Shown one piece after another: positions 1 to 64,000 of a stretch of 64,000 nucleotides of DNA (position 1 is the first letter of the stretch; every line of letters starts with the position of its first letter). This DNA is from Joostella atrarenae. GTDB taxonomy: Bacteria; Bacteroidota; Bacteroidia; Flavobacteriales; Flavobacteriaceae. The notes under the pieces were generated by a model that ran no database searches, was not told the DNA's origin, and worked only from the letters and a program-made list of their open reading frames with translations. A program made the position numbers and the translations under genes. The stretch is from assembly GCF_021764745.1 (NCBI RefSeq), contig NZ_JAETXX010000003.1, forward strand, positions 186,001 through 250,000, given 5' to 3'.

Positions 1-1947
1 TTGACTCTTCTGAGTTATGAAGTTCTCTAAATACCATTAAGTAGCCTGTTTTTTTGTCTGGATGATATATTTGAAAACCTGTCCAAGAAGCATTGTTAGG
101 TTTATTTCCTATGGGAAAAACATAACTATCAAAAATTATAGTTCTTTCTTTCTTATAGATTTCAATAAGTTTTTTTAACTCTGCTTTTTCCTCTGGCTTC
201 ATTAGTTGAGTTAACATAAAACCAGCTGGCACACCCACAAAAGCTGTCATGGCACAATAGGATTGGCTATGTTTTACGGCATCTGAAAACTCTGAATTTG
301 TTCTGCTTGGATTTTGCCAATTGGTTTGTAGCTTGTTCATGTTATAGAATTTAGACATCATCCAATGATGGCGCAATGTAACGTAGGGTACATAGACAAT
401 ATGGTGTGGCATGTTATTTTGGATGTTTTGAAAATACATTGGTCCATATTCACGAGCAGTACTATACCAACCATAGCGAGGGTCGTCATATTCAGGACAC
501 CATGAAACCTGCGTTTGATAATTTGAAAATTTAATAAAGTCCCGTATACCATCCATTCTTACATGATAGGACTCCCAATCCTCTATTTTATCAAAATCTA
601 ATTTCCAAGTAGCCACATCCAGTTTTTCTTGGTTGGTTCTCATTTCTTCAGGCGAGATATAACGTATGGCAGCCCAAAGCCCTATCTTTATATTGTTGCT
701 CTCGGCAAGTTTCTTTACATTCTTCCAATCGGCGTCATATCCAATATTTGTATTTGGATGCCAAGATTTTCTACTAAATGTATCTCCATCTTGCCAACCA
801 TCATCAATCCGGACAATATCCATACCTAATTCTGAAGCTGATTTTATTTCTTTTTCTATAACAGAAAATTCAGAATTTTCGCGACCATATATTTTATCGC
901 CTTTGCCTTCTCTATAATCGCTTCCCCAGGTATCTACAAGCATGTGCATGTCTCTTTCTTTATTGATTGGAAAACGGGTTCTATCAAACTTTTTAAGCGC
1001 TAACTGCATTCCATCTTCACCATCACTATAAAGTATGCTCCAAGTAGCCCAGGTTCTTCTAAACTCATTAGTGATTTCATTGGGTTTTAACCCCCACCCT
1101 GTAACCTCCACCCCTTTAGGTGTACAATAAAAACTACCTGTTTGGTGACCATAATTATTTACTGTTTTGTTAGATTCCTTTAATAGAATCAACCCTTCAT
1201 TTCCTGTTTCAATAGAGAGCCCACTAGCCCATGTATTTTGTTCATCGCTAAAAAGTGGCCAACCTTCAACAACCTCTTCTTTCACCATATCCTTAGTGTT
1301 CACACGATTACCAGGATCATTATAATATCCCCAATATCGACGTTTGTTTTCCAACGAAAAATCTACCGGAACATATTCTGTTCTTGCAATTTTTATTGGC
1401 TGATTGGAACCATAGTATTTTTTATATGCTATATCTTTCGGAATCCCTTCTGTAGAAAAACCTTCATTCACTCTCACCTCTAAAGCAGTCCATAGTCCTA
1501 GTTCATTTGGATATACACGGATTAAATATTTAATTTGAATACCGTGTTCGTATAAAACTTCTGTCGTTACCAATAGATGTTTTGATGTAAAATTATCATC
1601 ATTGGACACCTTACAATCAACAGAAATTAAAGAAGCTTTTGAATTATTCCCAATCTTATTTGGTAAATTCCAGTCTGAATCATAGGAGGATAAAGCATTT
1701 GTAGCCCATTCTTTCCCAGTGATTTTATTTTTGAAACTTACAGTTTTGAAACCTGCTCCACTCCATACCCATGTTCTACTAATCTTTCCTGTACTTACAT
1801 ATAACTTATTGTTTTTATAAGTTGCTTTTGCCTTATCCAGATTAACATGTAAATCGGTTGAATTTGCTTTTTTTTGTGAATAACACTTACCTATTAATAT
1901 TATAAACAATAAGCTTAACCCAAAGATATTTCTTACCAGTTGCATAA
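1..1947 (-). CDS. GH36-like alpha-galactosidase, 3' end outside window
   Basis: The frame is open for 649 codons from the ATG at 1947-1945 to the window edge, so the C-terminus is missing. A signal peptide (about residues 1-23, ending CYSQ) predicts export. An N-terminal beta-sandwich-like part (about 30-310) precedes a TIM-barrel part with MHMLVDTWGS near 333, RIDDGWQ at 379-385 and WKLDFDK at 447-453. The last two match clan-D (GH27/GH36) alpha-galactosidase motifs, which makes D450 the candidate nucleophile. The gene starts 6 bases after the stop of the sulfatase upstream, so the two are co-transcribed. Its role would be removal of terminal alpha-galactose (D or L unknown) from the PUL substrate. 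The family is fairly sure from motifs; the exact subfamily and substrate are inference. Confidence 0.78.
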
Positions 1948-1953
1948 TTTTTA

Positions 1954-3666
1954 TTATTCTTGATATTCAATTATAATATTTCTATAACCTAAATCTTCTT
2001 GGTTCCACCTTCCTATTTTTGGTGTTTTAAATCCCTTTGTATAAACAGTGAGGTTTTGTAGCCCTGTTCCAACTTCTATATTTTCAAAAACTATTTCGTT
2101 TTTGCCTTTTACCATATCCTTCTCCATCAATGTGTCCCCTATTTTTATACACAACTTGGCACCATGAGGAAATAAATCGGGTTGTACATTCTCAACAATA
2201 AATTTATAAGGTCCAGTTTTTAGAACCTTTAACGGCCAACCATTTTCATTTCTATCAAAAAATTGGAGCGTGAGTTTCTTTTGAGCAGAAGAACCTAGCT
2301 CTGTATAACTGGTAACATACCCCCTTGTAGAAGAAACATCATCAAACCATTTTTTGGTAGCCTCAATCATTTTATTAAAAACTTCTGGCTTGTCTTCTGC
2401 AATATTATTGCTCTCATATGGATCCTTAGAAATATCATATAACTCTTTACCATTAACTAATTTAAAGGTATCAGTTCTCATTGTCACATTATTCCAAAGT
2501 TTTGGAACAGCTGCACGATCCCATTGACTGAAGAAAGTTCTTGATTTTGGAATATGATTTTTACCAAATAAAGCAGGTACAAGACTTATTCCATCAATTG
2601 GATTTGGAAGATTCAAGTTTGTATTGTCGGCAATTTCTACTAAAGATGGTAACAAATCAATATGAGCAGCCATACTTTTAATTTCGTGACCAGCTCGTAA
2701 TTTACCCTGCCACCTAAAAAAACATGGTACTTTGATACCCCCATCATAAACATTTCCTTTTTCCCCACGCATTCCGATATTATATCTTACCTGTCTTCCT
2801 TGATCTCCCCCTTCAATTTGAGGACCATTGTCTGACATATATATAATTAGTGTGTTCTCATCTAAATTAAGTTCATTTATTTTAGTCATTAAACGCCCTA
2901 CGTTTTCATCCAACTTACTAATCATACCATAAACTTCGGCTGTATGTCTCACTAAACTATCATTCTTTAAAAAAGGTTTTACATATTCAAAAGGTACTTG
3001 AGGTTTATCTGCTGTATGTGGCATATAAGTAGCAACATAGGCAAAAAAGGGTTTATTTTCTTTCGATTTTTCCTCAATCCATTCTATAGCATCATCAAAA
3101 ACAACATCTGTTAAAAATCCTTTTCGATGATCTAACACACCATTAGACTTCATTATAGGATCAAACCTAGTTGCAGAATCTTTTGCATATTCTTCAAATT
3201 CAAATGTCTTATCAAATCCTTGATCCATTGGCCTTTGAGGAGTATTGTATCCTAAATGCCATTTTCCAAACAAGGCTGTTGTATACCCTCTATCCTTTAA
3301 TGCTTCTGCAATTGTATATTCATCTCCATGCATACTAACCCTTCCCTTCCATGTATCCCATACTCCTGTACGTTGATTATATCTTCCCGTCATGATAGAT
3401 GCTCTTGTTGGAGAACATACTGGACTTACAAAAAAGTTATTGAAACGTGTACTCTCCTTATAAATTTTATCAATATTAGGAGTTTTTAAAATGGTATTTC
3501 CGTAAGCACTAAAATCACCATACCCTTGGTCATCGGCCAGAATGAAAAGAATATTAGGTTGTTTATTTACAAATGCCTTCTCTTTTTTTGTAGTTTTTGA
3601 GTTACAGGAAAATAATAATATAACTAAGTAAATTATACTTAAAACAAATAATTTATTACTATTCAT
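1954..3666 (-). CDS. Formylglycine-dependent sulfatase (S1 family), lipoprotein
   Basis: The 570-residue protein begins with a lipoprotein signal ending LLFSC (C21). It carries the sulfatase signature CSPTRASIMTGR at 84-95, in which C84 would be converted to formylglycine. D45 and D46 (LADDQGYGD) are expected calcium ligands. KWHLG and MSDNGPQ later in the chain are further sulfatase motifs. The length is usual for the family. It probably removes ester sulfate from the algal glycan before the downstream alpha-galactosidase acts; the two genes are 6 bases apart. It is paralogous to the sulfatase at 55593-57419, sharing the DQGYGD and CSPTRA blocks. Sulfate position and sugar cannot be read from the sequence. 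Confidence 0.93.
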   Translation of the reverse strand: MNSNKLFVLSIIYLVILLFSCNSKTTKKEKAFVNKQPNILFILADDQGYGDFSAYGNTILKTPNIDKIYKESTRFNNFFVSPVCSPTRASIMTGRYNQRTGVWDTWKGRVSMHGDEYTIAEALKDRGYTTALFGKWHLGYNTPQRPMDQGFDKTFEFEEYAKDSATRFDPIMKSNGVLDHRKGFLTDVVFDDAIEWIEEKSKENKPFFAYVATYMPHTADKPQVPFEYVKPFLKNDSLVRHTAEVYGMISKLDENVGRLMTKINELNLDENTLIIYMSDNGPQIEGGDQGRQVRYNIGMRGEKGNVYDGGIKVPCFFRWQGKLRAGHEIKSMAAHIDLLPSLVEIADNTNLNLPNPIDGISLVPALFGKNHIPKSRTFFSQWDRAAVPKLWNNVTMRTDTFKLVNGKELYDISKDPYESNNIAEDKPEVFNKMIEATKKWFDDVSSTRGYVTSYTELGSSAQKKLTLQFFDRNENGWPLKVLKTGPYKFIVENVQPDLFPHGAKLCIKIGDTLMEKDMVKGKNEIVFENIEVGTGLQNLTVYTKGFKTPKIGRWNQEDLGYRNIIIEYQE

Positions 3667-3893
3667 AATTTATAAGAATCTTTTTTGAATTAATGTTTTA
3701 ATTGTTTTATCCTCCATTTTCATTGATCTCTTTGATAGAGATTTTAAAATTTATTACTTTGATATTAGAAAGCTTAATTAATAGTATTATTAATTAACAA
3801 CACTGAATACAATTAATTTTGAAACATTTGCTAACCTTATAATATTTTTTTTTTGCCATAAATAAAAACTACTCCTCTAAGTTTGTTACATAC

Positions 3894-5903
3894 CTAGTTT
3901 ACAATTAGTTTTTTTGTTACATTATTTATCCTAACAAAATACAGCCCTTTTTTTCTGATGTTTAATGCCGATGGAGTTATTAATTTTAAACTTTGTTTGT
4001 TTTTAAATTGATTAACAAAAAGCGTATGACCTAAAGCATCATATACTTCTATCGAAATATTATTAGACACCTCACCATTGATACTTATTGTAAAAGCCGT
4101 ATGGAGTTTAACTGGGTTAGGGTATAAATTGGCGTTTAAAGATTTTACAAAATCGTTAGTGCTTAATGATTGACTTGCCGAGTTTGAAGGGAAAACAATG
4201 TAACCTCCACAATGTATCCATTCGCTAAACATTCCATTGCATTTGCTTTCACTAGGGTTCCAAATACCGGTATGGATAGGCATTCCTTCCGCTTCGTGCG
4301 TTACACTACCCAATCTTACATGGTCTATTTGAACATCTCTGGATCCAGCATCATTAATAAAATCCACCTTAACATTTCCATTCAAGTCTGAGCTAAAAGT
4401 ATAATCTGCCATAGTAGAAGATAAAATAACCTCGTCTATAAGAACACTTCCTACACTAATTTGTAAAACTTCATCTCCTTGAGTGCCCCTAGCCCTAACA
4501 ACAATATTGTATAGTTCTCCAGAGCCTTCACTTGAAGTAAAGTTTCCGTAATTAATATAACCATTACAATTAAGTTCATCGCTTAAAATCCCACCACAAG
4601 AGCCATTCTGAAAGACACCTGTGTTTTCAACCATATCTTCAGAATCTTTAATCATATCTCCAAAAGCTAGATAATCTGTATGGACATTTGTGGATCCAGA
4701 ACTATTATTTGTAAATTCTAATTTAACATCTCCTGTTAAAGGTGTTGTGGTGGTATAATTGTCTAGTTGATTTGATAGTGAAAAATTTTGCACCACTTGA
4801 TTGTTTACTAAGACTCTTACATTTTCTGTACCACTTGTCCCTTTAGCCCTAAATGTGATCTTTTTATTCGAAGTTGGGGCAACATTCCACCACTTATAAC
4901 CCTTGGATGTAGCATCTGGTATTAGATAGTTATCTATACTATTTAAACTAACATCGTTCCAACTGCTCCAATCTAACCAGGAATGCTGATACAGCTCCAA
5001 AGTTTGTGAATTTTCTTCATAACCATCTACTGTTTTAACATAAGAGTGACCGCTATTTGCATAATCCCATTCCGTACATATCATCCTATAGTTTCTAGAT
5101 AACTTTCTAGGAAGCTGTCCGTTGTCTTGTTGGTACATGTGATAACCAACTGAAGTCTTGTCCCAGTCGATATCATTTCTGTAGGCATTAATTGCATTTT
5201 CCATAGTACTCTGGTGGATGCCGTTAAAGGAAAACATTATTACCTGTCTCTCGGGGGCATCGGCTCTAACTTGATCGTATATTTCTAGTAAGTCATTTTT
5301 AAATGAAGTTCCATTAGTATTATAATAATCGCCTTGGTTGATATTATAGTATTCAGTAAAATTAAATAATGGCTCATTGGTGATTTCGTATATAACATTA
5401 GGATTGTCCTTATACCTTGGTGCAACAACTTGCCAAAATTGCTTCATTCACTGAGTACTTTCCGGTAATAAGGTCGTGCCATTATAATTTACTGTTGATT
5501 GTTCGCCTGTATTGTGATAATTAATGATAATGGTCATGTCCTTTGCAACAGCATTCGCTACGGATTGATCTAAAGCTACAATAAGAGGATGGGTATCGTG
5601 GGTACTTGGACTGCTTGGGTCTGGTATACCCCAATAGTCTGATGTGCTATTAAATCCTCGTCTATTGTACCAACCTCCAATCCAGCATACTCGTACAGCA
5701 TTTAAATGCCTATCTTTAATTTGTTGCCATCCATTAGGATCCATGCAAAAACTTGTTGAAGCTGTTACATATGGTCTTTTCCCAATCGCTATTGCTGTTC
5801 CTCTTATGCGTTCACCATCCTTGTTAAGCAGTGTTTTTTGCTGTGCATTTATGCTAAAGAGCGTAAAAGCAAATAAGCATGTAAATAAGTAGTTTAATTT
5901 CAT
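3894..5903 (-). pseudogene. GH5 - 2x CBM60 - T9SS protein, interrupted by in-frame TGA (copy 1)
   Basis: Two frames abut exactly in the same phase. One codes 151 residues (5903-5448, signal peptide ending SINAQQ) and stops at TGA (5450-5448). The next codon is ATG, opening 517 more residues. Together they form one GH5 barrel: VRVCWIGGW in the first part, then YEITNEPLF (acid/base E25 of the second part) and MICTEWDY (nucleophile E126). After the barrel come two roughly 110-residue modules (about 195-303 and 312-418 of the second part) with the CBM60 pattern RAKGT..., DVQ[IV]DH, CNGYI and paired cysteines. The C-terminus (about 440-517) is a T9SS sorting domain with LYPNPV. An endo-acting xylan- or galactan-directed enzyme is likely from CBM60 knowledge. 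Neither half alone would fold as a barrel. The first 1.27 kb is duplicated at 41741-43012. Confidence 0.85.
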
Positions 5904-5907
5904 AATA
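4636..5907. repeat. 1,272-bp direct repeat, copy 1 (partner 41741-43012)
   Basis: This stretch matches 41741-43012 at a constant offset of 37,105 bases. I found a single difference, at 5897 versus 43002, which is synonymous (TTA/CTA, Leu4). It covers the start of the GH5 gene, the shared TGA, the rest of the barrel and most of the first CBM60 module. Similarity drops abruptly just upstream of the start codon and just after residue 270 of the second frame. Both copies have the same orientation. Confidence 0.93.
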
Positions 5908-6272
5908 ATTTAGTTTTAGAGAAGCAAAATTACTCCATCCCCAACCTGTAGTATGAAAATTATGATGCATATAATACACTTAATGTTGCATTTTATCTAA
6001 GGTCATATATTAAGGCTGCAAAGAATTTCCCTAAAGCAAGCACACTAGGACGCAGCTATAGGGTGTCTTTTTTAAGTTCGTCTTGAGTATTTCTTTTCTA
6101 AGACCTAACCTAGTCACACCCTACAATTACCTATGACTTATGGAACTAAATTGAGATACCATATATTATTACATCTCGCATACCTTAATACGGAAATAAC
6201 ATTTTACCGCGTTTACGTATAGAGACTTTTAACTCTTTCTCATAGCATACAAACTAAAAATATCATTTCAAT
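5904..6272. other. Intergenic region, holds promoter of GH5 copy 1
   Basis: This 369-base gap contains the promoter/operator described at 5925-5990. The rest (about 6000-6272) is AT-rich, lacks an open frame with coding character, and shows no RNA gene or clear terminator for the frameshifted gene ending at 6273. A GGGTGT/ACACCC pair near 6063 and 6116 is too widely spaced to call. Confidence 0.6.
5925..5990 (-). promoter_or_regulatory. Site A: direct-repeat operator plus -7 box, GH5 copy 1
   Basis: On the plus strand TGATGCA starts at 5963 and TGTTGCA at 5984, exactly 21 bp apart. CAAAATTA at 5925-5932 reads TAATTTTG on the coding strand and fits the Bacteroidota -7 consensus TAnnTTTG. It lies 30 bp downstream of the repeat and 22 bp before the ATG. 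No -33 TTTG is visible, as expected if an activator replaces it. The same layout recurs at five other promoters in the window. Binding by the hybrid two-component regulator is inferred. Confidence 0.7.
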
Positions 6273-7977
6273 TTAGATATTATTAACAGTATCTACAATG
6301 TTTTTTAATTCATTTAAGGAAGCTTTAAATGGTTGAAAACAAGGTATGTGCACCACTTCATAATCTACATAAAGCGTAGGACACAGGGGTGAACTTTTTT
6401 TAAGAGCAACCCACTCCTGCCATTTTCCATTATATAACTTAATTGCTCCTCTAGCTTCCGTTACATCAAACCCCTTATTTAACTTGTGTTTGGCCAATAA
6501 GATTTGTATTCTCCAGACCTGCTCTATAATTTCATATTTTATTCGTCCATAAGAAGCTGAGACTTTTAAGAATTCATCATCAACTACATTTGGCAAGTTT
6601 ATTTGTTTAGATAATTTTTCAATCTCATACCAATCTTTAATATAATGTTCTTTTTCAGCCAAGACTTTTTCGGTAAAATCGTTTTTTACAATATCTTGCA
6701 AATCTATGCCTGCCAAGTAATGATCCCTTACATACCAGGGGTTGGTCCAACCGTACTGTGTTGCTTGTCCGTAATACACGGCATCAGTTGATAATAAGCA
6801 AAGTTTTCTGAATTTTTCAGCATCACTTTCTGATAGTTTTAAATGATTAAGTGCATAATCATAAAAAATGTCTTCCTCACTCTTCTTGGGATGAAGGGCA
6901 AACTCCCTAACCATATATTCGTTAAGTTTAATCCAGAGTTCGTTATTAAAATAAGGGTCTACCCAACCATCTCCCCAGGTCCAGGTCCAAAACCCTTTTA
7001 TTTTTTCATCTGTATATAAATCTTGAAGCCCTTTTTTGTTTTCCTTCATTTCAGACCAACCTTCTATCACGCCTTTTCCTATGTAATAAGGATGACTGTT
7101 TCTACCATAAATCCCTGCTTGATTCGTGGAAATTTCTACTATTTGTTGATGTTTTCCTAAGCCAATAGTCTTATTAAAAGGGTTACCTCTTAAAAAATCA
7201 TTATTTACATGCTTTATCGAAAAAAATTAAGTTATCATGAGGCTCCACTGCATTAGTCGCTTTTAAATAAAATTCTGGCTTGGTATGAAATTGACTAAAA
7301 TCCCAAGTTCTGTAAATGAGTTTTTTATTGCGTTTCACACAAATTTCATCACGAAGTAAATTAATGAGTATAGAATGCTCTTCTGGTGTTGTAGCAGGAG
7401 AAGTTCCTCGATGAAAAGGGGTGTCGTGCAAGTAAGTTTCTCCATGACGAATAGTTAGCCCATCAACTTCAGGGAAGCGTTTAAAAATTTCTGCTATTTG
7501 TGCTTTTAGTAACTTCTGGGTCATTTCTTTCTTAATAGACAATTTGCCATCGATAGACATTTCTTCTTCGTACTTTTTTAAAACCGATTTTGGTACTACT
7601 AAAACATCGGTAAAAGGGTAGATTGGAACATCATATTTTTCCGCAATATCTATACGCGTTTTAACATTTGCCGCATGACGTTGTATCCACATTTTCTCCG
7701 CTGATTTTTCAGGAACTATATTATCTTCAAAATCATCATAAGTCAGTCCACATTGAATTTCGATTTTTGGCACTTGACCTGTATAGCCTAAAGATTTTAT
7801 ATATTCTGGTTGCGTATATTCAGATTCAAAGTGGGGTTCACCTGGGTTATGATGAACCATGTTCAGTAGTATAGGGTACCTGTCCCTTGTTTCAGGTTTA
7901 GGTGTGTTTTCATCCATTTTTTCACAGCATAAAAGCAAAATTATTGCGAAAACTGATAACTTTAATGGGGTGTACAT
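6273..7977 (-). pseudogene. Unrecognised lipoprotein, probable glycosidase-like; frameshifted
   Basis: The first frame (7977-7201, 258 residues) starts with a lipoprotein signal (LLLCC) and ends NLIFFDKACK. The second frame resumes upstream of 7070 and runs to 6273. At the A7 run 7220-7226 (T7 on the coding strand), removing one base gives NLIFSIKHVNNDFLRGNPFN and joins both frames. That restored text matches the intact paralogue at 20706-22472 (NLIFSIKHNRYHRMNPF). The complete product would be about 568 residues. Shared blocks are NPGEP near the N-terminus, RTWDFSQFHT, KGVIEGW and GDGWVDPYFNNELW. No family is recognised with certainty. Either this is a recent pseudogene or the extra base is a sequencing error. 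Confidence 0.8.
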
Positions 7978-8383
7978 AGTTTTAATTTATTTTGTTAAAA
8001 TATATTATAATAGGGTGAAAAGAAAACACTTCAATACATCAGCTTTCAAGATTTGTTACCGCCAAATGTATTTATTACGTTCTTACCAATAAAAAAGGAA
8101 AGAAAATCATAAATACAGATTTTACTGTAGCATTTTCATGACTACTCCTTTTTCAATAAGGGAAAATATTTAAACTCCAAAACAAAATGTAGTATTGGCT
8201 TTGGAGTTTAAACTTTTACTATTGAACTCATCTTGACTTTTTCTATTTCCTAAAAAACGCTTAAAATTCACCCATATTTTACTGTTTTTATTAGTCGTAG
8301 CGATACTATGACTTCTAAAAACACCTTATCTGGTCAAATTTTATTTCATTTTCGGTTAAACACGAAAAGTCAAGCTGGGTTCT
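7978..8383. other. Intergenic region without a gene
   Basis: This 406-base gap separates the end of the FG-GAP gene from the frameshifted lipoprotein. It holds the 13-bp inverted repeat at 8169-8212 and a second 10-bp inverted pair, CTTGACTTTT at 8232-8241 and AAAAGTCAAG at 8365-8374. No direct-repeat operator of the type seen at 5962 was found here, and no credible open frame. Confidence 0.5.
8169..8212 (-). terminator. Possible terminator hairpin after the FG-GAP gene
   Basis: TTTAAACTCCAAA (8169-8181) and TTTGGAGTTTAAA (8200-8212) form a perfect 13-bp stem with an 18-base loop. It lies about 170 bases downstream of the FG-GAP gene on its coding strand. The following T-run is weak, so a terminator is only one reading; the symmetry would also suit a protein-binding site. 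Confidence 0.4.
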
Positions 8384-11300
8384 TTATTTTATTCTTACAG
8401 ATTGAAGAAATCCATCATTTTTAGCTGCTAGAATATAATTTTTGTTTTTAACAGTTATAGTTGTCAAGTCTTTAACATCACCACGAAGGTAAAGACCACT
8501 ATTGGTTGCGGGAATATCTTTAAAACTCCCTCGTCCATCACCTAAAAGCAATAGACCTATTCCTGCGTCTGCTCTAGGTGTTTCCACTTCTGAAGCGTAT
8601 AGATTCCCGGCTACTAGAGCATCTAAATGACCGTCTTTGTTATAATCATCGACTAAAACCTGATTTATTGGTGATATTTGGGCAGCATTAGGTAGTTGAT
8701 GTAAAATAAATTTTCCATCTTTATTTTCCAAATAAACACTAGCAAACGATTTAACTTGGTAATGTAAAGCGTTTTTAAGCTGATTTGGGTTATATACTTC
8801 GTTTAATGTCGCTTTTGAAAACGCATCATAAGTTTTAAATTTTTTCTTTAATGATGGAATTTGTTGAGAAGAACAAGATCTTCCTCTCACGGGGTATTTC
8901 TTCCCTTCATTAAAATAACTAAGAACAATATCGTTTTTATTATTGCTATCAAAATCACTAAAATAGATATCAAAAGTCTCATCCTCTTCAGCCTTATATT
9001 TATAGTTCAAACCAAGGTTCCCAACAATAAAATCTTGGTCGCCATCATTGTCAAAATCTCCAGAATTTATACTGAACCACCATCCTGTGGTATCTAAATT
9101 CAATCCCCAATCTTCAGATACATCTTTAAATATTCCTTCGTTGTTTTTAAATACTTTTATTGGCATCCACTCTCCCACTACAATAAGATCATCCCAGCCA
9201 TCTTTGTCTATATCGGCAAAAGACGCAGAGGTTGCAAGTCCGAGTTGTTTTAAAAAAGGTGCTTTTTGCGCAGTTATATCCTTAAATTTCGGATTACCAT
9301 TAGAGCTGATATTTTCTAATAAAAAGCTATTTGCTGGGTGTGGATAATTCCCTGGAACTAAACGACCAGTAACAAATAAATCTAAATCGCCATCTTTATC
9401 AAAATCATTAGCATACACTCTATTTCCACTACTAATCATTTTGGGCAAGGTAACTTTGCTTTTTTTAAAGTTTCCTTTACCATCATTTACATATAACCTA
9501 TCCTGTAACAATGGAGAATTATATGGGAATTCATTGCCTCCACTTACTATATAAAGATCATTGTCACCATCCATATCAGCATCAAATACTAATGCACCTA
9601 AGTCTTCATGGTTACGATCGTTGATAAGTATTTTTGTTTTCTGTTGTTCAAACTTACCTGTTGTAGTTTGAAAAAACAAACCACCAGGATAACCTTTAGC
9701 GGCACCTATATAGACATCGTTAAGACCATCTCCATTAAGATCTCCTGTAACTAAACCTGGCCCAAAACGGGACGTGCGGTGCGGTAAAAGAACCTCTGAC
9801 TCAAAATCGTCATATACATTTTCTTTATGTCTGTAAACCAACAATGAATCTGTAGAATTTTCAAAATACGTATTATTTAGAGGTTTTGGAGCATTAGTCT
9901 TTGGTTGGGCATTAGCATATAATAACTTTAAGTTTTGATTAGTGACTACATTCACTAACGTTTGCTCTTTTAAATCTGGCCAAATAATTTTAATACTGTC
10001 AATTTTCTTTGATTTTCCAAGACCGAAACTTAATTTAGGGGCTACTGATGATTGAAACCCGCGAGTTAATGTAAGTTGTTGATGCTGTAAACCACCATTT
10101 GCGTATAGTATTGCTTTGGTGCCTATGCCAAATTTATTTTCATCTTTCCCCTCAAAACTAAGTGTTAAAAAGTTTTGGTGCTCAGAACTAGTGTTTTCGT
10201 AAATGGAAACAACATCGTCAATATTATTCGTAATGATTTCTATATCCCCATCATTGTCTAAATCAGCATAAGTACTTCCATTCGAAAACCCTTCAAAAGA
10301 TATTCCCCAAGCCTCGTTTACTTTGCTAAATGTTAAATCCCCATTATTCTTAAATACAAAATTATCTATTCTTTCAGAGGGTATATTTAGAGATTTTTTA
10401 AGTAAACTATCCTTATGCTTTTTTTCACCTTCCAAAGAGATAAAGTAATCTCTATTGTTAACTTCCCTCCTAGTTCCGTTTGATACAAAAAGGTCTTTAA
10501 GCCCATCATTATCTAGATCAATTAGAAGTGGACTCCAGCTCCAGTCTGTAGAAGAAACACCTGCTAGCCTGGATATATCGCTAAAAACAGGTGTCCCATC
10601 TTCTTTGTTTCCTCTGTGGATTTGAAGGCTGTTTTGCATGTATTGCATACCAAACCCAGCTTTAACATTTCCATAGAATAAATCTGGATTCATACTTAGC
10701 ATATTAGCCTTTGAGCGCCTGTTACTAGCAGGGTTCATGTCTAATTGAATAATATCTTGTAAACCGTCATTGTTGTAATCGGCTATATCTACCCCCATTC
10801 CGTAGAAAGAGAAATGTTCTGTCGATTCCATTATCTTATCAGTAAAGGTTCCATCCTGATTATTTATATACATCATATCTGGTGTGTTAAAATCACTAGA
10901 AACATATAAATCATCCCATCCATCGTTATTAAGGTCACTTACTGTAGCACCTAATGAAAGTGAATACTTAAGCATACCTGCTTCGTTTGTGACGTTTTTA
11001 AAGACTCCATTGTCATTTCTATACATATGACCAGATTGTGCCATAGTCACATTATTAACAGCTTGAAGGTATTGATATGGTGTAAAGTTCACTGTTGTTG
11101 GTGGATAATTAGCAACATAAACATCTAAATCACCATCTCGATCATAATCAAAAAATGATGCCTGAATACTATGACCTTCATCTGCTAAACCATATTCAGC
11201 AGCTTTTTCCGTAAATGTCATGTCGCCATTATTGATAAAAAGCTGATTAATGTGAGGATAACTTTGACCGCTTACTGAACAATAAATATCTAAATAACCG

Positions 11301-11697
11301 TCATTGTTAATATCTACCATTGTACTCCCTGTATACCAACGTTTATCTCCTTCTAAATTTGCTCTTTCAGTAATATCTTCAAAAACTAAGTTTCCTTTGT
11401 TGAGATATAACTTATTCGAAACCATATTACCTGTAAAGAAAAGATCTATTAATCCATCATTATTTATGTCTCCTGCTGAAACACCTCCACCTAAATATAT
11501 ATATATGGATTAGTAAAATAATTAAGCGTATCCGATTCTGTAAGCGTGTTGGAAAACTTTATGTGGGTTTGGTTAGAACTTAAACCTTTAAAGATGGGTG
11601 CAATACCGTTTTTTTGTTCCTGATGATGCTTTTCTTTATCATTAATACAAGCAACAAGGAAACCAGATAAAAAAATAATTAACAGATTTTTTTTCAT
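8384..11697 (-). pseudogene. FG-GAP/VCBS repeat protein with ASPIC-UnbV domain, frameshifted at an AT tract
   Basis: A 68-residue frame (11697-11491) starts with a lipoprotein signal (FLVACIN) and ends NPYIYI. The main frame (1,013 residues from 11425) begins inside the first FG-GAP repeat. At (AT)6, 11495-11506, removing one AT unit gives NPYIYLGGGVSAGDINNDG and joins the two. The restored protein would have about 1,100 residues with many Ca-binding-like D-x-[DN]-x-D-G repeats. A UnbV/ASPIC block lies about 450-505 of the main frame (LTRGFQSS, FGLGK). Such proteins often sit next to SusC/SusD in Bacteroidota and may bind surface glycan, but their function is not established. It follows susD after a hairpin at 11743-11783. 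Confidence 0.85.
11495..11506. repeat. (AT)6 tract at the frameshift of the FG-GAP gene
   Basis: Six AT units sit about 65 codons after the lipoprotein start. Five units would put the signal peptide in frame with the FG-GAP repeats; six cause a TAG at 11493-11491. The tract could be a slippage switch, a fixed mutation or a read error. Confidence 0.75.
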
Positions 11698-11742
11698 GAT
11701 TACTAAACATTCTCAATATTGAACAGTAAAAATAAGATTTTT

Positions 11743-11783
11743 AAAGCATGAAAAGCAGAATTGAATTCTGCTTTTCATGCTTT
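11743..11783 (-). terminator. Strong hairpin terminator after susD
   Basis: A perfect 18-bp stem (AAAGCATGAAAAGCAGAA, with its complement) encloses a 5-base loop. It starts 12 bases after the susD stop on the coding strand and is followed by an A/T-rich stretch with short T-runs. It would end or attenuate the SGBP-SusC-SusD transcript before the FG-GAP gene. Confidence 0.75.
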
Positions 11784-11794
11784 CTAATAAAGCT

Positions 11795-13444
11795 CTAATT
11801 ATCCTCTGGGAAATAATCTGGTGCTGGGTTTGTAGGATCTATAAGCGGGTTAGTATCCAATTGCTCCTGTGGAATAGGGAAATACCTACTTTCATTAGTA
11901 TAGTTTGGTTTTACATCCCTTAATGCTTCTAGAGCATCACCCCATCTATATAGATCTAATATACGCTTTCCTTCCAGGGCGAGTTCTATTTGACGCTCAT
12001 GCTTAAGAGCTTCGAATACTTCTGAAATATTGGTAACTGGATAATCCCGTATGTCAGTGCCGTTATAAGGAGGCATATTAACACTAGGTCTTGCTCGAAC
12101 TTCGTTCATTAAATCGATAGCTTCTTGCATATTTGGTGAATTTTTGAATAATGCTGCTTCAGCTTTCAAAAGAAGTACTTCTGCATAACGCAGTAAGCGC
12201 GGGTTCACTCCTGATTCTGCCGTAAAATGAAAATCTTCGTCATTAAGTCTAGAATATTTTCTAGAAACAATGAAACCTGAGAGAGGAGCATCAAAGCCTC
12301 CAGATTGATTCCTGTAAGCATTTTGGTCTTCAATTTCACCCCAAATCCAACCAGATTTCCCAAAGGGCTCTCCATTAACAAAGAATGTGTCAAAAAAACG
12401 AGGATCAACCTGACTTCGGTCGTTTACTGTAACTTTGTTACCATTATTAGCTATTACAAGACCATCTGCTTCATAAGCTTCAAGCATTTTCATTGAGGGT
12501 CTGGCATTTCCCCAACCCGAATAGTCTGCACTGATAAATGTTGTTTCATTATCTCCAGCTCCAGTTCCCCATGCATCTTTTGAGGTACCACTGTCAGGAA
12601 GCAAAAAACCGACTTCAAATAAAGATTCATCATTATACTCTCCTGATTCGTTTACATTATCAATGTAGTTGTCTACCAAACGATAACCTTGGCCTTCAAC
12701 CATTTTAAGGGCATCGTAAGCATTTTGATATTTTTGGGATTCAGCAGGGGCACCAGGTTCTTGTACAGTAAACAAATAGGTTTTACCTAACAATGCGTAA
12801 GCGCTTCCACTAGAAGGGCGACCAACCGATGCTTCGTTTTTAGGAGGTAAATTTTTTGTTGCGAACTTAAGATCTTTAATGATTTCCTCATAAACTTGTT
12901 TTTCAGAAGATCTAGGACGCAATCCTTCTGTGCCATCTTCAATAGGAACACCTCCAAAACGTGTTACTAAAAGAAAATAATAGTGTGCTCTAATAAATTT
13001 AGCTTCCGCAATAAGTCGTATTTTAACATCTGGATCAATATCCTTACTTTTTGACTTAGTCATTACATTTATAGCAAAATTAGCTTTAAATATCCCTCTA
13101 TATATGGTACCATAGTATGCATTTAAAGATTCTGATAGCGATGTCAAAGTGTAAGTTTGCACTTCATTTATTGCCAAATTATTGGAATTTGTAGAAACTT
13201 TCATTTCATCAGACGTATGATCTGCTAAGAAAAATCCGTATCTACCGTAGAGTCCTACAGCTTGCATATCAGAATAGGCTCCCGACACTAATTGATCTGC
13301 TATATTGTTGTTTAATCCTTCAATAGCCTGTTGTTCAGTAAGGTTATTAGGATTACTTACATCTATAAACTTCTCTTCTGAACATGAAATAATTAATGAA
13401 CAAACCAAAAAGGTACTTAAAATATATTTATAAACTTTTTTCAT
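11795..13444 (-). CDS. susD: SusD/RagB family glycan-binding lipoprotein
   Basis: The 549-residue protein has a lipoprotein signal ending LIISC (C21) and would sit on the cell surface. It shows the family's helical repeat features: an N-terminal segment with YSDMQAVGLYGRYGF, FIRAHYYFLLVTRFGGVP in the middle, and a C-terminal RYAEVLLLKAEA followed by LEGKRILDLYRWG and YFPIPQEQLDTNP. All are typical of RagB/SusD. It forms the lid of the SusC transporter and binds the oligosaccharide before import. It starts 12 bases after susC, so the two are co-transcribed, and a strong hairpin follows. Ligand identity is not readable. Family assignment is very secure. Confidence 0.97.
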   Translation of the reverse strand: MKKVYKYILSTFLVCSLIISCSEEKFIDVSNPNNLTEQQAIEGLNNNIADQLVSGAYSDMQAVGLYGRYGFFLADHTSDEMKVSTNSNNLAINEVQTYTLTSLSESLNAYYGTIYRGIFKANFAINVMTKSKSKDIDPDVKIRLIAEAKFIRAHYYFLLVTRFGGVPIEDGTEGLRPRSSEKQVYEEIIKDLKFATKNLPPKNEASVGRPSSGSAYALLGKTYLFTVQEPGAPAESQKYQNAYDALKMVEGQGYRLVDNYIDNVNESGEYNDESLFEVGFLLPDSGTSKDAWGTGAGDNETTFISADYSGWGNARPSMKMLEAYEADGLVIANNGNKVTVNDRSQVDPRFFDTFFVNGEPFGKSGWIWGEIEDQNAYRNQSGGFDAPLSGFIVSRKYSRLNDEDFHFTAESGVNPRLLRYAEVLLLKAEAALFKNSPNMQEAIDLMNEVRARPSVNMPPYNGTDIRDYPVTNISEVFEALKHERQIELALEGKRILDLYRWGDALEALRDVKPNYTNESRYFPIPQEQLDTNPLIDPTNPAPDYFPEDN

Positions 13445-13456
13445 AATTACGTATTA

Positions 13457-16400
13457 TTAAAATTCAATTTCTACACCCATTAATACTTGAGTAGGAAGTG
13501 GTGCAAAACCATTATCAACTCCTATCGCTTGTATTCTACTTGACCATGAAGGTTTTATCTCTGGATCTGGCCCAGTGTACTTCGTGAATGTAAATAAGTT
13601 TTGGGCGCTCATATAAATTCTAAACTTTGAGAAAGAATCACCGATATTTCTCAATGTTTTTTTGTTTACTGAATATCCTAAAGTTATATTTTTTACTCTA
13701 AGATAAGACCCCTCTTCAATAAAACGGTCTGAGGCTACCGCATTTCTGTTCTCGCCAACATCAAAACGTGGAACATCAGTATCTGTATTTGCTTCTAAAA
13801 GAGCTGGATTTATTTGTTCAAAAAGAGCTATGTCAGCAGGGTCTGTAGGAGCCAATCTATAACGATCTAATACCGAAACATCTAAAGAACTTGTAGCATT
13901 AAATGCTAATAAACCACGACGTGATACATTAAGAACATCATTGCCATAAACTCCAGTAAAGAAAACATTGAAATCAAACCCTTTATAGTACGCTTTTAAG
14001 TCGAGTGAATAAGTAAAATCTGGGTTAGGATCACCAATAATAGTTATATCGTCTCCAGATGAAGCTATATAATTGCCATTTATGTCTTTATATCGAATAT
14101 CACCAAGGTAAGTACCACTTTCATCTAACATTACATCTTCAATAGGTATAACCACATTATCTGTACTACGCGTGAATGTAAAGGTTCTTTCCCCATTCGC
14201 ATCAAGAGAAGTTGATCTTATTAATGCTACACCGTTAGAATCTCTAAAACGTTGTTCCTGCAAGGGAGCAGTTTTAAGCTCTTCTATAGATTTAAATATA
14301 CCATCGGTTTGTAAACCTTGAAGCGCATATAGAGGTTTTCCTACTTGAATAATGTTTAAGAAGGCCGAATTAAACGACTGACTTTGCCCTCCTAAAATCG
14401 CTCCACCTTCTCCATTAACCTGATTTACTTGTGTGTTTATAAATGATATATTTCCTTGTGCATTCCATTGAAACGGTCCTTTTTTATCACTATACCCAAG
14501 CGTAAATTCTAGTCCATCAACTTGAACTTCACCTATATTTCTATAAGGATCTACAGTAACCCCTCCAGAAAAACCAATAGGTTGTCGCAAAAGTAAATCA
14601 TTATTAACAGCCTTAAAATACTCTGCAGACAATGACAAATTGTTTTCAAAAAGGGATATATCAATTCCGTAATTTGTTTTGTAACTGGTTTCCCACGTAA
14701 GATTATCAGATGAAAATGTATCCGGTACTAATGTACTAACCACTGCACTACCAAATACTACTGAAGTGTTATTCAATAAATTTGTTTGGTAGCTAAATGC
14801 ATCAATATTGTTGTTTGCGGTAACACCCACACTTGCTTTTAATTTTAAATTAGAGATAAAACCAATACCCTCCATGAATTTTTCTTTAGAAACAACCCAT
14901 CCAACCGAACCTGCAGGGAAGTACCCTTCATTGTTGCTGTTCTGTGCTGGAAAAACAGAAGATACATCTCGACGTATAGATCCTGTAAAAAGATATTTAT
15001 CCTTAAAATCATAGTTTACCCTGAATATTTGAGATGAAATTTTGCTTATCTGGTCCTGGGTAGAAGTTATTGACTCTTCTGAAGGACTAATTTGATTAAT
15101 TCCAGAAACAGTTAAGGATGAAATTTGAGTACTATTTACCTGATTAAAATTTCTAGCAGCAATCTCTGCTATGAAAGAGGCATCAAAACTATGGTTTCCA
15201 AATTGGTTTCTATATGTAAAGTTAGTAGATGCATTAGAATTGGTAGATCTATTTATCAGCCTTCGAACTTCCTGATTTCTACGTATTTGAGTACCATTAA
15301 CGATATCATCTGGACCAAATCTACGTTTGATGGCGCTAGTACTTTCATCATAAATATTATACCCTACACGTGTAGTATTAGTAAAGTTCTTACTAAGCTT
15401 AAATTCAGCAGCTAAGGAACCATATAAAGTTCTTCTTTCTACATCATTATCATTGGCTGTTTCTATAAGCAAGGGATTGTTTATCTGTAAAACCCTATCT
15501 TGAACACCATTAGGCACATATATTTTACCTTCTTCATCGTAAACTGGCAAATAGGGAAGGTTTAAAAGTGCCCATTCAGCCAATGTTCTACCTCCATCAT
15601 TTTCTGGGCGTGAATACTTAGTGACTCCCCCATTTAGTACTTGTGTAATCTTTACGTTATCTGATATTCGAAATTGACTATTTAAACTTGTTGAATACCG
15701 CTTAAAACCAGTATCAAGCTGCACGCCTCCTTCATCATAATATCCTACATTTAAGTTGTACATACCTATATCTCCTCCTGCAGATATACCAAGATCAAAA
15801 TTGGTTAAAAATGCTGGATTGTAAATTTGGCTTTGCTGATTAGTATTTGCGGGAACAAAATCTGGATCAAGTACACCAGTGGTATTGCCATTTTGGTCAG
15901 TTAGAAAAAAGCGAGAAGGTGAATTGGAAACATGACTATTTGGGAAACCTTCTCCATCAGCAGCAGTTAAATCTTCAAGCAAGGTAAGCTGCGCTAGTTC
16001 TTCACCACTTATTACATCAAAAAATCTGTTTTTATTTACAAAAGCAGTACCCGAAAATAATCTTAGATTAATTTTAGGCTTACCTTTCTCTCCTTTTTTA
16101 GTAGTGATAATTATAACACCATTACTTGCCCTGGAGCCATAAATTGCAGCAGCTGCAGCATCCTTAAGTATATCTACAGACTCAACACTGGCTGGATTTA
16201 TTTGATCAATGCTTTCAACAAAAACTCCATCTGCGACAATTAAAGGTTTTGAATTTCCAAAAGTATTTATACCTCTAATGAGTACATTACTATCCTCACC
16301 TGGAGCACCACTACTTAATACTCGAACACCTGCAGCACGTCCTTCAAGAGAATTCACAACGCTAGTCACAGGAAATGTTGTAAGATTTTCTGACGAAACT

Positions 16401-16768
16401 TTAGCTACAGATGTAGTAAGATCTGATTTTTTACGAGTTCCATACCCTACTACAACAACCTCTTCTAAAGTAGTTTGATCTGTTTGCAATTGCACGTTAA
16501 TTGTAGAGTTTCCCAACACAGCAACCTCTTGCTCTTTATATCCTAAATAGCTAAAAACTAAAATTGCATTCCTTGGGACGTCGTTTAAATTGTATTTACC
16601 ATCAAAGTCAGTTACTGTAACGTTCATGGTTCCTTTTACCATTATGTTTGCTCCTGGTAAAGGACCGCTATTATCACTAACTATACCTCTTACCTGTTGT
16701 CCAAACATGTTGGATACAAAAAAAAGTAGCGCTATTATAAATATTTTTTTCATTTGTATTAAATTCAT
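13457..16768 (-). CDS. susC: SusC/RagA family TonB-dependent glycan transporter
   Basis: The 1,103-residue protein begins with a signal peptide. Met6 (ATG at 16753-16751, MKKIFIIALLF) is an equally good start. A carboxypeptidase-like domain follows (about 25-100, VRGIVSDNSGPLPGANIMVKGT). Then comes the TonB-dependent plug with VVVGYGTRKKSDLT, RGINTFGNSKPLIVADG and DAAAAAIYGSRASNGVIIITTKKG split over about 105-226. The rest is the 22-strand barrel, ending in an aromatic residue (VEIEF). It is the outer-membrane pump that imports the oligosaccharide captured by SusD. The order surface glycan-binding protein, susC, susD under one promoter is standard. It is the only SusCD pair in the window, so it probably serves all the glycosidases around it. 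Confidence 0.97.
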   Translation of the reverse strand: MNLIQMKKIFIIALLFFVSNMFGQQVRGIVSDNSGPLPGANIMVKGTMNVTVTDFDGKYNLNDVPRNAILVFSYLGYKEQEVAVLGNSTINVQLQTDQTTLEEVVVVGYGTRKKSDLTTSVAKVSSENLTTFPVTSVVNSLEGRAAGVRVLSSGAPGEDSNVLIRGINTFGNSKPLIVADGVFVESIDQINPASVESVDILKDAAAAAIYGSRASNGVIIITTKKGEKGKPKINLRLFSGTAFVNKNRFFDVISGEELAQLTLLEDLTAADGEGFPNSHVSNSPSRFFLTDQNGNTTGVLDPDFVPANTNQQSQIYNPAFLTNFDLGISAGGDIGMYNLNVGYYDEGGVQLDTGFKRYSTSLNSQFRISDNVKITQVLNGGVTKYSRPENDGGRTLAEWALLNLPYLPVYDEEGKIYVPNGVQDRVLQINNPLLIETANDNDVERRTLYGSLAAEFKLSKNFTNTTRVGYNIYDESTSAIKRRFGPDDIVNGTQIRRNQEVRRLINRSTNSNASTNFTYRNQFGNHSFDASFIAEIAARNFNQVNSTQISSLTVSGINQISPSEESITSTQDQISKISSQIFRVNYDFKDKYLFTGSIRRDVSSVFPAQNSNNEGYFPAGSVGWVVSKEKFMEGIGFISNLKLKASVGVTANNNIDAFSYQTNLLNNTSVVFGSAVVSTLVPDTFSSDNLTWETSYKTNYGIDISLFENNLSLSAEYFKAVNNDLLLRQPIGFSGGVTVDPYRNIGEVQVDGLEFTLGYSDKKGPFQWNAQGNISFINTQVNQVNGEGGAILGGQSQSFNSAFLNIIQVGKPLYALQGLQTDGIFKSIEELKTAPLQEQRFRDSNGVALIRSTSLDANGERTFTFTRSTDNVVIPIEDVMLDESGTYLGDIRYKDINGNYIASSGDDITIIGDPNPDFTYSLDLKAYYKGFDFNVFFTGVYGNDVLNVSRRGLLAFNATSSLDVSVLDRYRLAPTDPADIALFEQINPALLEANTDTDVPRFDVGENRNAVASDRFIEEGSYLRVKNITLGYSVNKKTLRNIGDSFSKFRIYMSAQNLFTFTKYTGPDPEIKPSWSSRIQAIGVDNGFAPLPTQVLMGVEIEF

Positions 16769-16797
16769 TATTGAATCGTTTTATTATATTTTTTCTA

Positions 16798-17787
16798 TTA
16801 TTCCTTAATATAAAACCTTACGTTATCTATAAGAATCGTTGCACTAGGGGCAGAATTTACAGATATAGAAAATTGAAGTTTTTCTAAATTAGCTGGATTA
16901 ATATCAAAGGATTGATTGGATGTTCCATACCCTACTCCAAAAGAGGATAACTCGAAAGCGTATTCTTTCCATTCTGTGGTGTCAAAATTTATGGTTTGGG
17001 TAAATGGTTGCCCTGGTTCAAATGGAACAATATTAAACCCTAAACCAATTTGGTCTACTTTTGCAGAAAAAACAATCATAACCTTTGAAGCATCTGTTTC
17101 AGTTGTTACGATATCTGGCTCTGAAAAGTTTAATGTTTGAACTCCTCCAAAACCAAAATCTTTATTGCCATCCCAGACTATTCTTAGATGTCCACCACCT
17201 CCAAGAACAACCTCTTCAGTTTGAACTCCAGACAATGATTTATCTACCACACCAAAAGCACCCCAACTACCTTCTTGAGCCTCAGGTATCCCTGCGCCAT
17301 TAAAGTCAGAAAATAACACTTCGTAATATCCGTCAGGTAAAGGAATTGTCTCTGGAGGTAAAGGCAAAGAAGGCTCTTCTAAAATTACAGGAAAGCTAAC
17401 AATCGAGCCATCTGTAGTAACCATATTTATTGTTTTTTCTCCATAACCATCCAGTTCTCCATCTTGAAATAATGGTACTGTAAAAGTTAAGTTATGCTTA
17501 CGTGCTTGACTTGCAAGCGGAACTGCTGCAATGTCAAACGGAAGTACTATATTAACGGGGCTTGTAACTAGTTCTATTTTTTCAACCTTATTTAAGTTAA
17601 ACCCTGTTAGCTTAACAACATTATTGGGACTTATAGGTATTTCCAAATCATCGTTAACATAAATCGACAAAAGTTTCACCTCTGTGGTTTCATTTAATGC
17701 TTCTGAATCCTCGTCTTTATCACAAGAGGCAAAAATTGCGACCTGTAATACAAGAGAAAGAAGGGATAGTAATTTTAAATGTTTCAT
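16798..17787 (-). CDS. Surface glycan-binding lipoprotein with IPT/TIG-like domain
   Basis: The 329-residue lipoprotein (signal ending IFASC, C22) is encoded 29 bases upstream of susC, the usual place for a SusE/F-like surface glycan-binding protein. The N-terminal half has an IPT/TIG-like strand pattern (PNNVVKLTGFNLNKVEKIEL). The C-terminal half (about 150-329) is a jelly-roll-like domain rich in Gly and aromatics, ending SATILIDNVRFYIKE as many carbohydrate-binding beta-sandwiches do. Its likely role is to hold the polysaccharide at the cell surface. It is the first gene of the SusCD operon and is preceded by operator site C. The ligand is unknown. Confidence 0.85.
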   Translation of the reverse strand: MKHLKLLSLLSLVLQVAIFASCDKDEDSEALNETTEVKLLSIYVNDDLEIPISPNNVVKLTGFNLNKVEKIELVTSPVNIVLPFDIAAVPLASQARKHNLTFTVPLFQDGELDGYGEKTINMVTTDGSIVSFPVILEEPSLPLPPETIPLPDGYYEVLFSDFNGAGIPEAQEGSWGAFGVVDKSLSGVQTEEVVLGGGGHLRIVWDGNKDFGFGGVQTLNFSEPDIVTTETDASKVMIVFSAKVDQIGLGFNIVPFEPGQPFTQTINFDTTEWKEYAFELSSFGVGYGTSNQSFDINPANLEKLQFSISVNSAPSATILIDNVRFYIKE

Positions 17788-18400
17788 TTTTTTAGTTAAG
17801 TTTAGTTAGACATAGAGTTTACCTTATTAGGTATAAACAGGCATGAAATTGGTATAATTTTAAATTTTGATTTAAATAAATGTCTCATCATTTTTAAATT
17901 TAGTTAGTTAATTAATTTTAGATTAGTTAAAGTTTTTCCAGAGTGATTATTAGTTTTTAATCTACCTGTCCGACTCTGTAAAGTTAATATCACACCCAGG
18001 TTTTAGCTATAAAAAATGATGCAATAAATGGTATTTTTGATGTACAGGTAGTTCTGAATCTTTGGTTTCACTTGGTTTCTTCTATAAATAAGCGTTTTAC
18101 GATTAATACCTGTAGATCATTCGTACGTTTCAAATTATTTATGAAAAAATACAATTGAATTTATATCTAAATTTTATATAACTATTTTTATTAAGTTGTA
18201 TTTGACCAGAACGAGAGAATCAAATTATAAGCTTTTTGATAGTCTAAAAATAACGAAAAGAGAAATAAACAACTGCAAACTGATAGTTCACACATTGTCG
18301 GAAAGTGTCATTTTATTTTTATAACTGTTTAAGAGAAAAAGTTGGTTTTAAAAGGCATTAACTTCTTTAATGCCAGCTTACGCAAGTGCACACGAAATAA
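17788..18400. other. Long gene-free region upstream of the SusCD operon
   Basis: It contains operator site C (17980-18044) and the outer IS-like end (18289-18314). The stretch 18045-18288 is AT-rich and shows no open frame, RNA gene or further operator. Confidence 0.5.
17980..18044 (-). promoter_or_regulatory. Site C: direct-repeat operator plus -7 box, SusCD operon
   Basis: TGATGCA starts at 18017 and TGATGTA at 18038, 21 bp apart. TAAAGTTA at 17980-17987 (TAACTTTA on the coding strand) is a near-consensus -7 box, 29 bp from the repeat. The leader to the first gene is long (about 190 bases), unlike the other sites. Confidence 0.65.
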
Positions 18401-18647
18401 AAAGTGTTTCCACATGATGATGCAGCCTTAAAATCAATCTATTTAGCAGCGCAGAACATCAGTAAAAAATGGAAGAAAACACGATTCAAATGGGGTCAAA
18501 CTTACAATCAATTGTATTTTAACCTATGAATTTTGGGCATCATCTCATGAAGTGTGTAAGCATTAAAATCTCAGGTTAAAAATTGACTTGAGATTCTTTT
18601 ATTGGTTAATTTTAAATTTTACACACTTTACGGGATAGTGTCATTTT
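18289..18647 (+). mobile_element. IS256-like insertion sequence remnant
   Basis: A degraded element fills the gap before the GH120 gene. On the plus strand, 18401-18529 reads a transposase C-terminus (KVFPHDDAALKSIYLAAQNI, then SKKWKKTRFKWGQ) and a stop. The end sequence TACACACTTTACGGGATAGTGTC (18620-18642) resembles an IS256-family terminal repeat. A second, similar end lies in the same orientation at 18289-18314 (20 of 26 matching 18622-18647), so two element ends may be nested. No left end in inverted orientation and no full transposase remain. The last base of the GH120 stop is at 18648, directly against the element. Confidence 0.65.
18401..18529 (+). pseudogene. IS256-family transposase, C-terminal fragment
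   Basis: The 42-codon remnant matches the conserved end of IS256-type (mutator) transposases: a phenylalanine-proline-aspartate block, ALKSIYLA, ISKKW and a final tryptophan-glycine stretch. The upstream frame is destroyed. It is the only plus-strand coding trace in the window. Confidence 0.65.
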
Positions 18648-20564
18648 TTAAAGCAATTCAAGTATGCTCCATACTTTTATTCCATTATTATTGTTTTCTG
18701 TAAACCTATGAAAAGGACCAAAAAACCTTTTTTCACCAGAAATTTTTTCACCAAAATAATCCACATTAAACATAATGTCTGAACCATCTGGATTATCAAA
18801 TCTTGATTTAGATAATTTAGTTATCCCCAATGTACTGGTAGTAACTATTTTTCCTTTAAAATCTTGGACATAATCTATAAAATTAATATCAACAAAAACA
18901 TTTTCATTTTTCTCAATAACATTTGCTTTAGCTTCAAAATCAATAAACTTGTTTGTCTTATATGCCATATGTATTGAATCCTGCTTCTCGAAAAACAAAT
19001 TAGCTTCTATCCATGAATCTTGTTTAGCATGTAGGTAGGTTTCCATTTTATTATCAGGTTCTAAAAAAATGTTATTATAAAACCTATCATCTCCACCTTG
19101 TATAGTTGACAGCCCCGCTATATTTAGAGAATGAGGCAGGAAGTAGGGTGTAAAACGATCTGTTACAGCTTTTACAATAACACGCCCACCAATAAGGTTA
19201 TTAATATAAGCCCCTCCTTGAGACAAGTTTCTAACACTCGCATATGATAGCATAATATTATGATCTACTATATACGGTCCATGGTTTACTTCAATGTATA
19301 AATCGTCTGAAGAATTTTTATACAATAAATTTTGTGTCAATCTTGTACCCTGTGTCATCCAGTCCAACCAAATACCATGTCCACAATTATTTATGCTGTT
19401 AGCTTTTATCAATACATCTACTGGAGCATGTAATTTAATTCCGGCCATTTCATAACCATTAAACTGTCTTTTGGTATAGATGTTATAAATGTGATTATTT
19501 TCAATGGTACTATACACAGCTCCCATACTGCCACAAATAGCCGTTTGCTCGCAATTAAAAATAGTATTGTTTCTAACGATATGAGAGCCTATATGGGCCT
19601 TATCCCAATTATTTCTTAATACATTAAAAATTACTTCAATGTAATTAATACTTCCGTCTCTATTTTTATTTTTTTCATCTGCTGTCCAAACATTATGGCC
19701 AGTACCAAATTCTTTACCTAATGTTATCCCATTACATCTTGAATTGCTTATCACGTTATTTTCAATAATCCATCCCTTATTCCAATGTGTCGATACCATC
19801 CCTACTTGCCCTGCTGTTGGGGCAGCCCATTGTGTAGCAGCTTGACTGATATGAAACCCTCGAATTGTTAAATAATTTATTCCTGGTTGGGTAGGATAAA
19901 TACATGTTTTCCTTGAACTAACTTCAATCAAAGCTTCATTTGGATTGTACTTTTGAAAATTTGCCCAAATTGTTGTGTTGGTTTTATCACTTTCACAATA
20001 CCAAGTATAAGTTGAACCTTCTTCATCATAACTTCCTTTTATTATTTTTGATTGATACACCTTATCTAGTGTTTCCATTTCATATAAAGATTTACCATTA
20101 AGAAAGACATCGGCTGTATGATGCACACGACCTTCATCAAAAAACCAATCGCCATGGATAATATCTTTAAACGGGTTGTAGTCTCCAAAAAAACTATTGG
20201 CTAATGTCTTTTTCCACACACTCCCTTTTACCTTTTCCCAGCCAGTAATAATTTCTGAACCTTTAATCTCAACTTTTTCATTTGGTGCAGCCCTATATAA
20301 TATTCTATTCGAATTTGATGTCCCTCCTTTTAAAGGGTTTATCCGCTCTCTATACACTCCAGCATGTACTGTTATCGTATCGCCTGCTTGGGCAAAACCA
20401 ACTGCATGCTGAATAGTCAAAAAAGGTGTGTTAGCAGTTCCGTCATTTAAATCACTCCCTGTTTTCGACACATGATATTCACTTGCTGAAACATGTAAAA
20501 AACTAATAAAAAAGAGTAAATAGATAAATGTTTTTTTCATAATGTATAATAAAATGTTTTGCAT
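18648..20564 (-). CDS. GH120 beta-xylosidase, parallel beta-helix
   Basis: The 638-residue protein has a signal peptide; Met9 (MKKTFIYLL, 20540) is the likelier start. It is a right-handed beta-helix matching the GH120 pattern throughout: GDTITVHAGVYRERINP, NSFFGDYNPF, IRGFHISQAATQWAAPTA, IGSHIVRNNTIFNC, MAGIKLHAPVDV, GIWLDWMTQGTRLTQNLLY, YIEVNHGPYIVDHN and GGAYINNLIGG. In the characterised GH120 enzyme XylC the catalytic pair is an Asp in WLDW and a Glu in VEVSHGP. Here these are D401 and E425. It should release xylose from the non-reducing end of xylo-oligosaccharides in the periplasm or at the surface. It ends a run of enzymes (30516-18648) and abuts an IS remnant. Length is normal for the family. 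Confidence 0.9.
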   Translation of the reverse strand: MQNILLYIMKKTFIYLLFFISFLHVSASEYHVSKTGSDLNDGTANTPFLTIQHAVGFAQAGDTITVHAGVYRERINPLKGGTSNSNRILYRAAPNEKVEIKGSEIITGWEKVKGSVWKKTLANSFFGDYNPFKDIIHGDWFFDEGRVHHTADVFLNGKSLYEMETLDKVYQSKIIKGSYDEEGSTYTWYCESDKTNTTIWANFQKYNPNEALIEVSSRKTCIYPTQPGINYLTIRGFHISQAATQWAAPTAGQVGMVSTHWNKGWIIENNVISNSRCNGITLGKEFGTGHNVWTADEKNKNRDGSINYIEVIFNVLRNNWDKAHIGSHIVRNNTIFNCEQTAICGSMGAVYSTIENNHIYNIYTKRQFNGYEMAGIKLHAPVDVLIKANSINNCGHGIWLDWMTQGTRLTQNLLYKNSSDDLYIEVNHGPYIVDHNIMLSYASVRNLSQGGAYINNLIGGRVIVKAVTDRFTPYFLPHSLNIAGLSTIQGGDDRFYNNIFLEPDNKMETYLHAKQDSWIEANLFFEKQDSIHMAYKTNKFIDFEAKANVIEKNENVFVDINFIDYVQDFKGKIVTTSTLGITKLSKSRFDNPDGSDIMFNVDYFGEKISGEKRFFGPFHRFTENNNNGIKVWSILELL

Positions 20565-20705
20565 TTAGCCTATGTTATTTTTTTATTAAAAAGAATATTT
20601 TATTTAATTGACTTGTTAAACCTCCTCTTGATAATACTACTGAATGTTAGACTAAACGCGGTGAGAAGTTTATTTTAATAAAAAAGGTTTATATACTTAC
20701 TACTC

Positions 20706-22472
20706 TCATTGTTTGTTCATTATTAACTTTCTGTATTTCTCTACCGTATACCCCATTCCTGCATTTGGTCTTTTATCTACTAAATAACAATAAAAGGCTT
20801 CGTCTTTGAATAGGGTTGCACAACTGGGATTATTAACATATAAATCCTCCCATTCCTTCCATAATTCATCATACTTAATTATTGCGTTAGATATTCTCTG
20901 TTTACCTAAGTTATCATCTAAGCCTCCTTGCTTTCCCAATAAAGAAATAGTCCAAAATTGTTCTACAATACTGTACTTTATAAGTCCATACTTACATGAA
21001 GTAATAATAAAATCTTTTAAATCTTTATCTTCTGTTGTTAATCGCTCAGCAAGACTAACAATTTCTTTCCATAACTCCACAGCTTCTTTCTTTTCTCTTA
21101 AAGCCATTTCAACATGTCCTTGGCCAATAATCTTATCACGTAATGCTTTAAAGTGTCCTTGATCACCTTCCATATAATGATCACGCATCCATAACCGTCC
21201 AGGCATATCGTAATTAACTTCTGTTTCTCCGATATACTTTTCTCGGCCTCTTAACACAGCATCAGCAGATAACCATGAAATTTTTCTAAACAGATCTATA
21301 TCTTTCCCTCTTAATCCTTTAGATTTAGCAAAATCATTTATAATATCTCTTTCTTCTAATAGCGGATTTCTAAACCATTTTACCGCTACGTATGCATTTA
21401 ACTCTGTCCATAGTTCATTTTTCAAATATGGTCCTGCCCAACCATCTCCTCGAGACCAAGACCACAAACCTACAATGTTCGGGTGGTCAATTATATCTGA
21501 AAAACTCTTGTTTGTCCCAGGCTCCATTAATTTATACTCCTCAAAACCTTCTATCGCTCCTTTAGCAATATAATTAGGATATGCTCCCTTCCCTTCGAAT
21601 GAGCGTTGACACGAATACTCTATTATTTGAGGATGTTTTCCCAAAGTCAACACAGAACTAAACGGGTTCATTCTATGGTATCGATTATGTTTTATACTAA
21701 AAATTAAATTATGATGTGGCTTAATAGCATCTGTTACAGTTAAATAATATGCTGGATCTGTATGAAATCCATCAAACCCCCATGTTCTAAAAAAAATTTT
21801 TTTATTGAGTTTTACACAAACCTCCTCTCGAAGAATTTCAATAAGAACTTTATAGTCTTCTGGTTTATGACACAAAATACCACCTTTATGGAATGGTGTA
21901 TCCAACGTATATATCTCGCCCGTTCTAATTACCAACCCATCAAGTTTAGGATATTGCTTGAATACTTCCTGTAACATATATCTCAACAATTCTTGTGTTA
22001 AAGACTGATTAATATCAAATTTCATTTTACTATTCACTTCCGATTTCAATTCCTTTTCATTGTTGTTCATAATCGTGGTTGGCAAAACAAACAGATCTGT
22101 CCAATAATATAAGTTTATGCCAGCTTTATGTGCGGATTCAATTTTAGCATTGGTTACCTCTCTTCTTTTCTCTAACCATTTTTTTTGATCTTCATTATTT
22201 GGAAACATCCCTTGTTTATAATTATTATAATCGATTGTTGTTACAGGAGATACAAAATCGTTAATTATTTGACCGTTATAGCCCATGGAGGCCAAAAAAC
22301 CAGGATCCATAAAATTACTTTGAGGGTAAGGTTCTCCTGGGTTTTTATGAATACCATCTAAAATATATTTTTCAGATAAATCTTTATGAGAGCCTTTAGC
22401 ACAACTTAAAATTAAACTATGTGATACCACTAAAACCAATAGTCCTAGCTTTATATTTTTTAAAAAAAACAT
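20706..22472 (-). CDS. Unrecognised lipoprotein, possible GH67-like glycosidase
   Basis: The 588-residue lipoprotein (signal ending LILSC, C24) is the intact paralogue of the frameshifted gene at 6273-7977. Conserved blocks between the two are DGIHKNPGEP, the LPTTI/VVPKS region, DGLVIRTGEIY, FFRTWGFDGFHT, HHNLIFSIKH, PQIIEYSCQRSFEGKG, KGAIEGF and LWSWSRGDGWAGPYLKNELW. The order of a Gln/Glu-rich 'E-[YF]-x-C/F-x-Q' strand, a Gly-rich 'SRGDGW' turn and a helical tail recalls the layout of GH67 alpha-glucuronidases, but I cannot assign it. It sits between GH3 and GH120 genes, so a role in trimming a xylose-containing glycan is inferred. Two copies in one PUL suggest a main-chain or frequent side-chain linkage. 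Confidence 0.7.
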   Translation of the reverse strand: MFFLKNIKLGLLVLVVSHSLILSCAKGSHKDLSEKYILDGIHKNPGEPYPQSNFMDPGFLASMGYNGQIINDFVSPVTTIDYNNYKQGMFPNNEDQKKWLEKRREVTNAKIESAHKAGINLYYWTDLFVLPTTIMNNNEKELKSEVNSKMKFDINQSLTQELLRYMLQEVFKQYPKLDGLVIRTGEIYTLDTPFHKGGILCHKPEDYKVLIEILREEVCVKLNKKIFFRTWGFDGFHTDPAYYLTVTDAIKPHHNLIFSIKHNRYHRMNPFSSVLTLGKHPQIIEYSCQRSFEGKGAYPNYIAKGAIEGFEEYKLMEPGTNKSFSDIIDHPNIVGLWSWSRGDGWAGPYLKNELWTELNAYVAVKWFRNPLLEERDIINDFAKSKGLRGKDIDLFRKISWLSADAVLRGREKYIGETEVNYDMPGRLWMRDHYMEGDQGHFKALRDKIIGQGHVEMALREKKEAVELWKEIVSLAERLTTEDKDLKDFIITSCKYGLIKYSIVEQFWTISLLGKQGGLDDNLGKQRISNAIIKYDELWKEWEDLYVNNPSCATLFKDEAFYCYLVDKRPNAGMGYTVEKYRKLIMNKQ

Positions 22473-22731
22473 TTTTATTTAAATTTACTTGATTAATTAA
22501 TCATCTCCTTTAAGATTATTTTTTCTCTAAGAAGAGTCTACATTTCACCCTTTAGTTTCTGCTTACTTTAATAAAATTAATTGTAATAGTATAGTATTGA
22601 CATAAGTTGCTAAAACCATATTTTTCAAAACACAAAACTTGCTATTCCAGTTTGTTTTTGTGAAATAAAACAAATAACCCCTTTGTAAATTCTTTATTAT
22701 ATATTTTTAAATTATATAATAAACCAAACAA

Positions 22732-25371
22732 TTATTGAATACTAATTTTAGATTCTAACTGAATATTCTTAGATGAATTTCCTACCAAAACACTATATCT
22801 TCCAGGTTTAACCTCCCATATTTGCTTTTTAACATTCCATGTTTCTAAAGATTTTAAAGGCATTTCAATTGTTATATTGTCCTTCCTACCTTTTTTAACA
22901 TGAACTCTTTTAAATCCTTTTAGCTTTTTAGGGGCATTTTTATCATTATCATATTTTATGTAAACCTGTACCACCTCATCTCCATCGATATTTCCTGTGT
23001 TAGCAACATCTACATTAACCTTCATTGTTTCTGATTCAGAATATTTCTCTTTTTCCAACCTTAAATTTTGTATTTCAAAGGTTGAATAACTTAAACCATA
23101 ACCAAACTCATACAATGGTTCTCCTTTGTAGTACATATAAGTTCTTCCTTTTCTAATATCGTAATCATTAAAATCTGGAAGGTTATTTTCAGAATCATAA
23201 AATGTAACAGGTAATTTTCCGCCTGGGTTACACTCCCCAAATAACACATTTGCAATAGCATTACCGCCTTGCTCTCCTGGATACCAAGCTTCTAGAATAG
23301 CTGGGACATTTTTAGTTGCCCAGTTTATAGATAAAGGACTACCGTTTACCAAAACCAAAACTGTATTAGGGTTGGTTTTCATTATTTTCTTAATAAAGTC
23401 TTGTTGTTGTTGTGGTAAATTGAGTGTTGTTTTATCCGTTCCTTCCATCTCAAATTTATCCCCTAAACCAACAACTGCAATTACCATATCTGCTACCTTA
23501 GCAGCTTTTATCTCACGCTCAAAAGGAGTGATTTCCTGATTAGGCTTCATTAAAACCTTCATATCAAAAAAGGGCTTTCCTGTGTTGTGGTAATGATCTA
23601 AGCGCAGATGGTAACGTTTTCCTTTTTCAAGCTCTAAAGTTATTTTATGAGTTTTCTTGTCTTGATCATACCACTCTACTAATTTTCGTTCCCAATCTAC
23701 CGAAAACTTAACTCCATCATTTGCTGTAATAGCAAATTTATATGTTCCTGTATACGGCGCCGTAAACCAAGTATTCCATTGAACTGAAAACTTACCCTCA
23801 GGTATAGCAGGATCAATAATAGTATTGTACCCATCATAATGGATTTTATCTTCTACACGTTCAATTGATGCTGTTTGTTGCCCCCAAACATCATTCGTAT
23901 TATAATAATAACTAGCCTTTATTCCTTTTCCTCCATTGGATTGGTTAGTTGAATTTAGTAAACGAATTGGTATATATTCATACTCATCATCGTTATTATC
24001 GCCTTCCCATTGCACATAATTCACATCTATCCCTTTTGTTTTTGCTAATTTCTTTATACCAGAATTAGGCGTTACAGCAGGATTTACAGGAACACCTGAA
24101 TAGTCTCCAAATTGGGCAATGCCAGAGTTAGGCCCTAAAACCGCAATGGTTTTAATTTTTTCTGAATCTATTGGCAATAATTTGTTTCCATTAATTAGTT
24201 CATTTTTTAGCAATACCATTGATTCTTCGGCACTTTTCAAAGCCAAATTTTGATGCTTCTTAGAACCTACCAGCTCCCCTTTTAACTTATTGAAAGGAAC
24301 ACGATCATCTGGATCGAACATACCTAGTTCCATTTTAGCATGTAACACCCGAGATAACGCTGTATCTATTTGTGTTTTACTAATCCTGTCTTCCTCTACA
24401 CTTTTTTTGAGATATTTTCTGAATACATTTCCGCATTCTAGATCTACTCCAGCATCAATCACCATTTCTGTTGCTTCCTCAAAAGAAGATGCATATTTAT
24501 GCTTAAGATGTAAATGTTCTACAGCTCCACAATCTGTCACAACATACCCTTTAAAACCCCATTCCTTTCTAAGTACATCTGTAAGCAAGAATTTATTTGC
24601 TGAACATGGAACCCCGTTTACTGCATTATAAGCACTCATAACAGACCCCGCCTTTCCTTCTACTATTGCTGCTTTAAATGCAGGAAGGTAATATTCCCTC
24701 AATACTTTTTCAGGGATATCAGCCTGACATTCAAACCGATTATGTTCTTCATTATTGGCAACAAAATGCTTAGGGGTTGCAATAGTTTTCATATAATTGG
24801 GATTGTTCCCTTGTAAACCTTTTACAAAAGACACTCCTATTCTGGAAGTTAAAAACGGATCTTCACCATAAGTTTCTGCTGTTCTTCCCCAGCGTGGGTC
24901 TCTTGCCATGTTTACGTTTGGTGACCAAAAAGTTAACAATCCACAAGAACGCTTCAACTGCATTTCTCCATTAGTTTCATTATGTTTTGCCCTTGCTTCA
25001 TCTGAAATTGCAGTCGCTACTTCATGAATTAACCTTGGGTTCCAACTAGCAGCAAAACCAATAGCTTGTGGAAAAACTGTTGCCTTTCCAGGACGCATAA
25101 TCCCATGCAGTGCTTCATTGCCAAAAAAATATTCTGGCATTCCTACTCTTGGAATTCCAGGAGGGTAATTACCGTCTAGCTGGATAACCTTTTCCTCCAA
25201 TGTTAATTCCTCTAGAATAGCATTGACTCTATCGTTAACAGGAGCATCTGGATTTAAAATCAATGGATTTACAACTTCAGCTTTTGTATTTGAACTTTCT
25301 TTTTGTTTCTGACAGCTCAACACAAAAGCAATGCACATCAATACACTTAAAACCTGTTTACTACGTTTCAT
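22732..25371 (-). CDS. GH3 beta-glycosidase with inserted PA14 domain
   Basis: The 879-residue lipoprotein (VLSC, C20) has the full GH3 layout. The N-terminal barrel shows RWGRTAETYGEDP and KHFVANNEEHNRFE, with the nucleophile D280 in YVVTDCGA. The second alpha/beta domain follows, then a PA14 domain at about 475-620 (SYYYNTNDVW, WFTAPYTGTYKFAITANDG). A fibronectin-III-like C-terminus contains YEFGYGLSYSTFE. PA14-bearing GH3s are commonly beta-xylosidases or beta-glucosidases. Next to GH120 and GH39 genes, a beta-xylosidase is likely, but the sugar cannot be proved. It is 103 bases from the GH32 gene upstream. Confidence 0.92.
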   Translation of the reverse strand: MKRSKQVLSVLMCIAFVLSCQKQKESSNTKAEVVNPLILNPDAPVNDRVNAILEELTLEEKVIQLDGNYPPGIPRVGMPEYFFGNEALHGIMRPGKATVFPQAIGFAASWNPRLIHEVATAISDEARAKHNETNGEMQLKRSCGLLTFWSPNVNMARDPRWGRTAETYGEDPFLTSRIGVSFVKGLQGNNPNYMKTIATPKHFVANNEEHNRFECQADIPEKVLREYYLPAFKAAIVEGKAGSVMSAYNAVNGVPCSANKFLLTDVLRKEWGFKGYVVTDCGAVEHLHLKHKYASSFEEATEMVIDAGVDLECGNVFRKYLKKSVEEDRISKTQIDTALSRVLHAKMELGMFDPDDRVPFNKLKGELVGSKKHQNLALKSAEESMVLLKNELINGNKLLPIDSEKIKTIAVLGPNSGIAQFGDYSGVPVNPAVTPNSGIKKLAKTKGIDVNYVQWEGDNNDDEYEYIPIRLLNSTNQSNGGKGIKASYYYNTNDVWGQQTASIERVEDKIHYDGYNTIIDPAIPEGKFSVQWNTWFTAPYTGTYKFAITANDGVKFSVDWERKLVEWYDQDKKTHKITLELEKGKRYHLRLDHYHNTGKPFFDMKVLMKPNQEITPFEREIKAAKVADMVIAVVGLGDKFEMEGTDKTTLNLPQQQQDFIKKIMKTNPNTVLVLVNGSPLSINWATKNVPAILEAWYPGEQGGNAIANVLFGECNPGGKLPVTFYDSENNLPDFNDYDIRKGRTYMYYKGEPLYEFGYGLSYSTFEIQNLRLEKEKYSESETMKVNVDVANTGNIDGDEVVQVYIKYDNDKNAPKKLKGFKRVHVKKGRKDNITIEMPLKSLETWNVKKQIWEVKPGRYSVLVGNSSKNIQLESKISIQ

Positions 25372-25474
25372 TATTATTTAGTTTTTAAATAAGTTATTTT
25401 ACAACTGAAGTTCTAAATCATCTCCAGCATAGGCTATTCTTGTATTTATCATTTTTATATATAGCTTTTGTTTT

Positions 25475-27775
25475 TTATTTAAAATCGACGGCTTTGAAGT
25501 TCTGAAACGAAGCTGTTCCCTCTGCTGTTACACCAAAACTATAATCCCAACTCACTGGTGAATTTTTAATCCTAAACATTTCTTCCCCATCAAGAGCACA
25601 TTGAAGTTCCTTCTCTTTGTCTAAATAGGTAAGCTCTAAATGAAATATTTTATTGGTCTCAATTTTAGCATCCACCGTTTGCAGTACTGTAACACCTTCA
25701 CTGTTATTAACATTTCGTTGGCCATAAACAACCAAGTTATCAGCAGCACGCAACTCAAACACAACACCATTAGAACCTTTACCAGTTGTTCTTGCTATTA
25801 GCCCCCCAACAGCATCGCTATTTTCTAAACGAAGATCTACACTTAATTTTTGATTACGGAGTTTAATGGCTCCATGGTTTTGTGATAATCTACCAAAATG
25901 AGTCATCCCATGTTTTGTGTGCTTCCATCCTTTTGAATCATACAAAAACCGAATATTACTTCTAAATGTATTTTCTAAAACAGTTATATTACAAGTACCT
26001 TGAATATTTTCATCCAAGCCAGCCGTTAACTTTACTTCTCCTCCTTTTTGTGGCTCAACCAACACCCAATCTCCTTCATTTTTAACAATTCGAAGCACCG
26101 AATCATTACTGCTTTTCCATCTCAATTTTGCATTGTTTTTAGGATATGCACGAGCACTTAGCCAATATTTCCTACCTGACACTAGGTGTTTTTCTTTCCA
26201 AATATCTATACGAGTTGGTATCTTACCTTTTGTTTTTGGATGAATTGATTTCATCTCATAAACATCAAGCGAAATCAACTTACTAGTTCCGCCTTTTGAA
26301 AACGCTGAAACACCATCACTTGCAGGCTGTGGTAAAACCCAAGCGGTTATATTTTTCACCCCCTCTTCTCCAAACAACTCTACTAATTGTCTATCGAGTA
26401 AAACACGCATTTTAACTCGCCTATTATTTAAATTCGCAGGAATTTCCCAAACGGCCTCCATATTCCCGACTTGATCCCATCCTGATTTTGATCGATCTAA
26501 GAAGAAGGCTTTGTTCTTTATACTATACCCCACTCGAGTACCTTGCTCTCCTTTACCTTTTGCAATAGTGAAACCAACCTCTTCTACATTTGTTCCGACT
26601 TCAAACTCAGCAATTATTTCTAATTCTTTTCCTTTAACTCTATCTAAATCAATCTCATCATTATTTACTACAAGATTATTATACTCCCAATGTGCTCCCC
26701 TAAGATTTTGTAACTCTTTTACAGGAAGCTGCCTTAATATTGGTATACCTTCTTTATTTTTAGTTAAACTTAGCTCTAACATGACAGATTGTGTTCGGCT
26801 ATTTAAACCAATCCATTTCCCTGCATACCCCCAACTGTAACACCATGCATTGGCCACACGACGGTTATTTGGGGCATTGCTAAAAGATTGCATTGCAAGA
26901 AAATCTGGACCAACATTCATTTTTTGAACAGGAAATTTTGGAGTAAACACATGTCCGTCAAAGTCTCCTATTTCTGCCCATTGCCCCGATCGAGTCATTA
27001 CCCAATATTTTTCATCAGGCTGACCCTCAACAGCCATTTCAAATAGGTCTGGACATTCTGTTCGTATATCTTCATTAATGCTTTCGAAGGTCCAATCTTT
27101 AAGGTTTGGAGAAGAAAATATACGAACTGTTCCTCCAGCTACAACCATAATCCACTTTTGAGTTTGTTCGTGCCAAAAAACCTTTGGATCTCTAAAATCC
27201 TTATCTTGTTTTTGCCCCACTATATCTCGTAACTCGGGAATAACCGGATTACCTTTGTATTTATAAAAATGCTTTAAGTCTGGACTATAAGCTATTGCTT
27301 GAGATTGCCAACCGTTTTGTGGTTGGTGATAGGTATAAATTGCTACATAGCCTGGTTTGTCATTAAAAAAACCCGAGGTATTATTCCAATCGATAACACC
27401 ACTCCCTGAATAAATTTTCCCTAAACTATCTTGCGGAATAGCTGGAGGTAAATGTTGCCAATGTAAAAGATCAGTACTTGTAGCATGCCCCCATGAAAGT
27501 CCTGCATTACCTCCTATATCGTGCTGAAAAAAGAAATGCCATTTACCTTTGTAATATACTAACCCATTAGGGTCATTTTGCCAATACTTAAAAGGCGTAA
27601 AATGAAATTGTGGCCTGTATAACTCAGTCCATGAATAAGCCTGATTATTATAAGTATTTAAATCTTCTTTATACTGTTTTAAATCTGGATGATTAATTAG
27701 ATCTTGTCCAAAAACAAAACTAAAAGCTGTTGTAATAAACAATGAACTTAAAATTGTATTATTAATAATCTTCAT
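25475..27775 (-). CDS. GH32 family glycosidase with C-terminal Ig-like and LamG-like parts
   Basis: The 766-residue exported protein (signal ending VFGQD) carries the three GH32 carboxylates: D68 in YWQNDPNG, D196 in FRDPKVF and E240 in TECPDLF. The five-bladed propeller and its beta-sandwich take about 1-510. An extra 250 residues follow: an Ig-like part (RIDIWKEKHLVSGRKYWLSA, about 530-625) and a concanavalin-like part to the end (KLSVDLRLENSDAVGG). GH32 enzymes act on beta-fructofuranosides such as levan or inulin. That is unexpected among xylosidases and sulfatases; no fructose gene is nearby. Either the enzyme has another specificity or the PUL handles a fructose-bearing side chain. Confidence 0.92.
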   Translation of the reverse strand: MKIINNTILSSLFITTAFSFVFGQDLINHPDLKQYKEDLNTYNNQAYSWTELYRPQFHFTPFKYWQNDPNGLVYYKGKWHFFFQHDIGGNAGLSWGHATSTDLLHWQHLPPAIPQDSLGKIYSGSGVIDWNNTSGFFNDKPGYVAIYTYHQPQNGWQSQAIAYSPDLKHFYKYKGNPVIPELRDIVGQKQDKDFRDPKVFWHEQTQKWIMVVAGGTVRIFSSPNLKDWTFESINEDIRTECPDLFEMAVEGQPDEKYWVMTRSGQWAEIGDFDGHVFTPKFPVQKMNVGPDFLAMQSFSNAPNNRRVANAWCYSWGYAGKWIGLNSRTQSVMLELSLTKNKEGIPILRQLPVKELQNLRGAHWEYNNLVVNNDEIDLDRVKGKELEIIAEFEVGTNVEEVGFTIAKGKGEQGTRVGYSIKNKAFFLDRSKSGWDQVGNMEAVWEIPANLNNRRVKMRVLLDRQLVELFGEEGVKNITAWVLPQPASDGVSAFSKGGTSKLISLDVYEMKSIHPKTKGKIPTRIDIWKEKHLVSGRKYWLSARAYPKNNAKLRWKSSNDSVLRIVKNEGDWVLVEPQKGGEVKLTAGLDENIQGTCNITVLENTFRSNIRFLYDSKGWKHTKHGMTHFGRLSQNHGAIKLRNQKLSVDLRLENSDAVGGLIARTTGKGSNGVVFELRAADNLVVYGQRNVNNSEGVTVLQTVDAKIETNKIFHLELTYLDKEKELQCALDGEEMFRIKNSPVSWDYSFGVTAEGTASFQNFKAVDFK

Positions 27776-27880
27776 TATTTCTTATTATCTCAAATTAATT
27801 TTATTAGATGTCTTTTATCGATTTTTTTAATGGCAAATCACAAAAAGACCTGACATTCCTAAAAAAACAGTACAAAAAAA

Positions 27881-29440
27881 TTAAATCTTCTCTAGTTTTA
27901 TAAGAAAAACATCATTTTCAAATACCTCTATATTCGTTTTAAAACTCTTATTACTCACCTTTACTATTTTAGAAATTAATGGGGCATCACTAGTAGATTC
28001 TGAAAGTATTTTCATTTGCTTTTTGGACAAATTTTTAGGTGACTCCATCTCATAATATGAGGTATAAACATCATTATGCTTGTACCCTGTTTTATATATT
28101 CTTAACATATATGTTCCATTTTCTAAGTTAGACACATAGAAATCTACCTCAGACTTTGATGCCGGTGGAAGGTTCTTTTTATAAAATACCCTATTAGACA
28201 CTCTTTTTTGGTCTAAAAAGGTAAAGTCCCAAACCAAGGCTTGCACTTCATTCTCACTTTTGCACACCCAAGATTGTTTATCATTGTTTTCCAATTCTAT
28301 TTTTCCTAATTGGTTTAAGTACTTGTAAACAAAGTAGGTTGGCTTTTTTAGATTTTGAAGGTTTAACAAACCAAACCCTCCATGAAAAGGCCCACGGGGC
28401 ACACCGCCTTCCTCAAAAACATCTGTAAATGTCCAATAAGACATAGAAGTAGCATGATGCTCTGAATTTTTTAATGTATTTAAAATATAAGGTGCATTTT
28501 GATAGGTATCATGCACAGGATCGGTATTTGAATAAGATGAAGACCATTCGGTAAAATGCAGTTCGATACCTTTAAAAACAGAATTATCAATCATACCTCT
28601 TGTACGCTGTACCTTTTCCCACATTTCATGCGGATTAGATTTCATAATAAGGTTGTTTTCTCCAAACTCGTCTAAAAACCCTTTAACTCCATAGGTATGT
28701 GTAGCAATAAAATCTAAAGGAACTCGATTGGTTTCACAATATTGAAGCGTTTCTGGCACCCATTGGCCACCTGCAGTTGCTGGACCTCCAACACGATAAT
28801 CTTTTGACACCCGTTTTACGGCTTCTGCTACCGTTTTATACATTTTAAAATATTCTTCTTGAGTGCCACTAAAAAATGATTTTAAGTTGGGCTCGTTCCA
28901 AACTTCAAAATACCAAGTAGCAACTTCTTCATCGCCATACCTATCCTTAAGATGCTTTACTAGTTTATAAATTAGTTCCCCATAGGCTTCGTACGATTTT
29001 GGAGGCGAAACGTTTCCTTTCCACCAAAAAACTGTATTATCATTTGTTTTTAAAGCATTTGGCATAAATGACAACTCCACAAAAGGCTTCATATCTATAC
29101 TTAAAATAAAATCATATAACTTATCGATATACTGCCAATTGTATTCTGGGTCTCCCTTCTTATCATACCTAAATACGCCCATATCATCATGTAGCAAGCC
29201 ATGAAATCGGATATACTCAAATCCACAATCATTTTTTACGATTCTTAACTGCTCTTGCCAATCTGCTCTTAGCCCCTCGTTTGCTCTCCCTGCTCCAACA
29301 CACATTTGAAAGGATTTAGAGTGTGGGCCTTTTTCTTGGAGTACATCAACATGTAGTTGTCTCTGCTTCTGTGCTATTACAGCACTTGAAACGCAAATAA
29401 ACAGAATACACACTAGGATTCTTATATTCAATTTTTGCAT
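27881..29440 (-). CDS. GH39 beta-xylosidase-like enzyme
   Basis: The 519-residue exported protein (signal ending VIAQKQ) fits GH39. It has YIRFHGLLHDDMGVF near 76-90, VWNEPNLKSFF with acid/base E183, THTYGVKG at 248-255, and the nucleophile E298 in HFTEWSSSY. The C-terminal beta-sandwich is complete. Characterised GH39 enzymes are mainly beta-D-xylosidases, with some other activities. It lies 38 bases after the GH5 gene upstream and is co-transcribed with it. With GH120 and GH3 it gives this cluster three candidate exo-xylosidases. Substrate is inferred from family and context. Confidence 0.92.
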   Translation of the reverse strand: MQKLNIRILVCILFICVSSAVIAQKQRQLHVDVLQEKGPHSKSFQMCVGAGRANEGLRADWQEQLRIVKNDCGFEYIRFHGLLHDDMGVFRYDKKGDPEYNWQYIDKLYDFILSIDMKPFVELSFMPNALKTNDNTVFWWKGNVSPPKSYEAYGELIYKLVKHLKDRYGDEEVATWYFEVWNEPNLKSFFSGTQEEYFKMYKTVAEAVKRVSKDYRVGGPATAGGQWVPETLQYCETNRVPLDFIATHTYGVKGFLDEFGENNLIMKSNPHEMWEKVQRTRGMIDNSVFKGIELHFTEWSSSYSNTDPVHDTYQNAPYILNTLKNSEHHATSMSYWTFTDVFEEGGVPRGPFHGGFGLLNLQNLKKPTYFVYKYLNQLGKIELENNDKQSWVCKSENEVQALVWDFTFLDQKRVSNRVFYKKNLPPASKSEVDFYVSNLENGTYMLRIYKTGYKHNDVYTSYYEMESPKNLSKKQMKILSESTSDAPLISKIVKVSNKSFKTNIEVFENDVFLIKLEKI

Positions 29441-29478
29441 CTTTGTAGTTTAAATATTAGTATTTATATTTTATTTTT

Positions 29479-30516
29479 CTAGTTCCACCAATAACCTTTT
29501 TCTTTGGCATCAGGTACTAGAATCTCAAGGTATTCATTTGGGGTGGCATCATTCCATCCTCGCCAATCGGCCCAGCTAATTCCTGATTTTTCAAATATTT
29601 CAGACATTACCTTTACATCAAAAAAGTTTTTAATATATAGATAAGGTTCTTCAGGCTTATCAAAAGGAGCACCTATATAATCCCATTCCGTGCATATAAC
29701 ACTATAGTTTTTTATAAGATTTTTAAAATTTGCTTCTTCACGCTCTAAATCGCCATTAGGTTGACCATACATATGAAAACCAACTGTTGTGTAGTCCCAA
29801 TCTATCCATTCATAATCGTCTACAATTTTTTTACAATCATAGGCCAATGAATTAAAAGAAAACATTATAATCTGCCTGTTCGGTGCTTTTTTCCTTACGT
29901 TTTTGTATACCCGTTCCATTGTTGTTTTAAAATCTTTAGATAAATAATCTTTTAGCTCCCATGTCTGTTCGTTATTCAGTTCATAAATAACATGTTGGTT
30001 ATTTTTATACCTTGGTGCTACCTTTTCCCAAAACTCTTCCATCATACCGAAACCTCTAGACTTAACATATTCTCCGACTTCATGATAATCTATAATTAAA
30101 GTCATATCCAACGCCCTTGTGTATGATACCGCCTCATCTATTATAGGCAGAATTTCATCTACATTCCAATATTCTTTTCCTTCTCGTTTAAACCAGGGGT
30201 CTACCCAACATAAACGCACCGCATTATATCCTATGTTTTTTAAATTAGAATACGCTTTTTGATCTCTAGCCATGTTAATAGTTTCCTTCATGAAATTAGA
30301 TTTACCAATAGCAATAGGTGCTGCCCTAATAATTTCTCCTTTTTGCGACAATAACGTACCTTTTGCCTTTGGAACTTCATCTATTCTACTTGACTCATTT
30401 TCATTTATTTTTTTCTCTTTTTCTGATACATGATTAGACTTACAACTTACCACCAATAAAAACATTACCAGTGTAAAACTCTTCAACAAATGCATTCCCT
30501 TCAAAAACTTCTTCAT
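29479..30516 (-). CDS. GH5 lipoprotein
   Basis: The 345-residue lipoprotein (signal ending LVVSC, C25) is a single GH5 barrel without CBM60 or T9SS tail. VRLCWVDPWFKR follows strand 3, YELNNEQTWE holds acid/base E183, and VICTEWDY holds nucleophile E277. The usual NEP is NEQ here, but the Glu is kept. It closely resembles the interrupted GH5-CBM60 genes and the lipoprotein at 43360-44424, so all belong to one subfamily. Membrane anchoring suggests it cuts oligosaccharides already bound at the surface or in the periplasm. It is the first gene of the 30516-18648 enzyme run. Confidence 0.9.
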   Translation of the reverse strand: MKKFLKGMHLLKSFTLVMFLLVVSCKSNHVSEKEKKINENESSRIDEVPKAKGTLLSQKGEIIRAAPIAIGKSNFMKETINMARDQKAYSNLKNIGYNAVRLCWVDPWFKREGKEYWNVDEILPIIDEAVSYTRALDMTLIIDYHEVGEYVKSRGFGMMEEFWEKVAPRYKNNQHVIYELNNEQTWELKDYLSKDFKTTMERVYKNVRKKAPNRQIIMFSFNSLAYDCKKIVDDYEWIDWDYTTVGFHMYGQPNGDLEREEANFKNLIKNYSVICTEWDYIGAPFDKPEEPYLYIKNFFDVKVMSEIFEKSGISWADWRGWNDATPNEYLEILVPDAKEKGYWWN

Positions 30517-31134
30517 AAACGATATTTAATTACTTTTAAAGTTTAACTTTTAGTTATATTAAAAGACTAGAACACCAACCTTATCTCTAATTATCTATTA
30601 AAGAAACACATAAACCAATTTCCGATAATGCAATATGGTTTATGTATTATTTATTGTGTTTAAAAGTCTTGGGGGATAAAATTACAATCGAGTATAAAAT
30701 TTGAATAGTAATTATGACTCACATAATATTAATTTTGAAGCAACGACATTAAATTCATTAAAAAAAACTACTGTTATCAGTATAATAGCCACAAAAAACT
30801 GAACTTAACATTCATATCCTCACATAAAAAATCATAATTAGGACTATCCTATATTTTCCAATATGCCTAGAGAAGAAACGTTTTTTATAGTATACTATTA
30901 AAAATAACCGATATAAACTAATAATAAAATACAGAGAAATATATACTACTAAATCTATACGACTTCATTAAAATGTGTAGAAATTAAATCCCCCCTTCAT
31001 TATCAACATGTTTTATACTTCCATATCATTCCTCATTTATTCTTTAGTTTCCAAACACATATACCGTTTGATTTCCTATTAATAGTGAACACGTAAATAT
31101 TAGTTTGGTAATGGAGAATTTAGTATATAACAAA
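30517..31134. other. Intergenic region between catabolic and enzyme operons
   Basis: This 618-base, very AT-rich gap follows the mutarotase gene and precedes the GH5 lipoprotein gene. It must hold a promoter for the latter. A half-site-like AATGCAATATGGTTTAT occurs at 30627-30643, but its 21-bp partner is missing. I see no RNA gene, no open frame with coding character and no clear hairpin terminator. Confidence 0.45.
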
Positions 31135-31476
31135 TTAAAGCTTAAAAACCTGTTCCATTTCAACCCATTTTTCTCCTTTTTTAGCCCATGGTAGTTCTTG
31201 TTGGTATTTCCACATTAACTGTTCCCATTCTTGCACTTTAGGGTTTTTGGCATCCATTTCAGCTTTTTTATTTGGATCAAAAGTTTCGTCACATTCCATG
31301 ATCATAAACATCCTATTTCCAGATAAATAAATTTGCATATCAACAATTCCAGCATCTTTAATGCTTTTTGTAATTTCTGGCCAAGCATTTCCTGTTGCAT
31401 GGTACTCTTTATATTCAGCTATTAACTTAGGATCATCTTTTAAATCGCAAGTCAAACAAAATCTTTTTGTACTCAT
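31135..31476 (-). CDS. L-rhamnose/L-fucose mutarotase family (RhaM-like)
   Basis: The 113-residue cytoplasmic protein fits the RhaM family (PF05336) in length and pattern: RFCLTCDLKDDPKLIAEYKE, then YHATGNAWPEI with the expected catalytic His, IYLSGNRMFMIMECDE, and a C-terminal EMEQVFKL. RhaM-type enzymes interconvert the anomers of L-sugars entering the cell. It lies directly after the FucP-type permease gene, with no gap. In this operon the natural substrate is probably L-galactose or L-fucose, which differ only at C6; the neighbouring dehydrogenase and lactonase genes favour an oxidative route. Confidence 0.88.
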   Translation of the reverse strand: MSTKRFCLTCDLKDDPKLIAEYKEYHATGNAWPEITKSIKDAGIVDMQIYLSGNRMFMIMECDETFDPNKKAEMDAKNPKVQEWEQLMWKYQQELPWAKKGEKWVEMEQVFKL

Positions 31477-32811
31477 TTATTTTGATTTTTTATAGGTTAT
31501 ATAACCGTATCTAGTAACCACGGTTAAACAAATTAATGGTAAAATAAAAGAGAAATTTACTTCAGGAATATATCCTAGAATTTTTATATCAGAAAATCCT
31601 GATCCTCCCCAGTCTAAAATACTTCCTTGTAATACTGGCATTAATGCACCACCTACAATGGCCATAACTAAACCAGCAGATCCAATTTTAGCTTCATCTC
31701 CCATATCTTTTAAGGCAATTCCGTAAATAGTTGGAAACATAATAGACATAAACAAGGAAATTAACACCAAAGAATATAATCCTACAGTTCCGGGTAATAA
31801 AATAGCACCTGCCGCAAATATTACTCCTCCAAAACCAAACATCATTAAGACTCTAGAAGGATTCATTGTTTTCATCATTCCTGTTCCAATCCACCTACCT
31901 GATAAAAAGATTACCATGGCTGCTACGTTAAACCAAGTAGCAGTTAGCGCTTCGCTTTCTGGTAAGCTCTCATTGATATTATCTACGTATTGAAAAATAT
32001 ATGTCCAACACATGATTTGAGCTCCCACATAAAATGCTTGAGCAATAACTCCTTGAACATAATTATTATTAGCAAATAATATTTTAAAAGATTCCAATAA
32101 ACTCATTTTATCTTCCTCTGCTGTTTTAGGAATTTTTGTAAAAATAATTACTACTGTTATTGCCAATACAACCAATCCTAAAATGATATAAGGAACACTA
32201 ATTACTCCCAAATCATTTTCTCTTACTACTGCTTTAGCAGATTCAGACAAGGTATCATAAACCAATTCTCCTTCCTCATTTTTATCATCAGATCTTAATG
32301 CAGAAATCACAAACTGTTGCGCTACAATCATCCCCATTAAAGAACCAATAGGGTTAAAAGCTTGAGCTAAATTTAAACGTTGTGTAGCAGTTTCTTTATC
32401 TCCTAAAGCTAAAATTAAAGGATTAGAGGTGGTTTCTAAAAATGCCAAACCACAAGTAATAATCCAAAGAGAGACTAAAAAATAATTAAATTCCTGAAAA
32501 GCTGCAGCAGGATAAAATAAAAAGGCTCCAGTAGCATACAAACATAAACCTAAAAGAATTCCTGATCTATAACTAAATTTTCTAATAAACAATGCTGCGG
32601 GTAAAGCCATGAAAAAATAACCAAAGTAAAATGCAAACTGTACTAACGATGCTTGCATATTAGACAATTCAGGCATTACTTTTTTAAAAGCAGAGACCAT
32701 CGGATTGGTTAAATCATTAGCAATACCCCATAAGGCAAATAATGAAGTGATAATAATAAAGGGAAAAAGTAGTTGTTTAGGTACTGTTGGCGGTTTTGTG
32801 CTAGTGTTCAT
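31477..32811 (-). CDS. fucP: FucP-type L-fucose/L-galactose:H+ symporter (MFS)
   Basis: The 444-residue protein is an MFS permease with about 12 membrane segments. It keeps the two acidic residues used by FucP: the Asp in LWGIANDLTNPMVS near the first helix and the Glu in CGLAFLETTSNPL on helix 4. FucP transports L-fucose and is known to accept L-galactose, its 6-hydroxy analogue. It sits in the inner membrane and would bring in the monosaccharide released by the periplasmic glycosidases. Within the operon it lies between the mutarotase and the aldose dehydrogenase. Assignment to the FucP subfamily is secure; the sugar is inferred. Confidence 0.93.
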   Translation of the reverse strand: MNTSTKPPTVPKQLLFPFIIITSLFALWGIANDLTNPMVSAFKKVMPELSNMQASLVQFAFYFGYFFMALPAALFIRKFSYRSGILLGLCLYATGAFLFYPAAAFQEFNYFLVSLWIITCGLAFLETTSNPLILALGDKETATQRLNLAQAFNPIGSLMGMIVAQQFVISALRSDDKNEEGELVYDTLSESAKAVVRENDLGVISVPYIILGLVVLAITVVIIFTKIPKTAEEDKMSLLESFKILFANNNYVQGVIAQAFYVGAQIMCWTYIFQYVDNINESLPESEALTATWFNVAAMVIFLSGRWIGTGMMKTMNPSRVLMMFGFGGVIFAAGAILLPGTVGLYSLVLISLFMSIMFPTIYGIALKDMGDEAKIGSAGLVMAIVGGALMPVLQGSILDWGGSGFSDIKILGYIPEVNFSFILPLICLTVVTRYGYITYKKSK

Positions 32812-32859
32812 TTGTTAATATTCTATATTGTTAAGTAAGCTTTGTGTATAAAAAACCAA

Positions 32860-33816
32860 CTAATTAGATTGTTTGGTTTTTATTATAGTATCTGTAATTT
32901 CATTGAAAATAGATTCTTCAAGTTTCCCTTCATCCCAAGCATTTAACAAATCTACCATTTGTTCTTTTTTGGTTGGCCCAACTACAACGCGGTCTGCTTC
33001 TTTTATTGAAAACACATAACGTAAGGCCAATCTTGATAATGGTATGTTATGCTTTTTAGCTATTTCATTAATTTTAAGTGCGGTATCTACATCTAAATTC
33101 GTTACCCATTCGTTATTAGGACGTTCTTTATTATACTGTTCTAAACGTCTTCCTAATAACCCCATATGCAAGGCAGATGCAGCATAGTAAGCAATGTTTT
33201 CTTGTTGAATTTGAGGAATATCTCTTTCAAACCCCGATAAATTGCAGGCATCCATTTTTAAGAAGCCGGAAAGCACATCAAAATTTTCTTTAATCATATG
33301 CGGATAAAAAGGTTCCGTTGGATTTCCTCCAATACCAAGTCTATCTACAACACCTTCGTTTTTTAAACCGTTTAAACATTTCATGATCTCGTCAATACGC
33401 TCTACAGGTACTAAATGTGGCTCGTGTAAAAACAATAAATCAATTTTATCAATACCGATGACCTCCAAACTTTCATACACACTTTTTCTCATGGTTTCAG
33501 TGGAATAATCAACGATACAATCATCGGCTCTGTCGGCACGCAAACGACCTACTTTGGTACTAATAAATGGTTTTTCTCCAGTCCATAACTTTAGTGTTTT
33601 TCCTAAAAATTCTTGCGATCTATTATAAGATGGCGCCGTATCGAAAACACGAACTCCATGTTCTAAAGCATAAGTTAAAGTGCCAATAGCATCTTGTTCT
33701 TCTATCGGTCTCCAAACCCCACCTAGCCCAGAGCAGCCACAAACCAATCTGCTTTGATTATTAAAAAATTCACTTTTTTTATAATCGCCTTCTATATATG
33801 TTGGTCTAGTATTCAT
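32860..33816 (-). CDS. Aldo/keto reductase, probable L-galactose/L-fucose 1-dehydrogenase
   Basis: The 318-residue protein is an aldo/keto reductase with the catalytic tetrad D59, Y64, K88 and H131 (VFDTAPSYN, ISTKVGRL, FLHEPH). Members of this branch oxidise L-fucose, L-galactose or D-arabinose at C1 to the lactone, using NAD(P)+. It lies 11 bases from the lactonase gene, which would take the product. The combination with a FucP permease and a COG3618 lactonase is the start of the known oxidative L-galactose and L-fucose routes. The later genes in this operon decide for L-galactose. Confidence 0.85.
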   Translation of the reverse strand: MNTRPTYIEGDYKKSEFFNNQSRLVCGCSGLGGVWRPIEEQDAIGTLTYALEHGVRVFDTAPSYNRSQEFLGKTLKLWTGEKPFISTKVGRLRADRADDCIVDYSTETMRKSVYESLEVIGIDKIDLLFLHEPHLVPVERIDEIMKCLNGLKNEGVVDRLGIGGNPTEPFYPHMIKENFDVLSGFLKMDACNLSGFERDIPQIQQENIAYYAASALHMGLLGRRLEQYNKERPNNEWVTNLDVDTALKINEIAKKHNIPLSRLALRYVFSIKEADRVVVGPTKKEQMVDLLNAWDEGKLEESIFNEITDTIIKTKQSN

Positions 33817-33827
33817 CGTTTCTTCAT

Positions 33828-34655
33828 TTATAAATTGTAAAATTTCACAGCATTTAATCCCATAATGGCTTGTTGTTCCTCTGGACTTAATTCTGCTATA
33901 AATTCGGTTGTTATTTTTTTTACTTGTTCATAGTTTCCAGCTACTAAACACACCGGCCAATCCGATCCGAATAAAATTCGGTCTGCTCCAAAAGCATTTA
34001 AAACTAACTGCATATAAGGCAGCAATGCATGATACGTCCATGTTTTGTAATCGGCTTCGGTAATCATGCCAGACAATTTGCAATACACATTAGGTTGTTT
34101 TGCAATTTCGGTCATTAGCACAGCCCAGCCCTCGTAAAATCCATCTTTAATGTAAGGTTTTGCAATATGATCGATTACAAATTTGATGTTCGGAAATCGT
34201 TTTACAAACTCTAAAACCGCCCCTAATTGATGTGGAAACACCAAAATATCGTAGGTGAAGTTGTATTTTTCAAGTTTTGATATACCGTTTAAAAAATCGG
34301 ATCTTAATAAAAAATTAGAATCTGCTTCACCTTGAACGACATGACGAAATCCTTTTACTTTTTCAAACTGACTATAATGTTCTAAAACTGCATCAATATC
34401 ATTTCCACTAAAATCTACCCAACCTACAATGCCTTTTATAAAATCGTTTTTTGAGGCCAAGTCTATTAAAAAATCAGTTTCTTCTAAAGTTTGATCTGCT
34501 TGAACAGCCACGCAACCATCGATGTTGTTTTGTTTATAAACAGTTTTTAAATCTAACGGCATAAAATCTTTACGAATTACAGCCATATCATCATCTATCC
34601 AGCTGTGTTTAACAGGTTCGTATTTCCAAAAATGTTGATGTGAATCAATATTCAT
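33828..34655 (-). CDS. COG3618 amidohydrolase, probable L-galactono/L-fucono-lactonase
   Basis: The 275-residue protein belongs to the amidohydrolase_2/COG3618 group. It shows the DSHQHFW metal-binding start (H6, H8), DHIAKP with H163, and the conserved D232 in LFGSDWPVC. Family members that have been studied hydrolyse L-fucono-1,5-lactone, L-galactono-1,5-lactone and similar sugar lactones. Its start overlaps the stop of the preceding uxaB-like gene by 11 bases, showing tight co-transcription. It should convert the lactone made by the aldo/keto reductase to L-galactonate (or L-fuconate). Confidence 0.87.
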   Translation of the reverse strand: MNIDSHQHFWKYEPVKHSWIDDDMAVIRKDFMPLDLKTVYKQNNIDGCVAVQADQTLEETDFLIDLASKNDFIKGIVGWVDFSGNDIDAVLEHYSQFEKVKGFRHVVQGEADSNFLLRSDFLNGISKLEKYNFTYDILVFPHQLGAVLEFVKRFPNIKFVIDHIAKPYIKDGFYEGWAVLMTEIAKQPNVYCKLSGMITEADYKTWTYHALLPYMQLVLNAFGADRILFGSDWPVCLVAGNYEQVKKITTEFIAELSPEEQQAIMGLNAVKFYNL

Positions 34656-36117
34656 AACTACGTTTGTATAAATTTTCTAGACAATATTTTACGCCCTTAT
34701 GTTCTAGGTCTTGAATTTTTTCTGTTACAAAAGCGACTAATCCACTATAAGCAGATAAATTATCGCCTACAATATTTTTGTTGGCCAAAGTATTTTGAAC
34801 TAATTCAGATAAAGTCTGACGACCTTCATCGACCTTGCTCCATTCCGATTTAAAAAATTTTAATGCTTTCGCATCATCGTTTATGTTAATAATTTCATTG
34901 TTAAAACTCCCTTTATAAAAACGAATCATGCAAGCCAAAGAAAAAGCCATGCGCTTTGGAAACGTACCATTTAACGTCGTATATTCTTTAAAAGCAGGCA
35001 ATAATCTTGCTTGGAATTTAGAGGTACTATTTAAAGAAATAGTTAGTAAAAAGTGTTTTAATGTTGGATTTTTAAAACGATCGATAACTGCATTTATAAA
35101 AGCATCGACTTCACTTTCGGTAAAATTAGTTAAGGTTGGTTTTATTTCTGATGACAACACCTCCAGTACATGATTTTTAACCAATGCATCGTCCATACTT
35201 TGTTTTACAGTTCGTAGGCCGGCTAAATAACCTACAGGAACTAATGAGGTATGAGCCCCGTTTAAAATACGAACTTTCATTTCTCTGTAATCAGACAAAT
35301 CATCAACAAACTGAACATTTAAATCTGTTTTAGCAAAAGGCAATTCCTCTTGAACCAAATCATGGCCTTTTATAATCCAGCTGTGATAATCTTCACCTGC
35401 AACTAACAAATCATCATTAAAACCTATTTGGTTAATAATGGCACCTTTTCGGTCTTCAGGAAAACCAGATACAATGCGGTCGACCAACGTACTGCAGAAA
35501 TGATTATGGTTTACAATCCACGCTTCAAACTCTTGGCTTAAGTCCCAAAGTTTCACATATTCTAAAATACTGCTTTTCAAGGCTTCGCCGTTATCCTCAA
35601 TCAATTCACAGGGTAATAAAATACAGCCTTTGTCTGCAGCTCCATTAAAATGTATAAATCTATGGTGTAACCATAGGGTTAATTTTGCAGGAAATTCATC
35701 TGGCGGACAATCTGTTTGCTGGTCGGTACTAGAAAATTTAATTCCTGCTTCAGTCGTATTAGAGACTATAAAACGCATTTCCGGTGCTTCCGCCAAAGCC
35801 AAATATTCGTCCCACTGCCTATACGGTTGAATAATGGTACTTATAGATTCTACTAAGGTGACTTCAGAAATTAATTTTCCGTTTCTAACGCCATCTAAAG
35901 CCACATGAAACAAACCTTCTTGAGTTCTTAATGCTGTGTAGTCACCACTTTTTGTTGGTTTTACAATAGCAACACTTCCGTTAAAATTTGTTGTTTTATT
36001 TAAGACATCAAACATCCAATCGCAAAAGGCTCTTAAAAAATTTCCTCCTCCAAATTGCATGACACGCACAGGATATTGTACAGGTTTGTTTGCTGTTGTT
36101 CTATTTAATTTTTTCAT
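34645..36117 (-). CDS. uxaB: Tagaturonate reductase / altronate oxidoreductase (UxaB-like)
   Basis: The 490-residue protein is a long-chain mannitol-dehydrogenase-family enzyme. The dinucleotide-binding stretch is VMQFGGGNFLRAF near 19-31. VNHNHFCSTLVDRIVSGFP and VRILNGAHTSLVPVGYLAG (about residues 292-310) are typical of altronate oxidoreductases. UxaB reduces D-tagaturonate to D-altronate with NADH. It overlaps the lactonase gene by 11 bases and follows uxaA by 18 bases. No uronate isomerase is present here, so tagaturonate is more likely made by the Zn-dependent dehydrogenase from L-galactonate than from galacturonate. Confidence 0.92.
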   Translation of the reverse strand: MKKLNRTTANKPVQYPVRVMQFGGGNFLRAFCDWMFDVLNKTTNFNGSVAIVKPTKSGDYTALRTQEGLFHVALDGVRNGKLISEVTLVESISTIIQPYRQWDEYLALAEAPEMRFIVSNTTEAGIKFSSTDQQTDCPPDEFPAKLTLWLHHRFIHFNGAADKGCILLPCELIEDNGEALKSSILEYVKLWDLSQEFEAWIVNHNHFCSTLVDRIVSGFPEDRKGAIINQIGFNDDLLVAGEDYHSWIIKGHDLVQEELPFAKTDLNVQFVDDLSDYREMKVRILNGAHTSLVPVGYLAGLRTVKQSMDDALVKNHVLEVLSSEIKPTLTNFTESEVDAFINAVIDRFKNPTLKHFLLTISLNSTSKFQARLLPAFKEYTTLNGTFPKRMAFSLACMIRFYKGSFNNEIININDDAKALKFFKSEWSKVDEGRQTLSELVQNTLANKNIVGDNLSAYSGLVAFVTEKIQDLEHKGVKYCLENLYKRSYEY

Positions 36118-36135
36118 TTTGATATGTTCCTGTTT

Positions 36136-37788
36136 TTATAATGAAACCCCTCTTTTCCAAGGAATAAAATCGTTATTTCCATGAAGCACTGCTTTCGATG
36201 CAGTCTCTCCACTAGCCACGCTAATCACGTGATCTAGAATTTTTTCTCCCATAGTCCGAATGGTATCTTCACCACTAATTACCGTCCCAGCATTAATGTC
36301 TATGATATCATTCATACGCTCAAAAAGCGCAGTATTACTTGACATTTTTAATACTGGTGCGACAGGATTTCCCGTAGGTGTTCCTAATCCTGTGGTAAAA
36401 ACCACGACGTTACATCCAGAACCTACTAAACCTGTGGTCGATTCTACATCGTTTCCTGGTGTACATAATAAATTTAATCCGGGCTTTGTTACTTGTTCTG
36501 TATAATCTAAAACTTCAACTACTGGCGATGTACCTCCTTTTTTAGCTGCCCCTGCAGATTTCATCGCATCGGTAATTAAACCATCTTTAATGTTTCCTGG
36601 CGATGGGTTATTCTCGAAACCAGACCCTACAGCAACTGCTGATGCCGAATAGGCGCGCATTAAATTGTAAAATTTCTTAGAATCTTCTGCAGTTTCACAT
36701 CTGTTGATGATGTCTTGCTCCACACCGTTTAATTCTGGAAATTCTGATAAAACAGGACTACCGCCTAATGCAACCAATAAATCTGATGCATAGCCTAAAG
36801 CTGGGTTTGCCGATATTCCTGAAAACCCATCGGAACCACCACATTCTAGCCCAAGAACTAATTTGCTTAAAGGTGCAGGTTGGCGTTCTATTTTATTAGC
36901 TTCCGTTAAGCCTATAAAAGTGTGTTTAACGGCTTCTTCTATCAATTTACGTTCACTTTCGCTACGTTGCTGCTCTAAATAATGTACTGGTTTTTTATTA
37001 TTTGGGGCTATAGCGTCAATAGCGTTTTGTAACATTTCTATTTGTGCGTTCTGGCAACCTAAACTAAAAACGGTTGCACCAGCGACATTAGGATTTGCAA
37101 TGTATCCTGCCAAAAGTTTACATAATACTTCAGAATCTTGACGAATACCACCACAGCCACCATCGTGTTTTAAAAACTTGATACCATCAACATTTGGAAA
37201 TATTCTGTTTTTAGAAAGTTCTTCTTTTGTTGTTATGATAGGCGTATTAAAAATATCTTCAGCAGACGCTCCAGCTTTATACTGGCGAATAAGCGCATCG
37301 GTATCTACCGCAAAATCTTTCTTGGTTTCGTATCCTAATTTTTCACAAAGCGCTCCTTCTAAAACATCTAAATTTCGGTTTTCACAAAAGGTTAAAGGAA
37401 TAATTAACCAATGGTTTGCTGTTCCTACTTTTCCATCGTTTCTGTGATATCCATTAAAGGTTCTATCTTTAAAATTTGAAATATCTGGAGCTGTCCAAGA
37501 ATACTTTTCTTTATTTTCTTTATAATCTGAAGACGCGTGTTTTACGTTTTCTATAGTAATAGCGCATCCTGCTGAAATTGGCAAAATTGCTTTTCCTATA
37601 AGTACGCCATACATAAAAATCTCATCCCCTACATTAAAATCATGCAAAGCGAACTTGTGTTTTTGTTTGATATCTTCTTTAAGTACCAAACGTTCTTCTC
37701 CTATTTCAACCTTTGTACCTTTTGTCAATCCCTGAATGGCAACTATGATATTATCTTTCGGATCTATTTGTGCGTAACTACTAACCAT
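36136..37788 (-). CDS. uxaA: Altronate dehydratase (UxaA-like)
   Basis: The 550-residue protein has an N-terminal SAF domain (to about 90) and the C-terminal altronate/galactarate dehydratase domain. Seen are NGYHRNDGKVGTANHWLII, LKHDGGCGGIR with conserved Cys residues, GLECGGSDGFSGISANPALG and a C-terminal TTGLGTPTGNPVAP. It dehydrates D-altronate to 2-keto-3-deoxy-D-gluconate, the last step encoded here; KDG kinase and aldolase are not in the window. Spacing to the Zn-dehydrogenase gene (6 bases) and to uxaB (18 bases) shows one operon. Confidence 0.94.
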   Translation of the reverse strand: MVSSYAQIDPKDNIIVAIQGLTKGTKVEIGEERLVLKEDIKQKHKFALHDFNVGDEIFMYGVLIGKAILPISAGCAITIENVKHASSDYKENKEKYSWTAPDISNFKDRTFNGYHRNDGKVGTANHWLIIPLTFCENRNLDVLEGALCEKLGYETKKDFAVDTDALIRQYKAGASAEDIFNTPIITTKEELSKNRIFPNVDGIKFLKHDGGCGGIRQDSEVLCKLLAGYIANPNVAGATVFSLGCQNAQIEMLQNAIDAIAPNNKKPVHYLEQQRSESERKLIEEAVKHTFIGLTEANKIERQPAPLSKLVLGLECGGSDGFSGISANPALGYASDLLVALGGSPVLSEFPELNGVEQDIINRCETAEDSKKFYNLMRAYSASAVAVGSGFENNPSPGNIKDGLITDAMKSAGAAKKGGTSPVVEVLDYTEQVTKPGLNLLCTPGNDVESTTGLVGSGCNVVVFTTGLGTPTGNPVAPVLKMSSNTALFERMNDIIDINAGTVISGEDTIRTMGEKILDHVISVASGETASKAVLHGNNDFIPWKRGVSL

Positions 37789-37794
37789 GTGCTT

Positions 37795-38841
37795 CTAATT
37801 AAATTTTACCATTGCTTTTATTACTCCTGTTTCAGGATTTGTCCAACTGTCAAAATGTGCAATCATATCCGTAAAATCAACATGATGTGTAATAAATGAT
37901 TCCGTTGGAAATTGATCTAACACACTAATAACGTGTTCAAAATCTTCTGTTGTTGCATTTCTGCTGCACATAATGGTGGTTTCTTTAGCGTGTATTTTAG
38001 GATGATTAAAGACCAAATCGCCTTTCGACAAACCAACTAAAATATAACGACCACCATGCGCCATATAATCTGGACCTACTTCTAATGCTCCTTTAAAACC
38101 TGTAGCATCGAAAACCGCAGTTGCCATATCACCATTGGTAATTTTAGCTATTTTTTCTACGGGATTATCATTAACATTTATAACATAATCGGCGCCAATA
38201 GCGTCTTTGGTATATTTTAAACGGGCATCGTTTACATCTAAAACAATTACTTTTGCCCCAGCTATTTGGGCTAATTTCACCATTCCAATACCAATTGGTC
38301 CACAACCTACAACAACTACAGTTTCTCCTTCCTGAATATGAGCTCTACGGATAGCATGTGCGCCAATAGCCAAGGGTTCTACAATTGCCATTTCGTTATC
38401 AGTTAAATGATTTGCAGGCAACAATAAATCTTGGCGTACGGTTATAAACTCCTGCATTCCACCGTCCGAATGCACGCCTAATACACTTATATTCGTACAA
38501 CAGTTGGTTTTTCCATTTCTACACGCAATACATTTTCCGCAGCTTACGTAAGGCATAACGACTACTTGATCGCCTGCCTTTAATCCGCGTTCATTTTCAC
38601 CAATCTCAACAATTTCGGAAGCCAACTCATGTCCTAAAATTCTAGGGTATGTAAAAAAGGCTTGATTACCAGAATAAGCATGTAAATCCGTTCCGCAAAT
38701 CCCAACTTTTTTTATTTTTAATAAAGCTTCATTTTCTTTACGAACAGGTGCTTCTTTTTCTTTTAACAAGAACTTTCCTGGCTCATCACAAACTATATAT
38801 TTCATATTTATTTTTACTTCTTTTGGTTTTGGACAAAACAA
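37795..38841 (-). CDS. Zn-dependent alcohol dehydrogenase, probable L-galactonate 5-dehydrogenase
   Basis: The medium-chain dehydrogenase shows catalytic zinc ligands in VGICGTDLHAYSG and ILGHELASE. The structural zinc loop is CGKCIACRNGKTNCC, and the Rossmann motif is VVVGCGPIGIGMVKLAQIAG. The open frame starts at 38841, but Met13 (MKYIVCDEPG, 38805) is the better start because family members begin there. In the L-galactonate route (E. coli LgoD/YjjN type) such an enzyme oxidises L-galactonate to D-tagaturonate. It is first in the operon, before uxaA and uxaB, which fits. Substrate is inferred from order and family. Confidence 0.85.
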   Translation of the reverse strand: MFCPKPKEVKINMKYIVCDEPGKFLLKEKEAPVRKENEALLKIKKVGICGTDLHAYSGNQAFFTYPRILGHELASEIVEIGENERGLKAGDQVVVMPYVSCGKCIACRNGKTNCCTNISVLGVHSDGGMQEFITVRQDLLLPANHLTDNEMAIVEPLAIGAHAIRRAHIQEGETVVVVGCGPIGIGMVKLAQIAGAKVIVLDVNDARLKYTKDAIGADYVINVNDNPVEKIAKITNGDMATAVFDATGFKGALEVGPDYMAHGGRYILVGLSKGDLVFNHPKIHAKETTIMCSRNATTEDFEHVISVLDQFPTESFITHHVDFTDMIAHFDSWTNPETGVIKAMVKFN

Positions 38842-38847
38842 GTAAAT

Positions 38848-38880
38848 ACAGCTTTTAACCCCTGTAACTTTTATAGCTGT
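38848..38880. promoter_or_regulatory. Inverted repeat upstream of the L-galactose-type operon
   Basis: ACAGCTTTTAA (from 38848) and TTTTATAGCTGT (to 38880) form an interrupted inverted repeat with ACAGCT/AGCTGT ends, about 45 bases upstream of the preferred start at 38805. It could bind a dimeric regulator. No regulator gene of matching type is in the window, so this is weak. Confidence 0.3.
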
Positions 38881-39004
38881 TAATAGTAAAAATGTTGCAA
38901 TTGGAAGATAAATTTAACTAAAAGTGAATATTTTTTAATTTTAATCGAAGTCTATTCCCCTAGACATAGCCCTCAGAAGTTTATTGCAATTAATTAGTAT
39001 AATA

Positions 39005-40125
39005 TTAAAACCCTATGTTAAAATCTAACCTTATTCTATTTCCTGTTTCTGTTTTCAATCCAGTAGACACAAGTTGGTTAACAGTAAAAAAACGCATTGT
39101 AAGGTTCATGTTTTCCCTCAAAGCATAACCTACCATCAACTCTAAGCCCTTAAAATTGGTCAATCTTCCATCTGGAGAACCTTGCGAACTATAATCCCAT
39201 CTAGCCCAATCATTTTGTGCCAGAAAATCAACAGCAGCAAACCGCTCTAAATATGTATATGTTACAAGTGTTTTCCAATCTCCTTTTTTATTTAGCTTAC
39301 CCATACCAGTTGCAGTAACAATTCCTTTTTTTTGATTTCTAAAGACCTGGGAAACAAAGTTATTGACAGATAAGTTGTTTAGATTTTGGTAAAAATCAAC
39401 TTCTAGTTTAATATTTTTTTCTTTCATCATCACGATTTGAAAACCAATATTAGCTATAGCGTAATTTAAACTATAGGTTTCGTTACCATCAGGAACATCA
39501 GGAATATTATTAAAATAATACATTGCTGGAAAAAAGACCAATCTATCTTCCCAAAACGAAGTAACCAATTGAAGTCCTTGAAAATAACTATCTGCTGTAA
39601 AATCGGTACTATTTGTAGCAATAATAAAATGTCCTGTATTAATTTCTAGAGATTCTAAAAATTGATTCTTAAAGTTAAATTTTCCATTTAGGGCGACACC
39701 CTCTGGAAACACGTTATCACTCCAAAATAATTCGTGTTTTTTTTAAATGGAAATGTGTTTTTACCTATCCATGCCGAAAACCAATCAGTATTAAATTTAG
39801 CATAAATCCTTTCAAATCCTATGGGAAGCAAACCAAACTCCTTGGAATTATCGCCTAAGGTTAACTGCGGGTCTTGTTGTTTTATCGGGTTTCCGGTACG
39901 TATCCTAACTCCAAAAGATACAATTTCATTATAGTTATAAAAAGCACCTAAACGAGCCCTGTAACGCAAACGTGTTCTATCTTCTCTATATGTTCCATCT
40001 GCCTTTCTGGAATCCCAATCTTGCTCTATTCTAAATCTAAAATCGCCTGTAAAATAAAGTGCCTTATTTTGAGCGCTTACCAGAATTTGAAATAAAAATG
40101 ATAATATAAAGAAGTATGTCTTCAT
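39005..40125 (-). pseudogene. Putative outer-membrane porin (beta-barrel), frameshifted
   Basis: The first frame (40125-39688) has a signal peptide (ILVSAQ) and barrel-like strands such as FRFRIEQDW and RLRYRARLG. The second frame continues to 39005 and ends RIRLDFNIGF, with a terminal Phe as in outer-membrane proteins. At the T8 run 39737-39744, one added base restores FPFKKKHELFWSDNVFPEGV and joins the frames. The full protein would be about 373 residues, the size of Bacteroidota alginate-export-like or 'putative porin' proteins. It may let sugars or sulfate through the outer membrane. Frameshift may be real or a homopolymer read error. Confidence 0.8.
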
Positions 40126-40278
40126 AATATTACTTCATATGTAATTATTCACAAAACCGATTAACCCAATTTGTAATCAGAATTCATAAATTCGAAGCTT
40201 TTCGTCTTCCTGAGTTTGTTTGTTCTATTGGAAATGTTCATATAATTCATAAACAGGTAATATTTATTACAATGACAA

Positions 40279-43008
40279 TTATCGTACTAACACCTTATTA
40301 ACCTTTGTTTTCATCCCGTCATCAAAACGTATAAAATACAAGCCTGAACTAGTTATGCCAGTGTCTCTTAAATTTAAACACTTAATAGACTTTCCTTTCT
40401 TTAAGGTACCCGTGTAGACAATGTTCCCCATAACATCCATAACTTTTATCGAAGTATCGTTAAATAAGTGTATTGTTTCAAAATACAGGTTCCCATTTAT
40501 GCTTACAGGATTTGGGTATAACTTTAAAGGTAACTCAGAGTCAACATCTACTAAGTTTGAAAATTGCTTTGTTGAATTATCAATTTTTGAAGTGTTTTGA
40601 AAATATGAAGGAAAAGCAATATAACCATTACAATGCAAAAACTCACTTTGCAGACCTCCACAAGTTGTTCCTGTCCAAACACCTGTATTTGTAGACATGT
40701 CTTCTGCTTCGTATATAGTAGACGAACCAAACTTTACATAATCCACCTGTACATCTCCTCCTGTTTGAGCATCGTTCACATATTGAACCTTTATAGTGCC
40801 ATCTAAATTTGTAGTGGCCGTATAATCAACAAAACTATTAGTTAGTGTCCACTCACCTATTACTACATTACCTGCAAACATTCTTATTATTTCTTGATTA
40901 CCAACCCCCTTTGATCTTACTGTAACATTATAATTAACTGATTGACCTGCAAATCTTGAAGGAAAAGCAATAAACCCATTACAATGCATAAATTCACTTT
41001 GCAAACCTCCACAAGTTGTTCCTGTCCAAACCCCCGTATTTGTAGGCATATCCTCTGCTTCATATATATTAGTAATCCCAAGCTTAACATTATCGATCTG
41101 TACATCTCCTCGTGATTCAGTATCGTTTATGTATTGAACTTTTATTATTCCATCTAAATTCGTGGTTGCTGTATAGTCAAAAAAACTAGAAGTAAGCGTC
41201 CACTCGTTTATTAATATATCCCCTACTAACAATCTTATTGTTTCTTGGCTGTTTATACCTTTTGCTCTTATAGTAATATTGTAATCCAATGATTGACTTG
41301 CTGATCTCGAAGGAAAAGCAATATATCCATTGCAACTTTGTATACCTCCACAAGTTGTTCCTGTCCAAACTCCCGTATTTGTAGGCATATCTTCTGCTTG
41401 GAATATAATAGCTCCCAGCTCTATAAAATCTACTTGTACATCACCTCCGGTTTCTGTATCATTTATATATTGAATTTTTATTTCTCCATCTAGGTTTGTT
41501 GAGGCTACATAGTTAACAAAACTGTTTGTAAGCCTCCATTCTTTTATCACTAAAGAACCAATAAGCAACCTTATTTTTTCCTGTCCAGTAATACCTTTAG
41601 CCCTAACAGTAACATTATAATTTCCGCCAATATTAGCAGAACTAAATTCACCATAATTAATATAACCACTACAATTAAGTTTATCGCTTAACATCCCCCC
41701 ACAAGAGCCGTTTTGATAAACCCCTGTGTTTTCAACCATTTCTTCAGAATCTTTAATCATATCTCCAAAAGCTAGATAATCTGTATGGACATTTGTGGAT
41801 CCAGAACTATTATTTGTAAATTCTAATTTAACATCTCCTGTTAAAGGTGTTGTGGTGGTATAATTGTCTAGTTGATTTGATAGTGAAAAATTTTGCACCA
41901 CTTGATTGTTTACTAAGACTCTTACATTTTCTGTACCACTTGTCCCTTTAGCCCTAAATGTGATCTTTTTATTCGAAGTTGGGGCAACATTCCACCACTT
42001 ATAACCCTTGGATGTAGCATCTGGTATTAGATAGTTATCTATACTATTTAAACTAACATCGTTCCAACTGCTCCAATCTAACCAGGAATGCTGATACAGC
42101 TCCAAAGTTTGTGAATTTTCTTCATAACCATCTACTGTTTTAACATAAGAGTGACCGCTATTTGCATAATCCCATTCCGTACATATCATCCTATAGTTTC
42201 TAGATAACTTTCTAGGAAGCTGTCCGTTGTCTTGTTGGTACATGTGATAACCAACTGAAGTCTTGTCCCAGTCGATATCATTTCTGTAGGCATTAATTGC
42301 ATTTTCCATAGTACTCTGGTGGATGCCGTTAAAGGAAAACATTATTACCTGTCTCTCGGGGGCATCGGCTCTAACTTGATCGTATATTTCTAGTAAGTCA
42401 TTTTTAAATGAAGTTCCATTAGTATTATAATAATCGCCTTGGTTGATATTATAGTATTCAGTAAAATTAAATAATGGCTCATTGGTGATTTCGTATATAA
42501 CATTAGGATTGTCCTTATACCTTGGTGCAACAACTTGCCAAAATTGCTTCATTCACTGAGTACTTTCCGGTAATAAGGTCGTGCCATTATAATTTACTGT
42601 TGATTGTTCGCCTGTATTGTGATAATTAATGATAATGGTCATGTCCTTTGCAACAGCATTCGCTACGGATTGATCTAAAGCTACAATAAGAGGATGGGTA
42701 TCGTGGGTACTTGGACTGCTTGGGTCTGGTATACCCCAATAGTCTGATGTGCTATTAAATCCTCGTCTATTGTACCAACCTCCAATCCAGCATACTCGTA
42801 CAGCATTTAAATGCCTATCTTTAATTTGTTGCCATCCATTAGGATCCATGCAAAAACTTGTTGAAGCTGTTACATATGGTCTTTTCCCAATCGCTATTGC
42901 TGTTCCTCTTATGCGTTCACCATCCTTGTTAAGCAGTGTTTTTTGCTGTGCATTTATGCTAAAGAGCGTAAAAGCAAATAAGCATGTAAATAAGTAGTTT
43001 AGTTTCAT
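40279..43008 (-). pseudogene. GH5 - 4x CBM60 - T9SS protein, interrupted by in-frame TGA (copy 2)
   Basis: As in copy 1, a 151-residue first part (43008-42553) ends in TGA, and the next codon is ATG of a 757-residue second part in the same phase. The barrel residues are identical to copy 1 (E25 in YEITNEPLF and E126 in MICTEWDY of the second part). Four CBM60 modules follow at about 195-303, 311-417, 424-535 and 541-652. Their shared pattern is [IV]RAKG..., W[TR]LT, DVQ[IV]D, AEDM.TNTGVW, CGG and CNG[YF]IAF. The second lacks the residues between SE and H before CNGYI. A T9SS sorting domain (LYPNPV, about 677-757) ends the protein. CBM60 modules bind xylan and some galactans or cellulose. Operator site B lies 62 bases upstream. 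Confidence 0.87.
40597..41622. repeat. Tandem CBM60 module repeats in GH5 copy 2
   Basis: Three consecutive modules of about 110 codons each (41622-40597) are strongly similar. AEDMPTNTGVWTGTTCGG recurs almost unchanged, with AEDMS in the last module. Copy 1 of the gene has only one module in this position, and it is more divergent. Expansion within copy 2 by unequal exchange is the simplest reading. Confidence 0.85.
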
Positions 43009-43012
43009 AATA
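41741..43012. repeat. 1,272-bp direct repeat, copy 2 (partner 4636-5907)
   Basis: Same orientation as copy 1 and one synonymous difference seen (43002). The repeat ends 4 bases upstream of the ATG, so the two promoters lie outside it and have diverged, apart from the shared operator. Confidence 0.93.
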
Positions 43013-43032
43013 TTATATATTTAGTCTTGGAC

Positions 43033-43098
43033 TAAAATTATTATATTAAAAGTCTTCACTATGGAAATTATGATGCATTAAATACTCTTAATGTTGCA
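43033..43098 (-). promoter_or_regulatory. Site B: direct-repeat operator plus -7 box, GH5 copy 2
   Basis: TGATGCA starts at 43071 and TGTTGCA at 43092, 21 bp apart. TAAAATTA at 43033-43040 (TAATTTTA on the coding strand) is a one-mismatch -7 box, 30 bp from the repeat. Around the repeat the sequence resembles site A (GAAATTATGATGCA in common), although the rest of the two promoters differs. Confidence 0.7.
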
Positions 43099-43287
43099 AA
43101 AAGCTACTTTACTCTGATAAAAAAAATATTACGCCGTTTATTGATTAACTTAAAACAATAGATAATACTAACACTTTATTTTATAGAGAAAGCAAATATA
43201 GAAAAACACTTGTTACATTAAAGATTGCTACAATCACCACTTAAAACTAATTAAAAAACTAGTACATCTGTTACTCCACCTGAATCT

Positions 43288-43317
43288 AAAAAAAGAGTTA
43301 ACCTTAAAAAGGTCACC
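43288..43317 (-). terminator. Terminator of the GH31-GH5 operon
   Basis: On the coding strand a GTGACCTT/AAGGTTAAC hairpin with a 3-base loop is followed by a run of seven T. It starts about 43 bases after the stop of the GH5 lipoprotein gene. Confidence 0.65.
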
Positions 43318-43359
43318 TCCCATACGTTTTATTTACGCTTTTTAATGAAAATTATCAAA

Positions 43360-44424
43360 TCAATACCACCAAGCATACCCCTTAGTTTCTGCGTCTGGTA
43401 GTAAAATGTTTTCCAATCTGTTAAAAGAAGTTACTGACTCTTTATTAAACCAATCAACCCAGCCTATGTTAAGCTTTTCCATACTTTCGACTGATAAATA
43501 ATCTCCGTTAATAGATTTAACATAATCATACGTCCCATAATAATCCCATTCAGTACAAACAATACGATAGGTTTTCATGAGTTCCTCTATTTTTGTAGAG
43601 GTTGTATCATGATAAGCATGAAATGCGATTGAAGTTCTACTCCAATCGATATCTGGACTATAATCTTCAACTACAGATTTTAGATTGTAATGTGTGCCAT
43701 TAAAGCTAAAAAGTAAAATCTGTCTGTTTGGTGCTTCTTTACGAACAACATTATAAATTTGTATTAAGTTTTTCTTAAAATCCGCATTAAGATATCCGGT
43801 GGTATTAAATACAGGCTCATTACTCAGCTCAAAGAAAACCAAATTGTTGTTCTTGTACTTTTTTGAAATTTTAGTCCAAAAATCTAATCTTTCAGCATGA
43901 TTTCTATTGTAATCGATAGGTTGCGTTATGTCATTATAATCTTTAAATGATTCATTTTCCCCAGTTACATGGTAGTTTATTATAATATTCATTCCAACTG
44001 CAATTGCATTTTGTACGCAAGCCTCAATATGTGGCAGCGCTTCATCTACATTCCAATATTCATTCTCTTTGGCTCCTCTTATAGACTTCCATAAATCTGA
44101 CCAGTATAATCTAACGGTATTGATTTTATATGTATCTCTTAGTTTAATCCAATTATCAACATCTTTAGCAAAAGGCACTCCTTTATCTTGATGTATTTGG
44201 GTAATAATCATTGGCACACCTCTTAAGGGAACTCCATTTCTATCCAACAAAGTTCCGTTTTTATTTTTGGGTTCAACCAATTCTGCCGGATCTTCCTCTT
44301 TAGGAGAATTAACCTCAACAACTTCTTCTGACACCTCGACATTTATCTTATCACTACTGCAATTAGTAATCAATATTGCGATAGAGAATACAAATATTAG
44401 TTTATCATTTTTTAAAAAGACCAT
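43360..44424 (-). CDS. GH5 lipoprotein
   Basis: The 354-residue lipoprotein (signal ending LITNC, C22) is a GH5 barrel. Its motifs are VRLYWSDLW, YHVTGENESF, FELSNEPVFN with acid/base E203, and RIVCTEWDYYG with nucleophile E292. A charged linker (about 28-56, many Glu and Pro) separates the anchor from the barrel. It has no CBM60. It follows the GH31 gene by 42 bases and shares its operator site D. It is of the same subfamily as 29479-30516 and the two interrupted genes, so at least two anchored and two secreted versions exist in this PUL. Confidence 0.9.
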   Translation of the reverse strand: MVFLKNDKLIFVFSIAILITNCSSDKINVEVSEEVVEVNSPKEEDPAELVEPKNKNGTLLDRNGVPLRGVPMIITQIHQDKGVPFAKDVDNWIKLRDTYKINTVRLYWSDLWKSIRGAKENEYWNVDEALPHIEACVQNAIAVGMNIIINYHVTGENESFKDYNDITQPIDYNRNHAERLDFWTKISKKYKNNNLVFFELSNEPVFNTTGYLNADFKKNLIQIYNVVRKEAPNRQILLFSFNGTHYNLKSVVEDYSPDIDWSRTSIAFHAYHDTTSTKIEELMKTYRIVCTEWDYYGTYDYVKSINGDYLSVESMEKLNIGWVDWFNKESVTSFNRLENILLPDAETKGYAWWY

Positions 44425-44466
44425 ATTCTGTTTATTTTAGTTTTTCTGTATTTCAATAAAAAATTA

Positions 44467-47241
44467 TTATTCTTTTATAATCTTAACATGTAAATCTTTT
44501 GTTGATAATATTGTTTTAAACATTAAAAAACCTTCTTTGTATTCAAAGTCTATCTCTTTACCTCCTAATAATACTCTTTTAGGTTTATCTGTAAAAATCT
44601 TAAAACTAACGTTTCTTTCCTGAGGTTGCCCTGTATAAATGCTTGTAGGTTTTTTAACACTTACATAAAGCTTATTGCTTGTTTGCTCATAACTAATACC
44701 TGTTAAAGAAAAATTTCCTTTTTTGTAACCATAACTTAAACCATCGTCTTCATAAAGGGAAAAGCTATTTTTCTCTTTAGGGTATATATATATATCTAGG
44801 TCATTAGTTAAACTTCGGCCTATACTTTCCACCTTGGACATCATAGGTATAATGGCTCCAGACCTTATAAACATAGGCACTTCGCTTAGTCTATATTTCT
44901 TCTTTATAGTGGTTCCTCCTTTTATCTTTTCTTTACTGTTCCAATCAATCCAATGATCTCCTTTAGGCAAATACACTTCCCTATAGACTTCATCTTTATG
45001 GTCGTTTGTTACAGGTGCTATTAAAATTTCTTTTCCAAATAAATATTCATCATCAATGTTATATGTGGCAATATCGTTTTCATAAACCAAAGGAAGTGGA
45101 CGCATTAAAGAGAGTACATTTCGTTTTATGTTTCCAGCATACGAATAGATATAAGGTATAAGTTTATAGTGTAATGTATTCATGTCTTTATAAATCTTAA
45201 AAACCTCCTCTGGTCGTTCCCAAGGCAGTTCCCCTCCCGCCCATTCATTATGGATAGGTGTTGGCCCTAACTGAACGAGCTGTAAGGCCCTAACATACTT
45301 AGGTTGTTTTTTCATATAAAACCCTTGAATTTCTGAAGAATAATTAATACCAAACCAACCAGAGTTGACCATTGCTCGTACGGCTCCTTTTAAATTTCCA
45401 TAATCGGCATAATTACAAAACGGATACCTCTGTATACCTGTATAGCCTGAAGCTAAATAATTTAATGGGCGTGTATCATAATCTTGGACATAGCGCTCTG
45501 TTATATTTTTTAACCAAAGCAACCAATAAGCGTTATGCATTTCTTGCCCAGATGCTCCACTTGCCCATTGATCGTAATACTGAATACGCTGTACATGAGA
45601 ATCTTCTTTAAACCCCGTGACTCCTAAAGAAAAATGTTCTTCATTAAAAAATTGATATAAGATATCCATAGATTCTTTCGATGCAACATCAGGATAAAGG
45701 TTTTGGTTTAAGAAGGGCTTCATTTTTCTATGTAATTCAGCATCTTTAATATTTACATCAGTATGAATCCAGTTACTTACTGGATGTCCTTTTTCACTCA
45801 TATCATGAACCCATTTTTTTGGATTAGGAAACTGTTTATCCCACCAAGTAAATCCGCCAAAATCTGTTGACCAACCTGGTTCGGTACCTATCCCTTCAAA
45901 CGGAATTCCTCTTTCTTCAAACTCGTTAACCACAGTATTAAACTTAGTTGCCGACCATGTGTTTGTTCCGTATTCACCTCCCGCTCCGTATCCCCTAAAA
46001 GCAAGTCCAAAAGCATATTTTGGTAATAAGGCTGGATAACCTGTGGTTTCAAAATAGGTTTTCATTTGCCCCTGTAAGTTCCCTGTATATAAAAGAAAAT
46101 CCATATTTCCGTTATTTGAAGATACCTCTAATACTTTTGAGGTCTGTTTTCCAAAATCGAAAGAAGTTTCATAAGGATTTAAAAGGGTAAAACCAAAACC
46201 TGCTGTTGAAAAAAAAGTGGGAATGGTTACTTCCACTTCTCCTGTAGTTCGCTTTTGGTTAACATATACTGACCAATTGCGAATGTACTTTTCTCTTAAA
46301 TTGAAATTTTCATACTGAATACCACAACCAAAATAAGCATCTTCATTACCAGAAACATCCATCTTGAACCTGCTCTTTTTATAATTACCGCCCATAACAT
46401 TAGCTTCTAAAAGCGGTTGCTCTAAAATTAGCCTGCTGTTGTCTGCACCGTATACTGCTAGCCTAAATGGGCTTTGGTAAATACGCAAACTCATACCTTT
46501 TGTTTGTAAAAGGTAATAGCCTTGCTTTTCAACAAATTTATGTTTTAAATTTTCAACTCGTGCTTGGTCAATTAATTCTTCATGAATTGGATTTTTTACT
46601 TCATCAGACCTTTTAAGCTCTACGCGCACCGTATTATTTCTATAAGGCGTGATATAAACTCGCATTTCCCCTTTTGAAAACACATAGCATTCATTTTGTT
46701 TTGAAAGCAATTTAACTTCATCTAAAGCTTTCCAGTCTATTTTTTCCACGTGCTTTGTTAGAGTAGCGTTTGCCCAATTTACCAAATTGGCATTCTTGTT
46801 ATCACTTTTAGCAAAGGTGTGCAGCTCCAGCACGGTAATACCAGAAATATCTAGGCTAATAGACTCTGGGTTTTGTTTTCCTTTTAACAAAGGTGATTCG
46901 TATACTACTTTTCCATCTAGTTTTATTTGTGCTATTGCAGCACCTTCTCCATTCGTGCTATCGTCAATACCCACTAAAGTTTCAAAAGTTTTATATTTTC
47001 TATCCAGTTCGTATTTAATACGGGAGCTAGCATGTGTGCCAATACCTTTTTGATAGTTGATACCCAATAAACTAAGATGACCACCATTGAAATTTTTATC
47101 TGCTCTGGATTTATACTTACCTTGTTCAGATGCTTCATTCCATTCGTTTGCAAATGGAATATCCGATAAATATATTTCTTGAGCTTTTAAAGTTAAAGTA
47201 CTAATTAACACTATTAACAGAGTAAGTGTTTTCTGATTCAT
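44467..47241 (-). CDS. GH31 alpha-glycosidase with N-terminal NPCBM domain
   Basis: The 924-residue exported protein (signal ending LKAQE) begins with an NPCBM-type domain (about 22-165, KGIGTHASSRIKYEL and VGIDDSTNGEGAAIAQIKLDG in one block). The GH31 part follows: a beta-sandwich, then a barrel with PKYAFGLAFRGYGAGG, GTEPGWSTDFGGF and the candidate nucleophile D547 in VTGFKEDSHV. The fingers and C-terminal beta-domains end with FSLYEDDGLSYGYKKG. GH31 includes alpha-xylosidases, alpha-galactosidases and alpha-glucosidases. The subsite motif here (FKEDSHV rather than a DxNE form) does not decide among these. It is first in an operon with a GH5 lipoprotein, under site D. Confidence 0.9.
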   Translation of the reverse strand: MNQKTLTLLIVLISTLTLKAQEIYLSDIPFANEWNEASEQGKYKSRADKNFNGGHLSLLGINYQKGIGTHASSRIKYELDRKYKTFETLVGIDDSTNGEGAAIAQIKLDGKVVYESPLLKGKQNPESISLDISGITVLELHTFAKSDNKNANLVNWANATLTKHVEKIDWKALDEVKLLSKQNECYVFSKGEMRVYITPYRNNTVRVELKRSDEVKNPIHEELIDQARVENLKHKFVEKQGYYLLQTKGMSLRIYQSPFRLAVYGADNSRLILEQPLLEANVMGGNYKKSRFKMDVSGNEDAYFGCGIQYENFNLREKYIRNWSVYVNQKRTTGEVEVTIPTFFSTAGFGFTLLNPYETSFDFGKQTSKVLEVSSNNGNMDFLLYTGNLQGQMKTYFETTGYPALLPKYAFGLAFRGYGAGGEYGTNTWSATKFNTVVNEFEERGIPFEGIGTEPGWSTDFGGFTWWDKQFPNPKKWVHDMSEKGHPVSNWIHTDVNIKDAELHRKMKPFLNQNLYPDVASKESMDILYQFFNEEHFSLGVTGFKEDSHVQRIQYYDQWASGASGQEMHNAYWLLWLKNITERYVQDYDTRPLNYLASGYTGIQRYPFCNYADYGNLKGAVRAMVNSGWFGINYSSEIQGFYMKKQPKYVRALQLVQLGPTPIHNEWAGGELPWERPEEVFKIYKDMNTLHYKLIPYIYSYAGNIKRNVLSLMRPLPLVYENDIATYNIDDEYLFGKEILIAPVTNDHKDEVYREVYLPKGDHWIDWNSKEKIKGGTTIKKKYRLSEVPMFIRSGAIIPMMSKVESIGRSLTNDLDIYIYPKEKNSFSLYEDDGLSYGYKKGNFSLTGISYEQTSNKLYVSVKKPTSIYTGQPQERNVSFKIFTDKPKRVLLGGKEIDFEYKEGFLMFKTILSTKDLHVKIIKE

Positions 47242-47591
47242 AAAGATTTGATTTTACTTTTATTTGTGATAACACTAATCCTTAAGGTTATTAACGGTAA
47301 ATGCAATATGTTTTATAACTTTACATTTATTACTCTCTGTAACACGAGTACTCCTTAAAGAAATAGTAGTTAAATAATTTGAAGTAAAAGTATTTTTACA
47401 ACTCAATATCTGCCCAAAAAAATGATGCAATTACTAGTTGTTTTGTTGCATTTTAACTACAAACAAAAACTAGTTTTGTTGTAAATATCAATAACTATTA
47501 AAATATATTTATTTTATCGATATTGATCTGATCATATAGTCACCCTGTATTTGTTCAAATAGAACCCGTATTCTTTACAGAGTAAACGTAA
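47242..47591. other. Intergenic region between regulator and GH31 gene
   Basis: It holds site D (47385-47450). Closer to the GH31 start, AAATGCAATATGTTTTAT (47299-47316) resembles 30627-30643. No terminator for the regulator gene is obvious. Confidence 0.5.
47385..47450 (-). promoter_or_regulatory. Site D: direct-repeat operator plus -7 box, GH31-GH5 operon
   Basis: TGATGCA starts at 47423 and TGTTGCA at 47444, 21 bp apart. TAAAAGTA at 47385-47392 (TACTTTTA on the coding strand) lies 30 bp from the repeat. The leader to the ATG is about 140 bases. Confidence 0.65.
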
Positions 47592-50500
47592 CTATTTTTT
47601 TAAATCTGAAGGTTGTATATTAAAATAAGTTTTGAAACATTTAGTAAAATAGGATGGTGAAGAAAAACCTACTTTATATGTAACTTCACTTATATTATAG
47701 TCTCCAGACTCCAATAACTCCTTAGCTTTTTCAAGTCTTATCTTTCTAATAAACTCATTAACTGTAACACCTGTAAGCGCTTTTACTTTTCTGTAAAGTT
47801 GACTCCTACTTAAAAATAATTCTGATGCCAACAATTCCACTCCTAAATCTGTTTCACTAATATTCTCATTAATGTATTCTAATATTTTTTTAATGAAAGT
47901 ACTGTCCTGTGTAGTTGTTTTACTCTTGGAGGGCTCAAGAATGCCTTGGTAATGTTTGTTAAATAAAATTTGTCTACTTTTTAATAATTGATTAAGCGTA
48001 GCCTTAAGCACATCCATGTCAAAAGGTTTACTTAAATACGCATCTGCACCAGAGTCAATTCCTTTTATACGATCTGCTACCATTGCTTTTGCTGTTAACA
48101 TCAGTAAAGGAATATGACTAGTTTTTAGGTCCTTTTTAATTAATTCACACATTTCAACACCATCAATAGAAGGCATAACAACATCTGTTAAAATAATATC
48201 TGGAGTTTTGTCTTTAGCTACTTCCAGGCCTTTTTGTCCATCTACCGCTGTTAAAACCCGGTATTTACTTTTTAGTTCATTTTTTAGATATTCCCTTAAC
48301 TCTGAATTATCCTCTACAATTAGTAGTGTATGTTTTTTATCTTGATTTTCTGAAACTTCTTGACTATCTACATCACTATTATTGACGTCTAGAATAGCGT
48401 CATCAATATTAGACACTTGAATATTTGTATCTACCTCTAGAGATGGCGTTATATCCATTTCGTTAAATATTTCATTGTCAGAAAAGTGGTCTTTTCCTAA
48501 AGGAAAATATATGGTAAATTTTGAGCCCTGACCTAATACACTTTCTACTTCTATTTTTCCTTGGTGTAACTCTACAAAATTTTTAACAAGTCCCAATCCT
48601 ATACCAGTACTACCGTAATAATTTTTGTTTAACTGTCCAACCTGATAAAATCGCTTAAAGATTTTCTTGTACTCTTTCTGGTCTATTCCCGGACCTGTAT
48701 CGCTAACAGATATTTTAACCACTTCTTTAACTTGGCCCTCCCCAAGTAAAGACTTATATCCGTTTTCTTTTACTTTACTTACCTCAACATTAATCATTTC
48801 GCTATCAGGGGTTACCTTAAAAGCATTAGAAATTAAATTGAACATAATTTTCTCTAACATACTAGGATCTAACCAAACTTTTAAATCATCTACGTTATTT
48901 TCAAGATTTAATGTTATATGGCGTTGTATAGCTTCTACCTCAAAGTATTCAACATTATTGGATACTTGATCAAAAATATTAACTTCCTTAGCCTGGATTT
49001 TCATTCTATTAGATTCTATTTTCCTAAAATCCATTAATTCATTAATAAGTCGAGATAGCCTACTGGCATTTTTATATATAATTTGATGCTTTCTTTGTAT
49101 CTCTATTGGATAGTTGTAATCCATTCCGTTTATAATATCTGTTATTGGATTGCTAATAAGGGTTAAAGGAGTTCTAAATTCATGTGATATATTAGTAAAA
49201 AACTGAAGCTTTTTTTGATTTAACCTTTCTTCTTGGAGCCTTTTCTCTCGTTCTAACTGAATATCTTGTTTTTGCTTAATTCTTTTGCGCATAAAATAAT
49301 CGAACATATATAGCCCTACCAAAAGTAATATAGTATATATCAAATACGCTATGTTAGACAACCAAAATGGAGGCAATACTTTTATTTTTAATTCTAAGGG
49401 ATGTTTGTTCCATATCCCATCATTGTTTGCCGATTTCACTTTAAACACATAATCACCTGAAGCTAAATTCGTATAGGTTGCACTCCTTGTACTACCAACA
49501 TAATTCCAGTCTCGATCCACCCCTTCTAAATAATAAGCATATTGATTCTTTTCAGGTCGGGTGTTGTTAATCCCCACATATTCTATAGTAAAAACAGATT
49601 GATCGTGAGTTAAAATTATATTTTCTGTTTGCGATATTACCTTGCTTAAAGGAGAATTTTCTTCTTCTGGAGACACTTTTTTATTAAAGATTTTAAAATC
49701 TGTAAACACCAAGTTACATTCACTGGAATTTATGGGTATTTCTTTAGGGTTAAAATAATTGACCCCTAAATAACTTCCAAAATATAATATTCCTTTATCA
49801 TCTTTTATAACAGCATTATTATTAAAATCATTAGATAACAATCCGTCTGAAACTGTATATTTTTTTACCTTATGAGTGTTTAAGTTTAAAGAAATGATTC
49901 CTGAATTACCACCAAGCCATATCTGACCATCTTCACATTCTATAACTAAAGAAATATAATTTTCTTTAAAATCTTTTATATGGTTTAGGTGTTCCATTTT
50001 GTTTGCTTCAGGATTATAAACAAACAAGCCTCCTCCTCCAGTACCTACCAAAATATTTCCGTTTTTAGTTTCAGTTATAGATAATATTTGGTGTATGCCA
50101 GAATAGTTTTGTCGCTGTGTAGACATAAGTTCCTTCATTGAAGCAACTGAAAACACACCTTCTTTACTTACATTTATTTTAAAAAGGCCTGATGTTGTTC
50201 CTAGCCAAATATTATTATTGGAATCGACATAAACCAACCTTGCGTCAATCTTGTGCAACCCATATGCTTTAAATACAGGCATATTGCAATGGATATATGT
50301 TTTATGCTCAGGGTCGTAGTAGTGTAATCCATTTCGAAAGGTTGCAAACCAAATTAAACCGTTAGTATCCTCTGCAATATTCATTATTTTATTAGATTTG
50401 AGGCTTCCTTTAGTGTTTTCTGTATTATAATTAATAAACCTATTACTTCCTTTTTTCAACAGATAAACACCTCCGCTCCAACTACCTAACCATACATTTT

Positions 50501-51824
50501 CCTTACTATCAATTAAAACAGATTGTATGTCATCACTATTTAAGCCCTTGAAATAACTTTCATTATGTTTATTTACATGATAAAACTCTTTTGTACTAGG
50601 AACATAAATATCCAATCCACCATCTTCCATACTAATCCATAACCTCCCAGACTTATCTTTTGCAATGTCGGTAGCAGAGCTTGCTTGAAGCGAGTTAGGA
50701 TTGTTCGCGATGCTTTCAATAGACTGAAATTTACTATATAGCCTATCATGGACACCAATTCCCTTATTATAATAACCTAGCCATATACGCTCATTGGAAT
50801 CCAAATACAAAGACCATATTGAATTTGATTTTAAACTATTCTTGTCAAATTTATTGTAGGTATAATGCTTGATTATTTTACCGTTTTTACTCAAATGTAT
50901 CAACCCATCGTTTTCAGTACCACATAAAATTTCATCGTTGCCCATATTAATTATAGACATCACTCTTTTATCTGATAAATCAAATGTATTGATACTATGG
51001 TTTTTTTCTGAAATTTTAATGACCCCCTTAGAATTGGTTCCCAGCCAAATATCGTCATCGCTGTCAATAACTATAGACTCTATTGGTGTTTTTACTTTTA
51101 TTGTATCTTTTTTATAAACTTGAACAAATTCTTCTAAAGTATCATTTTCACTATTAACATGCTTTAGTCCTAGATTTGTTGCAACATATAATTCTCCTCT
51201 AGAGTTTATTGCAAAAGAATTTACTGAAAAACCTCCAGTATCTATATTCTTTTCAGAGGAAATCTTAGATATTTTTAAGGTTTCTTTATTAATTCTTAAA
51301 ACTCCATGATTCAACACACCGAGAATTATATTTCCCGATTTATCTTGAATTATAGCATGCACAGAAACATTTTGGTTCTTTTCTATTCCAGAGACTCCAG
51401 TTAAATCAATACGCTCAAACACGTCAAAATCTCTGTTATATAAATTTAAACCATCATTGGTTCCTACCCATAATCTATTTGCATCATCTATGTATGTTGC
51501 ATAAACTACATCGCTACTTATTGACGATTGATCCTCCCAATTATATTCATATGAGTTATAATTAATCCCATCAAACCTAATCAGTCCTGCTCCATTAGTC
51601 CCGAACCATTTAAATCCATAACGGTCTTCTGTTATTGAATGAACAGGACTTTTGGACATCCCTTCTTTTATATTAACAAAATTAAAATTATTAGTCTGCT
51701 CTTGAGAATACATAAAATTTACCCAAACAAGAAGAGCAAAATAAACAATATAAAAATTATTTCGAGGCATTATAGTATTGGTTATAGGAAAGTATAGTTG
51801 TGATTTATGAGTGAATAGTTTCAA
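47592..51824 (-). CDS. Hybrid two-component system regulator (HTCS)
   Basis: The 1,410-residue protein joins sensor, kinase and DNA-binding parts. A signal peptide follows Met19 (MPRNNFYIVYF, 51770), the likelier start. Reg_prop beta-propeller repeats fill about 55-700 (repeated 'IWLGT..GL' strands), then a Y_Y_Y domain (about 740-815) and a membrane helix (about 821-842). The kinase has H881 in FFTNISHEFRTPLTLI, N1000, DTGPGID at 1042-1048 and GIGLGL. The receiver has D1214 in ILTDVVMP. An AraC-type HTH ends the protein (about 1315-1410, with LFLSRSQLYRKVKALTG). Such proteins bind an oligosaccharide in the periplasm and activate their PUL. AraC-type domains usually bind direct repeats, as found at sites A-F. 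Confidence 0.96.
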   Translation of the reverse strand: MKLFTHKSQLYFPITNTIMPRNNFYIVYFALLVWVNFMYSQEQTNNFNFVNIKEGMSKSPVHSITEDRYGFKWFGTNGAGLIRFDGINYNSYEYNWEDQSSISSDVVYATYIDDANRLWVGTNDGLNLYNRDFDVFERIDLTGVSGIEKNQNVSVHAIIQDKSGNIILGVLNHGVLRINKETLKISKISSEKNIDTGGFSVNSFAINSRGELYVATNLGLKHVNSENDTLEEFVQVYKKDTIKVKTPIESIVIDSDDDIWLGTNSKGVIKISEKNHSINTFDLSDKRVMSIINMGNDEILCGTENDGLIHLSKNGKIIKHYTYNKFDKNSLKSNSIWSLYLDSNERIWLGYYNKGIGVHDRLYSKFQSIESIANNPNSLQASSATDIAKDKSGRLWISMEDGGLDIYVPSTKEFYHVNKHNESYFKGLNSDDIQSVLIDSKENVWLGSWSGGVYLLKKGSNRFINYNTENTKGSLKSNKIMNIAEDTNGLIWFATFRNGLHYYDPEHKTYIHCNMPVFKAYGLHKIDARLVYVDSNNNIWLGTTSGLFKINVSKEGVFSVASMKELMSTQRQNYSGIHQILSITETKNGNILVGTGGGGLFVYNPEANKMEHLNHIKDFKENYISLVIECEDGQIWLGGNSGIISLNLNTHKVKKYTVSDGLLSNDFNNNAVIKDDKGILYFGSYLGVNYFNPKEIPINSSECNLVFTDFKIFNKKVSPEEENSPLSKVISQTENIILTHDQSVFTIEYVGINNTRPEKNQYAYYLEGVDRDWNYVGSTRSATYTNLASGDYVFKVKSANNDGIWNKHPLELKIKVLPPFWLSNIAYLIYTILLLVGLYMFDYFMRKRIKQKQDIQLEREKRLQEERLNQKKLQFFTNISHEFRTPLTLISNPITDIINGMDYNYPIEIQRKHQIIYKNASRLSRLINELMDFRKIESNRMKIQAKEVNIFDQVSNNVEYFEVEAIQRHITLNLENNVDDLKVWLDPSMLEKIMFNLISNAFKVTPDSEMINVEVSKVKENGYKSLLGEGQVKEVVKISVSDTGPGIDQKEYKKIFKRFYQVGQLNKNYYGSTGIGLGLVKNFVELHQGKIEVESVLGQGSKFTIYFPLGKDHFSDNEIFNEMDITPSLEVDTNIQVSNIDDAILDVNNSDVDSQEVSENQDKKHTLLIVEDNSELREYLKNELKSKYRVLTAVDGQKGLEVAKDKTPDIILTDVVMPSIDGVEMCELIKKDLKTSHIPLLMLTAKAMVADRIKGIDSGADAYLSKPFDMDVLKATLNQLLKSRQILFNKHYQGILEPSKSKTTTQDSTFIKKILEYINENISETDLGVELLASELFLSRSQLYRKVKALTGVTVNEFIRKIRLEKAKELLESGDYNISEVTYKVGFSSPSYFTKCFKTYFNIQPSDLKK

Positions 51825-52151
51825 AAAAACATCCCTCTTTTTTGTTATAATGTAAAATTACATTGAAAAAATAAAAATTCCAAAATAATGGCTATATGGC
51901 GTATATATTACAAAATTAGAAAAGTAAAAGAACTTCATGAGGTTCTCCCTGTCAAATGCCGAACCGCTGAGCGTGATTGATATTATTTAGCCACAAAAAA
52001 AACGAAGACTTTTGGTTACTCATCTAATATCATTTTTTTATAAGTAACAAAAAAACATAAGTGAACTCTTTGCTCACTTATGTTTTCAAGTGTTTTTTCT
52101 CAATAAATACAGTCATACCATATTCATTATTATATCTAGAAACATCAACTT
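51825..52151. other. Intergenic region upstream of the HTCS gene
   Basis: This 327-base gap must contain the HTCS promoter and holds the GH29 terminator (52052-52086). A less AT-rich stretch (about 51935-51990, around GCCGAACCGCTGAGCGTG) looks foreign to its surroundings but is not identifiable. No direct-repeat operator was found, so the regulator does not seem to control itself through that motif. Confidence 0.5.
52052..52086 (-). terminator. Rho-independent terminator after GH29
   Basis: AAAACATAAGTGA (52052-52064) and its complement (52074-52086) form a perfect 13-bp stem with a 9-base loop. On the coding strand an unbroken T-run follows. It lies about 65 bases after the GH29 stop. Confidence 0.85.
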
Positions 52152-53597
52152 TTATTTAACGCCCTCGATTTTAAACGAATAAGCATGCTTGCAAGGCAAG
52201 TTATTATAGTCAAACTTGGGCATATCTATTTCTATACCTGTTTTTGTTTTTTTCCAGTTAAGCTTTTCTTTAATCCCAAGCATTGTAATGTTTGCATTAT
52301 CCTTAACTTTCACATCTTTAATCAATAATTTTCCATCCGGTAATTTTGGGCTAATACAATACAATACATTTCCCTTTTGTGTAAAAAACACCTCCTTTAC
52401 AGCAAATCCTTTCTCTGGGTTTACTGTTAACTTCATAATATCGTATGGCACTTTATACCTTCCTCGCTTTGAGTCTCTAATTTCGCCTTCACTCCATTGG
52501 CATGATTTGTTGTATGCTGTTGTTTCATAAATGGCTTCACCATTTACATCCATCCAATCTCCAATATCTTTTAATCTTTCCTGCATTATTACTGGAATTC
52601 TACCATCTGCTGTCGGCCCAATATCCAGTAAGAAATTACCTCCTCGACTAACAATATCAATTAACATATATACAAATTCTTGAGAAGTATTATAATTACT
52701 TAAATTTTCTGTTCTACTGAATCCAAAAGAATGAGCCATTCCTCTATTTTCCTCCCATGGATGAGTAGAATTTGGTAAGCCAGAACCATACTCTGTGGTA
52801 TAATATCCTCCATGTTTATGACGCGTATCTTCCCCCCATCTATCATTAATAACTACTTCGTCCTTAACCGGAGATTCATTAAACAACCATGTTAACATTT
52901 CGGTGGACTTCCATTTGTTATACGGGTGCTCCCATTCTCCATCAGCAAATATAACAGCAGGCTTGTATTTGGTAACCACATCTTTAAATTGGGGTACTAA
53001 GTGTTTTTCAGCAAATAAATCGATGTCAGTATTATACAATGGATTAAACCATTCGTATAATGAGTAATATAATCCCATTTTTACATCTGTTTTACGTACA
53101 GCCTCCGTTAGCTCTCCAACTAAATCTTTCATAGGTCCCGAATTTGTACTATTCCACGGTCTTCCCCAAGATTCATTGGCTTCTTTGTTAGGCCAAAGAG
53201 TATAGCCGTCATGATGTTTAGAAGTAAGCACAACATACTTCGCCCCCGAACCTTCAAGCATAGAGGCCCATTGGTCTGCATCAAATAGCTCGGCCTTAAA
53301 CTTAGGAACAAAATCTGGGTAAGCAAACGATTCTCCATAATTTTTATCATGAAAAGCCTTTAATTCTTTATGGCTTGTTGTTGTAGAGTCTTTTAAATCT
53401 TTCCAATACCACTCGGAATATTCACCTACTTTTGAGAATGCAGGTACCGAATATGGCCCCCAATGTATAAAAATACCGAATTTAGCATCTTTCCACCATT
53501 GAGGAAATTCTCTTTTGTCAATATCCTTCCAATCCTTATTTTGGGAAGAAAGCACATTAAAAAAACACAATGCTATTAGAATTAGTTTTGATTTCAT
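52152..53597 (-). CDS. GH29 alpha-L-fucosidase/alpha-L-galactosidase-like enzyme
   Basis: The 481-residue exported protein (signal ending NVLSSQN) fits GH29: FGIFIHWGPYSVPAF near 40-54, LTSKHHDGYTLWP with HHD at 128-130, and the nucleophile D219 in VIFADGEWEHP. The C-terminal beta-sandwich is present. GH29 enzymes release alpha-L-fucose, and some accept the related alpha-L-galactose. The catabolic operon in this locus suggests L-galactose as the product. It has its own 231-base upstream gap and a strong terminator, so it may be a single-gene unit. Confidence 0.92.
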   Translation of the reverse strand: MKSKLILIALCFFNVLSSQNKDWKDIDKREFPQWWKDAKFGIFIHWGPYSVPAFSKVGEYSEWYWKDLKDSTTTSHKELKAFHDKNYGESFAYPDFVPKFKAELFDADQWASMLEGSGAKYVVLTSKHHDGYTLWPNKEANESWGRPWNSTNSGPMKDLVGELTEAVRKTDVKMGLYYSLYEWFNPLYNTDIDLFAEKHLVPQFKDVVTKYKPAVIFADGEWEHPYNKWKSTEMLTWLFNESPVKDEVVINDRWGEDTRHKHGGYYTTEYGSGLPNSTHPWEENRGMAHSFGFSRTENLSNYNTSQEFVYMLIDIVSRGGNFLLDIGPTADGRIPVIMQERLKDIGDWMDVNGEAIYETTAYNKSCQWSEGEIRDSKRGRYKVPYDIMKLTVNPEKGFAVKEVFFTQKGNVLYCISPKLPDGKLLIKDVKVKDNANITMLGIKEKLNWKKTKTGIEIDMPKFDYNNLPCKHAYSFKIEGVK

Positions 53598-53828
53598 AAG
53601 TTATAATTAATTTAAATTTATTTTGATGTTTTTTATTCGTTCCTTTAATTAACCATATCGATTAAGTTCAATCCTCGGAAAGTATTACAAAATTACCCTT
53701 AAGGTTGTTAAAAGAATAGCACAAATCTTTCATTAACTGTTAAGAATGGTGCACATTATTAAGTTTTTCTTATTAGCAACTATATTGTTTTACGTCTTGT
53801 TTACACAGGACTTAACCGCTGCCTCTTA

Positions 53829-55583
53829 TTACAATATACCTAGGGTTACTTGTGGCACTTGTCCTTTGGGGTAAGCCTCTTTTACTTTTTGGTTATATTC
53901 AATTCTAAAATCTAAATCAGAAATGTCTTTAAAAAGATAAGATTCCATTATACTTCCTTTTTCTAAACTTAACACGTCATTAACCTCCTTAATTGATTTG
54001 AAGTTATATTTTTCTGACAGCCAAGTTGCCCCCCACTTAAAAAAAGGAAATTCTCCAATTGAAGTGGAATACACATTATCTTTAAATTTCAAATTAAGGG
54101 TTTCTAATGTAAGCCCTACTGGCTGCCCGTCTTCATCTCTTGTAATGGTCTGTTTTTCACCTGGAATATGCCTTTTATCCTTTGTCGCAAACCAAGCCCA
54201 AACCTGTGCATCACGATTGTGTGCTATTATGTTATTACGTATTATATGATCATGGTTCCATACCGCTACATCATGCTCTCGTTTCCAAACATCATACCCT
54301 GCCTCGTAGTGCTCAATTAAACCTGTTTTTCTTTTCTGTTCCCTTAAGACAAAACCTTCTTTATTTCCTACTAAAATATTACGTTCAATAAGACACTTTG
54401 GAGAACTAGATAAAGAGATACCACCTGCCATACCCCAAGCATTAAACGTAGACCTCAATCCATTTTTCACAATTACGTTATCATGAGCATACAACTCATA
54501 AGAAATCTCATAAAAAACTCCTGCATTCTGATTTTCTATAATAAAACTGTTACGTACTTCTCCTTTTTCATTTCCTACATCATACCAAATACCGTTACCA
54601 CAATTATTTTTCACTATACACTTATCTATAACAAAATCTCTAGTAAATAATATTTTGTTTCCTCCGGCTGCCCAATCTAATTTATATCCTTTCCAGCCAT
54701 TATTTTCAATCAAACACTCAGTCATAAGGCTATGATGTGCAGCAAAGGCCGTAAAACCAAACTGGCCGTTATTCTTAAAAACACATTTGTTTATTGTAGC
54801 ATATTTCCCCCTAAAATCTGCTCCTATACTGTTGTTCTTTTCAAAAACACAGTTTTCTACCACTAAATAATCGCCATTTATTTCTAAAGCTCCTTTTAGC
54901 GCATGATTTGCAGCTTGTGTAAAAGATATCCCCTTAATATGGATATAATTTCCTGAAACCAACATACCATGCGTGCGCACAGATACCTCAATCTGATATT
55001 CTGTTGTTGGCTTTCCTGCTTTTATTAATGACTCGTTAGAAGCATTTTGGAAATAAATTTTGCCATTTATATCATCACAAAAAAAAGTTCCTCTAGTTAA
55101 TCTATCCTTTTCCAATACTTGATGAAGTGGTATACCCAATATCCACATCTGCTCCCTTTTCCCTATTAGTTTATGGTAATCATTATCTGGATAGTACGAA
55201 CGCTTATCGGTTTTTAAAAGCGACTCCCATTCAGAGACATAGATATTCTCCCCATTTACTACTTCGTGCAAACTCCAATCTGACAAAACATTGGCGCCAG
55301 AAATCTCTACCTCTTCGCCTTCAGCAGCTATAAAACTAATTGGGTTCTCTTTTGTGCCGCTAATATTTACATTTACAAACTCTCGATATATTCCTGTATG
55401 TATAATTACATTATCACCAGGCTTCAACCTATCTATGACTTCACTAATGGTTCTAGTTTGCAAATCATTAGATATATTCAGTAGTTTCTTTTTAGATACA
55501 TGATAATCTTTTGCATGAATGAATCCGCACAGCATTAACATACATACAATGAATGTTTGTGTTCTACTTGTTATTTTTTTCAT
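53829..55583 (-). CDS. Parallel beta-helix protein, divergent GH120-like enzyme
   Basis: The 584-residue exported protein (signal ending FIHAKD) is a right-handed beta-helix. The start resembles the GH120 gene at 18648 (KPGDNVIIHTGIYREFVN), as do IHIKGISFTQAANHA and many N-rich turns. The pair GIWYDVGNEK (D335) and GVFYEISYELYAHDN (E359) is 24 residues apart, exactly as D401 and E425 are in the GH120 protein. Overall similarity is otherwise modest, so it may be a distant GH120 relative or a separate beta-helix glycosidase family. It is the third gene of the GH3-sulfatase operon, 9 bases after the sulfatase. Confidence 0.75.
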   Translation of the reverse strand: MKKITSRTQTFIVCMLMLCGFIHAKDYHVSKKKLLNISNDLQTRTISEVIDRLKPGDNVIIHTGIYREFVNVNISGTKENPISFIAAEGEEVEISGANVLSDWSLHEVVNGENIYVSEWESLLKTDKRSYYPDNDYHKLIGKREQMWILGIPLHQVLEKDRLTRGTFFCDDINGKIYFQNASNESLIKAGKPTTEYQIEVSVRTHGMLVSGNYIHIKGISFTQAANHALKGALEINGDYLVVENCVFEKNNSIGADFRGKYATINKCVFKNNGQFGFTAFAAHHSLMTECLIENNGWKGYKLDWAAGGNKILFTRDFVIDKCIVKNNCGNGIWYDVGNEKGEVRNSFIIENQNAGVFYEISYELYAHDNVIVKNGLRSTFNAWGMAGGISLSSSPKCLIERNILVGNKEGFVLREQKRKTGLIEHYEAGYDVWKREHDVAVWNHDHIIRNNIIAHNRDAQVWAWFATKDKRHIPGEKQTITRDEDGQPVGLTLETLNLKFKDNVYSTSIGEFPFFKWGATWLSEKYNFKSIKEVNDVLSLEKGSIMESYLFKDISDLDFRIEYNQKVKEAYPKGQVPQVTLGIL

Positions 55584-55592
55584 GTTTATTTT

Positions 55593-57419
55593 TTAATTTA
55601 TTTTTTCTATCCCTACATAATAAGCAGAAAATAATTTCTCCTTATCATCTATAAAATCTGTTCTTAACTTGTGAAAACCTTTATTTACCGACAATTCTAT
55701 AGCAACATAACTTTTATCTTTATTTATATCTACAGTAACTTCTTTTCCATCTACCGAAACTTGAGCTTTTTTTATATCAATACTTTCTCCTTTCACTAAT
55801 TCTGGAATATTAGTGTTCAAAACCCCCGGATATGCCGGCATCTTACTAAACAAAGCCTTCTGCTCTTCTGGTGGCCATCTATAAAGTTTAAAACGATACC
55901 TACCTGTTTCCATAAATTTTGTGGCATACCACCCTGTAATTTTTACAGGAATACGAATATGCCTTTGATGCCATGGTACTTCAGGAAAATTCTCATCAGG
56001 ATGTAAATCCATAGTATTAATAATGGTTTCAGGTTCTTCTTTGGTTCCTAGATAAATAGCAGGATATCCACTCAAATCAGGTTTAATATCCAACCACCAT
56101 TTTTCATATTCATCTCTCAGTTCTTTTACTTTTTCAGGGTACTTATTAGCTATATCTATTCTTTGCTCAGGGTCTGTGTTTAAATCATATAACTCTTTCC
56201 CATTTATCAACCTCCATTTGTTTTGCATTGTTGCACTTCTCCTCCATTTCTCTGGATACTCAAGGCGTTGAGAATCTGTAATTAAAGTTCGTTTTCGCAT
56301 AGTATCCGTTCTTCCTCCAATCAGATCCCAAAGGCTTTCACCATCGAACTTAATATGCTTTTCATTTTTAATTGAAAGCATTTCTAATAAAGTAGGAAAA
56401 ACATCTACATGAGCCGTTAGAGCGTCAATATCTCGGCCAGGCTTTACTCCACCATTTGGCCAACGTATAAAGAAAGGAACTCTATGCCCACCCTCATACA
56501 TGCTCACCTTACTGCCTCGCATACCTGCATTGTAACCTTTAACAACATAACCATCCCATTCATCTAATACTAAGCCTGCATGATTGGTTGTTCCGTTATC
56601 AGACATAAATATTACGATTGTATTATCCTCAATTCCCAACGAGTCTAATGACCTCATCATATTCCCAATATTATAATCTAGATTATCAATCATTCCATAA
56701 TAAAAAGGGTCTACAATACTATCATTATCTTGGTATTTATCGCTATACTTATTTTCTACATAATGTGGACTGTGAGGAGCATTAGTTGAAACATAACAGA
56801 AAAATGGCTCTTTGGTATCTGATTTTTCTTTGATGAATTTAGTGGCACTTTCAAACCAAACATCAGTACAATACCCATTATACTTTTCTGGTTTTCCATT
56901 GTGAAAATAAGTATCATTATAATAATTATTATTCCAAAAATCAGGCTGCTGTCCTACACCGCCACCACCATGAACTAAAACTTCATCAAACCCTCTGTCT
57001 TGTGGTCTAAAAGGGATATTATCCCCTAAATGCCACTTTCCAAAAATTCCTGTTTTATAGCCTTCTTTTCTGAGTACCTCCGCTATAGTTATTTCATTTT
57101 CTCTCAAAAGTGACCTACCTCCTACCGTATGCCACACACCAGTACGGTTAGCGTAATGCCCAGTTAATAACGCTGCACGCGTTGGTGAACATGTAGGACT
57201 TACATGAAAATCTGTTAAACGGGTACTCTCTTGATATAACTTATCTATATTAGGTGTTTTTAACCATGGATTACCGTGGCAAGACATATCACCATACCCT
57301 TGATCATCGGTGACTATTAAAAGTATATTGGGCATTTGTGTCTTGTTATTGGTTTGGGGTAGCATAGGCATACTGAAAAGCAGCAGAACTACTCCAAAAA
57401 ATAAACACTTATACGTCAT
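55593..57419 (-). CDS. Formylglycine-dependent sulfatase (S1 family)
   Basis: The 608-residue exported protein (signal to about residue 22, MPMLPQ) has DD at 38-39 (VTDDQGYGD) and the signature CSPTRAALLTG at 77-87, with C77 as formylglycine precursor. KWHLGDN and MSDNGTTNH are further active-site blocks. It resembles the sulfatase at 1954-3666 over most of its length, including a C-terminal beta-domain of about 140 residues beyond the core. It starts 5 bases after the GH3 stop and precedes the beta-helix gene by 9 bases, so desulfation and xylosidase-type steps are co-expressed. Confidence 0.93.
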   Translation of the reverse strand: MTYKCLFFGVVLLLFSMPMLPQTNNKTQMPNILLIVTDDQGYGDMSCHGNPWLKTPNIDKLYQESTRLTDFHVSPTCSPTRAALLTGHYANRTGVWHTVGGRSLLRENEITIAEVLRKEGYKTGIFGKWHLGDNIPFRPQDRGFDEVLVHGGGGVGQQPDFWNNNYYNDTYFHNGKPEKYNGYCTDVWFESATKFIKEKSDTKEPFFCYVSTNAPHSPHYVENKYSDKYQDNDSIVDPFYYGMIDNLDYNIGNMMRSLDSLGIEDNTIVIFMSDNGTTNHAGLVLDEWDGYVVKGYNAGMRGSKVSMYEGGHRVPFFIRWPNGGVKPGRDIDALTAHVDVFPTLLEMLSIKNEKHIKFDGESLWDLIGGRTDTMRKRTLITDSQRLEYPEKWRRSATMQNKWRLINGKELYDLNTDPEQRIDIANKYPEKVKELRDEYEKWWLDIKPDLSGYPAIYLGTKEEPETIINTMDLHPDENFPEVPWHQRHIRIPVKITGWYATKFMETGRYRFKLYRWPPEEQKALFSKMPAYPGVLNTNIPELVKGESIDIKKAQVSVDGKEVTVDINKDKSYVAIELSVNKGFHKLRTDFIDDKEKLFSAYYVGIEKIN

Positions 57420-57424
57420 AATAA

Positions 57425-59698
57425 TTACTTTAATTGCTTTACACTAACAGTTTTAGAAACTCTAATATCTTGAGAAGAACTACCTATTAAAATTTCAAAA
57501 TCACCTTTTTCTATCTCCCACTTTCTCTTGTTTGGATTCCAAAATGAAAAATCATCTTTATCCAACTCAAATTTTAAAGTAACTGTTTCTCCTTTTTTAA
57601 TATATACTCTTTTAAACTCACGAAGCTTTTGGGTAGGCTGTACAAATTTAGATTTCACATCTTTTATATAGAGTTGTACAACCTCATCTCCAGAAAAGTT
57701 TCCTGTATTGGAAACGTTTAACTGAACTTTTAAAACATTATCGTCCTTAAACTTTATTTTAGAATTCAAATTCAAATCAGCATACTCAAATGAAGAGTAG
57801 CTCAGCCCATGCCCAAAAGGATAAGCCACCTCGCCTTTAAAATACCAATAAGTTCTTCCTTTAGTAATGTCGTAATCTGTAATATCTGGCAACTGGTTTA
57901 CATTCTTATAAAAAGTAACCGGAAGTTTTCCTGATGGGTTATAATCACCAAACAATACATCTGCAATAGCTATCCCTCCCAATTGCCCAGGATACCATGC
58001 CTCTATAATACTTGGGATGTTTTTAAATGCCCAAGGTTCACTTAAAGGTGTTCCATTTAAAAGTACTAAAACTGTATTTTTATTTACAGCATACACCTTT
58101 TTCAACAATTCCATTTGCACTTCTGGTAAATTTAAGGTTGAACGATCCAAGCCTTCTTTAGCCAAATGTAAGTTTGTACCCAAAACGACTACTGCAACTT
58201 CTGCGTCTTTAGCTGCTTTTACCGCTCTCTCAAATCCTGTTGGGTAAGCTTCATTTATTCTACATCCTGGCTGATAATTAGTTTTATCATACCCTACTTT
58301 TTCCCTTATACCAGAAAACGTGGTAACTTTAAAACTAGGCTCACCAGAATACCCTCCCATTTCAGCAAAATCTGCGTTAGGCCCAATAACAGCAATGCTT
58401 TTTAAAGCATTTTTATCAAGCGGTAAGGTGTTATTTTCATTTTTAAGCAATACTATTGATTCTCTTGCTGCTCTTAAGGATAAATCCCTATTTTCTTTGC
58501 TATCTAACTTGGTTACAGGAATTTTATAAAAAGGTACCTTCTCATTATTATCAAACTCCCCTAACTGAAATCTCTTTTTAAATATGCGCTCAACTGCTTT
58601 ATCTATCTGTTTTTCTGTTATATACCCTTTTTTATATGCATTAGGTAAATATTTATCATATAAAAATTGCTCTGTTTCACAAGTTTCACATTCCATGTCG
58701 GTACCAGCAATGACCGCTAATGCAACTGCCTTTTCTCTATCTTCTTCATATTTATGTGTATTTATAATATCGCTAATAGCACCACAATCAGAAACTACAA
58801 AACCATCAAAACCCCATTCTTTCCTTAACACATCATTCAAAAGCCAACTATTTGCACTCGCTGGAACATTATTAACAGCATTATAAGCACTCATCACAGA
58901 ACCAACTCCTCCTTCTTGTACCGCAGCCTTAAAAGCTGGGAAATAATATTCTCTTAGCTGCCTTTCGGGCACATTTGATGAACCATCATGTCTATTAATT
59001 TCACTGTTATTAGCTACAAAATGCTTTGCAGTCGCTACTGTTTTTAAATATTTTGAACCTTCACCTTGTAATCCGTCTATAAAAGCTACTGCCATTTTAG
59101 ATTGCAAATATGGATCTTCCGTATAAGACTCCTCTGTTCTCCCCCAACGTGGGTCACGAAGCATATTAATTGTTGGTGACCAATAAGTTAGCTTTTTCCC
59201 ATAAACATTATGATGTATTCTCGCTTCATCCGAAATGGCTGTAGAAATTTCTTTAACCAATCTTGGGTTCCATGTACTTCCCAACCCTATAATTTGTGGA
59301 AAAACCGTAGCGTTACCGGACCTAGCTAAACCATGTAAAGCCTCATTCCAATATCCTCCATCAAGACAAATAGTGGTTTCATTCGTTAAATCTTCTTCAG
59401 GATTGTTATTTATATAAGAATCATAATCGTTACCAAACTGATACTCTCCCTCTGCCATAGGCCTGTTATTGCTTGCACCATAAGAAACAACCCCTAATCT
59501 TTCTATTCCAGGAGCTAAATGACTCAATTGAGCTATTTTTTCTTCAATAGTCATATGTGAAACCAAATCTTTGGTTCGCTCTTCAAAAGATAAATTTGTG
59601 TACTGAAACTTATACTCAAACTCAGACTGAGCCATTACTTTTTTTTGAACCATCATTGAAAGCGCAAAAAGAACAGTGCCCTTAAATATTTTATTCAT
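57425..59698 (-). CDS. GH3 beta-glycosidase, xylosidase-like
   Basis: The 757-residue exported protein (signal ending VMAQSE) has a standard GH3 layout without PA14. It shows MLRDPRWGRTEESYTEDPYL, KHFVANNSEINRHD, and the nucleophile D304 in GFVVSDCGAISD. IIEAWYPGQLGG lies in the second domain, and a fibronectin-III-like end has YPFGHGLSYSSFE. The HD after the histidine-phenylalanine block and the pair of cysteines CETCE near 345 recall beta-xylosidase-type GH3s, but the sugar is not certain. It is the first gene of a three-gene operon under operator site E. Confidence 0.92.
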   Translation of the reverse strand: MNKIFKGTVLFALSMMVQKKVMAQSEFEYKFQYTNLSFEERTKDLVSHMTIEEKIAQLSHLAPGIERLGVVSYGASNNRPMAEGEYQFGNDYDSYINNNPEEDLTNETTICLDGGYWNEALHGLARSGNATVFPQIIGLGSTWNPRLVKEISTAISDEARIHHNVYGKKLTYWSPTINMLRDPRWGRTEESYTEDPYLQSKMAVAFIDGLQGEGSKYLKTVATAKHFVANNSEINRHDGSSNVPERQLREYYFPAFKAAVQEGGVGSVMSAYNAVNNVPASANSWLLNDVLRKEWGFDGFVVSDCGAISDIINTHKYEEDREKAVALAVIAGTDMECETCETEQFLYDKYLPNAYKKGYITEKQIDKAVERIFKKRFQLGEFDNNEKVPFYKIPVTKLDSKENRDLSLRAARESIVLLKNENNTLPLDKNALKSIAVIGPNADFAEMGGYSGEPSFKVTTFSGIREKVGYDKTNYQPGCRINEAYPTGFERAVKAAKDAEVAVVVLGTNLHLAKEGLDRSTLNLPEVQMELLKKVYAVNKNTVLVLLNGTPLSEPWAFKNIPSIIEAWYPGQLGGIAIADVLFGDYNPSGKLPVTFYKNVNQLPDITDYDITKGRTYWYFKGEVAYPFGHGLSYSSFEYADLNLNSKIKFKDDNVLKVQLNVSNTGNFSGDEVVQLYIKDVKSKFVQPTQKLREFKRVYIKKGETVTLKFELDKDDFSFWNPNKRKWEIEKGDFEILIGSSSQDIRVSKTVSVKQLK

Positions 59699-59735
59699 TA
59701 TATCAAAAATTAGATTTTTACATTAATTGTGCTCA

Positions 59736-59802
59736 CAAAATTACTCTGCCACCACCGAGTAACAATAACAACCCTGAAGCACTTAATAATACTTTTGATG
59801 CA
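59736..59802 (-). promoter_or_regulatory. Site E: direct-repeat operator plus -7 box, GH3 operon
   Basis: TGAAGCA starts at 59775 and TGATGCA at 59796, 21 bp apart. CAAAATTA at 59736-59743 (TAATTTTG on the coding strand) is a perfect -7 box, 31 bp from the repeat and 38 bp before the ATG. Confidence 0.68.
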
Positions 59803-59856
59803 AATCTGGTTTGAGTCGTTGAATTTAATTGGACTTTCCATAATCAAGGACATTGA

Positions 59857-59886
59857 TAAAAAAAACCAAGTTAAACGTTAACCTGG
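59857..59886 (-). terminator. Terminator of the GH29-sulfatase operon
   Basis: On the coding strand CCAGGTTAA and TTAACTTGG form a hairpin with one mismatch and a short loop, followed by a run of at least eight T. It lies about 85 bases after the sulfatase stop and just upstream of site E. Confidence 0.8.
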
Positions 59887-59970
59887 GATTAAAGCAAGAC
59901 CTCTACGCTTGGTATAGAAACAACCTAGTATTTCAAAAAAACATATTGATTACAATTAAGTTTTTCACTA

Positions 59971-61434
59971 TTAGCCTCTTATATTTATATGCTTATTTAA
60001 GGTTGATTTTAAATCTTCAACAATTGTTTTAAACTCTTTTTTATGTGCAAGATTTATATTCTCTTGAGGGTCTGATAAATTGTCATAAAGCATATCGGAA
60101 ATAAATCTTCCTTCACTATCTAAGTATTGGGTATAGCTAAATTGTTTTGATTTTATAGTTTCGGCGTTATGAAACCTTGCATATACATATTTGTTAATTA
60201 TATGATTAGGAGAATTTAAAATTTCTGCAAAGCTATTACCATCTAGGTGTTCTGGTTCTTTTACATTGGTTAATTCACATAGTGTTGGGTAAATATCCAA
60301 CATACTAATTAGAGAAGTGGTTCGTCTACCTTTAGTTTCATTAACTTTTTTTACAATTAACGGAGTAATTAAAGCATTGGTAAAACACGATTGCTTACAC
60401 CATAAAGCATGCTCTCCCAAATTCCATCCATGATCGCCAGACAATAAAACAATAGTATTATCATAAAGATTGTTTTCTTTTAATGTCCTTATAATTTCAC
60501 CTATCTGTGCGTCTACATAACTAACCGATGCGTAATAACCATGCCTTAACTTTTTAGCCTGAGAGGCTGGTATTGGTATTGTATCGTTGCTTATATTGGT
60601 ATAACTGCGCAATTCTCCATAATTATGCTTTGCTTCTACAGGAGCGTCTAAAGGAAAAAAATCATTTTCCGCTAAGTCAATTTCTTCTTCATTATACATA
60701 TCCCAATATTTTTTAGGAGCATTAAAAGGCAAGTGAGGTCTTATGAAACCTACTCCTAATAAGAAAGGCTTATTAGACTTAGCCAGCAAGTTAATCTTCT
60801 CTACGGCTATAGCTGCAGTTTTACCATCATAATATGCGTCATCTGAAACGTTAGCACTTTCCCATGCGGGACCTGCTGCTCCTAATGGTAAATTGGTCTT
60901 TTTGGTATACTCATTTTCTTCTGATTGATAATCTCTCCATAATTCCTGTTGCTTTAAGGTATTGGGATAATCTGGTCTACAAGGCATTTCACTCCATCCC
61001 TCTAAGGCATCATCGGGATGATGAAAAATCTTCCCAATAGAACAAGTGTAATAGCCATTATTCTTAAAGTGTTCTGGCATCGTTACACTATTGGGAGCAT
61101 CTTCATCAACACGAGCACCATAATCTACAAATCTTGTATATGTAGGGTGTAGCCCTGTTAATATACTTGCTCTTGATGCTCCACATACAGGTACAGATGC
61201 ATAGGCATTAGTAAATACCATACTATTGTTTGCTAGGGCGTCTATATTTGGAGATTTAATGTGTGACTTTCCAAAACAATTTAATTCTGGTCTTAAATCA
61301 TCAATAAAAATGATTAAAACATTTGGTTTCTCAACAGTTGGTATTTGTGCTTGCGTTTTTTGTTCTTTATTGGCAACAATTACTATTGTAAAAACAACAA
61401 TAAAAATAACACCAATTTTTTTTAGGTATTTCAT
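59971..61434 (-). CDS. Sulfatase of iduronate-2-sulfatase type (S1_7-like)
   Basis: The 487-residue exported protein (membrane-like signal, residues 8-21) shows FIDDLRPELNCFG (D45, D46) and the variant signature CGASRASILTG at 84-94, with C84 as formylglycine precursor. CxASR and the RPELNCFG block are typical of the iduronate-2-sulfatase-like branch, in contrast to the CSPTR type of the other two sulfatases. LSGDHGWNLGEHALWCK is a further landmark. It starts 6 bases after the GH29 stop and is co-transcribed with it. It probably removes a different sulfate ester from the same glycan. The sugar position is unknown. Confidence 0.92.
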   Translation of the reverse strand: MKYLKKIGVIFIVVFTIVIVANKEQKTQAQIPTVEKPNVLIIFIDDLRPELNCFGKSHIKSPNIDALANNSMVFTNAYASVPVCGASRASILTGLHPTYTRFVDYGARVDEDAPNSVTMPEHFKNNGYYTCSIGKIFHHPDDALEGWSEMPCRPDYPNTLKQQELWRDYQSEENEYTKKTNLPLGAAGPAWESANVSDDAYYDGKTAAIAVEKINLLAKSNKPFLLGVGFIRPHLPFNAPKKYWDMYNEEEIDLAENDFFPLDAPVEAKHNYGELRSYTNISNDTIPIPASQAKKLRHGYYASVSYVDAQIGEIIRTLKENNLYDNTIVLLSGDHGWNLGEHALWCKQSCFTNALITPLIVKKVNETKGRRTTSLISMLDIYPTLCELTNVKEPEHLDGNSFAEILNSPNHIINKYVYARFHNAETIKSKQFSYTQYLDSEGRFISDMLYDNLSDPQENINLAHKKEFKTIVEDLKSTLNKHINIRG

Positions 61435-61440
61435 AATCTA

Positions 61441-62520
61441 TTAAGGTGTATAAACTTTTCCAACTTCTTTTAATCTTTGTACTACATTTTCATCCAGTAA
61501 ACCGTTTGTATTTGGAGCCACGTTTAGCAATAAGTTACAGTTTCTCTTACCCAGAACTTTTAAATGTCCATTAACAATTTCATCTACAGACATCAACTCT
61601 TCTGTCGGGAAACTTTCTTTCCAAAACCACTTACTCTGTATGGTCGGCCCTTGGTGCGAGGCATAAGTATTGTCCTCTGGAGCCCAGGCCCAATCTCCAA
61701 GCGGCTCCTCAAAATGAAGAAAGTCATTTATTTCGTAAGCTTCTTTAAGTGTAATATACTCTCTACTGTCGGGATCCATTTGATATCCTTTACCACCTCT
61801 ATCTCTATTAAAAACACGCTGTACTTGGTAATGGTCCGTTACCATTATTCCTGGCTGCAATGACTTTATATAACCAACAATTTCATCATAGTCAGCTCTA
61901 TTCCAAACCGTGCCACAATTGCCCCAACCATCAATAGTTAATGTTGGAATCTCACCAAAGTTTGTCAATAATTCTTTTAACTGTTTTTTTATTAAAACTA
62001 TATCTTGACTAGTAATCGTATCCTCAATACCAAGAGTTCTATCCCAAATAGAAAAGTAGAAGTGTGGTTCTATATCTCTTTTTCTAAATTCATCAACATA
62101 CTCTTTTATTATATCTCTTCCCTTTAGAGGTGTAGAAGCAACATCATAATCTGTAGTTTCCGTATCCCATAAACAAAATCCATCATGATGCTTTGTTGTT
62201 AAAACAGCATATTTCATTTTAGCAGATTTAGCAGCATCTGCCCATTGACCTGCATCTAACTTTTTAGGGTTAAAAGATGCTGGGTCTTTGCCCGAATCCA
62301 CCCATTCAATCTCATAATAAGTCCCCATATTAAAATGGATGAACATACCAAATTTCAACTTTATAAATTCTTCTCTTAGTTTTTCCAATGAATATTGATA
62401 ATCTGAAATTTCTACTACCTGAAGAACTCCCTCTTTAGGCCTTTTTGACTCGTTCTTACATGAAAACAGTAATACTATCCCTAAAAAGATTATTAATATA
62501 TTTCTAAAACAAAAAATCAT
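61441..62520 (-). CDS. Short GH29 lipoprotein, alpha-L-fucosidase/L-galactosidase-like
   Basis: The 359-residue lipoprotein (signal ending LLFSC, C21) keeps the GH29 catalytic domain: KFGMFIHFNMGTYYEIEW, TTKHHDGFCLWDTE and the nucleophile D197 in LTIDGWGNCG. It ends soon after LLLNVAPNTNGLLDE, so the C-terminal beta-sandwich of many GH29s is missing. This is common in Bacteroidota. It is clearly a different branch from 52152-53597. It lies directly downstream of a broken T9SS gene and upstream of a sulfatase, under site F. Substrate by family is alpha-L-fucose or alpha-L-galactose. Confidence 0.9.
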   Translation of the reverse strand: MIFCFRNILIIFLGIVLLFSCKNESKRPKEGVLQVVEISDYQYSLEKLREEFIKLKFGMFIHFNMGTYYEIEWVDSGKDPASFNPKKLDAGQWADAAKSAKMKYAVLTTKHHDGFCLWDTETTDYDVASTPLKGRDIIKEYVDEFRKRDIEPHFYFSIWDRTLGIEDTITSQDIVLIKKQLKELLTNFGEIPTLTIDGWGNCGTVWNRADYDEIVGYIKSLQPGIMVTDHYQVQRVFNRDRGGKGYQMDPDSREYITLKEAYEINDFLHFEEPLGDWAWAPEDNTYASHQGPTIQSKWFWKESFPTEELMSVDEIVNGHLKVLGKRNCNLLLNVAPNTNGLLDENVVQRLKEVGKVYTP

Positions 62521-62819
62521 ATATGACTATTTTTATCCATTTTTAATATATATAACCCGTTATCTAATCCTGACACGTTAATTGATTTTAAATTATTGCA
62601 TTGTTTAAAAAGCGAACTTCCTCCCCTAAAATATTTTATGTCGAATTTTATCTGCATCAAGCGCTTTGTAAAAAAACCAATTCTATAATGCACCATAACC
62701 TTGATTGTTTCACCTAGTCGTGCGGAAGTTTGAGTTTGAACAACAACGTTTGCTGTATTTTGAGAAAAAGTAAGTATCAAGTAGATACTCTTAAAAATTG
62801 ATATTATTCTTGTTTTATA
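62517..62819 (-). pseudogene. Remnant of a T9SS-secreted protein, start codon lost
   Basis: The frame ends with a T9SS-like tail (INVSGLDNGLYILKMDKN) and overlaps the GH29 start by 4 bases. Upstream it reads KTRIISIFKSIYLILTFSQN, a good signal peptide, but the codon in front of that lysine is TAT (62819-62817) where ATG would be expected; no ATG is found before an upstream stop. Only about 100 codons join signal and tail, so the catalytic part has been deleted. Operator site F and its -7 box lie at the normal distance upstream, which supports this being a former first gene of the operon. What it encoded cannot be told. Confidence 0.55.
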
Positions 62820-63421
62820 ATTATAAAGTTTAATTGGTTTTAGTTAGAGCAAAATATATTATACTGCTAAAAAGGAATGAAAAAAATGAAGCCTATTGTA
62901 TAAATTTTGTTGCGCACCGCAAACTACCCAAGTAATACAAGTAATACAAGTAATTACAATCCAACCATTTCCTGTCACTTACACTCTTAGGAAGCCATTC
63001 CATTTGGGAAAAACAACTTCTAAACAATAATGAGGCTAGGTGTATATTAGCAAAATAAACACAATAAACACTTGATTTTAAAATAATATCAATGATTGAG
63101 TTTTGTATAATTTTGTCTTCATAAAATTTAGTTTATTTGGTTAATAATACTCAGAAATTATAATATAGAGATAGTTAAAGAGTCCTGTACCCTTCATTAG
63201 ACTAAACTGTGCTTGAGAAAGCTTAGGTGTTGTCATTTTAGATATTACAAGAAAAATTCAAAACCTATCATCTTAGTATAACTAAAATCTGTAGAATTAA
63301 GTCATGCTAAAGCCAATCATAAGTAAGTTTATTAAGGTTTAGAAACACCATTCAAAAACGTATATTAATTCAAAATTTCAGGATTTGGTTATTTTTAACC
63401 TAATCCCGTTTTCTAATCTAT
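62820..63421. other. Intergenic region at the upstream border of the PUL
   Basis: It contains site F (62851-62914) and a short 9-bp tandem (AAGTAATAC, 62930-62955). The rest, up to the recombinase gene, is AT-rich without recognisable genes, terminal repeats or tRNA. Confidence 0.45.
62851..62914 (-). promoter_or_regulatory. Site F: direct-repeat operator, degenerate, upstream of broken gene and GH29
   Basis: TGAAGCC starts at 62887 and TGTTGCG at 62908, 21 bp apart; each half differs from the consensus in its last base. CAAAATATA at 62851-62859 resembles a -7 box with one extra spacer base, 27-28 bp from the repeat. It is the weakest of the six sites but has the exact spacing. Confidence 0.5.
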
Positions 63422-64000
63422 CTAAAAATTAATCACCTTTTCTAAGGCCTCAGCTGTATCTTTTTGCATAAAATTAGCCTGATATAAAATGGTAGTTGTT
63501 ACAGATGAATGTCTGTAAAGCTTTTGAAGCATTTGTATAGGAATTTTATCTCCAGATATATTACCAAAACTATGGCGCGCTATATGCATACTTATTTTCT
63601 TATCAATACCAACTATTTCAGCAACTGTTTCCAATCTTCTATTAAAATTTCTTGTTGCTGTTTTAATTCTTGTACGTAATAGTTTATCGTCATTTAAATT
63701 TACCCCTTCTAATTCTTTAAATAAATAAATTGAAGTTTCTGTTCTTTCCAATTTTATCATAATTTTTAAAACCTTATCAGGTACAGATAGGGTAACTAAC
63801 TTAGAATTCTTCCCCATTCTATAATGCAATTTACCATCATAAAAATCACTCCATTTTAATTTAAGCACATCACTAACCCTAATCCCTGCAAAATAAAAAC
63901 TAAGCAACCATACATTTAAGGCATACTCCTGAGCTTCACTTAATCCTTTTATATTTTCAAGCAATTTAATTTCTTGAATATTCAACCCTACCTTTCTGGA
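63422..64000 (-). CDS. Tyrosine recombinase/integrase, C-terminal part
   Basis: The frame is open to the window edge, so the N-terminus is missing; the TTG at 63985 is not a real start. The visible part of about 193 residues is the catalytic domain of a phage-integrase-family enzyme. It has the first Arg in FAGIRVSDVLKLKW, then HIARHSFGN (HxxR), LYRHSSVTTT (second His) and the nucleophile Tyr in TILYQANF. Such enzymes occur on conjugative elements and prophages of Bacteroidota, and also as phase-variation invertases. It borders the PUL on its upstream side, so the locus might lie next to or on a mobile element. No attachment site was found. Confidence 0.9.
   Translation of the reverse strand, partial: SRKVGLNIQEIKLLENIKGLSEAQEYALNVWLLSFYFAGIRVSDVLKLKWSDFYDGKLHYRMGKNSKLVTLSVPDKVLKIMIKLERTETSIYLFKELEGVNLNDDKLLRTRIKTATRNFNRRLETVAEIVGIDKKISMHIARHSFGNISGDKIPIQMLQKLYRHSSVTTTILYQANFMQKDTAEALEKVINF

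What the first reader, a model, noticed from the sequence alone, without database searches (positions are those of the whole stretch)
5925..62914. Six promoters share a 21-bp-spaced direct repeat: candidate HTCS operator of this PUL
Seen: TGATGCA/TGTTGCA at 5963/5984, TGATGCA/TGTTGCA at 43071/43092, TGATGCA/TGATGTA at 18017/18038, TGATGCA/TGTTGCA at 47423/47444, TGAAGCA/TGATGCA at 59775/59796 and TGAAGCC/TGTTGCG at 62887/62908. Half-sites are always 21 bp apart, two helical turns. Each starts 27-31 bp upstream of a TAnnTTT[G/A]-like -7 box. They precede GH5 copy 1, GH5 copy 2, SGBP-SusC-SusD, GH31-GH5, GH3-sulfatase-beta-helix and the broken gene-GH29-sulfatase operon. The L-galactose operon and the 30516-18648 enzyme run lack it. 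Known: AraC-type domains commonly bind direct repeats, and HTCS proteins activate PULs. Inferred: the HTCS at 47592 binds here, in place of a -33 element.
Basis: partly seen in the sequence, partly recalled or inferred. Interest (0 to 1): 0.88.

Follow-up and report, generated by a model that had tools for sequence, protein, structure and literature searches.

The report
Shared control sites of sugar-digestion cluster
Ten promoters of one polysaccharide-digestion gene cluster carry the same paired DNA site at a fixed distance from the promoter, almost certainly the docking site of the cluster's own sugar-sensing regulator; this kind of site was already predicted in gut Bacteroides, but here its wider extent and exact spacing can be read off.

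Summary
They are very probably the operator of the HTCS at 47592-51824. A half-site model built only from 30 orthologous HTCS loci (TGCWWCAWWTGTNNTA, 16 bp, two copies 21 bp apart) ranks all six at the top of a 104-kb scan and adds four: 30706, 38863, 53717 and one 0.4 kb left of the window. So the claim that the L-galactose operon and the 30516-18648 run lack it is wrong. Operator plus promoter box at up to 3 mismatches gives 7 hits in the genome, all in this PUL (it misses three of the ten). The -7 box TAnnTTT[G/A] starts 37 bp after the downstream half-site starts in 7 of 10 own and 26 of 44 orthologue sites, at most 2 of 44 at any other offset. Eleven of 41 orthologous loci also have an outward-facing operator 59-60 bp away, mostly before SusC genes; the own PUL has none. 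Repeats averaging 21 bp were already predicted for 16 Bacteroides HTCSs (PMC3878776), so this is a new member of a known kind; rigid promoter geometry, a larger regulon and outward pairs are the additions. Binding is inferred, not shown.

The parts
47592..51824 (-). HTCS regulator, 1410 aa: Reg_prop propeller, Y_Y_Y, HisKA, HATPase_c, receiver (residues 1168-1277), AraC-type HTH_18 (1332-1409)
   Evidence: Pfam; closest solved chain for receiver+HTH is 12aw_A 'hybrid two-component system protein', E 9.4e-61
5954..5990 (-). operator A (16+5+16), score 28.8; precedes GH5 copy 1 (interrupted by an in-frame TGA) and sulfatase 1954-3666
5925..5932 (-). -7 box TAATTTTG of operator A, offset 37
18008..18044 (-). 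operator E, score 24.9; precedes SGBP-like 16798-17787 (family match below cut-off), SusC 13457-16768, SusD 11795-13444, FG-GAP/ASPIC protein 8384-11425 and two ORFs without a family
17979..17986 (-). -7 box TAACTTTA of operator E, offset 37
30677..30684 (-). -7 box TAATTTTA of operator H, offset 37
38834..38841 (-). -7 box TTGTTTTG (one mismatch) of operator I, offset 37; it covers the TTG listed as start codon of 37795-38841
43062..43098 (-). operator B, score 28.0; precedes GH5 copy 2 (same in-frame TGA)
43033..43040 (-). -7 box TAATTTTA of operator B, offset 37
47414..47450 (-). operator D, score 25.4; precedes GH31 44467-47241 and GH5 43360-44424
47385..47392 (-). -7 box TACTTTTA of operator D, offset 37
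53688..53695 (-). -7 box TAATTTTG of operator J, offset 37
59766..59802 (-). operator F, score 23.9; precedes GH3 57425-59698, sulfatase 55593-57419, beta-helix protein 53829-55583
59736..59743 (-). -7 box TAATTTTG of operator F, offset 38 instead of 37
62878..62914 (-). operator C, score 26.7; about 357 bp upstream of GH29 61441-62520, followed by sulfatase 59971-61434
62849..62856 (-). degenerate -7 box TATTTTGC of operator C at offset 37

Best explanation
The repeats are the binding sites (operators) of the HTCS encoded at 47592-51824, and they switch on the transcription units of this PUL. Proposed working: the periplasmic propeller senses a breakdown product of the polysaccharide; the kinase part phosphorylates the receiver; the AraC-type domain is freed and two copies sit side by side on one face of the DNA, each on a 16-bp half-site TGCWWCAWWTGTNNTA, 21 bp apart. 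The downstream copy ends 21 bp before a TAnnTTT[G/A] -7 box and so can touch RNA polymerase about where a -33 element would lie. Shown by computation: the sites, their link to this HTCS clade, the fixed geometry, the concentration in this PUL. Inferred: binding, activation, the signal, the contact with polymerase, and that each run of - strand genes is one transcript.
For: Chance: 6 sites against 0.04 expected. Orthologues: in intergenic DNA of 30 orthologous HTCS loci (39-50% identity) perfect TGCWWCA pairs number 11 at 21 bp and 0 or 1 at every other spacing from 8 to 44; with one mismatch 18 against at most 6. Out of sample (1): a half-site model from those loci only, scanned over 104 kb around the window, gives as its ten best hits ten intergenic sites on the gene strand, each before a PUL gene; at score 14 or more 11 hits (10 intergenic) against 0.3 in 20 Markov sequences. 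Out of sample (2): 11 further orthologous loci from named genomes, 16 hits at 18 or more, all intergenic, in 8 of 11 loci; 68 paralogous HTCS loci, 1 hit in 1388 kb. Specificity: operator plus -7 box at up to 3 mismatches gives 7 hits in the 3.99-Mb genome, all 7 in this PUL, reversed-pattern control 0. Phase: the -7 box, not used to choose sites, starts 37 bp after the start of the downstream half-site in 7 of 10 own and 26 of 44 orthologue sites; any other offset from 16 to 69 has at most 1 of 10 and 2 of 44. Protein: receiver plus HTH_18. In an HTH alignment 27 orthologues (from 42 loci) largely share S-S-P-S at the second recognition helix; the 17 paralogues caught (from 130 loci) mostly have other residues there. 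Precedent: PMC3878776 (passages).
Against: No binding, expression or transcript-start data. With two mismatches the spacing peak fades: 36 pairs at 21 bp against up to 30 at another spacing. Sites 38863 and 53717 have a poor second half-site; 62878 has only a degenerate box at offset 37, and 59766 has its box at 38. The strict pattern finds 7 of the ten operators (misses 53717, 59766, 62878), the looser one finds 9 (misses 53717) plus 4 hits elsewhere and 1 in the control; both patterns were written after seeing the own sites as well as the orthologue consensus. The HTCS gene has no site directly upstream among the 25 hits listed. Three of 11 new orthologous loci (L194, L198, L200) have no intergenic site at score 18, and 7 of 30 in the first set none at 16. 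The 16 hits of the new loci include two that overlap a stronger one (L195, L196), and L195 and L196 are nearly the same sequence; some new loci look close to genera already used (for instance L199 and G132). The 68 paralogous loci hold 4 intergenic hits at score 14. The recognition-helix comparison depends on a regular expression that caught a part of the proteins.
Confidence: 0.92

Rival explanations
1. The sites bind a different regulator (a global one or an unlinked AraC-type protein), and the HTCS acts elsewhere.
For: No binding data. The HTCS gene itself has no site directly upstream among the 25 hits listed. Four looser matches lie outside the PUL.
Against: 0 of 7 hits with the full pattern lie outside the PUL, 4 of 13 with the looser one. 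At score 18 the motif tracks this HTCS clade (8 of 11 new loci) and not paralogous HTCS loci (1 of 68). It has the layout published for HTCS sites.
Confidence: 0.05
2. The repeats are a by-product of duplication: promoters copied around the PUL with their genes, kept by descent rather than by function.
For: GH5 copies 1 and 2 are a real duplicate or gene-conversion pair, with 1 difference in the first 1268 coding bases.
Against: In that pair the flanks have diverged (20 of 100) and so has the 21-bp stretch between operator and box (9 of 21), while the operator (33 of 37) and the box stayed. Most other units begin with genes of different families. The same layout stands in orthologous loci of other genomes.
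Confidence: 0.02
3. The repeat is an extended promoter read by a sigma factor (for instance an ECF type) without an activator.
For: Fixed distance to the -7 box.
Against: The box is the ordinary TAnnTTTG of the Bacteroidota primary sigma factor (described in PMC7366714, passage). In the outward pairs of orthologues, all ten far operators that were printed lack a box at that distance, so the element exists without a promoter. No ECF/anti-sigma gene showed up in Pfam scans of 33 of the 34 window ORFs of 150 aa or more.
Confidence: 0.03

Closest known systems
HTCS binding motifs predicted in Bacteroides (Ravcheev et al. 2013, PMC3878776; passages seen; supplementary alignments not read)
   Same: Direct repeat of two conserved sites upstream of PUL operons; average distance 21 bp; some described as 16-bp sites with 5-bp spacer, the same 16+5+16 layout as here; reading as a dimer on one face of DNA, two turns apart.
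   Different: Another regulator clade, half-site sequence and bacterial group (here mainly one family, Flavobacteriaceae by the named relatives). The passages seen do not place the motif relative to the -7 box and describe no outward-facing pair.
HTCS BT4124 and BT4663 binding to susC promoters by gel shift (PMC11253607; passages)
   Same: Receiver plus AraC-type HTH; phosphorylation-dependent binding to promoters of the own PUL.
   Different: Shown experimentally there; here inferred. Different proteins and sites.
HTCS BT1754/BT0366 ChIP-seq (PMC3404733; passages)
   Same: An HTCS binds DNA next to the PUL that it induces.
   Different: No motif or spacing is given in the passages seen; BT0366 also bound near PULs that it represses, whereas the strict pattern here finds none outside the PUL.
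Primary-sigma promoter of Bacteroidota, -7 TAnnTTTG (PMC7366714; passages)
   Same: The box downstream of most operators fits it.
   Different: The -33 TTTG element was not tested here; in its approximate place ends the downstream half-site.

Membership tests
Hybrid two-component system (HTCS) | Sensor, histidine kinase, receiver and AraC-type HTH in one protein | tested here: met
   Pfam domains on 47592-51824; solved HTCS receiver-HTH 12aw_A matches over residues 1-240 of the 241-residue query; periplasmic location of the sensor is inferred
HTCS operator (PMC3878776) | Direct repeat of two conserved sites about 21 bp apart | tested here: met
HTCS operator (PMC3878776) | Conserved upstream of operons of orthologous regulators | tested here: met
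   30 loci (the model was built on these) and 8 of 11 new loci
HTCS operator (PMC3878776) | Concentrated in the regulator's own PUL | tested here: met
HTCS operator (PMC3878776) | Bound by the HTCS | not testable with these tools
   needs gel shift, footprint or ChIP
Bacteroidota primary-sigma promoter | -7 box TAnnTTTG | tested here: met
   8 of 10 own sites have TAnnTTT[G/A] at offset 37 or 38; 38863 has one mismatch, 62878 a degenerate box
Bacteroidota primary-sigma promoter | -33 TTTG | not tested
   the downstream half-site ends 21 bp before the box; no separate -33 scan was made

The most novel reading that the evidence does not exclude
HTCS-activated promoters across Bacteroidota share one rigid blueprint: two half-sites 21-22 bp apart with the downstream half-site starting about 37 bp before the -7 box, whatever the half-site sequence. 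In some clades the susC promoter carries a second, outward-facing and usually stronger operator without promoter at a fixed 59-60 bp, which would nucleate a four-subunit regulator assembly. The blueprint would let operators, promoters and regulator-target pairs be read from sequence alone. Support: motif-free test on 62 paralogous Flavobacteriaceae loci; outward pairs, 12 of 14 at 59-60 bp in 41 loci, none inward, 8 of the 12 before a SusC-type gene. Weak point: 68 more distant loci show only a faint signal at 22 bp and none at 21, and the own PUL has no outward pair.
Probability: 0.5. Interest if true: 0.62.

Novelty: new member of a known kind. Interest (0 to 1): 0.5.

Why it matters
HTCSs control many polysaccharide loci in Bacteroidota, yet in the papers whose passages I saw their binding sites are known mostly as predictions in Bacteroides. 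Here one regulator's likely target list (ten units, including intracellular L-galactose-type catabolism as well as surface enzymes) can be read from sequence and checked in some twenty other genera. The fixed distance to the -7 box gives a direct, testable statement about how an HTCS meets RNA polymerase, and a rule for finding PUL promoters and matching orphan HTCSs to targets.

Tried and rejected
Rejected: 'only six operons carry the site'. Rejected: a spacing-30 signal in the own scan (6 hits at 14 or more); of the seven hits listed, six fall inside ORFs and one reuses a half-site of operator 38863. Rejected: two outside hits, at C1:959833 and C56:132128, which lie in long ORFs (model scores 14.7 and 5.7); the other ten outside hits and the four were not looked at. 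Rejected: triple half-site arrays (third half-sites 21 bp on, score low and share a strong half-site). Rejected: an outward second operator in the own PUL; at 58-61 bp all ten positions score below 0, so that feature is seen in relatives only and the own susC promoter is among the misses. Not conclusive: motif-free geometry in 68 distant paralogous loci (lag 22: 18 placements against a highest bin elsewhere of 15; lag 21: 0). In that test neighbouring shifts of one repeat are counted apart; the printed lists hold 12 distinct promoters for 62 Flavobacteriaceae loci and 5 for the 68 others. In one search the 13 repeats at lag 21 come from 8 loci, and some are one repeat seen from both strands of a divergent promoter. 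No row was dropped from the 29 training sites, although one (G113, coordinate 30382) looks like coding or repeat DNA. The orthologue counts come from the loci that trained the model. HTCS loci with an internal stop (L035, L039) were left out of alignment A1, which used 18 orthologues plus the own protein. The search scored three candidates a genome, so more orthologues may exist. Gene boundaries outside the window are from a simple ORF caller of my own.

Not in print: in searches and in the passages read, I found no fixed HTCS operator to -7 distance and no outward operator pair; the supplement of PMC3878776, which holds upstream alignments, could not be read.
Full report
OBSERVATION. The six repeats are in the sequence at the stated places, each with half-sites 21 bp apart. 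The pattern occurs 6 times in the window against a mean of 0.04 in 100 dinucleotide shuffles. The window's ORFs of 150 aa or more are all on the - strand, so along the transcript the site reads TGCAACA-N14-TGCATCA.

THE REGULATOR. The ORF 47592-51824 has the full HTCS domain set. Two other long ORFs with the Y_Y_Y domain, 1412 and 1465 aa, lie on C6 and C67 (their other domains were not scanned). Their surroundings (77 kb) hold 17 matches to the motif at up to 2 mismatches, none intergenic.

THE SITE FOLLOWS THE REGULATOR. In 199 genomes of the family (own included, up to three candidates scored in each), 30 loci outside the own one encode close relatives of this HTCS (39-50% identity, 996-1458 bits), with a gap down to 752 bits for the next. 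I took up to 40 kb around each. In their intergenic DNA, pairs of perfect TGCWWCA occur 11 times at 21 bp and 0 or 1 times at each other spacing from 8 to 44; with one mismatch 18 times against at most 6; with two mismatches 36 against up to 30, so the signal is in the good matches. The 29 sites chosen by the heptamers alone show further conserved bases at the same places in both halves, giving a 16-bp half-site TGCWWCAWWTGTNNTA with a 5-bp spacer.

TEN SITES, NOT SIX. A single half-site model from these relatives, with no own sequence in it, was scanned over 104 kb around the window. Its ten best hits are all intergenic, on the gene strand, and before a PUL gene: 5954, 43062, 62878, 47414, 18008, 59766, -378 (C23:185622, left of the window), 30706, 38863 and 53717, with scores from 28.8 to 15.6. 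At 14 or more there are 11 hits, one of them coding, against 0.3 expected. The L-galactose operon (38863) and the 30516-18648 run (30706) do carry it. Genes after the ten sites: a 144-aa ORF and a GH5 left of the window; GH5 copy 1 with a sulfatase; SGBP-like, SusC, SusD and followers; GH5-GH39-GH32-GH3-unknown-GH120; the L-galactose-type operon (FucP-like permease, aldo/keto reductase, fuconolactonase-like, tagaturonate reductase, altronate dehydratase, Zn-oxidoreductase); GH5 copy 2; GH31-GH5; GH29 (with the HTCS gene next); GH3-sulfatase-beta-helix; GH29-sulfatase. That each is one transcript is inferred from strand and spacing.

OUT-OF-SAMPLE TEST. From named genomes, 11 further orthologous loci (L190-L200: Flavobacterium, Cellulophaga, Muricauda, Algibacter, Cytophaga sp. 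FL35, Euzebyella, Maribacter, Aquimarina and MAGs, two of them Saprospiraceae) gave 16 hits at 18 or more, all intergenic, in 8 of 11 loci; 68 paralogous HTCS loci gave 1 hit in 1388 kb. At 14 or more the paralogous loci have 4 intergenic hits. At 14 or more, intergenic hits in the 11 loci number 18 at 21 bp and 0-3 at spacings 16-20 and 22-27. Two of the 16 hits overlap a stronger one, L195 and L196 are nearly the same sequence, and some loci resemble genera already used. The three loci without a site at that score are two Saprospiraceae MAGs and one Flavobacterium MAG.

GEOMETRY. Counting from the start of the downstream half-site, TAnnTTT[G/A] starts at 37 in 7 of 10 own sites, one more at 38; in orthologues in 26 of 44 codirectional sites of score 15 or more, 36 of 44 with one mismatch. 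Every other offset from 16 to 69 has at most 1 of 10 and 2 of 44 perfect boxes. The box played no part in choosing the sites. The full layout is 16-5-16-21-box. With it, up to 3 mismatches, the whole genome has 7 matches, all 7 in this PUL, control 0; three of the ten operators are too degenerate for that pattern. The operator alone at up to 2 mismatches has 13, 9 in the PUL, control 1. I wrote these two patterns knowing the own sites. The GH5 pair is a natural experiment: coding 5' parts with one difference in 1268, upstream 20 of 100, operator 33 of 37, the 21-bp stretch 9 of 21, box kept.

DOES THE GEOMETRY GENERALISE? Without using any motif, in promoters of 62 paralogous HTCS loci (60 from other genomes, 2 own), repeats at lag 21 number 13 (in 8 loci) against a mean of 3.1 and a highest other value of 9. 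Anchored on -7 boxes, repeats at lag 21 and 22 pile up within 3 bp of the predicted position (16 and 20 placements; mean elsewhere 2.1 and 3.7, highest elsewhere 8 and 8), other lags from 17 to 25 having 0-1. Their half-sites differ, for instance GAACAGTTAACCCC. In 68 more distant loci the signal is faint (lag 22: 18 against a highest of 15 elsewhere; lag 21: 0).

OUTWARD PAIRS. In 41 orthologous loci, intergenic pairs of operators pointing away from each other (37-140 bp apart, one scoring 14 or more, the other 8 or more) number 14; 12 are 59-60 bp apart, start to start, in 11 loci (G113 twice); the two others share an operator with one of these. No pair points inward and 3 point the same way. 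In 8 of the 12 the gene ahead of the near operator was scanned and is a SusC-type TonB receptor (8 of 8 scanned); one stands before an ORF of HTCS size, the rest before shorter ORFs or none. The ten far operators printed lack a box at offset 37, so they are not second promoters; two weak ones were not printed. The far operator scores higher in 9 of 12 pairs (scores, orientation). Two of the 11 loci (L193, L197) are out of sample. The own PUL has none.

MECHANISM. Most likely a phosphorylated HTCS dimer lies on one face of the DNA with the downstream subunit ending about where a -33 element would begin, and activates by touching polymerase. Established elsewhere: HTCS receiver-HTH parts bind PUL promoters (PMC11253607, passages) and HTCSs bind next to their PULs (PMC3404733, passages). 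Inferred here: everything about binding and contact for this protein.

KNOWN OR NEW. Direct repeats averaging 21 bp, some 16+5+16, were predicted for 16 HTCSs of B. thetaiotaomicron in 2013 (PMC3878776, passages). The finding is a new member of that kind. The exact box distance and the outward pairs I did not find in the papers searched (passages); the supplement of PMC3878776 was not readable here.

Noticed in passing
window 3894-5903 and 40279-43008 (-): Both GH5 copies carry the same in-frame TGA directly followed by ATG inside the GH5 domain; the first 1268 coding bases differ at one place only while the flanks have diverged, which suggests gene conversion.
   Followed up: partly
window 31477-38841 (-): Operon for what looks like oxidative L-galactose breakdown: FucP-like permease, aldo/keto reductase, L-fuconolactonase-like, tagaturonate reductase, altronate dehydratase, PRK10083-type Zn-oxidoreductase.
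   Followed up: partly
window 38841: The TTG listed as start of ORF 37795-38841 lies inside the proposed -7 box; the first ATG, residue 13, is the likelier start and is where the family match begins.
   Followed up: yes
L049:12202-14827 (C23:178202-180827): A type IV secretion coupling protein and a DUF5712 protein lie left of the PUL, hinting at a conjugative element next to it.
   Followed up: no
orthologous HTCS loci, e.g. G019, G030, G113, G119, L193, L197: Second outward-facing operator without promoter box, 59-60 bp from the near operator, which mostly stands before a SusC-type gene.
   Followed up: partly
paralogous HTCS loci, e.g. L140, L142, L143, L146, L148, L183: Another HTCS class with half-sites of the type GAACnnTTnnCCCC, 21-22 bp apart, with about the same distance to the -7 box.
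   Followed up: partly
window 47592-53753 (-): The weak operator before GH29 (53717) may also feed the HTCS gene next downstream, which would make the regulator self-activating; in several relatives (G017, G084, G113, G132) a site stands before an ORF of HTCS size.
   Followed up: no
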